A DNA stretch of 64,000 nucleotides from assembly GCA_029891345.1 (NCBI GenBank), contig CM056997.1, positions 217,948,712-218,012,711 of the forward strand, written 5' to 3'. Below, one piece after another: positions 1-64,000 of this stretch (positions are counted from its first letter, which is position 1; each line of letters starts with the position of its first letter). A program made the position numbers and the translations under genes. The notes below the pieces were generated by a model that did not search any database, was not told the origin of the DNA, and saw only the letters and a program-made list of their open reading frames with translations. This DNA is from Dryococelus australis (taxonomy: Eukaryota > Arthropoda > Insecta > Phasmatodea > Phasmatidae).

Positions 1-110
1 TGTCACGATGCATGTCTCCCTGCATGATTTACCTTCCTTTTTGGCGTAAGGGGTTAGCCGTGAGACGCATTAAAATCCCGCCCTACCCACCGGGCTTCCA
101 CTTAACACTT
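1..110. repeat. Dispersed repeat fragment, copy 1
   Basis: About 75 bp of this stretch (GATGCATG near position 7, then GGCGTAAGGGGTTAGCC and TGAGACGCAT) matches a stretch near 39,765-39,840 in the same orientation, which has the same three blocks in the same order. It is probably part of an interspersed repeat, possibly the edge of a tRNA-derived SINE, but I see no clear A and B boxes. The window starts inside it. No coding potential is evident. Confidence 0.4.
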
Positions 111-890
111 AGTTATAGGGTAGTTAGAAAAAAAATTATTTCAAATTATGAAATATGTAGTAAAAACATAACTTTCTTAAAAATAATTAATAGTTTGTGT
201 GACACGTTTTTAATTAATCGGTTTTTACAAGGATGTTTGTTTCTGCCGAGCCAATATCAAATGCTATTTCATTAAACATAGCACTATGAATATACACAAT
301 ATTTATATGTATATGACATTACCAGTGTGTTTTATTTTCTCTTGAGGATTACACAAATAACATTACTATTGTTAACATAATGGAAATTATTGTGTGATAT
401 TTGTAAAACATTTTAAGGAATACAATTTATAATGCCTTCTCCTAACTGAAAAAAAAAAAAAGCACTTTTTCGTATTCCAAATAAAATCATACAATTAAAA
501 CACTACACGTATCACAATAAAACTATCATTTCTTATGGATTTCAAGTAAATCATCTCTCGAAATACAGGCTAACATAGTTTTAGTCTAACTAGATGTACT
601 AATGCACTGATTTAATATTGAGTAGGGATTGCAGATTTTATAAATGTCACCGCTGATTACTAATAAGGAAGGTGAACGTGCAGTTATTTTTTTACAAGCT
701 GTAATTTGTTCTTGTGACCAACATATTTAACTTTAGGGAGACAAGAGAAATGCAATTTTTGGCTCTAAAAAACCACTTAACTGCAAAGCTGATTGAAACA
801 CATTTTCGAGGCTGTATAGATAGCAGAAATGATATATGTGGCAGTGATAATATATGTGATACATTTTATTCCTGTTCTTAAATATCATCA
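111..890. other. AT-rich non-coding stretch
   Basis: No gene or mobile element is recognisable. The short open frames here have no motif and are what AT-rich sequence gives by chance. Confidence 0.5.
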
Positions 891-894
891 GTTC

Positions 895-1140
895 AAAATA
901 AACGATAGTATCAAAGATGTCGATATAATGGAGGACGCTGATAATTTCAAAAATGCCGATAGTATCGAAGACGCCAATAATATCGAACACGTCAATAATA
1001 CCAAAGAATGCAATAATATCGAAGAATCTAATAATATCGAAGAATCCAATAAAATAGAAAATCCAATAATATGGAAGGCGTCGATAATTCCGAAGAGGCC
1101 AATAATATCGAAGAATCCGTTAATATCACAAAGCATGTGT
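895..1140. repeat. 18-bp minisatellite (AATAATATCGAAGAATCC-like)
   Basis: About 13 diverged units of roughly 18 bp, consensus close to AATAATATCGAAGAATCC, with the cleanest units at 1010-1050. Because 18 is a multiple of three, the array stays open on both strands. On the plus strand it reads as NNIEES hexapeptides within a 107-residue frame. No conserved protein context is visible, so a minisatellite is more likely than a gene, although a low-complexity coding exon cannot be excluded. Confidence 0.65.
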
Positions 1141-1525
1141 TATGAAAGTTAATTTACTGTCTTAATTTAATTTTAACATGAGCTTTAATAAGGGACCAAT
1201 ACATAAGTCTTTGTAAATTTACAAAAAACTTATTTAAAAATTCAATTAATATCCCATTAAAATTTTGACAATGATCAGCCTGGTAGTTCTACGAAATATC
1301 GATTTTTCACTCAGTAAAACAATCTTTGTAGGGAGAGCAAACCTTTTCATAAGCCGTCAAATATTTGTAATTTTACAAAATATCGTGTAAGCACGGTTTC
1401 TCTGATGCTGTTGAAAAGTGTGGCCAGTAACATATTTATTTAGAAGATCATGATAGCATTTCAGAGTCCAGGAAACGTTCTGTACAATAATGACAGGTGA
1501 ATCAGCATTTTTTATTTTTATATTT
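1141..1525. other. AT-rich non-coding stretch
   Basis: No gene, RNA or transposon signature seen. Confidence 0.5.
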
Positions 1526-2005
1526 CAGTGTTTGCAAGGGCAGTAAAAAAGTAGTTCGGTAAACTTCAGAGCTGTTGCTATTGTCTACAACTCTTTTATA
1601 TGTACAAAGATGAACTAGTTCAGTGTTTGCAAGGGCAGTTACAAAGTAGTTCGGTAAACTTCAGAGCTGTTGCCATTGTCTACAACTCTTTTATATGTAC
1701 AAAGATGAACTAGTTCAGTGTTTGCAAGGGCAGTTACAAAGTAGTTCGGTAAACTTCAGAGCTGTTGCCATTGTCTACAACTCTTTTATATGTACAAAGA
1801 TGAACTAGTTCAGTGTTTGCAAGGGCAGTTACAAAGTAGTTCGGTAAACTTCAGAGCTGTTGCCATTATCTACAACTGTTTTATATGTACAAAGATAAAC
1901 TAGTTCAGTGTTTGCAAGTGCAGTTACAAAGTAGTTTGGTAAACTTCAGAGTTGTTGACATTGTCTACAACTGTTTTATATGTACAAAAATAAACTAGTT
2001 CAGTT
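1526..2005. repeat. 95-bp tandem repeat, five units
   Basis: Units start at 1526, 1621, 1716, 1811 and 1906, each beginning CAGTGTTTGCAAG and ending near ACTAGTT. The spacing is exactly 95 bp. The middle units are nearly identical and the last is the most diverged, a common pattern for arrays that grow by unequal exchange in the middle. Since 95 is not a multiple of three, no long frame results. Confidence 0.9.
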
Positions 2006-3337
2006 TTTAACAATATTATTGTAACTGTAACTGAGAGTTAGCAACATCCATCGGAAAATGTTCGCGTTTAGTTTTGACACAGACAACACAGCACACTCAC
2101 AGAACTCTGAGATAATTTTAACTTTCTTTAAATAGTAATGCAAGAGAACGAGATAGATCTATGAGTAAGACGTTTTATGACTAAGATTGTGGTGCAATTA
2201 TTACCGCTCACTCTAAAAAAAATAGTTAGTTAATTTGCCATAATAGAGTTTAGGAATGATACGAACACTAATATGGTAGAGTATTTTCTGTTGTACACAT
2301 GGTAGCTGTCTAGAACTCCATATAATAGCCATGCTAAACAGTTTTGCATTTGTAGACTGTTGTATGGTAACAGTTCCACACTACGTATAAGTTAAAAACC
2401 TCCACTGCAAGCTAGAAAGTTTATCAGATATTTTTTTACAGTGTTCAAGTTTTTAAAACAGCTTTAAAAACAAAAAGGTAATGTTTGTTTCATGAAATCC
2501 ATATTGTAAAGTTACAATTTTGATAGCAACTCAATCACAATTGGTACTGTGGTAAAGAAAAGGAAATAATAGTACAAGTAAATTATTATTGGTCTTGTGG
2601 TTTTGTAAACAAATATTATAATATCACATTACAAGGTAGTACTATGAGAATCCAGTAATTCTATGTGCACACACACAATTTATTCCGCGTATTTCCAAGT
2701 TATTTCTTGTAAAATTTACCTGAGTTTATTTATAAAGCTAACTAAATATAGTTTTGGTCTGTTTAGCAAGTAATTTTCCTTGTTAAATTACAAAAAAAAT
2801 CGTAGAATGTGGATATTACAAATTGCGTGGCTTAATGCAATTTTAAATTAATAGCACGGGAATTACGATGAACGCTGAGAGAACACAAAGTTTCTCAGCA
2901 CAGCTAAGCATATTTAGTTTAAATTAAATTTTCCTTTTCTGCCATTTGTAAATCTAAAACTGGGATGTTAGTTTTACGTTTTAATAAGAAAAAATATTTG
3001 TGGGTTATTTACTAGACGAACTATTTCACTTTATATTAAAAAAGTAATTAGTTTAACTATTTTAAATTCTTAATATTGAACAAGTAAAGGAAAACTGAGT
3101 CTGTGTATCTGAACTTCACATATTGAAAAGAATTAGAACAAAGTTTATTTAGTTTACAGTTGCACGCAAGTATAATTTGTGTAATAAAATATATTAATTG
3201 CAGAACATTTATTTGAAGGCAGAGGCGAAAGCTTGAAGCAGAACGATATGAAGGTGAATAGTTACAAGTAATTGGGAGAAAACATGCACCCATCACGTGT
3301 AGACTGACAGAAATACGCAAAGTATTCGTGACATACA
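2006..3337. other. AT-rich non-coding stretch
   Basis: No recognisable gene or element. The sequence is low-GC with short homopolymer runs only. Confidence 0.5.
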
Positions 3338-6300
3338 GCAAATACTAATGAGGGATACAACTCAGGCAGGAGAACATGTAATAATCCCCAGTGAAGGGAA
3401 TCAAGAGAGGTGGGTTTTCGCACTACTTCTTCCAAACAAAATACTAATGAGGGATAAAACTCAGGAGGAGAACATGTAATAATCAACAGTAAATGGAATC
3501 AAGAGAGGTGGGTTTTCGCACTACTTCTTCCAAACAAAATACTAATGTGGGATAAAATTCAGGTAGGAGAACATGTAATAATCCCCAGTGAAGGGAATCA
3601 AGAGAGGTGGGTTTTCGCACTACTTCTTCCAAACAAAATACTAATGTGGGATAAAATTCAGGTAGGAGAACATGTAATAATCCCCAGTGAAGGGAATCAA
3701 GAGAGGTGGGTTTTCGCACTACTTCTTCCAAACAAAATACTAATGTGGGATAAAATTCAGGTAGGAGAACATGTAATAATCCCCAGTGAAGGGAATCAAG
3801 AGAGGTGGGTTTTCGCACTACTTCTTCCAAACAAAATACTAATGAGGGATAAAACTCAGGTAGGAGAACATGTAATAATCCCCAGTGAAGGGAATCAAGA
3901 GAGGTGGGTTTTCGCACTACTTCTTCCAAACAAAATACTAATGTGGGATATAACTCAGGCAGGAGAACATGTAATAATCCCCAGTGAAGGGAATCAAGAG
4001 AGGTGGGTTTTCGCACTACTTCTTCCAAACAAAATACTAATGAGGGATACAACTCAGGCAGGAGAACATGTAATAATCCCCAGTGAAGGGAATCAAGAGA
4101 GGTGGGTTTTCTCAGTATTTCTTCCAAACAAAATACTAATGAGGGATACAACTCAGGCAGGAGAACATGTAATAATATCCAGTGAAGGGAATCAAGAGAG
4201 GTGGGTTTTCGCACTACTTCTTCCAAACAAAATACTAATGTGGGATAAAATTCAGGTAGGAGAACATGTAATAATCCCCAGTGAAGGGAATCAAGAGAGG
4301 TGGGTTTTCGCACTACTTCTTCCAAACAAAATACTAATGAGGGATAAAACTCAGGAGGAGAACATGTAATAATCAACAGTAAATGGAATCAAGAGAGGTG
4401 GGTTTTCGCACTACTTCTTCCAAACAAAATACTAATGTGGGATAAAATTCAGGTAGGAGAACATGTAATAATCCCCAGTGAAGGGAATCAAGAGAGGTGG
4501 GTTTTCGCACTACTTCTTCCAAACAAAATACTAATGTGGGATAAAATTCAGGTAGGAGAACATGTAATAATCCCCAGTGAAGGGAATCAAGAGAGGTGGG
4601 TTTTCGCACTACTTCTTCCAAACAAAATACTAATGTGGGATAAAATTCAGGTAGGAGAACATGTAATAATCCCCAGTGAAGGGAATCAAGAGAGGTGGGT
4701 TTTCGCACTACTTCTTCCAAACAAAATACTAATGAGGGATAAAACTCAGGTAGGGGAACATGTAATAATCCCCAGTGAAGGGAATCAAGAGAGGTGGGTT
4801 TTCGCACTACTTCTTCCAAACAAAATACTAATGTGGGATATAACTCAGGCAGGAGAACATGTAATAATCCCCAGTGAAGGGAATCAAGAGAGGTGGGTTT
4901 TCGCACTACTTCTTCCAAACAAAATACTAATGAGGGATACAACTCAGGCAGGAGAACATGTAATAATCCTCAGTGAAGGGAATCAAGAGAGGTGGGTTTT
5001 CGCACTACTTCTTCCAAACAAAATACTAATGAGGGATACAACTCAGGCAGGAGAACATGTAATAATCCCCAGTGAAGGGAATCAAGAGAGGTGGGTTTTC
5101 GCACTACTTCTTCCAAACAAAATACTAATGTGGGATAAAATTCAGGTAGGAGAACATGTAATAATCCCCAGTGAAGGGAATCAAGAGAGGTGGGTTTTCG
5201 CACTACTTCTTCCAAACAAAATACTAATGAGGGATACAACTCAGGCAGGAGAACATGTAATAATCCTCAGTGAAGGGAATCAAGAGAGGTGGGTTTTCGC
5301 ACTACTTCTTCCAAACAAAATACTAATGTGGGATAAAATTCAGGTAGGAGAACATGTAATAATCCCCAGTGAAGGGAATCAAGAGAGGTGGGTTTTCGCA
5401 CTACTTCTTCCAAACAAAATACTAATGTGGGATACAACTCAGGCAGGAGAACATGTAATAATCCCCAGTGAAGGGAATCAAGAGAGGTGGGTTTTCGCAC
5501 TACTTCTTCCAAACAAAATACTAATGAGGGATAAAACTCAGGAGGAGAACATGTAATAATCAACAGTAAATGGAATCAAGAGAGGTGGGTTTTCGCACTA
5601 CTTCTTCCAAACAAAATACTAATGAGGGATACAACTCAGGAAGGAGAACATGTAATAATCCCCAGTGAAGGGAATCAAGAGAGGTGGGTTTTCGCACTAC
5701 TTCTTCCAAACAAAATACTAATGAGGGATACAACTCAGGCAGGAGAACATGTAATAATCCTCAGTGAAGGGAATCAAGAGAGGTGGGTTTTCGCACTACT
5801 TCTTCCAAACAAAATACTAATGTGGGATAAATTCAGGTAGGAGAACATGTAATAATCCCCAGTGAAGGGAATCAAGAGAGGTGGGTTTTCGCACTACTTC
5901 TTCCAAACAAAATACTAATGTGGGATAAAATTCAGGTAGGAGAACATGTAATAATCCCCAGTGAAGGGAATCAAGAGAGGTGGGTTTTCGCACTACTTCT
6001 TCCAAACAAAATACTAATGTGGGATAAAATTCAGGTAGGAGAACATGTAATAATCCCCAGTGAAGGGAATCAAGAGAGGTGGGTTTTCGCACTACTTCTT
6101 CCAAACAAAATACTAATGTGGGATACAACTCAGGCAGGAGAACATGTAATAATCCCCAGTGAAGGGAATCAAGAGAGGTGGGTTTTCGCACTACTTCTTC
6201 CAAACAAAATACTAATGAGGGATAAAACTCAGGAGGAGAACATGTAATAATCAACAGTAAATGGAATCAAGAGAGGTGGGTTTTCGCACTACTTCTTCCA

Positions 6301-7592
6301 AACAAAATACTAATGAGGGATACAACTCAGGAAGGAGAACATGTAATAATCCCAGTGAAGGGAATCAAGAGAGTTGGGTTTTCGCACTACTTCTTCCAAA
6401 CAAAATACTAATGAGGGATACAACTCAGGCAGGAGAACATGTAATAATCCTCAGTGAAGGGAATCAAGAGAGGTGGGTTTTCGCACTACTTCTTCCAAAC
6501 AAAATACTAATGTGGGATAAAATTCAGGTAGGAGAACATGTAATAATCCCCAGTGAAGGGAATCAAGAGAGGTGGGTTTTCGCACTACTTCTTCCAAACA
6601 AAATACTAATGTGGGATACAACTCAGGCAGGAGAACATGTAATAATCCCCAGTGAAGGGAATCAAGAGAGGTGGGTTTTCGCACTACTTCTTCCAAACAA
6701 AATACTAATGAGGGATACAATTCAGGCAGGAGAACATGTAATAATCCTCAGTGAAGGGAATCAAGAGAGGTGGGTTTTCGCACTACTTCTTCCAAACAAA
6801 ATACTAATGAGGGATAAAATTCAGGTAGGAGAACATGTAATAATCCCCAGTGAAGGGAATCAAGAGAGGTGGGTTTTCGCACTACTTCTTCCAAACAAAA
6901 TACTAATGTGGGATAAAATTCAGGTAGGAGAACATGTAATAATCCCCAGTGAAGGGAATCAAGAGAGGTGGGTTTTCGCACTACTTCTTCCAATCAAAAT
7001 ACTAATGAGTAATACAACTCAGGCAGGAGAACATGTAATAATCCCCAGTGAAGGGAATCAAGAGAGGTGGGTTTTCGCACTACTTCTTCCAAACAAAATA
7101 CTAATGAGGGATAAAACTCAGGCAGGAGAACATGTAATAATCCCCAGTGAAGGGAATCAAGAGAGGTGGGTTTTCGCACTACTTCTTCCAAACAAAATAC
7201 TAATGAGGGATACAACTCAGGCAGGAGAACATGTAATAATCCCCAGTGAAGGGAAACAAGAGAGGTGGGTTTTCTCAGTATTTCTTCCAAACAAAATACT
7301 AATGAGGGATACAACTCAGGCAGGAGAACATATAATAATCCTCAGTGAAGGGAATCAAGAGAGGTGGGTTTTCTCAGTACTTCTTCCAAACAAAATACTA
7401 ATGAGGGTTACAACTCAATCAGGAGAACATGTAATAATCCCCAGTGAAGGGAATCAAGAGATGTGGGTTTTCGCACTACTTCTTCCAAACAAAATACTAA
7501 TGAGGGATACAACTCAGGCAGGAGAACATGTAATAATCCCCAGTGAAGGGAATCAAGAGAGGTGGGTTTTCGCACTACTTCTTCCAAACAAA
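3338..7592. repeat. 99-bp satellite array, about 43 units, with higher-order structure
   Basis: Head-to-tail 99-bp units, each with GGTGGGTTTTCGCACTAC and CAAACAAAATACTAATG. Monomer types differ at a few fixed sites (TGGGATAAAATTCAGG against AGGGATACAACTCAGG). A marked 98-bp variant (CTCAGGAGGAGAAC, then AATCAACAGTAAATGG) occurs at 3451, 4341, 5528 and 6219, so the blocks between markers are 9, 12 and 7 monomers. Monomer order in the first block repeats in the second, so whole blocks were copied. Both strands stay open for up to 451 codons because 99 is divisible by three. Recurrent changes between monomers alter the would-be amino acids (K/T, I/T, V/A, W/R, P/L), which argues against a protein gene. 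Confidence 0.93.
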
Positions 7593-7844
7593 CAGTGTGT
7601 TTCTTCAGTAATGTGAAAACTACTTTGAGTGAAAGCAAACAACTTTGTAGTTACGTCGTCTGAGTAACCCATCAGAGCTGCAGGAAATACTCCTCCACAT
7701 CAGAGCTACTCATATGACAACGGTAAAGGAGGTCACGAACGTGAGGTACGATAGGTAGTGTGTCCATAACAGTGTGTTTCTTCAGTAATGTGAAAACTAC
7801 TTTGAGTGAAAGCAAACATCTTAGTAGTTACGTTATCGTAGATA
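7593..7844. repeat. Direct repeat pair flanking the 99-bp array
   Basis: A block of about 75 bp starting CAGTGTGTTTCTTCAGTAA at 7593 returns at 7770, a 177-bp offset. The first copy is fused directly to the last 99-bp monomer. The blocks share GTGAAAACTACTTTGAGTG and then drift apart. This may be the remains of the sequence that bordered the original satellite locus. Confidence 0.8.
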
Positions 7845-10094
<2,250 letters not shown>

Positions 10095-10877
10095 GGCACC
10101 GGAAACTTGATTGACGGTTTCCGAATCGTTGTTATTGCGTTATTTTTACAAAAGCTTAACAAAGCATCAAAACACAACCCGACTTTTGGATGTTCGCCTT
10201 CTAATATGCCAGTCACCAAATAAACCCGCAAGGGATTCATTTTTAATTTGATATTCCACTCTCATGTGTGTAACATTGATCTGACAGTCCCAACTGAAAA
10301 CACAGAAAGCTCCTCTGCAATGGACATTGACTTACGGGCAGTTACTGGTGTATGAAGATTGGAGCACATTATTCTCACCTTGAGCAATTTTTTGCGTGAT
10401 TATGAGTTCCATGTATGCAAGCGGATATGTATTCTAAAATCCACGACACGATATGCGTTGCGATGGGAGAAAGCAGCTACCGAAAAAGTGAGAGAGGCTG
10501 TACAGGAAGAGGCAGCCATTGCTGTAACTAATGGTGAAGTAGATGAGCAAGGGATTCTTCTGCTGACAGTTGTAGCCGATAGCAGCTGGTCTAAACGGCC
10601 ATACAAAACGAAGTATGATGCACTGCCTGGTGTTATCTGCAATTGTTGGCTACCACACGAGAAAATGCCCTTTTTTACGTGAGTGTTAAATAAATATTGC
10701 TGTGTTTGTGCAAGGGCGAATGATGTAAAGGACATTACTTCACATGCTTGTTACAAAATCCATGAAGGTAGCTCAAGCAGTATGGAAGCCAGCATTATAT
10801 TTGAGGGTTTCAAAAGAAGTGAAGTTGCTTAAAATATCAAGCACGCTAAAATTATTGTTGATGGAAAAAGCAGTGTG
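10095..10877 (+). pseudogene. Mutator-like transposase / YqaJ nuclease gene, 5' half (split by insertion)
   Basis: N-terminal and central part of an arthropod-type protein that, from memory, joins a Mutator-like transposase domain to a C-terminal YqaJ-type nuclease. Recognisable blocks in order are HNPTFGC near 10,160, the NGEVDE...LLTVVADSSWSKR block (10,535-10,600; usual form VADG-WSKRSY), NKYCCVCARA (10,690-10,720), SSSSMEA and DGKSSV at 10,857-10,877. The frame is decayed: a stop near 10,215, a frame switch between about 10,350 and 10,460, then in-frame stops at 10,680 and 10,830. The gene breaks off at DGKSSV, exactly where the 24.4-kb element begins, and resumes at 35,326. It was probably a transposon's own gene, not a host gene. 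I did not find its terminal repeats. Confidence 0.75.
10872..10877. repeat. Target-site duplication AGTGTG, left copy
   Basis: The six bases AGTGTG before the element's AGTAGTGGGAG terminus are repeated exactly after its far end, at 35,320-35,325. They encode Ser-Val of the interrupted transposase in both places. Six-base duplications are the Polinton norm; Mutator-like elements usually make 8-11. Confidence 0.85.
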
Positions 10878-11599
10878 AGTAGTGGGAGTATGCCGGTTCG
10901 AGACAAAAGCGAGGGACGATGTCCAGGACAATCTCGAAACAATAACCCCAATCATAGTTCCATAAGATTGACATGGGAAGAGTTTCATCTCACTTAGAAT
11001 AACTCCTTAAATTCCGTCACCGCAACACATTCTTCGCAGTAAGCACCACACTATCCACAATCGCTCCAAAATCGTTCCATAGCTCCAGTATAGTGCCATA
11101 AGATTAAACGTGGAAGGGCTTCATCTCACTTGCTCCACATCCACATCCATATCCACATACACATCCACAATCGACTCTCCATGTTCCAACCCCACCCTCC
11201 CCTCTGCTATTCTGTAATTGCATTAACCAATTCCCCAAATGCCTCGCCCATACACTCCTTCCCAGCGAGGTAGGGTGTATTCAATTATGTAAATACTTGC
11301 TTCTTAGGCAGAAATTATGTCATCATTGGTCGCCAGCTTACTTGTAGAGTTGCTCGCTAGATGGCGCACAGTTTCAATCAATTGAACTCTGTTCGAGTAT
11401 TAGCATAAGCTGCTAGATAGCGCTGGTGTCTCTTGATGTCATCATAGCTTACTAGGTAGTACACATGTTCTCGCAATGGCTGCTAGATGGACTCTCAGTC
11501 GCTCACCCTCCACATACATTGTATTGCTTAATGCTATTATCTGTTACTATGAGCATACTGTAATACATTATAATAATCTTTGCATGCTGATGGACTTGT

Positions 11600-11665
11600 A
11601 CCGGGGAACCCCTAGGTCGGCAGATTAATAAAACTTTCTTCGATCTGAGCCACCGAAACATAAAT
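11600..11665 (-). other. tRNA-like sequence in left arm
   Basis: Read on the minus strand this gives TGGCTCAGAT and later GGTACAAGTCC, resembling a D arm followed by a T-loop (B box). The right arm holds the counterpart at 34,365-34,435 with GTTCAAGTCC. The central part cannot form a convincing anticodon arm, so it is a tRNA-derived relic and not a tRNA gene. Confidence 0.4.
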
Positions 11666-12200
11666 CGAAATGAAAATATAAATAAGAATATAAAAATGTA
11701 ACACCTACATAATCATACATCGAAAAGAAATTTATAGTATATATAACATGATTGAACAATCTATTAGTTAAAATGGATTATATTTTTAAGTTAGGTATTT
11801 AAATAACATTTATGTATTTAGCACTTTAAAATTTTCAAAAATAAATGTATGGAGCGGTATGTATATATACTCATATATAAAGGATGTTTCGTATATGGTT
11901 TCACAATAGGCAAATATTCAAAATATAATTTTGTATAGAAGATTTATGTGTTAAAATTAAAAATATATTTCTTAATTTTTTACAAAATAAACACCACTGA
12001 GCGACATACCAAAAGAATCGCATTTTTTTTTAGCCAGATATGAAATATTTCGTCAGAAGAAATTATTATGTGACAATTACCTTCGCCAGTTAGAAATTTA
12101 GTAAACATAGAAGATATCTTTTTTATTTTTAAATTAATTATGTAACCACTCCGAGCATCAAATACTACACACCACTTACCTTACTACAGGACATTTTTAT

Positions 12201-12254
12201 CTCATACCCTTTCTGACAAGGTCAACTAAGCATTTAAGCCCTTTCAATAACATA
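12201..12254 (-). other. Short conserved leader-like motif, left arm
   Basis: On the minus strand the stretch AAAGGGCTTAAATGCTTAG followed by TTGACCTTGT resembles 33,749-33,797 in the right arm and the start of the polymerase-remnant frame at 62,690. The shared pattern is AAAGGGCTTAAA, a short spacer, then TTGACCTTG. This links the element to Polinton-related sequence in the same window. Confidence 0.55.
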
Positions 12255-12309
12255 GTCATTAACTCACCAATAACATACTCATCAAGGACATATTTAGCAA
12301 CATAATATT

Positions 12310-12890
12310 ATTTTCTTTCCGATTTTAAACAAATTTTATTAGTGACTTGAGTAGGTGCTAGGCTAACATAATTAATATTAATTTTGGATTTGGGTGAAAT
12401 CCTTGGTCAGGCCATGTAATATTTTTTCATTTCAGAATATAACCAAAAGTAATTAGTAATTTTTGTGGGTGCTAGGCTTACATAAAGTACGTTAATTTTG
12501 TATTCGGGCTCGAGTCTTCAGAGCATATAATATTATTTCATTTCCAATTTTAAGCAATTTTATTTACAAGTTGGATAGGTGATAGGCTTACTTAGAGTAA
12601 TGTTTATTTCGCATTATGGATTTCAAGCTTCGGTCAGAATACCTATTAATATTTTATATCCGAACTTAATAAAAATTTATTTTTGTTTAATGTTCCTGCT
12701 TAGAGCAAGTAATGTAATGCTGTTTTTGGATTTGGGTTCGATTCATGGGCAGAACATATGTAATCCTTATTTTAATTTTGAAGTTAAAACAATTTATCTT
12801 TGATTTGTATTCCTGTTTGTTGTAATTAATGTTATGCTATTTTTGGATTTCCTAGATCGATTCCCAGGCGACTCACAAAACATTAAAAAA
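12310..12890 (+). repeat. tRNA-like ~115-bp tandem units, left arm, about five
   Basis: Each unit carries a GGTGCTAGGCTTAC block (12,354; 12,468; 12,588 in altered form) and then GGGTTCGATTC (clear at about 12,737), the pattern of a pol III A-box region and B box at tRNA-like spacing. Units are strongly diverged. The right arm has the same units in inverted orientation, expanded to about nineteen. Confidence 0.7.
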
Positions 12891-12983
12891 AAATTATTTT
12901 TTTTGGAAAATCATTTTTACATATTCACTTAGGCTCGCTGTCTATCATATTACCTGCTCGGTGTCTTATGCTTTACTAACGTG

Positions 12984-13178
12984 TTACATGTTCGATGCCA
13001 ACTGTTGAAGGTTAAGGATGGAGGATGGAATGCAGTTATATGATGTAATCGGATGATGATGTAATTGTGTAATTAACTTTATCGTGCAACTCCATTCCTG
13101 CATAAATATGCAAAGAATATTTACCAGGTATGCAAGTAAACACATTAATAATAAAGAACTAAAAATCCACCAAAGCAA
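12984..13178 (-). CDS. Small hydrophobic frame conserved in both arms, left copy (unproven)
   Basis: A 64-codon frame that begins with TTG, so a true start is not shown. It contains a hydrophobic stretch (LLLMCLLAYLVNILCIF, residues 9-25) that could span a membrane, then a polar tail. The right-arm copy has the same length with no indel. By eye about 18 of 195 bases differ, and roughly one third of these are silent, only weak evidence for selection. It may simply be a chance frame in a conserved piece of the element. Confidence 0.25.
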   Translation of the reverse strand: MLWWIFSSLLLMCLLAYLVNILCIFMQEWSCTIKLITQLHHHPITSYNCIPSSILNLQQLASNM

Positions 13179-13498
13179 TATATCCTCTCAGCAAAACAGC
13201 CAAACTTCTATTGTCATTTACCTTTTCATTTGATTCAGAATTTGTAATTAGTATTAATATTATTAGGGGTGGAAGGTATAACACTTATACTATGCTAGCA
13301 TGCAATATACACACTTATAAAGTATGCACATCATATGTAGAGAGACATACATCTACTCCCAAGGAACGACAGATCAAGACTGAAGCTGTACTGAAAACAT
13401 GTTGTCCTTAGGATATTTTGAAGAGAGAACAGTTCCTGATTTATTCCTGTCAGGTCAACGAACCCTTACAGGAAAAACAGTCGTGTATGCGGTTTCAA

Positions 13499-13563
13499 CA
13501 TATACCAACACCCATACAAACACACAGTATAACACAAACACACACATACACACACTCACACAA
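13499..13563. repeat. CA-rich microsatellite-like tract, left arm
   Basis: Imperfect ACACAC/CATACA repeats. The right arm has the matching GT-rich tract at about 28,520-28,562, so it predates or was carried with the arms. Confidence 0.75.
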
Positions 13564-13799
13564 CTCATTTGCGCATACCATACCACGCAATTGAAAAACC
13601 CCATACTATCAAACTTCACAAGCAAAACTAATTATTTTACAACTATATCAACATATCACACAACACAAATGAACACATCTCCATCACCTGTCTTCCAATA
13701 CGCACTATCACGCATATTTAATTTGGAGTATAATGATATACAAAAAAAAACTTTTCCAAGTTTCCATTTTCTAAGTTATTATATAACATAATGTATAAC

Positions 13800-15117
13800 C
13801 AAATTATAATCCAAATAAAACACTCGCCACACTCAAATCGCACTATCCCATACTACAGCATTCAAAACATGTTTATTACATAACAACTCCACAATCATAG
13901 TATGATTGTTAAAATCTGCTCTTTTTAAAAGTTGATTCGATCCTTCTATAACACTTAGATCTCATCTGCGTAGCAAGTATTTACACAATTAAATCTTCTT
14001 TCATCTCACAGGAAACTCGAGAGTTGTTTAAATATAACTGTATTTATGTTCATCTAAAAACGTCAAAATTCAAGCAAACATACTGATTTAGTCAATACTT
14101 CAACCTAAAAGAAGGTATGTACAGTTATAGTAATATATTCTTTGTCTCACATGCCAACGAGATAAATACGCGTAAATGAATTACTATATGCGATATTTGT
14201 TAAAGCACATTCATCTTAAACATTAAATATATAATATTTATGTAACATGTAATCTATAATTAAGTCAAAAATATGGTAATTTAATGTAGTATAATAACAC
14301 ATGCGCTAATAACTTATTACACAACAAATATTGACTTTAAATAATGCAAGTCGATGCATTACCTAACATGCCCTATCATAACCAAAGGCATTTTAATAGT
14401 TTTAATTTTTCTAAGAAGACCGTCTTGTGAATGGCTAACTAATTATCGCAAACTTCGGAATAACACTATGTTTACTTGTTAATTATGCAGCTTAATATTT
14501 TGAGAAACTTTAAAAAATGGTATCGATCATGATAGGTGAGGCTTACATCGGGTGATTTGAGCACAATGTTATCAATCAAGAGTAAAATATGTATGTTCCG
14601 ATAAAAAAAACATATTTAGCGAGAATATTTAGTTTACATATAAGTACTATAAACATAGTGGTTAAAGAACCTTACAGGATAAGCATATATTTATTATAAT
14701 TGCGTAGCAAGTAATTTAATCAATATATTGGCGAATATCGAAATGAAAGTAGTAAGGAAGCAACGAGATGAAACGAAATACCCACCGACAAATGGAAAAA
14801 AAAAAAAAAAAAAAAAACAAGAAACAAATACAACTATATATTTGAGACCATACTCATTGCTTCATTGCAAGTCGAACTAACTTTTTGGCACTATTATTTA
14901 CATATTGAATAACTGACGTGATGAATTTCACTCTAAGTACCATAACCAATGCTAACATTCAACTAACATATGTGTGATTGATTCTATGCATAACGTATAT
15001 AAATGACGTCTTGTAATACACTACACAACAAACACCTAAATAATATACCTTTCCATTAACTATTTCACTCGATATTGAACTCCCATACAGCATTCATCAT
15101 CTCTCTACACCAATCTT
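13800..15117. other. AT-rich inner part of left arm
   Basis: No gene seen. It pairs with about 27,100-28,480 on the right: for example CTTCGGAATAACACTATG here near 14,455 matches the inverse near 27,600-27,640. A run of 22 A lies at 14,796-14,817. Confidence 0.6.
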
Positions 15118-16360
15118 TCACAGCTCATCGACAACAAAGAACTACTTGGCCCAATATTCCATCAGTCTAGCGTCATCCCTGGAGGGTTCACCTTGGGGAA
15201 AATATACAGGCGAGTACTATATCTAAGAAGGCTACACAATCACAACAAAGAACTAATTGGCCCAATATTCCATCAGTATAGAGTCATCCCTGAAAGGTTC
15301 ACCTTGGGGAAAATATACAGGCGAGTACTATATCTAAGAAGGCTACACAACCACAACAAAGAACAACTTGGCCCAATATTCCATCAGTCTAGTGTCATCC
15401 CTGGAAGGTTCACCTTGGGGAAAATATACAGGCGAGTACTATATCTAAGAAGGCTACACAATCACAACAAAGAACTACTTGGCCCAAAATTCCATTAGTC
15501 TAGGGTCATCCCTGGAAGGTCACCTTGGGGAAAATATACAGGCGAGTGCTATACCTAAGAATGCTACACAATCACAACAAAGAACTACTTGGCCCAATAT
15601 TCCATCAGTCTACCGTCATCCCTGGAAGGTTCACCTTGGGGAAAATATACAGGCGAGTGCTATATCTAAGAAGGCTACACAATCACAACAAAGCACTACT
15701 TGGCCCAATATTCCATCAGTCTACCGTCATCCCTGGAAGGTTCACCTTGGGGAAAATATACAGGCGAGTACTATATCTAAGAAGGCTACACAATCACAAC
15801 AAAGAACTACTTGGCAGAATATTCCATCAGTCTAGCGTCATCCCTGGAAGGTCACCTTGGGGAAAATATACAGGCGAGTGCTATACCTAAGAAGGCTACA
15901 CAATCACAACAAAGAACTACTTGGCACAATATTCCATCAGTCTAGCGTCATCCCTGGAAGGTCACCTTGGGGAAAATATACAGGCGAGTACTATATCTAA
16001 GAAGGCTACACAATCACAACAAAGAACTACTTGGCCCAATATTCCATCAGTCTAGCGTCATCCCTGGAAGGTCACCTTGGGGAAAATATACAGGCGAGTA
16101 CTATATCTAAAAGGCTACACAATCACAACAAAGAATACTTGGCCCAATTCCATCAGTCTAGCGTCATCCCTGGAAGGTTCACCTTGGGGAAAATATACAG
16201 GCGAGTGCTATACTAAGAAGGCTACACAACCACAACAAAGAACTACTTGGCCCAATATTCCATCAGTCTACGTCATCCCGGAAAGGGTTTCACCTTGGGG
16301 AAAATATACAGGCGAGTCAAATACCTAAGAAGCTACCAATCACAACAAAGAACTACTTGG

Positions 16361-16460
16361 NNNNNNNNNNNNNNNNNNNNNNNNNNNNNNNNNNNNNNNN
16401 NNNNNNNNNNNNNNNNNNNNNNNNNNNNNNNNNNNNNNNNNNNNNNNNNNNNNNNNNNNN
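16361..16460. other. Assembly gap (100 N)
   Basis: A run of exactly 100 N inside the 111-bp array, the usual placeholder for a gap of unknown length. The satellite was not resolved here. Confidence 0.98.
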
Positions 16461-17480
16461 TTTTTAAAATTTCCCATAGTTGCTCATCCGGGAAAGGTTT
16501 CCCCTTGGGGGAAAAAATATACGGGGAGGTATAATCTAAAAAAGGCTACACAAAAAAAACAAAGAACATTTGGGCCCCAATATTCCATCGTCTAGTAACC
16601 CCTGGAAGGCACCTTGGGGAAAATATACGGCGAGTCTTACAAAGAAGGTAACAACCACAACAAAGAACTACTTGCCCATATTCCATCGTTCCCCCGTTCC
16701 TGGAAGGTCCCCTTTGGGGAAAAAATATACAGGGAGTTTTTTACCTAAAATCTACAAACCCCAAAAAGCTATTGGCCCCAATTTTCATCAGTTACCGTCA
16801 TCCCTGGGAAGGTTTTGGGGCGTAAATTACACGAGTATATATCAAAGAAGGTACCAACCAACAAAAATTTTTGGGCCCAATTTTCCCATCAGTCTACGCA
16901 CCCGGAAAGGGTTTCACCTGGGGAAAATATAAGGGAGTCTATACAAAGAAGGTACAAACACAACAAAGAAACTACTTGCCCCAAATATTCCATCAGTTAC
17001 TAAACCCGGGAAGGTTCCCCTTTGGGGAAATATACAGGGAGTCTATTCTAAGAAGGCTAAACAACAAAACAAAGAATATTTGGGCCAAAATATTCCATCG
17101 TCAATTTTCCCCTGGAAGGGTTTCCCTTGGGGGAAATATAAGGGGTGGGTCTATTCAAAGAGGCTACACAACACAACAAAGCAACTTGGCAATTTTCCAT
17201 CGTCTCCGTCTCCTGGAAGGGTTTCCCCTTGGGGGAAAATATAAGGAGAGTATTTATTTTAGGGCTACACAACCACAACAAAGAAATACTTGCCCAAAAA
17301 TTTTTCCAAGTCTACCTCACCCCTGGAAGGTTTAACGGGGGGAAAATATAAGGGAGTACTTATCTAAAAAGGGCTACAAACCACAACAAAAAAACTACTT
17401 GCCCAATTCCATCATTTCAACGTATCCCTGGGGTTCACTTGGGGGGAAATATAAGGGAGTACTATATTAAGAAGGCTACA
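16461..17480. other. Low-quality satellite sequence after the gap
   Basis: Monomers here are recognisable but carry many missing or doubled bases, mostly in runs of C, G and A. Monomers from about 17,500 on are clean. This looks like unpolished long-read consensus at a contig edge and should not be read as biological divergence. Confidence 0.75.
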
Positions 17481-20400
17481 CAATCACAACAAAGAACACT
17501 TGGCCCAATATTCCATTCAGTCTACCGTCATCCCTGGAAGGTTCACCTTGGGGAAAATATACAGACAGTGCTATATCTAAGAAGGCTACACAATCACAAC
17601 AAAGAACAACTTGGCCCAATATTCCATTAGTCTACCGTCATCCCTGGAAGGTTCACCTTGGGGAAAATATACAGGCGAGTGCTATATCTAAGAAGGCTAC
17701 ACAATCACAACAAAGAACAACTTGGCCCAATATTCCATCAGTCTAGTGTCATCCCTGGAAGGTTCACCTTGGGGAAATATACAGGCGAGTAGCTATATCT
17801 AAGAAGGCTACACAATCACAACAAAGAACTACTTGCCCAATATTCCATCAGTCTAGTTCATCCCTGGAAGGTTCACCTTGGGGAAAATATACAGGCGAGT
17901 GCTATATCTAAGAAGGCTACACAATCACAACAAAGAACTACTTGGCCCAATATTCCATCAGTCTACCGTCATCCCTGGAAGGTTCACCTTGGGGAAAATA
18001 TTCAGGCGAGTACTATATCTAAGAAGGCTACACAATCACAACAAAGAACTACTTGCCCAATATTCCATCAGTCTACCGTCATCCCTGGAAGGTTCACCTT
18101 GGGGAAAATATACAGGCGAGTACTATATCTAAGAAGGCACACAATCACAACAAAGAACTACTTGGCCCAATATTCCATCAGTCTACGTCATCCCTGGAAG
18201 GTTCACCTTGGGGAAAATATACAGTAGAGTGCTATACTAAGAAGGCTACACAATCACAACAAAGAACAACTTGCCCAATATTCCATTAGTCTACCGTCAT
18301 CCCTGGAAGGTTCACCTTGGGGAAAATATACAGGCAGTGCTATATCTAAGAAGGCTACACAATCACAACAAAGAACAACTTGGCCCAATATTCCATTAGT
18401 CTACCGTCATCCCTGGAAGGTTCACCTTGGGGAAAATATACAGGCGAGTGCTATATCTAAGAAGGCTACACAATCACAACAAAGAACAACTTGCCCAATA
18501 TTCCATCAGTCTAGTGTCATCCCTGGAAGGTTCACCTTGGGGAAAATATACAGGCGAGTACTATATCTAAGAAGGCTACACAATCACAACAAAGAACTAC
18601 TTGCCCAATATTCCATCAGTCTACCGTCATCCCTGGAAGGTTCACCTTGGGGAAAATATATAGGCGAGTACTATATCTAAGAAGCTACACAATCAACAAA
18701 GAACTACTTGCCCAATATTCCATTAGTCTACGTCATCCCTGGAAGGTTCACCTTGGGGAAAATATACAGGCGTGTGCTATATCTAAGAAGGCTACACAAC
18801 CACAACAAAGAACTACTTAGCCCAATATTCCATTAGTCTACCGTCATCCCTGGAAGGTTCACCTTGGGGAAAATATACAGGCGAGTGCTATACCTAAGAA
18901 GGCTACACAATCACTACAAAGAACTACTTACCCAATATTCCATCAGTCTAGTGTCATCCCTGAAGGTTCACCGGGGGAAAATATACAGGCGAGTACTATA
19001 TCTAAGAAGACTACACAATCACTACAAAGAACTACTTGGCCCAATATTCCATTATTCTAGCGTCATCCCTGGAAGGTTCACCTTGGGGAAAATATACAGG
19101 CGTGTGCTATATCTAAGAAGGCTACACAATCACAACAAAGAACAACTTAGCCCAATATTCCATTAGTCTACCGTCATCCCTGGAAGGTTCACCTTGGGGA
19201 AAATATACAGGCGAGTGCTATACTAAGAAGGCTACACAATCACTACAAAGAACTACTTGGCCCAATATTCCATCAGTCTAGTGTCATCCCTGGAAGGTTC
19301 ACCATGGGAAAATATACAGGCGAGTACTATATCTAAGAAGGCTACACAATCACAACAAAGAACTACTTGCCCAATATTCCATTAGTCGAGCATCAACCTG
19401 GAAGGTCACCTTGGGGAAAATATACAGGCGAGTGCTATATCTAAGAATGCTACACAATCACAACAAAGAACTACTTGGCCCAATATTCCATCAGTCTACC
19501 GTCATCCTGGAAGGTCACCTTGGGAAAATATAGGGTAGGTACTATATCTAAGAAGGCTACACAACCACAACAAAGAACTACTTGGCCCAATATTCCATCA
19601 GTCTACCGTCATCCCTGGAAGGATACCTTGGGGAAAATATACAGGCGAGTACTATATCTAAGAAGGCTACACAACCACAACAAAGAACTACTTGGCCCAA
19701 TATTCCATCAGTCTACCGACATCCCTGGAAGGTTCACCTTGGGGAAAATATACAGGCGAGTACTATATCTAAGAAGGCTACACAACCACAACAATGAACT
19801 ACTTGCCCCAATATTCCATCAGTCTACCGTCATCCCTGGAAGGTTCACCTTGGGGAAAATATACAGGCGAGTACTATATCTAAGAAGGCTACACAACCAC
19901 AACAAAGAACTACTTGCCCCAATATTCCATCAGTCTACCGTCATCCCTGGAAGGTTCACCTTGGGGAAAATATACGGTAGAGTACTATATCTAAGAAGGC
20001 TACACAACCACAACAAAGAACTACTTGGCCCAATATTCCATCAGTCTAGCGTCATCCCTGGAAGGATACCTTGGGGAAAATATACAGGCGAGTGCTATAC
20101 CTAAGAAGGCAACACAATCACTACAAAGAACTACTTCGCCCAATATTCCATCAGTCTACCGTCATCCCTGGAAGGTTCACCATGGGGAAAATATACAGGC
20201 GAGTACTATATCTAAGAAGGCTACACAATCACAACAAAGAACTACTTGCCCCAATATTCCATTAGTCGAGCATCAACCCTGGAAGGTCACCTTGGGGAAA
20301 ATATACAGGCGAGTGCTATATCTAAGAATGCTACACAATCACAACAAAGAACTACTTGGCCAAATATTCCATCAGTCTAGCGTCATCCCTGGAAGGTCAC

Positions 20401-23400
20401 CTTGGGGAAAATATACAGGCGAGTACTATATCTAAGAAGGCTACACAACCACACAAAGAACTACTTTGCCCAATATTCCATCAGTCTACCGTCATCCCTG
20501 GAAGGTTCACCTTGGGGAAAATATACAGGCGAGTACTATATCTAAGAAGGCCACACAATCACAACAAAGAACTACTTGGCCCAATATTCCATCAGTCTAG
20601 CGTCATCCCTGGAAGGTCACCTTCGGGAAAATATACAGTAGAGTACTATACCTAAGAAGGCTACACAATCACAACAAAGAACAACTTGCCCCAATATTCC
20701 ATCAGTCTAGCATCATCCCTGGAAGGTTCACCTTGGGGAAAATATACAGGCGAGTGGTATATCTAAGAAGGCTACACAATCACAACAAAGAACAACTTGG
20801 CCCAATATTCCGTTAGTCTACCGTCATCCCTGGAAGGTTCACCTTGGGGAAAATATACAGGCGAGTGCTATATCTAAGAAGGCTACACAATCACAACAAG
20901 AACAACTTGGCCCAATATTCCATTAGTCTAGCGTCATCCCTGGAAGGTTCACCTTGGGGAAAATATACAGGCGAGTACTATATCTAAGAAGGCTACACAA
21001 CCACAACAAAAAACTACTTGGCCCAATATTCCATCAGTCTACCGTCATCCCTTAAAGGTTCACCTTGGGGAAAATATACAGTAGAGTACTATATCTAAGA
21101 AGGCTACACAACCACATCAAAGAACTACTTGCCCCAATATTCCATCAGTGTACCGTTATCCCTGGAAGGTTCACCTTGGGGAAAATATACTTGCGAGTAC
21201 TATATCTAAGAAGGCTACACAACCACAACAAAGAACTACTTGGCCCAATATTCCATCAGTCTACCGTCATCCCTGGAAGGTTCACCTTGGGGAAAATATT
21301 CAGGCGAGTACTATATCTAAGAAGGCTACACAATCACAACAAAGAACTACTTGGCCCAATATTCCATCAGTCCAACGTCATCCCTGGAAGGTTCACCTTG
21401 GGGAAAATATACGGTAGAGTACTATATATAAGAAGGCTACACAACCACAACAAAGAACTACTTGGCCCAATATTCCATCAGTATACCGTCATCCCTGGAA
21501 GGTTCACCTTGGGGAAAATATACAGCCGAGTGCTATACCTAAGAAGGCTACACAATCACAACAAAGAACTACTTGGCCCAATATTCCATCAGTCTAGCGT
21601 CATCCCTGGAAGGTTCACTTTGGGGAAAATATACAGGCGAGTGCTATATCTAAGAAGGCTACACAATCACAACAAAGAACAACTTGGCCCAATATTCCAT
21701 TAGTCTACCGTCATCCCTGGAAGGTTCACCTTGGGGAAAATATACAGACTAGTGCTATATCTAAGAAGGCTACACAATCACAACAAAGAACAACTTGGCC
21801 CAATATTCCATTAGTCTACCGTCATCCCTGGAAGGTTCACCTTGGGGAAAATATACAGGCGAGTGCTATATCTAAGAAGGCTACACAATCACAACAAAGA
21901 ACAACTTGCCCCAATATTCCATCAGTCTAGTGTCATCCCTGGAAGGTTCACCTTGGGGAAAATATACAGGCGAGTGCTATATCTAAGAAGGCTACACAAT
22001 CACAACAAAGAACTTCTTGGCCCAATATTCCATCAGTCTAGTGTCATCCTGGAAGGTTCACCTTGGGGAAAATATACAGGCGAGTACTATATCTAAGAAG
22101 ACTACACAATCACTACAAAGAACTACTTGCCCCAATATTCCATCAGTCTAGCGTCATCCCTGGAAGGTTCACTTTGGGGAAAATATACAGGCGAGTGCTA
22201 TATCTAAGAAGGCTACACAATCACAACAAAGAACAACTTGGCCCAATATTCCATCAGTCTAGCGTCATCCCTGGAAGGTTCACCTTGGGGAAAATATACA
22301 GGCGAGTACTATACCTAAGAAGGCTACACAACCACAACAAAGAACAAATTGGCCCAATATTCCATTAGTCTAGCGTCATCCCTGGAAGGTTCACCTTGGG
22401 GAAAATATACAGGCGAGTGCTATATCTAAGAAGGCTACACAATCACAACAAAGAACAACTTGGCCCAATATTCCATTAGTCTACCGTCATCCCTGGAAGG
22501 TTCACCTTGGGGAAAATATACAGGCGAGTGCTATATCTAAGAAGGCTACACAATCACAACAAAGAACAACTTGGCCCAATATTCCATCAGTCTAGCGTCA
22601 TCCCTGGAAGGTTCACTTTGGGGAAAATATACAGGCGAGTGCTATATCTAAGAAGGCTACACAATCACAACAAAGAACAACTTGGCCCAATATTCCATCA
22701 GTCTAGCGTCATCCCTGGAAGGTTCACCTTGGGGAAAATATACAGGCGAGTACTATACCTAAGAAGGCTACACAACCACAACAAAGAACAAATTGGCCCA
22801 ATATTCCATTAGTCTAGCGTCATCCCTGGAAGGTTCACCTTGGGGAAAATATACAGGCGAGTGCTATATCTAAGAAGGCTACACAATCACAACAAAGAAC
22901 AACTTGGCCCAATATTCCATTAGTCTACCGTCATCCCTGGAAGGTTCACCTTGGGGAAAATATACAGGCGAGTGCTATATCTAAGAAGGCTACACAATCA
23001 CAACAAAGAACAACTTGGCCCAATATTCCATCAGTCTAGCGTCATCCCTGGAAGGTTCACTTTGGGGAAAATATACAGGCGAGTGCTATATATAAGAAGG
23101 CTACACAATCACAACAAAGAACTACTTGGCTCAATATTCCATTAGTCTAGCGTCATCCCTGGAAGGTTCACCTTGGGGAAAATATACAGGCGAGTGCTAT
23201 ATCTAAGAAGGCTACACAATCACAACAAAGAACTACTTGGCCCAATATTCCATCAGTCTAGTGTCATCCCTGGAAGGTTCACCTTGGGGAAAATATACAG
23301 TCGAGTGCTATATCTAAGAAGGCTACTCAATCACAACAAAGAACAACTTGGCCCAATATTCCATCAGTCTAGCGTCATCCCTGGAAGGTTCACCTTGGGG

Positions 23401-23574
23401 AAAATATACAGGCGAGTACTATACCTAAGAATGCTACACAACCACAACAAAGAACAAATTGGCCCAATATTCCATCAGTCTACCGTCATCCCTGGAAGGT
23501 TCACCTTGGGGAAAATATACAGGCGAGTACTATATCTAGGGAGGCTTCACAATCACAAACTAAACACTTGTTTG

Positions 23575-23871
23575 GGTTTTATCATTTTATCTGGAAAATT
23601 ATAATTTTGCTGAAAATTATTTTTCTTATGGTTTTATACAGTAGATTTTGAACATTAGTTTAAGATCCTATGTCATTACCCTATGTCGTTAACCAAGGAA
23701 ATAGTTAACACTTGAGTTTCCTCAGGATGTTCCCAATCAAGAAGGTTTTATGATTTTTTTCTGAAAATTTTCATATTTGCTAAAATATTATATTTCTTTT
23801 TGTTTTATATAGTAGATGTTTTACATTTGCTTAAGATCCTATGTCATCATCCTGTGATGTAAACCAATAAT
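23575..23871. repeat. Two-copy diverged repeat (~169-bp offset)
   Basis: Blocks at 23,575-23,702 and 23,744-23,871 share GGTTTTAT, CTGAAAATT, AGTAGAT and AAGATCCTATGTCAT in order. Both lie just after the satellite array and are non-coding. Confidence 0.7.
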
Positions 23872-24029
23872 AAAATATCTTCTGCAATTGTCGGTTAGGT
23901 TAAGTGTGTTAAGTTGCTAGATTTAAGCCTGCTTCCTTGTATATGAGCATGGGTTCGATTTCCCATCTGATAAATAATTTTTAAAGACATATATTAAGAT
24001 AATGGTGATGTTTTCTCTTTCTCTGTTTT

Positions 24030-24609
24030 AGTTTTGTTGTGAAAACAGTATATAATCGCGCGTCTTGTATAAATGTTTTCACTTCTTCGACGGCTGTGAT
24101 GGAAGTCAGATCGATACGAGTGGAATCACACAGTGGTAGTGTACGGTTCTGTAATATGACTATGGTAACAATGGTTGAAGACTTACCATATGTAACACCT
24201 TCAGCAAGGGTTTCTGAAGTGTCTCTAGAATAAATACCGAAACAATATTGTTAGTGTGGTAAATACTTTTACTATAAGTTGTCGTGTTCACTGACACGAA
24301 TTAATTCATTGTTTGTTCAGTTCAGCATACCAGTCATTCCACTCTGATGAGTGTGATACTGTGTTTTCTCATAGTGATATCTCATATAGACATAAGAAGA
24401 AGTGTAAAGGCAATGTGTGTCGATCATTGGGAAGCGAATACAAGTATTGCGGCAAGACAATTGTGATAAGGTTTAGCGCTAGACAATCTGAAGATAGTAG
24501 CTGTCCATTTGCCAACAGTTATAAGACCTATACATATGTTAACTGTAATGTTGTATATGCGAGTAGGGAAGCCTTGCGTGGTTACTACAGAGAATGTTAT
24601 ATTATATAA
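24030..24609 (+). pseudogene. Zinc-finger-like protein remnant within the 24-kb element
   Basis: Two short frames (64 and 98 codons). The second has finger-like spacing, for example ECDTVFSHSDISYRHKKKC (one Cys, an F-S-S core and a C-terminal H...C), followed by two more Cys-containing blocks with F or Y cores. Key cysteines are missing, so a working zinc-binding protein is unlikely. A similar but longer degenerate finger stretch lies at 60,690-61,360, also beside the shared 1.7-kb segment. As part of a virus-like fossil it is best read as decayed cargo. Confidence 0.4.
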
Positions 24610-24929
24610 AAATTGAACATAAATAATTTAGTTAAAATGGGAATGTGATTGAGTGTATGTAATTATTACTACTTAATTTTTGAGAATTGCGTGAAATAAA
24701 AATACATTTTATAAAACATTGTTGTTTTTATTCATTTTATCCATTCCAAATTTTAACTGTTGCTATGAGCAATCACTTATAAAAATTAAGAGAATGATAA
24801 TAAAGTATTTAATATAAAAATGTATGGCTAGTTGAATGTCTACATAAACATTCATTCTACCGATATGTATACATTTCGGGAGACATTAGGTGAAACATTC
24901 TTCTTATATGTATAGATAGAGAGGTCTTA

Positions 24930-25160
24930 CAAACCGTTTGATTGGTAAATATTGATAAAGATTGATTGAAAGATTGGTAAAGATTGGTAAGGATTAATGG
25001 AAAGATTAATATAAATTAATGGAAAGATTGGTAAAGATTGGTAAAGATTGATAAACCGTTTTTATGGTTGATGGAAATATTGTTAAAGATTAGTAAAGAT
25101 TGGGAAAGACTGATGAAAAGATTATTAAGGATTGATGGAAAGATTGGTAAATATTGTTGT
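24930..25160. repeat. AAAGATTGGT-type minisatellite
   Basis: Imperfect ~10-bp units (AAAGATTGGT, AAAGATTGAT, GGATTAATGG). The same kind of array lies at 58,770-59,165 in copy 2 of the shared segment. Unit number differs between the copies. Confidence 0.8.
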
Positions 25161-25272
25161 TGTTTTTAGTCGTGTGTGTGCGTGTGTGTGGCCTGGTGAT
25201 ACGGTGAGCTCTCTGTTTCTGTAAACGAACTTTTGACAAACGCGCCATGTAAAATAAAAGAAAATATTATAA

Positions 25273-25720
25273 ACTAGCTTTTCCCGCGACTTTGTTCGCG
25301 TGGAATTTAACATTTGTTTACATATTTTTAAAATAGAAATAGAAAATTGAATTAGCTGATCCCTGCGAACTGTGCTGTGAGCTTCTCGATTTTGTGTTCA
25401 TGGCTCTTCAGTTTGTTCAGCACGTGTTCACGTTCAATTTTGCCTTCTCAATGTGTCCTCTCTAGTACGTCGGGGACGTCGGTCGATGTCTGACCATGGT
25501 ATCGCTGGCATTTTTCTCTTCTAGATCAACAAACATTTCCTGCAAGTACGTGTAAACTCGACCAATAAATATATAAGTTAGACTCCAGCACCATGTATCA
25601 TAACTAGAACCCATACTCGCCACCTCAATAACATATGGCGTGAATATTATCTCAATTGGTCGAGTGGTAGGTCAGTGATGATGCGGTTTAGTAACGCACA
25701 ATGGATTTTATATATAATGA
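25273..25720 (-). mobile_element. Non-autonomous Helitron, 448 bp
   Basis: On the minus strand it begins TCATTATATATAAAATCC and ends CGCGAACAAAGTCGCGGGAAAAGCTAGT-like sequence (last 5 bases CTAGT, preceded by a GC-rich hairpin), the classic Helitron 5'-TC and 3'-CTAGT ends. It sits between A and T, the preferred Helitron target. The copy of the surrounding segment near 59,260 lacks it and runs straight through (ATTACAAATATAAGTCTG), a paralogous empty site. No coding capacity is seen in the 448 bp. Confidence 0.85.
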
Positions 25721-26454
25721 TATAAGTCTGAAAAATAAATGACTGCATGAAACAATTATAATGTAATGTGAATTTTAAATTTATATATTAATAAGAGAAT
25801 ATTGTGTAAGAGATGAGATAAGTCTAGCATATGTATTTATTATAGAAATTTTTGTCTTCCAAATGGTATAACGTGTGCATGTGTGTATATAGGTATGATA
25901 TTGTATAATATTGGAACCTACGATCTTTCGAATATGAGATATTTGTCTCAGGGGGGTATCTGACTAAGATATAAACATTGTTTATTTCTTGTATGTGTGC
26001 TGTATATGCAGGTAGATGGTTTAAAGTGTTTTGTATAGATTTAAAAAAAAGTAATTAATTACAACTCTTATTTATGTGTTTAATTATCCTGGGGTGGCTT
26101 TTAAATATAATTTTTTTTTCCGTGTATGTTGGTATGTTCACCAAAAATGTTAATGGTGGTGTGTTTAGGTAAACCAGAGTGTTAGAAAGCGACATAGGTC
26201 TTAGGTATTTACTTTATTCTGTGTGTATGTTTTCGAGTATATTTTGGTCATTTTGGGTCAATTTTGGGTTAACATCTGTGTTATTTTGGATCAATTTGGT
26301 TTATTAGGAGCAAGTCTTGGGTGAAACTGGTTTGCCAATCGAAATATTTTAGGTTCTATGTCTATGAGTTTGTGGTATTCTGTGTGTGTATGTGTTGGAA
26401 CCTTTATATGTATGTTTTGTTGTATTGAGGTAGTTTGTTAGATATGTTCTGTAA

Positions 26455-26725
26455 AGAATATGGAATAATTTTTGAGGAATTCGGAAAGATTTTTAAGAAT
26501 AAGAAATTATATTTAAGAATAATAAATGATTTCTGAGTAATAAGAAATGAAATATGAGGAATAAGGAACTATTTTTATAAATAGGGAAAGATTTTTGAGG
26601 AATTATTAATGATTTTTTTAGAACTAAGAAATAGTTTTTGATGAATAAGAAACGAATTTTGAGGAATAATGAATGATTTTGATGATTGAGGATTGAGGAT
26701 ATAGGATTGAGGATTGAGGTATAAT
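26455..26725. repeat. Diverged AT-rich minisatellite
   Basis: Irregular units built on GAGGAATAAG-AAATGATTTTT, then GATTGAGGATTGAGGATATAG. Unit length varies around 20-30 bp. Non-coding. Confidence 0.6.
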
Positions 26726-26829
26726 ATATAGAGTAGTAGTATTTTCCTACATACTTGTGTTGAAAGTGTCATTTCTAAAGTGTATGAATTAAAAAAAAAA
26801 ATGATTTTTATATAAGTATGCTTTAATTA

Positions 26830-26965
26830 CATATATATAAGTTGCGCAGATTGTGATTGTGTAGCCTTCCTAGATAAACCACTCGCCTGTATCTTTCCCG
26901 CGAAATGAGCCTTCCAGAGATGATGTTGGACTGATGGAATATTAGGGTCAGTTGTTCTTCGTTGT
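26830..26965 (-). repeat. Single outlying copy of the 111-bp satellite unit in the right arm
   Basis: Read on the minus strand it has ATATTCCATCAGTCCAACATC, CTGGAAGGCTCAT and GATACAGGCGAGTGG in satellite order, next to CACAGCTCATCGACAAC exactly as the left arm meets the array at 15,120. It is more diverged than any clean unit of the array. The ancestral arm therefore held one unit, and the big array grew on one side only. Confidence 0.85.
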
Positions 26966-28957
26966 CGATGAGCTGTGATAGATTTGTGTAGAAAGATGAT
27001 GAACGATGTATGGGTTGATTATAGTGTGATAGTTTATTGAGAGGCATATTGTTTAGGTGTTTGTTGTGTAGTGTTTTGCAAGATGCCATGTATATAAGTT
27101 ATGAATAATATCAAACATATGTTAGTTGGAAGTTATCATTGTTTATGGTACTTAAGGTTAAATTAATTGTGTTAATTATTCAATAATTATATACTAGTGC
27201 TAAAAAGTGTGTTCGACTTACAATGAAGCAATGAGAATGTTCTCATAACCATAGTTCTTGATTTTTAATGTTTGGTTTTTCATCTGTCGATGGGAAATTG
27301 GTTTCATCTCATTGCATCCATACTACTTGCAGTTTGATATCCGTTAGACCAATACTTTGGTTAAATTACTTGATACGCGATTAAAAGTAATATCTACTTA
27401 ACCTTTATAATTCTTGAACCGCAATCAATGCGTGTAGGACTTATATGTAAATATTCTCACTATATATGAATTTTTGTTATGTGGATAAACATATTCTATT
27501 CTTGATGATTGATAACATGTTTGCTCAACACTCCCGAAGTAAGCCTAACCTCTCATGTTCAATAAATTTTTTTTAAGTTTCTCAAAATGTTAAGTACCAT
27601 TGGTAATAATTATACATGGTGCTCTTCGGAAGTTTGCGAGAATTTGTTAGCCATTCACGAAACAGTCTTCCTAGAATAAATAAAAAGATTTAAATGACTG
27701 GTTATGATAGGGTATGTTCAGTAATGCACCGACTAGCATTATGTAAGGTTGATGTTTGTTGCGTAGTTATATCTTAGCACATGTGTTATTGCACTATATT
27801 AGATTAGCATGTTTTAAACTTAATGATAGATATAAATAATATTAATTTTAAATAATTATTTAATGTTAAATAATAAAGATGAGTGTGATTAAACAAATAT
27901 CGCACATAGTAATTCATATAAACGTATTTACCTCATTGGGATTTGAAACAAAGAATATGTTAATATACCTGTAAATGCCTGCATTTAGGTTGAAGTATTG
28001 ACTAAATCAGTATGTATGCTTGAATTTTGATGCTTTTCGAAGTAGGTTAATATAGTTACATATAAACAACACTTAAGCTTCATGTGAGATGAAAGAAGGT
28101 TTAATTGTTTAAATACTTGCTATGCAGATAAGATCTAAGTATTCTGGGACGATCGAATCGACTCTTAAAAAGAGCAGATCTTAACAAACATACTTTGTTT
28201 ATTGAGTTTTTATGTAATAAGCATGTTTTGATTGCTGTAGTATGGGGTAGCACGATTTGAGTGTAGCGAGTGTTTTATTTGGATTTTAATTTGGTTTTAA
28301 ATTATGTTATATAGTTACTTACAAAATGTAAATTTGGAAAAGTTTGTTTGTATATAATTATACTTTTAGTTAAATATGTGTGATAGTGTGAATTGGAAGA
28401 CAGATGTTGGAGTTTTTTCATTTGTGATATATATTGTGTTAAAATAGTTGTCAAGTATTAGTTTTGCTTTTAAAGTTTGATGGTATAGGGCTTTACAATT
28501 TTTGGTATGGTATGTGCAAATGAGTTGTGTAAGTGTGTGTATGTGCGTGCTTGAGTGTGTGTTTTGCTATTACATGATGAAATGGTTTATCAGAGTAATT
28601 TATTGAAATATTCTTCTGTCTATGGGTGTTGGTAATGTTTTAAAACCGCATTCAAGATTGTTTTTCCTGTTAGAGTTCGTTAACCTGACAGGAATAAAGC
28701 AGCAACTGTTCTGGCTTCACAATATCCTAGGGACAACATGTTAACGGCAAGGATTTAATCTTGAGCTTCCATTCCTTGGGAGCGGAAATATGTCGCTCTA
28801 CATATAATGTGCATACTTAACAAGTGTGCACAGAATGGTAGCATAGTATAAGTGTTATACATTCCACCCCTAATAATATTAATACTAATTACAAATTCTG
28901 AATCAAATGAAAAGGTAAATTACAATAGAAGTTTGGCTGTTTTCCTGAGAGGATATA

Positions 28958-29152
28958 TTGCTTTGGTGGATTTTTAGTTGTTTATTATTAATGTGTTTAC
29001 TTGCATACCTAGTAAATATTCTTTGCATATTTATGCAAGAATGGAGTTTCACGATAAAGTTAGTTACACAATTACATAATCATCCGATTACATCATTTAA
29101 CTGCGTTCCCTCCGCCATTCTCGGCCTACAACAGTTTACATCGAACATATAA
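28958..29152 (+). CDS. Small hydrophobic frame conserved in both arms, right copy (unproven)
   Basis: Same 64-codon length as the left-arm copy, with 11 amino-acid differences, many conservative (I/V, Y/F, S/A). Starts with TTG, so no clear start codon. The hydrophobic stretch at residues 9-25 is kept. There is no homology I can name. Confidence 0.25.
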   Translation: MLWWIFSCLLLMCLLAYLVNILCIFMQEWSFTIKLVTQLHNHPITSFNCVPSAILGLQQFTSNI

Positions 29153-29469
29153 CATGTTAGTGGAGCAGTAGACACCATGCTTTAGGGAAATTGTAAGAAT
29201 ATATTTCCCAGGATTTTTTTATGTTAAGTGAGTCGCCTAGAAATCGATCTTATTAATTTGCAAATAATATTACGCTAATTACTGCAATCAGTAATCCAAT
29301 ACAAATATAAAATGTTGTTAAATTCTAAATTAAAGTAATAATAATAGTATATTTTCTGCCCAATAATCGAACAAAAATCCTAAAACAACTCTACTAAGCA
29401 GGAGTAATAATAAAACAATTTTTTTTATAAAATTCGTAAAAAAAAAAAAAAAATAATAATAGGTGTTAT

Positions 29470-30227
29470 GACCGAGATTCGAACTCTCTAATCCGAAATT
29501 AACATCATATTTATTTAGCCTAGCACCTATTCCACTCATAATTTGAAATGTGTTAAAATCGGAAATGGAATAATATTACATGCACTGAGTAGGAATGGAA
29601 CCCAAATCCGAAAATAAAATTACTTTAAGTATTCCTAGTAACTACAAAATCCACAAAAGTATTTTAGTTAAATTATAAAATAAAATATTATTATTTGAGC
29701 TGACCGAGAATTGAACCGAGATACGAAATTATCATTAGATTAAGTAAGCCTAGCAACTACCTAACTCATAAATAAATTTAGGTTAAAATCAGAAATGAAA
29801 TAATATGACTTGCCCTGAGCAAGAATCAAACAAAATAATCCAAAATTAACATTACATAAATTAATCCCAGCAACTACCCAACTCACAAATAAAATTTGGT
29901 TAAAATCAGAAGTTAAATAATATTATGTACCCGGAACCAAGTATCGAAAACAAATAAAAAATTACCATTACTTTAATTAAACCTAGCATCCACCCAACCT
30001 ACAAATAAATTATGGTTAAATTGGGAAATAAAATAATATAATGTGGCCTGATTGAGAATCGAACCCAAATACAATATTGACATTAATGTTAGTAAGCCTT
30101 GTAGGCCTAGCAAATTCACAAATAAAATTTGTTTAAATTAAAAAATGATATAATATTAATTGACCTGACTGTGAATCGAACACAAAACCAACAATAACAT
30201 TAAATTAATAAGCTTACCCAACAAACA
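29470..30227 (-). repeat. tRNA-like tandem units, right arm, first block (~7)
   Basis: Units of about 115 bp. On the minus strand each has GGTGCTAGGCTTA-like and GGTTCGATTCTCGGTC-like blocks. B-box-like motifs lie near 29,478, 29,605, 29,715, 29,830, 29,945, 30,060 and 30,178. The array is interrupted at 30,228 by an inserted element and resumes at 32,263. Confidence 0.8.
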
Positions 30228-30481
30228 CAAAAAATACGTGCCGGAATCGGGCCGGTAAAAGATAACCGACAAACTCCAGCCAGATAATACCGGCCCGCTG
30301 TCTTATGCTGGAAGCAGCCTGATGGAAATATGAAATGGCGGCCGACTGTTTGCCGACAGTGTCAAAAATACACTGTACCGCTAACGCCAAGATACAAAAT
30401 GTATTCCAGCCCAACATAGACGAAAAGTACGGGCCAGAATCGGGCCGGTAAAAGCTTGCCGACAAGTTTCGGAATCTACAA

Positions 30482-30965
30482 CTGCTGGGTGGCAGCAAGA
30501 TGCCGGGCCTGCGGCGGCTGGATGGCGGCATAATGACGGCCTGCTGATGGGGGGGGGGGGGTGGCTGCAGCGGCTGGATGGCAGCAAGATGCCGGGGCTG
30601 CGGCGGCTGGAAGGCGGCAAGACGCCGGGCCTGCGGCGGCTGGATGGCGACGAGACGCCGGGCCAGCGGCGGCTGGATTGTGGTAATATGCCGGGGGGGG
30701 GGAGGGGCTGCAGCGGCTGGATGGCGGAAAGATGCCGGGCCTGCGGTGGCTGGAAGGCGGCAAGACGCCGGGCCTGCGGTGGCTGGAAGGCGGCAAGACG
30801 CCGGGCCTGCGGCGGCTCGATGGTGGCAATATGCCGGGGGGGGGGGGCTGCAGCGGCTAGATGGTGGCAAGATGCCTAGAGGAGGGGGGGGGGGCGCAGA
30901 GGCTGGATGGCGGCAAGATGCCGTGCCTGCGGCGGCTGTATGGCGACGAGACGCCGGGCCTCTGC
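30482..30965. repeat. GC-rich 33-bp minisatellite
   Basis: Units like GCGGCGGCTGGAAGGCGGCA-AGACGCCGGGCCT, period 33 bp, interrupted by G runs of 8-13. It is sharply more GC-rich than its surroundings. The period is a multiple of three, so several frames stay open on both strands (proline/alanine-rich or glycine-rich). These are not credible proteins. Several CCGG-rich units and G runs could form G-quadruplexes. Confidence 0.85.
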
Positions 30966-31109
30966 AGTGGCATGATGTCCAGAAATAAGCTGTATAACAA
31001 AGAAAAAAACCATAACTTTCGATTAAATTGAAGTAACTTTTATTTCTTCTTTACATATATTCATTTCATTTAGTCCTCAACACATAATATGAAATGGATT
31101 TTTTTTTTG

Positions 31110-31190
31110 CTTCCCATATGCAGGATTCGAACCTAATACCCTTGAGTTGACAGTCCAGCATGCTAACCTATACACCAGGGGGTAAGTTGC
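31110..31190 (-). pseudogene. tRNA-like sequence
   Basis: On the minus strand: CTGGTGTATAGGTTAGCATG (A-box region), then CTGTCAA, then TTAGGTTCGAATCCTGCAT (a full B box, GGTTCGAATCC) and a 3' TATGGGAAG like tRNA-Glu. The presumed acceptor 5' strand (CCCCCTG) does not pair with the 3' end, so it is a tRNA pseudogene or SINE head and not a working tRNA. Confidence 0.5.
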
Positions 31191-31504
31191 TGTTACTCTC
31201 CAGTAATTTCAAATTAGCATTACAGAAATTATTATAAATAAATGTATAAATTTCATGAAAATATAACAAATAATTATGAAATAATGATTATAAAAAAACT
31301 GCATCTTCGTTTCTTCAAAGGCTTGCAAAAACAACAGTTTTTGTTAGTTTTTAATATATCTGTCGCATGGTTGTACAAATGAAAAATATTTCAATATAAA
31401 AATGCTATGGGCTACAATATGACATATATAACCATGAAAACAAATATGCTAATGGTTAACAAATGGTCTCAAAATGGCATCATGCCGTTAGCAGTTAGCA
31501 CACA

Positions 31505-32135
31505 TCTTGCCTATTCAAAAAACACTTTCCGAAAAAATTGTCGGAAAAGGGACATCATATTAGTATCTGTATTGTGATAAAGAGAAATGTCTCAAAAACG
31601 TTAGCGGGTCGGAATTAATAAGATGACCAGCTTACCGCAAAAATAAAGCTGCTTTATCGGAATCAGGCCAGAATAAAATTTTTGCTGTTGGTGACATGTT
31701 GGCTGTGAGATACCACACCGACATAATTTAGGCGATATTCATCTGTCATCCAAAAAAAAATACAGTGGGCCATTGTCTTTTATCTAACGGCAAACATACT
31801 GTATCAAAACAGACGTCTTGCAGATAACAGCTTGCTAACGTCTTGCCTATTCAAAACACTTTTCAAAAGTTTGTTGGCAAAATTACATAATATTTGTATC
31901 TTTATCATGATAAACATCCATGTCTCGAAAACGTTAGCGGGCTAGAATAAACAAGATGTCGGCCAGCTAACCGTAAAAAATGATGCTATAGCGGAATCGG
32001 ACCAGAATATTATATTTACTATTGGCGACATGTTGGCTGTGAGGTATCATGCTGACAAAATTTAGGTGATATCCATCTGTTTACCAAAAAAAAATTCATT
32101 TGGTCGTTGTCTTTTTCTAACTGCCAACATACTGT
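31505..32135. repeat. ~295-bp direct duplication inside the inserted element
   Basis: 31,505-31,805 and 31,842-32,135 align with CTTGCCTATTCAAAA, AACGTTAGCGGG, GACATGTTGGCTGTGAG and TTTAGG-GATAT-CATCTGT in order, at a 337-bp offset. They are clearly diverged, so the duplication is old. Confidence 0.8.
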
Positions 32136-32262
32136 CTAAAGAAAGACGTCATATCATTGTCAGATGGCTGTCTTCTGATATTGAAACGACAGTTGCTGGC
32201 AGTACAGGTATCGGGCCGACAATTTGCCTACACTTTGCCGACATTTTGCCGACAGGTCGTGT

Positions 32263-33690
32263 TTGCTGGCTAGCAACTACCAACCTCACAAATATAATTT
32301 GTTTAAAATCCGAAAGGTAAGTATCCTGACCAAGAATCGAACCCAAATCCAAATTTAACATTACAATAAGTGATCATATCACCCACCCAACACACAAATA
32401 AAATTTGGTTAAAATCGAAATGAAATAATATGACATACCCTGACTTAGTATCGAATACAAATCCAAAATTAACACATTAATTAAGCCGAGTACCTACTCA
32501 ACTCACAAATAAAATCTGGTTAAATTAGGAAATAAAATAATATTTCATGGCCTAAGCGAGAATCGAAACAAATCCAAAATTAGCATTACTTGTAGTAAGC
32601 CTCGCACCTAGCAAACACAAATAAAACTTGGTTAAATTTGAAAATGGAATAATGTTTTTAGATTTGACCGAGAATTGAACCAAATCCAAATTAACGTTAC
32701 ATTAAGTAAGCCTGGCACCTACCAACTACACAAATAAAATTTTGATAAAATAGGAAATTAAATCATATTATGTACCCTGACTGAGAATAGAACCTAAATC
32801 CCAAATTAACATTGTAATAAGCGAGCCTGTCACATACCCAAATCACAAATAAAACTTGGATAAAATTGGAAATGAAAAAAATATTTCGTACCCTGACCGA
32901 GTATCGAACCCAATTCCAAAATTTACTTTTCATTAAGTAAGCTTAGCAGTTACCCAACTCCCAAATGTAGTTTTTTTTTTTTTATTGGAAATGAAATATT
33001 ATTACGTGCCCTGACCAAGAATCCAACCAAAGTCCAAAATTAACATTAAATTAAGTTAGCCTAGCACCTATCCATCTACAAATAAAATTTGGCTATAATC
33101 GGAAATGACAAAATATTACGTGTCCTGACCGAAAATCGAACCCATGTCCAATATTAACATTGCATTAAGTAAGCCTAGCATCTACCCAACTCATAAATAA
33201 GATTTTGTTAAGATCGGAAATGAAATAATATTACGTGTTCTGACCAAGAATTGGACCCAAATACAAAATGAACATTATATTAAGTAAGCTTAGCTCCTAC
33301 CCAACTCATATATAAATTTTTTTAAAAATCGTAAATGAAATAATATCAAGGGACCGAGAATCGAACCCAAATACAAAATTAACGTTACATCAAGTAAGCC
33401 TACCACCTACCCAACTCCCAAATAAACTATGGTTGAAACGGAAATGAAACCAAATTACGTACCCTGACCGAGAATCGAACCCGAATACAAAATTAATATT
33501 ACATTATGTAAGTCTAGCATATACACAACACACAAATAAAATTTGGTTAAAATCAGAGATGAAATAATGTTACGTATCCTGACCGAGAATCGAACCCAAA
33601 TAAAACATTAACATTACATTTATTAAGCCTAGCACCTACACAAGTCACTATTAAAATATGGCTAAAATCGGAAATAAAATAACATTATTT
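32263..33690 (-). repeat. tRNA-like tandem units, right arm, second block (~12)
   Basis: About twelve ~115-bp units with CCTGACCGAGAATCGAACCC (the B-box inverse) near 32,338, 32,457, 32,570, 32,680, 32,790, 32,905, 33,025, 33,138, 33,255, 33,365, 33,480 and 33,590, alternating with AAGCCTAGCACCTACCCAAC. These units are more uniform than those of the left arm, as expected for a recently expanded array. Confidence 0.85.
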
Positions 33691-33744
33691 GGGTAAATAC
33701 GTCTTTGATGAGTATGTACTTGGTGAGTTTATTACTAACTACAT

Positions 33745-33800
33745 TTATAAAAGGACTTAAACGCTTAATTGACCTTGTGAGAAAGGGTTTAAGGTAAATA
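33745..33800 (+). other. Short conserved leader-like motif, right arm
   Basis: TATAAAAGGACTTAAACGC, then TTAATTGACCTTGTGAGAAA. It matches the inverse of 12,201-12,254 and the start of the polymerase-remnant frame at 62,690 (AAAGGGCTTAAACGAATAAT, TTGAC). A TATAAAAGG box-like core is present. Confidence 0.55.
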
Positions 33801-34012
33801 GGCCGTGTTGTAAGCTAAGTGGTGTTTTCATTTGATGTTCGTAGTGGTTACATAATTAATTAAAAATAAAATTAATATTTCCTCTATGTGTACTATAATT
33901 CAAGATGGTGATTGTTATAGTCACAAAATAATTTATCTGACTAGATATTCTTATCTGTCTAAAAAAAATAAGAATCTTTTGATACGTCGCTTGATTTTGT
34001 TTATTTTGTAAA

Positions 34013-34018
<6 letters not shown>

Positions 34019-34061
<43 letters not shown>
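34019..34061. repeat. (TA)n microsatellite
   Basis: About 21 TA dinucleotides in the right arm. No matching long tract is present at the equivalent point of the left arm. Confidence 0.95.
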
Positions 34062-34062
<1 letters not shown>

Positions 34063-34364
34063 CATTTAAACACATAACTTTTCTATAAAATTTTGTTTTT
34101 AATATTTGGCTGCTGTGAAGCCACAAACAAAATCTTTAAATAAGAGTTTGTGTACATATATTTTCATACATATTTCTTAGAAAATTTTATGCTTTAAATA
34201 TATAAATATTTCTTAAATACCTAATTAATTGATGAAAACACATTTTAAATAATTAATTGTTCAATCATGATATATACTACAAATTGGTTTTGAATGTATG
34301 AGTTTGTAGGTGTTTTCTTTTATGTTATACCTTATTAAGATTTAAATTTCAACTTATGTTTCAG

Positions 34365-34435
34365 TGGTTCAGATTGATGAGCGTTAGTCAATCTAGCGAC
34401 CTATGGGTCCCCTGTTCAAGTCCACAAGGATGTGA
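34365..34435 (+). other. tRNA-like sequence in right arm
   Basis: GTGGTTCAGATTGATGAGCG and later CCTGTTCAAGTCCACAAGG resemble a D arm and B box. It is the inverted partner of 11,600-11,665. Relic only. Confidence 0.4.
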
Positions 34436-35319
34436 AGTTTTTTATAGTGTATAAGATTTCTGCATATAGCATGTATAATTAATCATTATTTAGGTTAAGC
34501 AGGACCCTAGCGCTCGTAGTAACAGATAATAGAAATAACCAATACAGTGTCTGTGGCAGGTGAGCAACATACAGTTCATTTAGCAGCCATTGCAATAACT
34601 TGCGCGCTACGTAGCGGGCTATGGCGACATCAAGACACACTGGCGTTATCAAGTTGCTGATGTGAGTACTGGAACAGAGTTCGATTGGTTGTACTTGCGC
34701 ACCTTCTAACGAGTAACTCTACAAGTTGGCTGGTGGCCGATGATGACATCATCTAACAAGCAAGTATGTATATAATTTAATACAGCCTACCTCGCTGTAA
34801 AGGAATGTTAGAGGGGAGGGGGTTTGGGGGAGGGATTAAGCAATTACTGTACAGCAGAGGGCAGGGTGGAGTGATAGTATAGCAGGTATCCAGAATAAAT
34901 AACCAGAGGAGAAGGGAGCCTAGAATCTCGCAGCAGGGATCCGATCTAAGCCGAACTAATCACAACACATCTTGTTGTGAAGGATGGTTTGTGAAGGAAG
35001 TGGTGGTTGTTTATGCAGATGAAGGGGTTGGAGCATGCAGAGTCGATTGTGGATGTGATTGTGGATGTAGAGCAAGTGAGATAAAACCCTTCCCAGATTA
35101 ATTTTATGGCACTATGTCGGAGCTATGGAGTGATTGTGGAGTGTGTGTGGTGTTAACTGCAGAGCATGTAGGCGAATTGAAGAGTTTAAGGGGTTATTCT
35201 AGGTGAGATGAAACCCATTCCAGGTGAATCTTATGGGACTGCGATTGGCCTTATCGTGCAAGATTGTCGAGGACATCGTCCTTCGCCTCTTAGTCTTGGA
35301 CTGGCACGCTCCCACTAAT

Positions 35320-35325
35320 AGTGTG
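35320..35325. repeat. Target-site duplication AGTGTG, right copy
   Basis: Follows the element terminus CTCCCACTAAT. The next codon after the duplication (TAC) continues the transposase reading phase lost at 10,877. Confidence 0.85.
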
Positions 35326-36840
35326 TACAAATACTCTTGATGCAAACCCTTATCAAAATTTGACAGTCAAAAAAACGAGTGTAGAAACCATTTTCTTAGA
35401 AACTATAGCAAAAAAATAATAACTGTGAGTGAAAAATACTGCTCAAGGAATTCCAACACTAAGAAAGTTGTTTCTAGCAAAATGAGTAAGATGTTCTCTG
35501 GGGTACACGAAACTATTTTATACAGGAAATCTCATTAATGTGACGAGCACTAATGTCTTGCAACTAAGTGTGACATCGAAAATGGTCCAAGCCACGTGTT
35601 CGGTGTACATAACGATTATACTGAGCTAGGTTACTTCTATTCGGGGCCAAAGGAAGGATAACAGAATGTTGTTCCAGATTTAATACACAGTGGCATGTAT
35701 TCTCACATCACCAAAGCTGCTCCATACTTGGCATCTCATTCCCATAGCTCGATCCATGATGTAGACAACAACACTGTAGAACAGTTCAATGTAACTGTAG
35801 TTATATTTTCTGGCGAGAAAAGAGTAAATTACTCTACAAAACTCTCATATCAGGGTAGATTTGCAGATGCTGTTATAGAACACAATACCAAAACTACCCA
35901 TTATGTACTCCACAAATCCATGTTTAAATTTATAAGCCAGAATGGAATGGCAAAACGTTTAGTATTTAGACGTCAAGGAACTAGAGCTCGTTAGTCCAAG
36001 AGGAATAAATCTGCCAGATCCCAAAGGAAACAAGCCAAAAAGTCATTCATCTCATTATTCGGAGACAAGGATTATGGAACAAACTGTCAAAGACCTGACA
36101 TGGATCCAGATATGTATAAAGAGGAAGAGAACAAATTTTTGAAGAATCTAGAGATGTCAGAAGAAGATCGTCGTCAAACTGAAAGAAGTGCAGTTCTTCA
36201 GTTAGGAAGTGGGCAGTGGCTTGAAATGAAGAGGAAAATGCTCACAGTTTCTAGCTTTGGAAAAGTGTGTCGAAGGAGAACAACAAGCTGTGTCAAGCTG
36301 GTCCAGAACATACTTTATTCTTCCGATATTGTGAAGGTCCCTTCAGTAAACTATGGCAGGAAATCGAAAAAAAAGGTGCTAATAAACAACTTGAACAACA
36401 AATAGGAATAAATGTTGAGAAGTGCGGTTTGGTCATAGAAAAAGAATTTCTCTTTTTGGGCTCTACACCAGATGGTTTGAGCGGAAACACAGGGAACGTG
36501 GAAATTAAATGTCCATCATCAGTAATCTGTAAGAATGTTGATTTGGCAGCGCAAGCAGGGAAAACACGATATCTTAACAGGCAAGGAAATAAATTTGAAC
36601 TGAGAAAAATTACAAATATTGTTACCAAGTGCATTACCAGTTACATATTGCAGAAAGCGATGACTGCATTTTCGCTGTCTGGACATCTGAAGAAAAAGAT
36701 ATTTGTGACATAATTGAAAGAGATGACCCATTTTGGAAAGAAAAAAATGGAACACACAATTTTACAATTTTACTATCACTGTATGGTGCCCGAGTTATTA
36801 GATCCCAGACACACTATAATCATGGACAATCGTAATACGT
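35326..36840 (+). pseudogene. Mutator-like transposase / YqaJ nuclease gene, 3' half
   Basis: Continuation of the gene broken at 10,877, same strand. Blocks in order: ECRNHFLRN (about 35,380), NGPSHVFG (35,580), IHDVDNN...EQFN (35,750-35,790), GDKDYG..CQRPDMD (36,060-36,105), GSGQWLEMKRKMLTVSSFGK (36,200-36,265), then a YqaJ-type PD-(D/E)XK nuclease core with TPDG (36,468-36,479) and EIKCP (36,501-36,515), then AVWTSEEKD, ERDDPFW and LLDPRHT (36,795-36,815). Broken: several in-frame stops in the first 700 bp (for example near 35,338, 35,521, 35,660 and 35,992) and three frame shifts, near 36,375, near 36,610 and before 36,789. The nuclease core Asp, Glu and Lys are all still readable. Related proteins are widespread in arthropods and appear transposon-linked. 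Confidence 0.8.
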
Positions 36841-38290
36841 TTTAAATTTCAGAGGCTAAGGAAATGGTTAAAAACAAAAATGGTGAAATTCAAACAGTAC
36901 AGAGTTGATTGCAATATGTTCTCATGCGTTTGTAATATCCGTAGGGACAAAGAAAATCCAGAGTGCATTCAAAAAGTTAGGTAACTTACTAAATCAGCAT
37001 TATACATACTACCCACTTCTTTCTATACGTGTGGATGATCGTTTGTTTAGTAAATTAAAAGATTCGAAAAATACAGCGTTATAAAATTGCATCTTAATTG
37101 CAGTCTCATTATCTTAGCAGGTATTAATAAAAACATCAAACTTTTGACATTCCAAGAAAATATTTTTGTAGGTTTTACAAACACAAGTCTTATTTACAAT
37201 AGTTGCAAAAATTACTTTTGTATATTTTCAAGGGAAATATTGCATATTTACAACATGCCATTATGTAAAATATACGTCTTGAAATACGTGTTTCCATGTT
37301 TATAAAAATAACACGAAGTGAACAGTGCTTAATAGTTAAAATATGACGTTAGCTTATCATATTCCACGAAAACGTGTCGTAAATTTCATTGCACTTTTAT
37401 TGCAGTGTTATGCAAGAATAATGGGCCCCTGCCCTGTGGGGGGGGGGGGGGCCCACACCCTTCTTGTTGCTGCACCCCAGAGAACAATATTAAGTTTTAT
37501 CTTAGGTGCCTATTACATGTATTTTTTTACTCGCACTGTCAAAAAAGATATCACTTTTTACAATTAAATATAGCATTATGTGTTGCAATTGTTTAAGTGC
37601 GACGAATAGTATTGCCGGAGTCCCAAACATTACTGTTATGAAGCGAAATGATTTCAAGCAATTTTTTACTGTTCTTGATTTAATAATTTGTGATATTTTC
37701 TGTACTGTACGTGAAGGAAAGTTGATAGTTGACATTTTAAATATTATAAGAACGTTTTGAATTTTCTTCACACTGTATTTTGTATTATTAAACTTATTCA
37801 TTGTCATTAATCAAGAGTGATTGCCACGACTTCTAAATGTCAAATTTAATAGTTGATGTAATCGTTTGTTGTATTGTGCTGTGATATAACAACTCGAAAA
37901 TAAAGTATAAAGTATCTAAAATAATACCTCATCTACAATTATTTTGCATATTTTTTTATATATGCCTCCCTCATTCTTGCAACTTGATAACGAATTAATT
38001 TTTTTTTGACGTTTTGGCTTGTTTGTTGTATGTAATCTTGGCATTGAAAATCAAGTCTTGCTTTGTATTAGAAAGTTGCAGTAACGAGTTGTGTAGACTA
38101 TTTGCCGGCAGAGGACTTTAAAGATGCACCCCACTATAGACTGCTCACAGCAAATAGAGAGCTTTTGAAGCCCTAGTTACTTCTCTTACAGCCATTTTTT
38201 ATCCTTTAACTAAATTTTAAAATGAATATTGATATGTTAATAATAAGCAGAGTGTGTATAGTCCACGGCTCTCGGAAGTTAAAGTCTAAG
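36841..38290. other. AT-rich non-coding stretch
   Basis: No gene recognised beyond the transposase tail. A run of 14 G at 37,438-37,451 is the only striking feature. Confidence 0.5.
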
Positions 38291-38299
38291 GCTAAAATA

Positions 38300-39750
38300 T
38301 AATATATTTATTTATTTTATTCCAAAGGAGAGGGCATTCATAAGTGCTCACTGTACATTAAATAGCGTATACACAAGTTGATTGTACGTGAATATGAAGC
38401 ACCATGCAGCTGTGACGGGGCGAAGGTCAAACACAAGGAGATTATCAAAACTGGTTCTGTAGAGACTGCTGTCCTTTCTCTGCAACTCCTAAAATTCACT
38501 GGTCACGAGGAAGAAAGGGTAAAATGATTTAATCTCCTCCACTTCGCTGGCTACCGCGTGACGTGCCCGGTAACGACTAACCCCTGAATAGTAACCCCTC
38601 AAGGAGCTCAGTTCTGGGCTGTTGGAACAGAAATCGATGTCACGGCTTCCCTATATAACCCTCTTAACGACCACGAGCTAAGCTGTGAGCTATGCTGTCG
38701 TGGGATGAACATCGCGCTCGTGGCTGCTTGCTCGCTGGGAACTGCCCGCGACTTGAGGACCAGCGAAAGCGAGGTGCATTTACGAGTGCGATGAGACCAT
38801 GGCAGCTTTGGTGCGGCGTCCCCAGGTGGTGAATAGGGGATCCCCAGGCTCTGGGGTGGCTGGAAATAATCAAATACCAACCCACGAACTAACTGGCCAG
38901 TGCGAGAGCGCTGTCGTCGTGGGCGTCAGGAACCTGGGCAGCTCAGTACGAGATGGAGAAGCGCATCTGCTGGAGGCGGCCCAACGATCAAGGCGGGTAG
39001 AGGGATCTCGAGGTGCTGAAAAATGCCAAGTGTAGCGATCCTCACTGCTGGATTCTGGGGACTACCACCTGCGGATGCGTGTTGAATGGATAGGAATGCA
39101 TCGGACCTTGAAAGCACCCCGATGTCAGCCTTCACTCCTGGGCCAGCGTATTCGCCACCACCACTGGTCGGCCCCGGATGTCTCGCGTTTCCCAGACCGA
39201 GGGGCTATTTTGGTGAATGGGGAGAGGGTGGCTCCCCGAAAGAACTCGCCCTACCTTCACCCATGTAATGAAGATACTGCCGGCGGCGCGGAAGGGCGAA
39301 GATGGAGTCGGTGTCATGACTGAGCTGTCCGGTTTTCCGACGCACTCGAAGAGAAGCAGAGGGGCCTTGCATCTTCAGTTGCTGTCGATACTGCAGTGCT
39401 GGTTCGCCTACACGGCAGTATTGACAGTAGCTCAACTTCAAGGCTGCCTGCGCCCACACGATGACTGGCATAGGCGCGCGGTGCTGTTCTGTCCCCCGCA
39501 ATACACACCAGCTGCAATCTCATTTCATTTCACTCCTCATCAAACCAACAGAAGTCTTTCTTCCCGAACCAACAAATACCCTACTTTATCCAGCCCTAAT
39601 CCAGGCAAAAGAAATTATTTTATCCTCCGCGACTCTCGCATAGATTTTCCACGGCCCTCTCCGCTTTGCCTGGTTTGCTATGCTTTTCCATTCAGACCCT
39701 TCTTCTTTCGGGGTCTGCACATGGCTACAATTGTGGCCATGATACTACAG
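38300..39750. other. GC-rich stretch of unknown nature
   Basis: GC content rises sharply compared with both sides. Several overlapping frames exist (the longest 39,217-39,858 plus, about 213 codons), but none shows a domain, reverse-transcriptase motif or codon pattern I recognise, and frames overlap on both strands. A CCCCGAAAGAACTCGCC block at 39,234 resembles the SINE body at 47,746, so part of it may be SINE-derived. Possibly the 3' part of a non-LTR element or several nested repeats. Confidence 0.35.
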
Positions 39751-39759
39751 TCCTGCTTA

Positions 39760-39850
39760 GCCGCGATGCATGCTCCCATTATAATAATTAAACCCGACCT
39801 AAGGCGTATAGGGCTTGCCCTGAGACGCATCCGACTCTCCAACCGTCTTA
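39760..39850. repeat. Dispersed repeat fragment, copy 2
   Basis: Matches 7-80 of the window in the same orientation (GATGCATG, GGCGTATAGGGCTTGCCC, TGAGACGCAT). Confidence 0.4.
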
Positions 39851-39869
39851 GCTACTAACATCCATGCCG

Positions 39870-40379
39870 GAGGACACACAGAACTGTGAAGGTGCTCACG
39901 CTGGCGTAGCGGGATTTGCGGGCTCGCCAACTCGTACTAAAAAAATTGAAGCAGCCACGGCCTTTCAGTCCTTTAACACGTAACGGTTTACGCACGTAAC
40001 AGTAAATTTATTCCTGCCGTAAAAACACAGATTTATGACATCGTAACTTGCTTAGGTAGGATTAAAAACACTTGTACACACTTGTTGTAATCTGAAGTAT
40101 TTTTCGCAGTAAGCGAAATATTAACGCTTCGTTGCACACTCAGCAACAAAACTCCATGTCATATAGCCACTCGCCACGACTGCCAACCTTAGCTCTACAT
40201 TTGCAACACTCCCGCAATCACATGTAAGTACATTAAAATAAGTATTCAAACATTAAAACCTCTTTTCAGTTGTAAATTACAAATTCAAAAATCATTATTT
40301 TGCTGATATAAGTATGGCATATGCTAACATTTTAAACATGTATAATTTCGGCTACTACTAACGATAAGAAACTTCCCGA
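39870..40379. other. Non-coding stretch
   Basis: Nothing recognisable as a gene or an element. Confidence 0.45.
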
Positions 40380-40409
40380 GGGAGAGAGACAAAGACAGAG
40401 AGAGAGAGG

Positions 40410-40460
<51 letters not shown>
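40380..40460. repeat. (GA)n microsatellite
   Basis: Imperfect then pure GA dinucleotides, about 40 units. On the minus strand it reads as serine/leucine repeats, a by-product. Confidence 0.95.
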
Positions 40461-40463
<3 letters not shown>

Positions 40464-40485
40464 CAAGCTCCTCCCAGCGGCAGTA

Positions 40486-42205
40486 TTCTGTAACTCGTTT
40501 GCTGTCATATAACGATTGGTAAAGTATGTTAACAAGAAAAATCGTTTATGTTATTGAAGAGCGATTCTGTAACTTCTTTTTACCTACAAATGTTGGTACG
40601 TTAACGAAAATCCTCGTAGCGAGGGGTACGAGACCCCTCTGTAGCCTACTGATTCGATTCGTCCGTAAATAAGCAGTAGTATGTTGGACAATTTTCCTAC
40701 ACGCTAAAAGTAAACTAGAGTGAAGTGAGCCAAATTAGAGAAAGCCAGTGAAATACGCTTCATTTAAAACAGTCGCAGTCGACGATAGCTGTTGTGTGCA
40801 CTTCGTGTAACTTTGCAAAATGGCGGGTATATGTGAACAGCTTTAACATCGTAAGCTGAAAAACACTCGAATTAAATTTCAAAGCACAAAAGCGATTCTA
40901 TGTGTAACTTAATCTAGCTCTTACACCTTGTAAAGCAATTTTATGTACACATAATGCTAATTTTATTCCCAAACACGAAATAGTTTGACATGGGTATACA
41001 TTAACACTTAACGTTACCATAAACATAATTACAACTACTAAGTGAAGTAAACTTAGTGGTGTTGTGGTGGCGTACCGGTAAGCATTGTGATTCGTCGTGG
41101 TCGTGGTCTAATTCAATTTCAGGTTCGCCGGTTCAATCCCACGTACTTTCTAAGTATTTCATAGGTTATTTATTGTACTGATAGTTTACCATTACATTCT
41201 GATTAATATATTTAAATACAACAATATTAATAATGCGACTAAACCACAATAGTTGTACTAAACTTAAACGTTTGTCAGAATAAGCAAATATAATTTACTT
41301 ATACCTAGGTTTGTAATTTATATTCTGCTATGCTTACTATATAGATAAACATTGTAAGTATTCTGGTAGTTTTGTTTAACACATAGGTTATATTTGAATG
41401 ATAACACTGTAAGTGCTGCGAAGAAGTATCCGTATTGTCCCAACACTAGCTGCCATTTCGTGCCGAACTTTATTGAGATATTTTAATATGTTGTAAGGAA
41501 ATTAGTAAAATTCATTATTTCATAAGATTCGTGTTTTAAATACATAAAAATATTTTTTTATATAACTTTAAAAAAATTTTAGCAGTTGGGATTTGAACGT
41601 GAAACATAAAATGCCTCAGAGTATAACGAATTTGCACATAGTAACTTACAAGTTGATAAAATTAATTGTTTGGTATTCGAATCTAAAATGTATGGTGCAT
41701 TAAAACGACATGTTAATACTTTGTATATACGGTGCAATCCAACCACCTTCCTTTCTTACTTCCCATATACATGTGTGTATTTCGGTGAATAATGTTTCGA
41801 TTTGCCATGGTGGCAGAAATCTCTAGGGCGTACAGCAGAACATTATAGAGTATTTTACACGTTCTACATGTGTATTTTACATTCTTTCTGATCATTAATG
41901 AGTCCAAAAATATATGCTTGTGAATGTAACAATTACTTTATGACTTTATTTTTTGCTACCTCTCTTTAAGTGCGCTCTTGTTCACATCTCGTGAACGGTA
42001 ATTGGCCGGTTAACTGTGTTAAACGCCGTTTAGCTGTAACGATTGGTATCAGAAAATGTAACGACAATTCTCGGTACACTCTTTTCCACTGGCGTTACAG
42101 AATCGCATCGTCGATACACAACTGTCGTTACATCCTATGGAATTCGAGTTCTACCGAAATAATTCTGTTCGAGGGTAACGAGTTACAGAATACATCCGCA
42201 GCCGA
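40486..42205. mobile_element. Candidate DNA transposon with split inverted ends, ~1.7 kb
   Basis: Left side has TATTCTGTAACTCGTT (40,487) and GCGATTCTGTAAC (about 40,562). The right side has GTTACAGAATCGC (about 42,096) and AACGAGTTACAGAATA (about 42,178), i.e. both blocks inverted, in mirrored order and at similar spacing. That symmetry suggests terminal and subterminal inverted repeats. No transposase and no clear target duplication are visible. Chance similarity or a different composite origin is possible. Confidence 0.45.
41055..41150 (+). other. tRNA-like / SINE-like sequence
   Basis: GTGGTGGCGTACCGGTAAGC (A-box-like) followed by GCCGGTTCAATCCCACG (B-box-like, GGTTCAATCCC). Typical of the head of a tRNA-derived SINE. 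No clear tail or flanking duplication seen. Confidence 0.4.
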
Positions 42206-43170
42206 CAGTTGCTTCCTCAGTCGATCAAACAAACACCGTGTGAGACATTCTACGGCATGATCTCTGCTAACCTAATTTTTTTTTACTATTGCTTTTGCAA
42301 AGTCCTTTATCGCTGACGATAAAGATATCGTTTTCATTTCACTCTTGTTTGCCAATTAGTAAATCAGTAATATACTACATTACGCATTTATTTATCTGCC
42401 GCTTCTCACTTCAGAGAGCAGCACCCCAAACATATAACAAATACTGTCGTTATGTTCATTTGAGCAATTAGTTCAGATCACTCATTTTACCGCTGTATTA
42501 AGTGTACACAATATTTTGTTGTCTTTTCTTAATGTTACTCTACACTTTGAGTTAATTCTGAACCATACTTCATGTTCATTTGCCATAAACAGCGCAAAAA
42601 AAAAAAGAAAAACTGTCAGTATCATAACACATTATTCTATAAACAACTGTATTTTGTGTCTCTATAATTGTGTCTATCTGCCGCTAGGATAGCTGGCAGC
42701 ACTAATATTGTAATAATTTAAAATATTTGTATAAAACTTATGATTTTCCTTGCTGTAATGTGTTACGCTTGTTTGCTACCTTTAGTGTAATTTATTTAAT
42801 GTAAAACATTTTATTTGTTTTGTCATTACGTTTATTATGTTTAAATGAAATGTGTAATTTTCTATTGTTTCAAATGGCTTCCAAATGGCCAAATTTCAAT
42901 ATGGCTTTTCGATAATTATCGACTGGTCATGTTGCGAGTTTGGAACATCGTACAGTCACTGTCGTGCGTGAAGGAATGTGCTGACCCTGTCTTCTACGAT
43001 TATTACTTCCACAAGATGTAGTTGGTTTTAAATACTTACTACCTTACTTTAAGCTTTTTTATGGCGTAAGTGACTTACTTCACTGCCTAGGTGAGTGATT
43101 TGTACTTACCTTTTGGTAAGTGGTCGGGGTAATTGTTTGTTGCATTATCGCTGCTCATTTATTGCGTTTC
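42206..43170. other. AT-rich non-coding stretch
   Basis: No gene or element recognised. Short A run near 42,596. Confidence 0.45.
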
Positions 43171-43180
43171 CCTTGTAATT

Positions 43181-43991
43181 TAGTTCAGTGTGGTTCCCCG
43201 GCTACGCGACCTAGCCATCTTGGTGATGTGATCTCAGGCTCCTGCTATTCAAGTGATGGGACAGCGGCCCATGCTATGATTTAGTTCAGTGTGGTTCCCC
43301 GGCTACGCGACCTAGCCATCTTGGTGATGTAATCTCAGGCTCCTGCTATTCAAGTGATGGGACAGCGGCCCATGCTATGATTTAGTTCAGTGTGGTTCCC
43401 CGGCTACGCGACCTAGCCATCTTGGTGATGTGATCTCAGGCTCCTGCTATTCAAGTGATGGGACAGCGGCCCATGCTATGATTTAGTTCAGTGTGGTTCC
43501 CCGGCTACGCGACCTAGCCATCTTGGTGATGTGATCTGAGGCTCCTGCTATTCAAGTGATGGGACAGCGGCCCATGCTATGATTTAGTTCAGTGTGGTTC
43601 CCCGGCTACGCGACCTAGCCATCTTGGTGGTGATGTGATCTCAGGCTCCTGCTATTCAAGTGATGGGACAGCGGCCCATGCTATGATTTAGTTCAGTGTG
43701 GTTCCCCGGCTACGCGACCTAGCCATCTTGGTGATGTGATCTCAGGCTCCTGCTATTCAAGTGATGGGACAGCGGCCCATGCTATGATTTAGTTCAGTGT
43801 GGTTCCCCGGCTACGCGACCTAGCCATCTTGGTGATGTGATCCCAGGCTCCTGCTATTCAAGTGATGGGACAGCGGCCCATGCTATGATTTAGTTCAGTG
43901 TGGTTCCCCGGCTACGCGACCTAGCCATCTTGGTGATGTGATCTCAGGCTCCTGCTATTCAAGTGATGGGACAGCGGCCCATGCTATGATT
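43181..43991. repeat. 101-bp tandem repeat, eight near-identical units
   Basis: Units start at 43,181, 43,282, 43,383, 43,484, 43,585, 43,689, 43,790 and 43,891 (TAGTTCAGTGTGGTTCCCCG). All are 101 bp except the fifth, which has three extra bases (GGTGGTGATG). Only isolated single-base differences are visible, so the array is young or actively homogenised. It is noticeably richer in G and C than its flanks. The last unit ends at TTAGGCAACAG. The period is not a multiple of three and no frame runs through. Confidence 0.96.
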
Positions 43992-43999
43992 TAGGCAAC

Positions 44000-45890
44000 A
44001 GTGGCGTGTCGACTCCTCGGCCACCGCCTTTTCATCACTTGGTCAGAAATATGTCATTATTGCATGTGATTATTAGATTACTGCATGACACCACGGCAGT
44101 GGCTGCCTTCAATTTGCTGTACGATGTTTTATTCTGGAATCAAATATCCTTGAAAACAACATGTTAAAAATGTAATACTTACCTTGTTATAAGTCTTGGC
44201 ATGAAATAGTGTGGACAAACATAATAATTTTCTATTTATGAGTTTTAAGTTTGTTGGTCATAAAATGAAATAAAGAAGAAAGCGTGGAAGCTGTAGCTAA
44301 AATAGTAAATTTCGGGCGCGCCTTAAGTTGTTAAAAAAAATTAATAAAAGGGGCCTGTTAACTGTATCTAGTTTGAAGCAACTGTAATACTCATAACACC
44401 AATTATTGTTTTGTTTAAGTATCATATTTATTTTATCTCTTCTCATTGTGCGTGTGATAAGAAGGAAGAAAGAGTCAAATAAAAACCCAAACCAGATAGG
44501 AAATTTTATTATTTGTTAAAAAAAAAAACTAACTAATACCTACTACCTTTTTTGTAAGTGCACATTCATGTTTTAACTTATTTATTGACGAGAGCTCTGT
44601 GTATTGTTGTTTTTTATGGGTATTAAAAGAAACTCACAACAGTGTACCTGAATGGAGAACAAGAAAAGAGTGGAGTTAGATGTTTAATAATTATTTTGGA
44701 CATGATTATTTATTTATACACTGAAGGATTGCACGTGGGAGTGGAGATACTTCATTTCACGTCCTCCTCTGGGCACCTTAGTGATTATGTTGGTGGCCAG
44801 GAGCAGGGGTTTTCCTTTTGTCGGAAAGCACTGGGCTGTTTTTCTTGTCCCCTGATGTGGAGCGTTAAGGAGTGGCTCACGTGTCACTACGGCCTACGCA
44901 CGATATTTTGTGTTGTTATTTTAAAATGTAACAACGAATTATTTTACCATCGGGGCTTCCTAAATTTTTCAATATTTCAATAGGCAGCGTTTAATTTACA
45001 ATTGGCATACAAAAAACTATGTTAAATTAAAATTTTATCTGTGAACTATTTCTTACTAGCCGCTGCCAACACATCGCTGCTCCCACTGTTTTGAATTCGT
45101 ATTTAATACAAAATAAATACTACAAGTTATACAAGATACTACGTTACAGTTTAATTTATTAAAGAATACAGTACTTTAAATTCAGTCACAGTGTTATACA
45201 TTTGTGGTATACAAGTAATTGAGAAAACAGTGTGACATGTTATGCCTGGGCTGTAATTTCAATGATTGTTTTAAATGTCTCTTCCAGTCGTGAACAGACT
45301 GCGTCACAAACGCGCACCTCAACACGAGGGGTGACAAACTCTGTGTTTTGAGTTTGAAAATCCTAAGTTGAGATAAGAAATGTCGCATTTACCTGCAAAG
45401 TGTCCCATAGTATAAATTAAATTGTATTTTTTCGATGCCAAACCCAGTAGTGTATTTTATCAACATTTCTCTCTTTCTCCATCACTCTTGCCGCAGCTAT
45501 TTACCACAATGCGTGATTTGTACCTTTTTGTCCTCCAAAAGTGTCTAGCCATCCCCTGAACTTATCGTTATCAGATGTGTAGCTAGTGTTTGGACATTTT
45601 CCTCAGAGGAAAATACAATGTTGCGTCCTATTTGCCTGTGCTTTTGAAAAGCCTAGATTATTCCACAACGGATGTGTAAATATTGCTGATAGAAATAAAC
45701 ATAATCATGAAACATAGAACTGATCAATTAAATTGTCTTTAATAAAAATAAACCATGTATGATATGCAGAAGATTAATTCCCAACATTTTTAAAATTATA
45801 TTTATTTTTGGTGTACAAAACTTTAATTTAAATGGCGAATAAAGCCTTATTAAATATATTCCATATTATAATAATTTAAAGCAGAAAACT
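44000..45890. other. Non-coding stretch with an unconvincing 113-codon frame
   Basis: A plus frame at 44,642-44,983 has no recognisable domain or homologue that I know and shows no other support. I see no element ends here. Confidence 0.4.
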
Positions 45891-45894
45891 TCCT

Positions 45895-46360
45895 TTATCT
45901 AATGAAAAATTTCCCTGTTCGGAAAAGTCCCACGAAATGGGACACCTGCGATGACCTGGCAACATTGCCTAATGGTAGGTAACAGCTCGCTAGATGCAAG
46001 CGCCGCAGACTTCCCTCGTGACAAATGCGACATCCCGCTCCATGGCTGCGAAGTGATCTGGCGCGAACGGCATGGCTGCACGCGTATCTGCGGTCTGTTA
46101 TCTGCGGACAGATTTATGAGCCGTGGTTTGACAGCAAGCTGCCTCCCTTCCACCCACTCTGCCTGCTACTACCGAGCCCTTTTTATCTCTGAAATGCAGT
46201 ACTGCGTGTGGGAAGGTTCCAATGACACTGCGTCCGCGATGTTGCGATACAAAATCCGACAAGCCAGATCTCTACAGACCCTTCGTTCCCTAAACGTCAG
46301 GGTTTTTGAGCAGGCGGCAGGCGAGAGAAGTTTTTCATGAAATATATATTCAGCATTCTG
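45895..46360. other. GC-richer island with overlapping orphan frames
   Basis: Base composition rises against an AT-rich background. A plus frame (45,951-46,340, about 129 codons) and two minus frames overlap. None has a motif I recognise. It could be an old repeat or a host exon. Confidence 0.3.
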
Positions 46361-47555
46361 CATCCATCGTTTGTCTCACTGAATGACCGATAAGCGCAGG
46401 AGCTATAAGAACCACAATTGCATGCTCTACAGGAGTTCTTCTGCCGCTACGCACAGAGCTCTGAACTGGAGTGCAGTGATCCCGTAGTACTGGATGTAAC
46501 TATGAGACTTTCAGCGGTGTCATTCCTGTCATGTTATTGATGGAAAGTTTGTAGCAAAGTTCAATACAGACTTCTATCGTAGTTTTGACTCGTATCCGGC
46601 TAGTATGTTTAAAAAAAGGCGGTCTGCAAAATAAATTGTTTAGTATATTAGAGGGTTACCATTCCGTCTTCGTTTTGGGCATGTCTTTTCGTAGGTAAAC
46701 AATCACGTGACACGTTTGTTCGTTTTGTCAAATAAAACAGGATTTCAAATACTCAGCAACGTAGTTCTATCGCCGGGAAGGCGGAACCAGCTATAGGCTA
46801 TTCACGGTAACGTGAGCATATTTAAAAACACTCTCATTTGGCATAATAATCAAAATATATACTTAATCTTAACCTTAAGGCGGATTCCCACCCGCCATTT
46901 CGGGTTTATTGATATTTCTCCAAAGCTTCTATTTCAGAGGCTCTATTGAAATTTCCCCCACGAAATTACCTAAATAACAGCTTCCCAAACTTTATCGAGC
47001 TGCCACAGCTTCGCTAAATTTATTAATTTTCGGCTGGTAACTGTCGAGGCGAAACGAGAGATTATATCTTGCGGACGAATACACATGCGACGATATTAAC
47101 AGTAATCAAGAAATACTGATCTTAGACAATGCTTTAGGTAATGCTCTGTGCTCTGTCGTTCCAAACAACCTGATACAAAACTGTATTTCCAGAGTATGGC
47201 AAAAATTCCATAAATCTAAGATGGCGGGTGGGACTCTGCCTTCAAATTAATATCCTAGCGCGGTGGAATATACCCACCGTGTTTATTACTTAACCTAAAC
47301 CTGACATTGCAAAGATTTTACATTCCTAGTCCCATGAGGAGTATTGTCTGAATCGTTCAGTAAATATTAAACATATCACTCCACGTGTTGCAAGAAACGA
47401 GTTTATTGAATGAAACCAATAAATGTTCCGTAAAGCCTGGGCTGTTGTTTCGACAAGTAAGTTACCAGACGCTGAACTTTGCTGGCAGATGACACCAATT
47501 TGCTGGAGTTTGCAGCTGAAATTCGCATTTAAGAAACTGCGGTATTTCATCTGTA
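46361..47555. other. Non-coding stretch
   Basis: No gene or transposon recognised. The repeated phrase GGCGG-TGGGA/TTCCACCCGCC near 46,880 and 47,220 is short and inverted. Confidence 0.4.
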
Positions 47556-47564
47556 TTCTTAAGA

Positions 47565-47886
47565 CTTTGAGCTATGTCCGTCGAGGGTGTTCGAATTCAC
47601 GGTCATTGATAGTAGATGGTAGAGTTGAGAGTTGTGTTGAGTCATTGGGGCCGCTCTTAAACATGAGGTCTTGAGAGTCGATGAGGTTGAAGTGAGATGA
47701 GTACGTAGCATCGCAGGAATGCAAGGGCAAAGAAACGGGAGATCCCCGAAAAAAACTCGCCGACCAGCGCAATCGTCCTCCACGATTCTCAGATGCGAAA
47801 ATTCAGGAGCGACCCCGCCTGGAAACGATCCCGGTTCACCTAGTTGGGAAGCGAGTATTCTGACCACTACACTGCCGCGGCTCCCC
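47565..47886 (-). mobile_element. tRNA-derived SINE, ~320 bp
   Basis: On the minus strand: GGGGAGCCGCGGCAGTGTAG, TGGTCAGAATACTCGCTTCC, AACCGGGATCGTTTCC. These look like a tRNA acceptor start, A box and B box in order. The body follows with GGCGAGTTTTTTTCGGGGATC and CTCCCGTTTC, a motif widespread in insect SINEs, then ACTCATCTCACTTCAACC. The 3' end near 47,565 is fuzzy and I could not find flanking duplications. Transcription would be by RNA polymerase III, with mobilisation by a partner LINE in trans; no LINE is recognisable in this window. Confidence 0.7.
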
Positions 47887-47889
47887 TAA

Positions 47890-49640
47890 AAACCATTAAA
47901 GAAAATTTTCCTACTACTGAAAAAATTCGCAGTTACAATTGAATAAAATAGGCTATGTTCAGTTACTGTATGTAAGTACTCACATTGAAGTATTCGTTTA
48001 CAGACTCTCAACTTTGCGAAAAGTCATTTTGCCTGTCATGCCTGTGCTTTGTTTCATCTACGGTATTGTGTTTCTTAATGATCTACTGTGTTTCTTAATG
48101 ATCTACTGTGTTTTAATGACAGGAGTAGTGCGAATATACTGCTACAAAATTTCTGGGGCGTATCCAAGTTCTTCAGTGAAATGATTTTATAAAAATAAAA
48201 TAAATAAATATATATACATTGATTTCTTAAGTTATTTTCAATGTTATAAAAATACGTGCAGTTATAATTTACAATTTAGACGACCTATCTGGACTATAAT
48301 CACTTAATATTCCTATTAGTAAAAGTAATATTTAGTGCCTATCTCTTTGTAATATAATTTCCACTGTTTTTATACTACACACAGACACTTACTTGTCACT
48401 TATTACTTACACATATACGATCAAAATGCCCATTGCCGTATTCACCAAAACTAATCCAAAGTCTACAGTCTCACGCTCTACTCGCATGATGCTCTCAAGC
48501 TACGCTCGCTGGTCAATGTGTTTTCCCTCCTCGTTCCTGTTACCATCCACCTGGCGCCAATGACCGTACGTGGTTCCAGACACTCGGCTTATATAGATCA
48601 GATGACCCGGCCAATAACATTCTTAGCCCCACGAAGCACGCTTAATGACAAAGAGGCGGATGACCAGAAAATTCAATATTCCAAGGAAGGGAATGGCGTG
48701 AGACCCGATAGCCTTATCGCGGCACGCGTACGTGTTTTACGTGGAGGCCCGTTTGTAATATTTGCCTTCATTTCTATAGTTACAGGCGATATCAAAGCGC
48801 ACCCGACGGGGGAAATGGACACAGGTGGGTGGCAGCATATAAGAGTATAATTATTTGAAATCTACTCACCCGCCCTTAACGTTCTCAACAACAAATCTGT
48901 ATTATACCAAGCATAAAGCAGATACTGTGTTTGATATTGGTTTCGTGCCGTTTCAAGTTCACTTCTTCATAGTTTTGTTACTTCATACAGCACCTCTGCG
49001 CCATAAGAAGGTAGCCAATAGTAGATAGTTATGTGGCGTTTGATTAAAAAAACTCTGTACGAAGACACATTTTTGGGGAGTGTTATTCTTCTGGTCTTCA
49101 AAATCTATTAAGGAGACGATGACGAAACCGTGTTAAGTGGAACGATTGCAAAGATTCAAAGTAATGTCCACATGTCTGACGATTTTCTTTCATCTTAGAC
49201 TGTTATACATGTATGAACCAAATATTAAATTTCATTGGACCAATGATGATTGTAATACTCTAAAGCAGAACGAGTGAGATGGTCCTGCAAAGAACTTAGC
49301 CAAGTAAAATAGTGAATCAACCAATCATAAAATGATAAACTAGCTAGAATATTTACCTAGATTTGTATGGCAGTTGAACATTTCTCCAGATTTCCCAGTG
49401 CCTTATACATAAAAGTACGCATGATTTGTGCACAAAGATAAGTCAGTACTAATACTACAATCAGACTCTCGACAGCCATATTGCAAAACGCCAGAGAAAA
49501 ATAACAGTTTCAAACGCTAAATTTTATCTACTTCATTTATTTTTAAAATAATGGTGTCAACAACAATGCCGAGATTCATTAAATTTGAGGAGCTGGATGC
49601 AACAAGGGCCATTTTGGAAACACACGAAAAAAAGTTATAA
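47890..49640. other. Non-coding stretch with a GC-richer patch
   Basis: The patch at about 48,470-48,850 includes a 110-codon frame without recognisable motifs. A duplicated phrase TTCTTAATGATCTACTGTG occurs at 48,071 and 48,092. No element ends identified. Confidence 0.4.
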
Positions 49641-49647
49641 AACATTA

Positions 49648-49798
49648 AAATATTGCTTGCAATATTGCAAGTAATATTGCAAGGCATATTGCAAGTAATA
49701 TTGCAAGTAATATTGCAAGCAATATTGCAAGTAATATTGCAAGCAATATTGCAAGTAATATTGCAAGTAATATTGCAAGTAATATTGCTTGCAATATA
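49648..49798. repeat. 12-bp palindrome-rich minisatellite
   Basis: About 12 units of AATATTGCAAGT with variants GC for GT. Every unit contains GCAATATTGC or TGCAATATTGCA-type dyads, so each monomer can pair with itself or its neighbours. On the minus strand it reads as CNIT tetrapeptides because 12 is divisible by three. No gene context. Confidence 0.92.
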
Positions 49799-50090
49799 AT
49801 TTTTGTATTTTATTTGATGTACTTGGTATTCAAACAACGATTGTTTCTCTCCCACTTTACCTTTAAGATCATTATAATTCAAATAATGAAAAATGATACG
49901 TTTATATTAAAAATTATTATTTAAATTTGAAAAATAAGGGCACTTTTCTCATTAAACTAATTAAAAAAATCAGAGCAAGTTGAATTTGCTTTTTATTTCA
50001 GTGTCTGGAACAAAAAGTCAAATAAATTGCACAGCTGATTTTACAATGAAACAAAAAAATAATGGAAAAGAGTAGCACAAATTATATATA

Positions 50091-51683
50091 ACTAGCGACC
50101 CGCCCCGGCTTCGCACGGGTGCAATTAAGATAAAAAAACTGCTTAACCCGGCGTTAATTAGGTTGCGTAAACTCTCCTAAAGCATTAAAAAAGCACATTA
50201 TAATTTAATAATTAATTAAATAATTTATAATTTAAAGTTTTTTGGTATTTTTATTTCATATTTTTTTACTTTTTTATAATTTTTCATATTAATATACATT
50301 ATATTACAATGCAATTTATCTGAGATAGCAGTATTTAATATGTTATTGGCTAAGACATTCTCTGTAGACAATGTTTGACGTCCTGTTATTGTTTGGTAGC
50401 AAAACTTACTGTTTCTCGGGACTTCCAACTCGTGATAAACCAACATATAGTTGGCCATGGGAAAAACACTCTTTTCGTAGGTCGATTCCAACCAAAGATA
50501 AAGTTTGACCCTGGGACTTATTAATAGTAATCGCGAACGATGTTTTTACGGGAAATTGCAACAGTTTGAAAGATATTGGAAAATCCGTGTGAATCATGGG
50601 AATCCTCGGGATGTTTGCCAGCTGGCCGGCTGCTGGACCGGTGAGGATGGTCGCGACAATCAAATTTTCTTTCAAGTCTTTAATGAGCAATCTTGTGCCA
50701 TTACACATGTTAGGAGCGCTTATATTCTTTAAAAGCATGATAGGAGTACCGACTTTTAATGACAATTCGTGAGGTGGCAAGCCAGAAGGATTAAGCGAAT
50801 TTAGAAAATCTTGAGGAAAGTGGACGACATCGTCAACATTGGTGACTGTGTCAATCGACTTATAGGTTTTGACTTGGCCGGGAACTCTTTGCATAATGAG
50901 ATTGTTGATTTCATTGACAGTGTCGTTCCTAGGCGATACTATTGCCCTGGAACACAACCAGTGAAAGTCTCTTTCTAGTAAATTTTCGAGGCCCGAATAT
51001 ACTGCTTCTATAAGATGCTGCAGACTGTGGACTATCTGACCTAATGTCTCATTTTAAATGATTTCAGCAGAATTAGTGCCCAAATTTAGAGAAGGAAAAA
51101 CTCCTTCTCCAAGTCTGAGTAATTGCTGTGGGAAATCTTTATGCGTGTCTCCACCAAGATAGGCTCTCATATTTGTTCGCAAATTTAGGTGTTGAATATA
51201 ACTCCATAAGGGAGATGATTTAAGACATGCTTTGATGATATCTGCACGCGTCCCTTTTGTAACTACAGGGAGTGTCTGCCGAAAATCCCCAGCAAACACA
51301 AAAGTAACTCCCCCATGATGGCAATAGAGCTTCTAAGGTTGGCGCCGTACGCAGCACACAGCACGTTTTATTTTCCGAATCTGTCCGTCCTGCAAAGCCG
51401 TAGTACATTATTTTGTTCTATCATCAATAGTTTTCGCAGCGCACGCAATGTAAGGAATTTTATAGGTCATTTATTTACACTTTGGGTTACATTATTGGAG
51501 TTTTAGTAGGGATCCTTATTGATTTTTAAAATAAAATATAGCCAATGACACTCAGTGATAACGTAGCATTCTACTGGTGAAAGAATTTAAAAAATCGGAT
51601 GAGTTGTTTCGAGATTACCTCCTACATCCAAACACACAAACACACAAAGTTACAAACACTACCTCTTTATATATTAGTATAGA
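50091..51683 (-). mobile_element. Helitron, 1.6 kb, internally deleted
   Basis: On the minus strand it starts TCTATACTAATATATAAAGA (5' end, inverse at 51,664-51,683) and ends GCCGGGGCGGGTCGCTAGT (3' end at 50,091) with a GC-rich hairpin just before CTAGT. It lies between A and T at the target. Internally it keeps the usual 5' leader (about 51,330-51,683) and the C-terminal part of the helicase, and lacks the Rep (HUH) nuclease and the N-terminal helicase. It could move only with enzyme supplied by a complete relative. Confidence 0.88.
50360..51330 (-). pseudogene. Helitron helicase, C-terminal fragment
   Basis: Pif1-type DNA helicase domain of the Helitron Rep/Hel protein. Visible motifs: FAGDFRQTLPV (51,265-51,299), a TNMRAYLGGD block, VDDVVHFPQ, LKVGTPIMLLKN, SFAITINKSQGQTL (motif V) and GQLYVGLSRVGSP (motif VI, with the arginine finger). 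The frame 51,299-50,406 is one reading phase with a single stop (TAA at 51,054-51,056). The Walker A part and Rep domain are absent, cut at about 51,330 where the leader resumes. Not functional as it stands. Confidence 0.88.
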
Positions 51684-52274
51684 TAATGTGTGTATTGATA
51701 CCCAATGTTTTGTTCACACCACATTAGAAAAGTATTTTTAATATTAAATCACCAAAGATCACAGTACATTTATGGTTGTAACCAAAAATTAAAACACTGA
51801 ATTAGACCACACACTAAACAAATGTCAGATCTGTGTAGTCTCTTACCATCGCTCTGTTCAGGTATCAAAAAATAAGTAACATATTTTGAATACATTGTCA
51901 ATCAGTTTACTCTTATAATCTGCTGAACACATTGTTAGTATGTTCACTTATATAAGCAAGAAATATAAACACTCGTGCTGTCAATACAGTGAACAAAAAA
52001 AATTCCCATCTGATCAATGAAAAATATTTTTTCTACCACTTTTGACAGTCTTAAGAAAGAAAGCGCATTAACGAACTCACATTTTGAACCTTTGCTGGTT
52101 TAAAAAATTCTTATATTCGTCAGGGAGACGGTATTTATGAACCACACTAGTTGTAAAATCTTCAAATGAAAGACAAATTAGGCACGTAGTTTTGGACGCT
52201 GACAGCATTCCATGCGAGTATTTCAGCTGTACATATTTCTCTATAATGAATATTTCGTCTCTATTTATTGGGGT
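51684..52274. other. Non-coding stretch between Helitron and Polinton
   Basis: No gene seen. Confidence 0.45.
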
Positions 52275-52280
52275 CTTCTC
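52275..52280. repeat. Target-site duplication CTTCTC, left copy
   Basis: CTTCTC lies directly before AGTAGTATGGGCG and is repeated exactly at 56,627-56,632. Confidence 0.8.
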
Positions 52281-53280
52281 AGTAGTATGGGCGTGGTGGT
52301 TTCACCTCACTTTTGATTTATCGGATTATCATTTTGATATCAAACTGATCGACCGGATTAAGGATTCATCATATCTTCACATCCGATGGGAAAAAGTTTA
52401 AACTTAATCCGATGAAATAATTCTAATGAAATTTGATTGTTTGAACAAATAAATTAAATTAAAGAATTTTTTTTATATTTGTTTTATATTTTGAATTTTG
52501 TGTGAATTGATAAGTGTATATATTGGTGCAAGAGTGTGACAAGGATGTTTTTCATTTATGCCTTTTTTTGAAGGAGGGGTGGGGGCGGAGGGTTGGTGAG
52601 CATAATGGTAGGTCCTCACTCTTGGAGGTCTGGCGTTGTGCTGAGGAGTGATGTGTTAAAGAAGGGGTGTATATGTGTTGAGTTTGGTGCAAGAGTGTGC
52701 TAAGTGTGTTTATTTTGGTGGGAGCATGATGGTAGGTCCTCACCCTCGGAGCTCTGTCCTTGTACTGAGGTGTGATGTGTTGGGGAAGGGATGTATATAG
52801 GAATTGGGTAATATTTCATGTTATATGTTTCCTTCCCATCTGGCAGGCTACTGAGAGATAAAACACATGTAGCAATATCTGATTATAGACTGAGGTTATG
52901 GCAGAGTTTGGAAAGGTGTATTTCTGCGAAATGAATTTATTAGGAAATACATAGTAAAATACAGTTTATATTATTTAAAATTAAATCTAGACTGTTATTT
53001 GACTAACACATTCTATATGATAGTAATGACAAACAAGAGAGACTCGTCATCAAACAAATGATATTAAGTGTCAGAAATGATTGACTGCCAAGTACACAAC
53101 AACTTTTAAAAAATTCAATTAAAAAGAATTACAGAGCCCAGCTATCCTAGTGTGATAGAAATAAAGCAACAAGTAATAACTGCAAAGAACAATTTCCCTG
53201 TAATATAAATGACATAAATCACAAATGAATTACAGAACCTAATTTCTGGTGGCATAAGGAAATCAAGTAACGAATACAAC
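52281..53280. repeat. Polinton terminal inverted repeat, left
   Basis: Pairs with about 55,650-56,626. Shared landmarks are ATTTTGATATCAAA with TTTATCGGATTA near the tip, GGTGCAAGAGTGTG, CTGGCAGGCTACTGAGAGAT and TTTCTGCGAAATGAAT. Arms contain short CCTC/GGGAGC patches around 52,600-52,760. Confidence 0.8.
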
Positions 53281-53549
53281 AAAGGCAAAACCTGTTTCCC
53301 TAAAGAGCCCAGCTATCATGGTGTTATAAAGAATGCCACAAGTTATATTTAGAACAAATTCAAAACACATACTTCACAATGTTAAATATTTTTAATACGG
53401 GTCCTTCCGGTTGCTGTTGGAATGAGTACAGTTAATTACTTGGGGTTGAATTATAAGCTGTGTGAGGTTTTTAATAGAGTGTGCTTGGGTGGCAATTTTG
53501 TAATGATATCTAAATTGCATGTTTTATTTAATAATCATGCATTTCAATT

Positions 53550-54230
53550 GGAGGATGCCAAATGAAACACTATTGGCAATTAAATAGGAAGAAATCTTTA
53601 AAGAATAAAAAGCAAAACCTTTGCCAATCGACACAATGTTATTTAGCTTTAAAATTTTCTTCACCAATGCACAATATGAGATTTGCTGTCTATCGAGATG
53701 GAAATAAATGGTTCTTGGGAGATTCAGTCTTTTTTTTTTTAATCTGAAAATATAATTAGAATATGTTATCATGTAACTGATGTTAGCAGAGTATCATTTG
53801 AATTATTATTTAAACACTTTCTAAATGGATATACTGACACCGATTTGGAGAAATACAAAGAACTTGTTCTTTGAACAAATGTGAATAATTTTTTAGGAGA
53901 TGACATCCATCCAAAACTACATGTATTTAGCAATTTTACCAGAAGTGGAATATATAAAGATGAAGTTGAAGATCAGTTTTCTCCTATATATTGCAACAAT
54001 CCTAATGACTTGGTCGATAGATTAAAATTTCACATTGCTTCAAGAGAGTCTGGGAATAATAAACATACAATCAACATTGTTTCTATTATTGAAGAGCTGA
54101 AGGGATATGGTTATATTACTAACGATGTTCAGTAAGATTGTTCAAGAACTTTGCACCCATGCAAGGGTATATTTCCAAGAAGAAGAGTTATAACTCATGA
54201 TTTAGATGATCTTTTTCAAGAAAATTAGTG
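53550..54230 (+). pseudogene. Polinton-associated conserved frame remnant
   Basis: Remnants with MRFAVYRDGNKWFLGDS, GYTDTDLEKYKEL and DIHPKL. I recall similar blocks in arthropod Polinton-type proteins encoded next to the integrase, but cannot name a function. Broken fossil. Confidence 0.4.
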
Positions 54231-54299
54231 TGAAATGACATTGCTGTCGAAATACAATAAGGGATAAAAATATATTTTAACTCTAAATAGACATTTATT

Positions 54300-55105
54300 C
54301 GAAATATGTTTGGGTAAACCTGTCAATAACAAGATTGGGAAACAGGTCAGCAATGCAATAAAGATTGTTTTGCAGGAAAGAATCCAAAATTTGCTCCAAA
54401 CTGATAAAGGATACAAATTTTTTTCTTTACCAATCCAGAAACTAATGGTTGATTATGGTATCGATAATCCATTACATATTCAGACCTTAAAGCCAGTGCT
54501 GTACAACGATTCAACAAATCGACCAAAAGCTAATATACAAGCATTTCACATCGATGGGGACTTAAAATAGGGTGGATGTTTTGCATTAAAATACTTAAAT
54601 TTTATTTTTCGATATACCATCGAACTATCAAGATGGTGCCCAAAAAGGTTACAGATAATAGATTGATGAACACCATATATAATAATGTAAAAGTATTTGA
54701 TGAGAGGAAACAAAAGTTTAAAATTGGCCTATATATGGATCTAAAAACAGAAAGGCATTTTGAGAAAAAATATATGGTTAATTGGTATTACGAAATATTT
54801 AAAATTATTTCAGTTAGACACTTATTTCCCAGAATGTAGTACCTCGAAACCTACGATGAACATCCTATAAAAGGCGAATTTTATGAACACAAATTGCAAA
54901 AAATTACTTCTCCAAATGAATATGTAGATGCTAAAATCACTAAAAGGAAAAAATATAGGTATTTGGTTCGATGGAGAGGTTTCTCAAATGCACACGACTT
55001 GTGGGCAAAGAACAAAGATATTAAAAGATTGCAATACCATGTCTGTAAAATTATGATCCAAAATGAGATTTTTTTTACATATCTGATATGTTACTTCATT
55101 TAATA
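54300..55105 (+). pseudogene. Polinton integrase remnant
   Basis: Matches the retrovirus-like integrase of Polintons: LLQTDKGYKFF (part of the catalytic core with one of its acidic residues), an RTIKMVPKKVT block, then a C-terminal chromodomain-like KYRYLVRWRGF. It would have cut and joined element ends to the target, consistent with the 6-bp duplication outside. Broken at several points and incomplete at its 5' side. Confidence 0.75.
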
Positions 55106-55649
55106 AACCTACCAATAAGGTTTGTGCAATCATTCCACATGTGTGATTAGATTATTGTTTCATTGGTTCAGTATATCAGCAGTAATCCATTAAATATATT
55201 TCCTTTTAATTGTATATTTATTGGAAGTTGTTCAAAATTTAAAATATTTTAGAATGTGATTTTCATGTATAGGGAAAAATGTGTACTTTTCCGAGGTGAT
55301 TTATTTCTTAAGTAAGATTTCTGCTAGAAAGAAGTCTTTGCAGGCAAAGCTGCAAAGAGTATCCTAACTGTCTGTATGACGAAGTACTGGGGTTTTTGCT
55401 ACTTTGATTCCAGGGTTGAAGAGAGGGGAGGACAATGACTAAGATAAGACGAATGTTGGGTGGGTGGTGACTGCATGTTCCTAACGACAGTTTCAGCTAG
55501 TTTCTCTTAACCATCCGGGAGGTATGTGTGTTCTACACTGAGGGTAGGGTTCCGCATATTGAATGTATTTTGTCTTTCACACCACATTATTTATAACATA
55601 AAATGCAATAAGAATCACAATATTAATTACATGTGTTAATAAAATAATT

Positions 55650-56626
55650 TTGGACACCAGGAATTATGTTCTTTTATTTGTTTGTGATACATGTCATTTA
55701 TTTTGTAGAGAAATTGTTCATTGTAGGTCTTACTTGTTGCTTGATTTCTTTATCACACCAGGATAGCTGAGCTCTGTAATTCGTCTAAATTGGCTTTTTA
55801 AACAGTTGTGAATATGACAGTCAATCGTTTCTGACACTTAATATCTTCTTTTTATTGACAAGACTCTCTTGTTTGTCATTACTATCATTCAGGACAGTTT
55901 AGGCAAATCATAGTTTAGATTTCATTCTAAATAAAATCAATATTCTTTCGTACATATTTCCTCATAGATTCATTTCGCAGAAATGCTCCTTTCCAAACTC
56001 CGCCATAACCTCAGTCAATAATTAGATATCGCTGCACATGTATTATCCATCAGTCTCCTGCCAGATGGGAAGGAAGTCAATAACATTACATATTACACAA
56101 TACCTATATACACACCATCCCCAACACAATACATCTCAATACAATGACAGAGCTCCAAGGGAGCGGACCTACCATCATGCTCCAACCTCAAAAAGAATAA
56201 ATGAACACCCTTAGCACACTCTTGCACCAAACTCAACACATATACACCCCTTTCGAAACATATCACACCTCAGTACAATGCCAGACCTCTGAGATTGAGG
56301 ACCTATCATAATGCTACCGAACCCCTCCCCAAACCCAACACTCAAAAAATAAAAGAAACATTCTTATCACACTCTTGCACCAAACTATAAACTTATCAAT
56401 TCACACAGAAAAATTAAAAACATGTTTTTTGATTTATTTGTTCAATTAAATGAACTGGATCAATCAATCAAAATTCATTTCAATAATTTATCGCATAAGA
56501 TTAAAAAATTCTCATCAGATGAAGATAGGATTAATCGTTAATCCGATAAATCATTTTGATATCAAATTGATAATTCGATTAATAAAAACTGGCCCGAAAC
56601 CATTACGCCCCTACTACTCTACTACT
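55650..56626. repeat. Polinton terminal inverted repeat, right
   Basis: Inverse of the left repeat. Ends in GCCCCTACTACTCTACTACT just before the CTTCTC duplication. The inner limit is judged by where pairing fades. Confidence 0.8.
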
Positions 56627-56632
56627 CTTCTC
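56627..56632. repeat. Target-site duplication CTTCTC, right copy
   Basis: Exact partner of 52,275-52,280. Confidence 0.8.
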
Positions 56633-57240
56633 AGCAGTCAAACTCATCATAAATTGACTTTTCTTTAATATTTCTCTCGCATGAATAAGTTGAAATAGTT
56701 TGGGATTTGTTTGACGTATTTTGTAGTGAGATACGTAATCTGTCGGGGTTTCCACTGTCGCATAATATGTATAGCACTTGGCTCTTTGTAGATTATTTTT
56801 TGTTTGGTCCTCGTGAATATAAACTCTTTTTATGTCTTCGAGCATTCCCATTTTTTATCGATGTTTTTGTTTCACTGGTAACGTTGATATCGCTATGAGG
56901 GTCTGTAGAACCAATGGGAATTGTTTATAGTATCGTAACCGACTTTTTGTGTACAGGATAGTTTCATATCCTTTACATGCGGTTCCCGCAACCCTATTGT
57001 TAGTCCGACTTCGTATACTACACTTTCCTCTGGTACAATTGTAAACACTTTTTTTCCGATGTATGAATGGTTGTTGTTAAGTATTACCCATGCTAACGAG
57101 GCCTCGTGTGGCTGGAACTCCTGTCAGGCTAGTAGAAGGGAAATGGCCATTGACGCCCAAGGGCGTGGGGCGTCGGAACCGGAGATGGTCGGCAACATTT
57201 TGTTGCATCACCATCCAACATGTTGGATGTCATTGATCGT
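56633..57240. other. Flank of Polinton with two small palindromes
   Basis: An 82-codon minus frame (56,603-56,851) runs into the Polinton end and has no known motif. At 57,192-57,206 lies GCAACATTTTGTTGC and at 57,212-57,229 the perfect palindrome CATCCAACATGTTGGATG, within a GC-richer patch (57,100-57,250). Confidence 0.5.
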
Positions 57241-57249
57241 CAACCCCTG

Positions 57250-58420
57250 GCCCATATGACTATTTACCTTGACCTTGACCATGACCTCGATGACCTTGGA
57301 CTCCAAAAATACTTAAAAAACCAAAAAAATTCGAAAAAAGAATTTTAAAATTGAAAAAATCTAACAAATTAAAAAAAAATTCCGAAAAAATTTATTACTA
57401 AAGATTACTAAGAATAATTTAAAAATTATATAACCATTATTAAAATGATCCTCAGAAATAACCCATTTCCCCTCAAAAAATTGTACAAGTCACTGAAATC
57501 CAATTTTCACATATTTTATTAATTTGAGGGGTTTCCTTAGGACCTACAGAGCAGTGGTGGCCATATTGGATATATAGGCATAACCTATGCCAATTCGATA
57601 CAAGGGATACAGGATGGAACTCAGACATAAGCATAAGCCATCTTGCATTCATATTGTATGCAGATAACCTTTGACCTCGAACTTTGAACTTTGACCTTTG
57701 ACATTGAAAATGAAAAATATAAAATATATATTAAAAATTCACATAAAAATACAAAAATTCCAAAAAATATTAAATATTGATTATAACCAATATTTAAAAA
57801 CCTATTAAAATTTTTGAAAAAATAACATTAAAAAAACTTACATTTCTGAAGGGGCCCCCTCCCCCCACTCCATCAACTACTCACTTCAATTCGCCTCAGG
57901 AGACAACTTACTCCATCACCCACAATCCCCGCAGCTATACTCATTCCGCAATAATGAATTTTTCGTTCTTCATTTGTTTATACATTACTGGAGGCTACCA
58001 TATTGATAGGCAACCACCAATGTGGTAGGTGATGACTCTCTTGGTAAGCGACCACCATCTTGATAGGCAACTACCATATTTGTAGACCTCACCCATCCAC
58101 TATATTGGAAGCCAATTACCATGACCTTGACTCTATTACCCTAAATGATCATGAAAAATAAAACTCGAGAAAAATGGGACAAAAGTCTGCAAGCTTAATA
58201 CATTACAGACTACCGCCACTATATTAGATGCAGACTATCTCGACCTTGACCCCATGACCTTTAATGACCTTGAAAACATAAACCAGTGAAAAAATACATA
58301 AAGTTCAACAAGCATATAGCATTACAGACTACTACCACCATATTAGATGCAGACTACCTTAACCTTGACCCCATGATTTTAAATGACCTTGAAAGAAATA
58401 TTCTAGAAAAATCTATGCAA
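57250..58420. repeat. GACCTTG-rich repeat region
   Basis: Repeated ACCTTGACC / TGACCTTGAA phrases at 57,266-57,302, 57,667-57,706, 58,118-58,130, 58,237-58,275 and 58,358-58,395. The last two are parts of a roughly 120-bp tandem pair (CATTACAGACTAC, ATATTAGATGCAGACTA, CCTTGACCCCATGA). AT-rich spacers between them show nothing else. Non-coding. Confidence 0.7.
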
Positions 58421-58479
58421 TGAGGCTGCTCACGATATGATTTATACTATACAATTCAACTAAAGTATAAATACTTTTA

Positions 58480-59945
58480 TTGAATGCGGAATATGTTTGT
58501 GTGTATGCAAGGAATACTCTTTTTTGTTAGTTCTGTGAAAAAAATATAAAGTGTACAAAAAAAGCTATTGTTTTAATTCATTTAATTCCTTCTAAGGTTT
58601 AAATGTTGCCATGAGTAATCGACTATAAAAGCTAAAATAATTATAATAAAGGCTCCAATATAAAAATGCCTAGATGGTGGAATGCATACACAGACAATCA
58701 TTCTACAGATATGTATACAATTTTTGGAGAGAGTAGCAGAATCGTTTTTCTTAAATGTATGAATAAAGAGCGTCTGCAAAGTTTTGGATTGGCAAATATT
58801 GCTAAAGATTGAAAATGATTGGTACGAATTGAGGGAACGATTAATAAAGATTTATGGAAAGATTGGTAAAGATTGATGGAAATATTGGTAAGGATTTGTA
58901 AGGATTTATGAAAAGATTGGTAAAAATTGAGGGAAAATAGGTAAAAAATAGGTAAGGATTTGTAAAGATTGATGGAAATATGGTTTAAAATTCGTAATGA
59001 TAGATTGAAAGATTCTTAAAGAATGGTAAAGATCGCTAAAGAATGGAAAATATTTGAAATTTGGTAAATATTGGTAAATATTGATGAAAAGATTGGTAAG
59101 GATTGTTAAGGATTGATGGAAAGATTTGTAAATATTGTTAAGGATTAATGGAAAGGTTGGTAGAGATTGTTATGTATGAATTGGTGATATGGTGAGTTCT
59201 CTGTTTCTGTAAATGACCCCTTTGACCAAATATGATGTGCAAAATAAAATAAATTATTACAAATATAAGTCTGAAAAATAAATGATTGCATCAAACAACT
59301 GCAATGTAAAGTGAATATTTGTAAAATTTATAAGTGAATATTGTGTAGGAGATGAGTATAACATAATTATTTATTATAGAAAATGTTCTCTACTAAATGG
59401 ATTATTGTGTGTGTGAATAGGTAAGGTTGGCAGAATGTTCGAGCCTATGTCCTTCTCAATACATGCATTTGTTTTCGCATGGTGTCAGACTAAGATATAT
59501 GAATTGTTTATTGCTTGTATGTGAACTTTATACGAATATAGTTTTTTTTTAAAGAGTTCTGCATAAATATTATTTAAAAAAGTAATGCATTATAACTCGT
59601 ATAAAATGTTTTATTATCCTGGGATGGTTTCTAATATCATATTTTCTTCCCTTACATGTTACTATGCTCACGAAAAGTGTAAATGGTTGTTGCGTTAATG
59701 TCAACCAGTGCGCTAGAAAATGATGTACGTTATATGTATTTATTTCATTCTGTGTGTGTATGGGTTTGTATTTATGTATGTGTGTATGGGTTTGTGTGTG
59801 TTTTGGAGTAGATTTTGGTATGTTTGGGTTAACTTTGGGTTGATTTAGGCTATTTTGGGTCGATTGGGGTTAATTTTGGCTCAATTTGATTCAACAGGAG
59901 CAAGTCTTGGGTGGAGTGGATTTGCCAATAGGAATATTTTAGACC
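58480..59945. repeat. Shared segment, copy 2 (pairs with 24,640-26,365)
   Basis: Same landmarks and orientation as copy 1. Lacks the Helitron present in copy 1. The minisatellite part lies at 58,770-59,165. It sits upstream of zinc-finger-like and polymerase remnants, suggesting that it is a piece of a Polinton-type element. Confidence 0.85.
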
Positions 59946-60689
59946 ATTTGTACGTTTGTTTGTTTGATCGTCAATATACCTATTTAAGAGTAATTGCTTG
60001 TAAGTATAGTAACATTTTTTCTGGGTGTGGTTATACATTTTGCTATCTGGAATAACTTTATGTTTTAGGAAGTTACATTGGTTGCTAGGAGGGATGAAAT
60101 TTAAAATTGAAAGGAATCTTTTGAAATGTAATGTATCCCCTCTGGTTAATACTTTAACAAATATGTATGCATGCTGCATATAAAGCAGATATATATGTTG
60201 CAATCCAAGCAAATGTTAAATTATACTCACTTGCAATAGTTTGGGAAAGCTTTGACATCTGGGAATCTATTATATTTTGACACTCTCACAGAAATATCGT
60301 GTGGTATGAGGGAGAATTCTATTTCACTTTTTTAACCTTGGCTTTGTTTCGATGAGTGTTAGGTAGAGTTATAAATAAATTTAAGTTTATATGTAGAATT
60401 GACAAATACTACATGATTTTGATAGGTGTTTAATGGTTTGTTCGCTGATTCTATAAAAATGATAGGAAGTGTTGCACTGAATTTTTCTTAGTTAGGAATC
60501 ATACTTAACTAATTCACATAGTTGGGGATGATGTAATGGGTGATTGCGATATTCGTTTCCCATACAATACTGACATCATGAAATGTCTAAATAGTTATTG
60601 TGAATAGGTGTTTATTTCATTCTGTTTGTGTATGTTTACACATAACGTGGACATTTATTTACGAGACATTATGAATTAGGAAGGCATGT

Positions 60690-61360
60690 AGCTGTATGCA
60701 AAGGCAATACATCAACAGGAATACAACATGTATGTAGCTTCCATGGAGAAACATTTACTGCATATTGTTATGTTCATCGTCATGAAAATAGAGCCTGTTC
60801 CAAGAATCATACTTTGAAAGTATACCAAAGTGGAATATGTCTATGTTTATTTAAGAACGGGAATACATTAAAGAAGCATGACAATAAACATAAAATTTCT
60901 TTACACTCACTTGAACTGATTACATCATTAGCAACTACTTTGGAAGAGGGTAAACATGCTCGTTTCCAGTGTAAAACGTTTGAGGATGAATTTACTTAAC
61001 ATGGCAAATTGAGAAGACATCGAAACAAAAATAATTGTTTAAGAATCATTCTTAGAAAGAAATATCCATGTAGTAAATGGTTTCTGTGTTAAGTGATCAT
61101 ACCCAACTTGAAAAACATTTGTTAACTTGCGATGGAAGTGTTAGGGTGGATAACACAGTAGTTTCTGGAAATCAATACCGATTTTCTTTGAAGTTCTTTA
61201 AATTCTGTGCTAATATGTGTCGTTACATGACGAGCAATTGTCTAAACATTCTTGAATGTATAGAACATTCGTGTACGACTAGTGCACGGATGTTTACAAA
61301 GAAATCTATATCAGACAAACATATTGTTAAATGTAAACATATTTTAATGCAGTAATGTAC
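60690..61360 (+). pseudogene. Degenerate zinc-finger protein remnant
   Basis: Repeated finger-like blocks at about 28-residue spacing, for example CLFKNGNTLKKHDNKH, FQCKTFEDEFT and CTTSARMFTKKSISDKHIVKC, resembling C2H2/C2HC fingers with several metal ligands lost. At least five or six units can be seen across two frames. It resembles the remnant at 24,030-24,609. It lies between shared segment copy 2 and the polymerase remnant, so is probably cargo of the same virus-like fossil. Confidence 0.5.
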
Positions 61361-61549
61361 GTTTTTTCATGAAATCTGTATATATTTTTAGGTATAATGT
61401 AAATCTCATGAAATGTTTTGAAATTACAAACAAATAATAACTGAAGAAAATCTAATTATCCTGAATGGGAATCGATTCAGTAACAATCTGCTCACCAGTT
61501 TTTAGAGCCCGAGTTTGATGACTATAACATCCGTAGTTGGGTTATTATT

Positions 61550-62640
61550 TTTACCTATGCTTATAAAAGGGCTCAGGTGTGTTTGGCCATGTGTTCTTGT
61601 CTGCTGTTGGGCTTGATGTTTATGTTATGAATTTTACGAGTGTAGCATTGTTATATGGGAAATTGTGAGTTAGTAAGTTTATATAAGGGCTTTAGGTGTA
61701 ATTGACCCTGTAGTCTGGTTTGTTGTTGGACTTTATGTCTATGTTACAAATTAAATGATTGTAGCTTTGGGATATCGGATATTATGAGTTAGTATGCTTA
61801 TAAAAGGGTGTTAGATGCAATTGACCTTGTAGTCTGGTTTGTTGTTGGGCTTGATGTGTATGTTATGCATTTTGTGATTGTGTCTTCATTATATGGGAAA
61901 TTATGAGTTAGCGTGTTTATTAAAGGGCTTTAGGTGTGTTTGATCTTGTAGGCTTGTTTGTCATTGGGCTTGATGTTAATGTTATGAAATTGATGATTGT
62001 AACTTTAGTATATGGATATTAATGATTAAGTAGGCCTATAAAAGGGATTTATGTGTGTTTGACCTTGTCATCTTCTTTGATGTCCGGCTTGATATGCATG
62101 TTATGAATTTTATGATTGTAGCTTTGGCATATCGGAAATCATGTTTTAGTATTCTTATAAAAGGACTTTAGGTGTGTTTGATCCTGTGGTCTTGTTCGTT
62201 GTTGGGGTTGTTGGGGGTGAATGTTATGAATTTGATGACTGTAGCTTCCTTATATGGGAAATTATGCGTTAGTATGCCTATAAAATTGATTTAGGTGTGT
62301 TTGACTTTGTAGTCTTCTTTGTTGTTGGATTTTATGCCTATGTTATGAATTTGATGGTTGTAGCTTTGGTAGATTGGGAATTATGAGTTAGTATGGATAT
62401 AGAAGGGTTTAAGGCATTATTGAACTTGTTAGAAACATCTTAGAGGTTACATGACCTTAGCATTATTCTGGATTTCCAGTATGTCTATGTTATAAATTTG
62501 ATGAGTATAGTTTCAATGGTTCGGAAATTATGAGTAACTTCATAATCGAGCATAAAGCATTATTGACCTTACCTTAAAGGGCATAAAGCAAAATTGACCT
62601 TAGCATCGTGATTTGTATCGGATATGATGCCTATGTTATA
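61550..62640. repeat. ~119-bp tandem array with TATAAAAGG-like motifs
   Basis: About nine units with GAGTTAGTATGCTTATAAAA, GG-CTTTAGGTG, TTGACCTTGTAGTC, TTGTTGGGCTTGATG and TATGTTATGAATTT. TATAAAAGG or variants start at 61,562, 61,680, 61,799, about 61,918, 62,037, 62,156 and 62,279, a steady 119-bp beat. The last, degenerate units lead into the start of the frame at 62,676, which opens with a similar AAAGGGCTTAAACG phrase. Confidence 0.85.
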
Positions 62641-62669
62641 TATTAGATCACTCTAAACTTAATGGTTCG

Positions 62670-63560
62670 GAAGTTATGAGTATGTTCATTAAAGGGCTTA
62701 AACGAATAATTGACATTCTCAGAGAGGCCTTTAATAAAAAAAACGAATATAATTCTGAAATTCCTATTGAGAATCTAAGTAATTTAACAGTTCTGAAATT
62801 AAGAACTAAATTTAAAAGCTTTAACATAAAAATTATTTATAATTTAAGAAAAGCGTATTTAATTACAGCTCTTATGTCAATAATTAAAATGAACAAAGAA
62901 ACATAAACTCTGCAAATTTACCTTTTCCAACTGGCAAAATAATATATAGAAAAACTAAAACGGTTTTAAAAGAAAATTACCCTTTTTCCAATAGTGAATT
63001 TGTGAACAACAAAAATAGAAAAACTAATAACACATACGAAGTTGAGAAAGCTTTTAAGTGCAGGTTATCAAAATACAAGATTGAAAACAATTTTAATACA
63101 GTATTCCCCAGGAATTTTTTAGCATCGGTAACGTAACAAATATTAAAAATTTTACGCGATCTACTTATAAAACTTAACATTAAATTTGGTGCTAATTTTC
63201 GAAGCTGAATAACTGGCGAAATTTGAATTTTTGACGACATTCACTCACACACAATTACAATATTGAATGAAGGAGACCTTAATAAACAGATAAATGAAAT
63301 AATTGCACGAATAGAAAACATTGAAAGAAGCACTTCAGATTGGGCTGCAGCTAGCCATAAATAAGTATAACCCACTAAATGGCTCGTCATAAATTGAATT
63401 ACCAGAAGTGATTAACAATAAAAAAGCATGCATTAATGTGAAGAACGATGATCAAAATTGTTTTCTTTGGGCAGTAAAATCGGCACTGTTTCCTGCTGAA
63501 GAATACCCATAAAGAATATCTAAATATCAAAACGCTGCGATATGTTTTAGAAATAAACTT
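62670..63560 (+). pseudogene. Polinton DNA polymerase B protein, N-terminal region remnant
   Basis: Two recognisable parts: KGLKRIIDILREAFNKKNEY followed by an SAP/Rho-N-like helix pair (LRTKFKSFNIK...LRKAYLITALM), and further on NNKKACINVKNDDQNCFLWA, which is the conserved block that precedes the polymerase proper in Polinton-type proteins (usual form KAVINVKN-D--CFLW). The polymerase catalytic motifs are not seen before the window ends. Broken at several points. The element presumably continues beyond 64,000 and its left end was not found. Confidence 0.7.
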
Positions 63561-64000
63561 CTGCGTGTTTTTAATACCTAGACATCTTGGTAGCTTGACC
63601 CTCAACTTTTTGTAATGTATACAGTTTATTGCCAACAAACTTCAAATTCACTATATTATCGTACGTCCTGCTAGAATTCACGGTCTTGTATTTTCTCCAG
63701 TTGATATTGTCTGTTCATTGACTGTTGCCCTCTTGGGAAGCCCTTTACCCTCTGACTACATCGCACGTCATTGGGCCACACAATTATAAAGGGTTTATTC
63801 ATTGGCGAAGAATTTTTCATGGCGTGTCAATAAAACATAGCCCACAGAGAAACGCTGTGCAGACGTGAATGTGTTTAAAGTAAAGAAAATATGAATTATG
63901 TGGGTCTCTTTATATTGGTGATAGTGATCAGAAACACTTTAAATATATATTTTCAAAACTCTCGTGTTTGCTTAACTATAAGAATAATCGTTTACACAAT
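63561..64000. other. Unassigned sequence at window edge
   Basis: No further polymerase motif is readable, so I cannot say whether the element continues or is interrupted here. Confidence 0.4.

Follow-up and report, generated by a model that had tools for sequence, protein, structure and literature searches.

A large inverted-repeat element occupies positions 10878-35319 of the window, the 64,000-nucleotide stretch of Dryococelus australis DNA analysed here, and is flanked by AGTGTG at 10872-10877 and 35320-35325 (Table 1). For two random 6-mers taken from the window, equality by chance occurs in 0.07% of draws. The end motif of Polintons, (AG)3 or (AGT)2, is present, as AGTAGT at the left end and, with one change, as ATTAGT at the right. 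A second, smaller inverted-repeat element and a decayed fragment lie further along.

Table 1. Features of the window discussed in the text
Feature	Positions	Strand	Evidence or remarks
Host Mutator-like transposase, left part	10356-10679	+	PF20700, E 3.1e-8
Target-site duplication AGTGTG, left copy	10872-10877		Present once in each of 5 paralogous empty sites
Left inverted arm	10878-15245	+	Self-alignment; tip AGTAGTGGGAG (10878-10888, +)
115-bp tandem array of left arm, short version	12297-12850		
111-bp satellite	15131-23558		About 77 units, probably derived from one arm unit by amplification; gap of 100 Ns at 16361-16460
Middle segment	23559-26850		No recognised genes (Pfam); widely repeated (genome search)
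Cys/His-rich open frame	24295-24606	+	Zinc-finger-like by eye only
Right inverted arm	26851-35319	-	Self-alignment; tip ATTAGTGGGAG (35309-35319, -)
Expanded 115-bp arrays of right arm, with extra segment between	29427-33687		Arrays at 29427-30216 and 32270-33687
Target-site duplication AGTGTG, right copy	35320-35325		Read in sequence
Host Mutator-like transposase, right part	35341-35535	+	PF20700, E 0.0034, under Pfam cut-off; paralogues; same frame as left part
YqaJ-like piece of host transposon	36258-36713	+	PF09588, E 0.0048, under cut-off; present in paralogous loci
Smaller inverted-repeat element with CTTCTC duplications	52275-56632		Element 52281-56626; tips AGTAGTATGGG and AGTAGTAGAGTAGTAGGGG
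Decayed integrase pieces of smaller element	54104-55100	+	Catalytic region, C-terminal part, chromodomain
Decayed Polinton fragment	58440-63540	+	DNA matches to middle segment and PolB-side stretch

Insertion site and borders

The insertion target is an older Mutator-like transposon, recognised by its match to Pfam family PF20700. The gene resumes in phase beyond the insertion, as a preliminary description of this DNA had claimed, and in-frame stops on both sides mean that it is dead. Nineteen paralogous host loci were fetched besides the window's own. Both flanks were matched in 13 of these, and in alignments read by eye the site is free of any insert in all 13. In five of them (L041, L043, L045, L048 and L053) the two flanks share exactly 6 bp, one AGTGTG. 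The 6-bp duplication and exact borders proposed earlier are therefore borne out, by identity at 6 of 6 bases, by the tips and by the paralogous empty sites.

The size of 24.4 kb given in the preliminary description agrees with the span but is a minimum length, because an assembly gap of 100 Ns lies within the satellite. This gap might suggest an artefact in which two half-elements were misjoined. That is highly improbable: the 111-bp period is the same at either side of the gap, across which the duplication, the tips and the reading frame of the host gene all agree.

Arms, satellite and middle segment

Self-comparison of the window upheld the claim of long inverted arms, each of about 4.3 kb, so that inverted terminal repeats, a Polinton trait, are present. 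Their alignment pairs 10880-15245 with 35317-26851 and falls into three main pieces. Identity is 76.5% over 1389 columns in the outer arm, on the tip side of the 115-bp array, and 82.7% over 2213 columns in the inner arm, inward of it. The extra 2 kb segment of the right arm (30217-32269) holds a GC-rich minisatellite, and no counterpart of it was found in the left arm when the arms were compared.

The host transposon's own branch, of approximately 0.087 substitutions per site (0.073-0.107, with individual three-point estimates of up to 0.108), provides a dating scale, on which arms identical at insertion would be expected to differ by at most about 0.17-0.22. The inner arms have diverged by 0.197 (0.177-0.219) and the outer arms by 0.284 (0.255-0.316). 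Transversions alone give 0.106 and 0.139, respectively, both above the mean expectation of about 0.08 (at most 0.11). These values hint that the outer arms may already have been different at the time of insertion, although this dating is no proof, because coding and AT-rich DNA may mutate at different rates.

The satellite core of the preliminary description exists as a satellite of at least 8.3 kb, but it is off-centre, to one side and adjoining the left arm. A single inverted unit of the 111-bp type is found at 26851-26965 in the right arm. Part of the middle segment (24300-26380) had 6811 first-look candidates in a genome search.

All 73 open frames of at least 50 codons outside the satellite, and one of the 64 inside it, were searched against Pfam, with no Polinton domain found and nothing over the cut-off. 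When the DNA was compared in translation with 49 PolB and integrase loci, the large element had two marginal matches (E 0.002 and 0.006 per query); in the same comparison 22 loci match the smaller element and 14 match the fragment at 58.4-63.5 kb. The lack of recognisable core genes thus holds and, because no PolB, integrase or capsid gene of its own was recognised, the large element is classed only as a non-autonomous Polinton derivative. An Rfam search of the large element and a tRNA search of the window with bacterial settings had no matches. A zinc-finger identity for the frames at 24295-24606 and 60646-60996 was rejected, there being no Pfam zinc-finger match.

The genes could have been lost late, from a Polinton that was complete and long-armed at insertion, through deletion and decay. 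Two copies with related tips are of full Polinton size (C1:1495044-1511496, 16.45 kb; C17:180845430-180862303, 16.9 kb with a middle-segment match inside), which speaks for such a history. However, the distance between the arms without the satellite is only about 3.4 kb, and pairs of satellite units in opposite orientation, seen in coordinates only, suggest further short-middled copies (C2:147396443 and 147404727, about 8.2 kb apart; C17:92644558 and 92649596, 4.9 kb apart). Late gene loss is accordingly considered unlikely.

Polinton relatives in the window and the genome

The smaller element has the same type of tip as the large one and its own perfect 6-bp duplication, CTTCTC. Its chromodomain matches Pfam Chromo (E 5.8e-6) and its catalytic region matches, as DNA, the locus L071, the piece of which is recognised as rve (E 1.7e-8). 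The smaller element's own pieces ahead of the chromodomain had no significant Pfam match. In the decayed fragment, 58442-59963 has 68-73% similarity to the middle of the large element and 62799-63536 is a good match to the stretch ahead of PolB. A direct link to PolB through this fragment was considered and is not claimed, since the PolB-side piece did not recur beside the middle segment elsewhere; among the 72 matches listed, the middle homologue is accompanied outside the window by a homologue of 60647-61422 and never by PolB.

Integrase and PolB sequences of Polinton type abound in the genome. Two integrase searches listed 150 matches each, of 17291 and 9517 candidates, and a PolB search listed 54 of 6288, with matches in none of 14 control genomes. 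When five integrase-family pieces were scanned with Pfam, one had rve over the cut-off, one had it under the cut-off, one had a weak Chromo match and two had nothing. A source of integrase is present in the genome. In one integrase-bearing locus, L061, the tip AGTAGTAGGGGCGG and the integrase match are 1.2 kb apart; the likeness of this tip to that of the large element is short. No integrase-bearing copy with the arms of the large element was found among the best-scored matches compared: no arm or middle place lies within 40 kb of a PolB or integrase place among the best-scored matches entered (41 of 61 for the arm, 40 of 132 for the middle, 47 of 54 for PolB and 92 of 150 for integrase), which is a weak test. 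Of 38 inner-arm loci elsewhere, 25 extend toward the middle-segment side, by hand count.

The preliminary description had asked whether other copies differ in tips or duplication length. Six two-ended elements besides the large one were examined: the 6-bp duplication is perfect in one, matches at 4-5 of 6 bases in three and is unreadable in two (C4:52.66M and C17:137.01M). The three imperfect cases, all with related tips and read by eye, are C1:1495044-1511496 (5/6), C5:216.84M (4/6) and C17:180.85M (4/6). Pooled, 13 of 18 flank bases match (binomial P 8e-5 at a chance rate of 0.27, 3e-4 at 0.30), leaving out the two unreadable elements and without correction for the choice of tip position in two of the three. 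Fourteen terminal readings were made outside the window; six begin with AGTAGT, three begin with AGTAG, three have one or more changes and two are unreadable.

Origin of the gene-poor form

Taken together, the large element is interpreted, with a probability of about 0.75, as a non-autonomous transposon of the Polinton/Maverick type with very long arms, mobilised in trans by a Polinton integrase. Its ends make the Polinton part of this reading well supported. Non-autonomous relatives are the rule for cut-and-paste transposons, and the terms non-autonomous Polinton and non-autonomous Maverick were not found in the literature searched. The existence of a gene-poor, long-armed class would mean that mobilisation in trans needs no more than Polinton ends.

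For vertebrate Mavericks, (AGT)2 ends with perfect 6-bp duplications are published marks (PMC8097293). Inverted terminal repeats and large size are also shared with the large element, which differs in having no recognised PolB, integrase or capsid gene and in its arms of 4.3 kb, against terminal repeats of 46-1447 bp in intact vertebrate elements. The Mavericks of Mayetiola destructor are likewise Polinton remnants with deletions, with consensuses of 0.6-4.5 kb whose sole domain is that of a polymerase or an integrase, and no long-armed gene-poor form is described for them in the portion of that source available (PMC8504770).

The arms also recall Tetris, a foldback element of Drosophila virilis in which long arms, with a flanking domain as well as internal tandem repeats, enclose a middle that is non-coding, and arm repeats expand to satellite arrays (PMC4079207). 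On this likeness, the large element might belong to another superfamily, foldback-like, MULE-like or other, its tips and 6-bp duplications being alike by coincidence. Tetris, however, has arms of up to 1.7 kb and duplications of 8-10 bp rather than 6 bp, and the (AGT)2 tip and 6-bp duplication recur in the integrase-containing smaller element of the window, which makes this improbable. The earlier label of a non-autonomous 'foldback' Polinton therefore stands for the Polinton-type ends, the 6-bp duplication and the lack of recognisable genes, with 'foldback' describing shape only.

Copy-back occurs in defective genomes of protein-primed replicons, and sliding or jumping back is expected at primed ends. 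The arms could be an inverted duplication of one terminus made in protein-primed replication, with palindromic molecules then integrated. Two ordinary, full-size Polintons in the genome, whose terminal repeats of about 0.75-0.8 kb are shorter than the arms of the large element by a factor of five to six, have further matching sequence at one end only (by coordinates, adjoining the integrase match in one of the two). Arm endpoints differ among copies: at C17:142.79M about 245 bp separate two middle segments in inverted orientation, and at C4:52.66M two terminal stretches lie back to back. Copies also vary in how many AGT units they have at their ends, which fits sliding or jumping back. Against this, long arms could be an ancient feature of the subfamily, and C1:1.5M also has an inverted outer arm of about 1.3 kb, with no more found within the 2.7 kb read per end. 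A copy-back origin of the arms is doubtful. Slightly more doubtful still is a germline parasite class of Polinton copy-back genomes, with one terminus at both ends, genes lost but both ends kept, integration by helper Polintons and arms that seed new satellites; if true, it would be the transposon counterpart of defective interfering genomes.

For the preferred reading, a non-autonomous Polinton mobilised in trans, the following course is proposed. Copies of the family have in common a terminal region made up, in order, of the tip, outer arm, 115-bp array, inner arm and middle segment; the large element has most of it at both ends, and its genes would have been lost before insertion. A Polinton integrase may then have recognised the large element by its (AGT)2 tips and inserted it at a staggered cut of 6 bp in the Mutator-like transposon, generating the AGTGTG duplication. 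The satellite was probably formed in situ, around the time of insertion or later, by amplification of one 111-bp segment from the innermost part of the left arm. In the large element, the origin of a satellite array can thereby be traced to a single insertion of boundable age. In a genome search with the satellite unit, 24 of the 62 matches listed fall within the large element; the remaining 38 are elsewhere and are at most 122 bp each, about one unit or less.

Insertion into a Mutator-like transposon

The large element, a long-armed inverted-repeat insertion with Polinton-type tips, lies within a Mutator-like transposon and has a copy of AGTGTG on either side; its tips, duplication and borders are those of the preliminary description. 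That account also had the interrupted gene resuming in phase, and indeed the reading frame of the left-hand part carries on in the right-hand part; stop codons interrupt it on either side of the insertion. The host, which includes a YqaJ part, was recognised in Pfam, where two of its three matches are under the cut-offs, and was confirmed by its paralogues. Besides the copy in the window, 19 paralogous loci were fetched from the same genome, 13 matching both flanks and 6 the right flank only. All 13 lack an insert at this position. In five of them the left and right flanks share exactly six bases, AGTGTG, where they meet; in the remaining eight the alignment of one or both flanks ends before the junction is reached. 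It is clear that the large element is a precise insertion with a 6-bp duplication and Polinton-type ends.

The large element contains 137 stop-to-stop frames of at least 50 codons without N, 73 outside the 111-bp array and 64 within it. A Pfam scan of all 73 outside and one of the 64 inside found no Polinton domain and nothing above cut-off, the few sub-threshold matches having a best E of 0.024. Translated comparison with 49 PolB and integrase loci of the genome gave two marginal matches (per-query E 0.002 and 0.006), both read as chance; in the same comparison 22 loci match the smaller element and 14 match the 58.4-63.5 kb fragment. Since no integrase is recognisable in the large element, a Polinton integrase acting in trans would have inserted it.

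Features of the window
Feature	Position	Details
99-bp satellite	3340-7592	43 units at 95%; long open stretches on both strands
Large element	10878-35319	24,442 bp including 100 Ns
Left arm	left tip to 15245
Closer arm stretches	12960-13312, 28824-29176	91% identical
111-bp array	15131-23558	adjoins left arm
Middle segment	24300-26380
Right arm	right tip to 26851
Single 111-bp unit	26851-26965	inverted; corresponding place of right arm
Extra right-arm segment	30217-32269	2 kb; GC-rich minisatellite and 76% direct repeat
Tandem array	43178-43994	101-bp period; 8 units at 98%
PIF1-type helicase pieces	50409-51332	PF21530, PF05970
Interrupted minus-strand frame	52080-52301, 56606-56854	smaller element set in, in phase
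Smaller element	52281-56626	52275-56632 including duplications
Decayed Polinton fragment	58440-63540	PolB-side stretch and 119-bp array
PolB-side piece	62799-63536	best E 1e-9

Arms and satellite of the large element

The two arms are 76.5% identical on the tip side of a 115-bp tandem array (1389 columns) and 82.7% on its inner side (2213 columns), and the 115-bp arrays are longer in the right arm than in the left. One 300-column window of the inner arms has a K2P distance of 0.077, the others 0.17-0.34. The closer arm stretches, against 76-83% for the arms overall, may reflect either constraint or gene conversion confined to this part.

A genome-wide search with the 111-bp unit lists 62 matches (best 40 of 245 candidates scored), of which 24 fall in the large element, 23 in the array and one in the right arm. 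The other 38 are each 122 bp or less, about one unit. An array elsewhere should outscore a single unit. The satellite is therefore most simply one arm segment that was amplified at this insertion.

Polintons and relatives in the genome

Vertebrate Mavericks are described as having (AG)3 or (AGT)2 ends and perfect 6-bp duplications, with intact copies of 12.7-24.6 kb and terminal repeats of 46-1447 bp (PMC8097293). PF03175 PolB has at least 54 matches in the D. australis genome (best 91 of 6288 candidates scored) and none in the 14 control genomes; two integrase queries have at least 150 each (best 150 of 9517 and of 17291 candidates scored). When 19 integrase and 30 PolB loci were scanned for the tip motif, ten matches appeared in nine loci, two of which (loci L061 and L068) are taken for tips; in L061, AGTAGTAGGGGCGG is 1.2 kb from the integrase match. 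By match coordinates, the L061 terminal region as query leads to two full-size Polintons, of about 16.2 kb (contig position C5:165.70M) and 16.8 kb (C4:78.67M), the latter with an integrase match immediately adjoining. At their other ends the match is limited to the first 795 and 743 bases of the query, which puts their terminal repeats at about 0.75-0.8 kb. The arms of the large element are five to six times as long as the terminal repeats of these two ordinary Polintons.

The middle segment is repeated widely, with 132 matches listed (best 40 of 6811 candidates scored). Among the 38 inner-arm loci other than the large element, 25 run on to the middle-segment side, so arm and middle form one terminal region in the family. 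Pairs of 111-bp units in opposite orientation, seen as coordinates at C2:147.40M and C17:92.65M, suggest that more copies with two inner arms exist. No gene-bearing copy with the arms of the large element was found in a weak co-location test of best-scored candidates, with part of the listed matches entered (arm 41 of 61, middle segment 40 of 132, PolB 47 of 54, integrase 92 of 150).

Duplications were examined in seven two-ended elements. All six bases agree in the large and the smaller element, five at C1:1.5M, and four at both C17:180.85M and C5:216.84M, in the latter provided that one extra AGT is assigned to the tip; C4:52.66M and C17:137.01M are unreadable. Fourteen termini were read outside the window: six start with AGTAGT, three more with AGTAG, three have at least one change and two are unreadable.

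The long arms are either a feature of long standing in the subfamily or the result of one terminus having been duplicated in inverted orientation, the product that copy-back replication would give. Arm endpoints vary between copies (C17:142.79M, C4:52.66M) and tips differ in their number of AGT, both of which fit terminus duplication and do not prove it. At L084 (C4:52659316-52659761) two terminal stretches of the family stand back to back and form a mini-element, about 446 bp long and hairpin-like, with no readable duplication. Match coordinates place two inverted middle segments only about 245 bp apart at C17:142786923-142790792, a nearly complete palindrome.

No report of a non-autonomous or MITE-like Polinton/Maverick class was found in the titles and abstract openings of the open-licence literature; an unpublished family, or one held only in the repeat databases outside that literature, is possible.

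The smaller element and neighbouring repeats

The smaller element, called here a Polinton-type inverted-repeat element, has the ends AGTAGTATGGG and AGTAGTAGAGTAGTAGGGG and a perfect CTTCTC duplication. It contains a chromodomain (Pfam, E 5.8e-6) and a DNA match to locus L071, whose piece is rve (E 1.7e-8). The first 1.5 kb of the decayed fragment is shared with the middle of the large element. Within the window the PolB-side piece lies beside a middle-segment homologue, a pairing that did not recur in two genome comparisons outside the window. The PIF1-type helicase pieces are presumably part of a Helitron.
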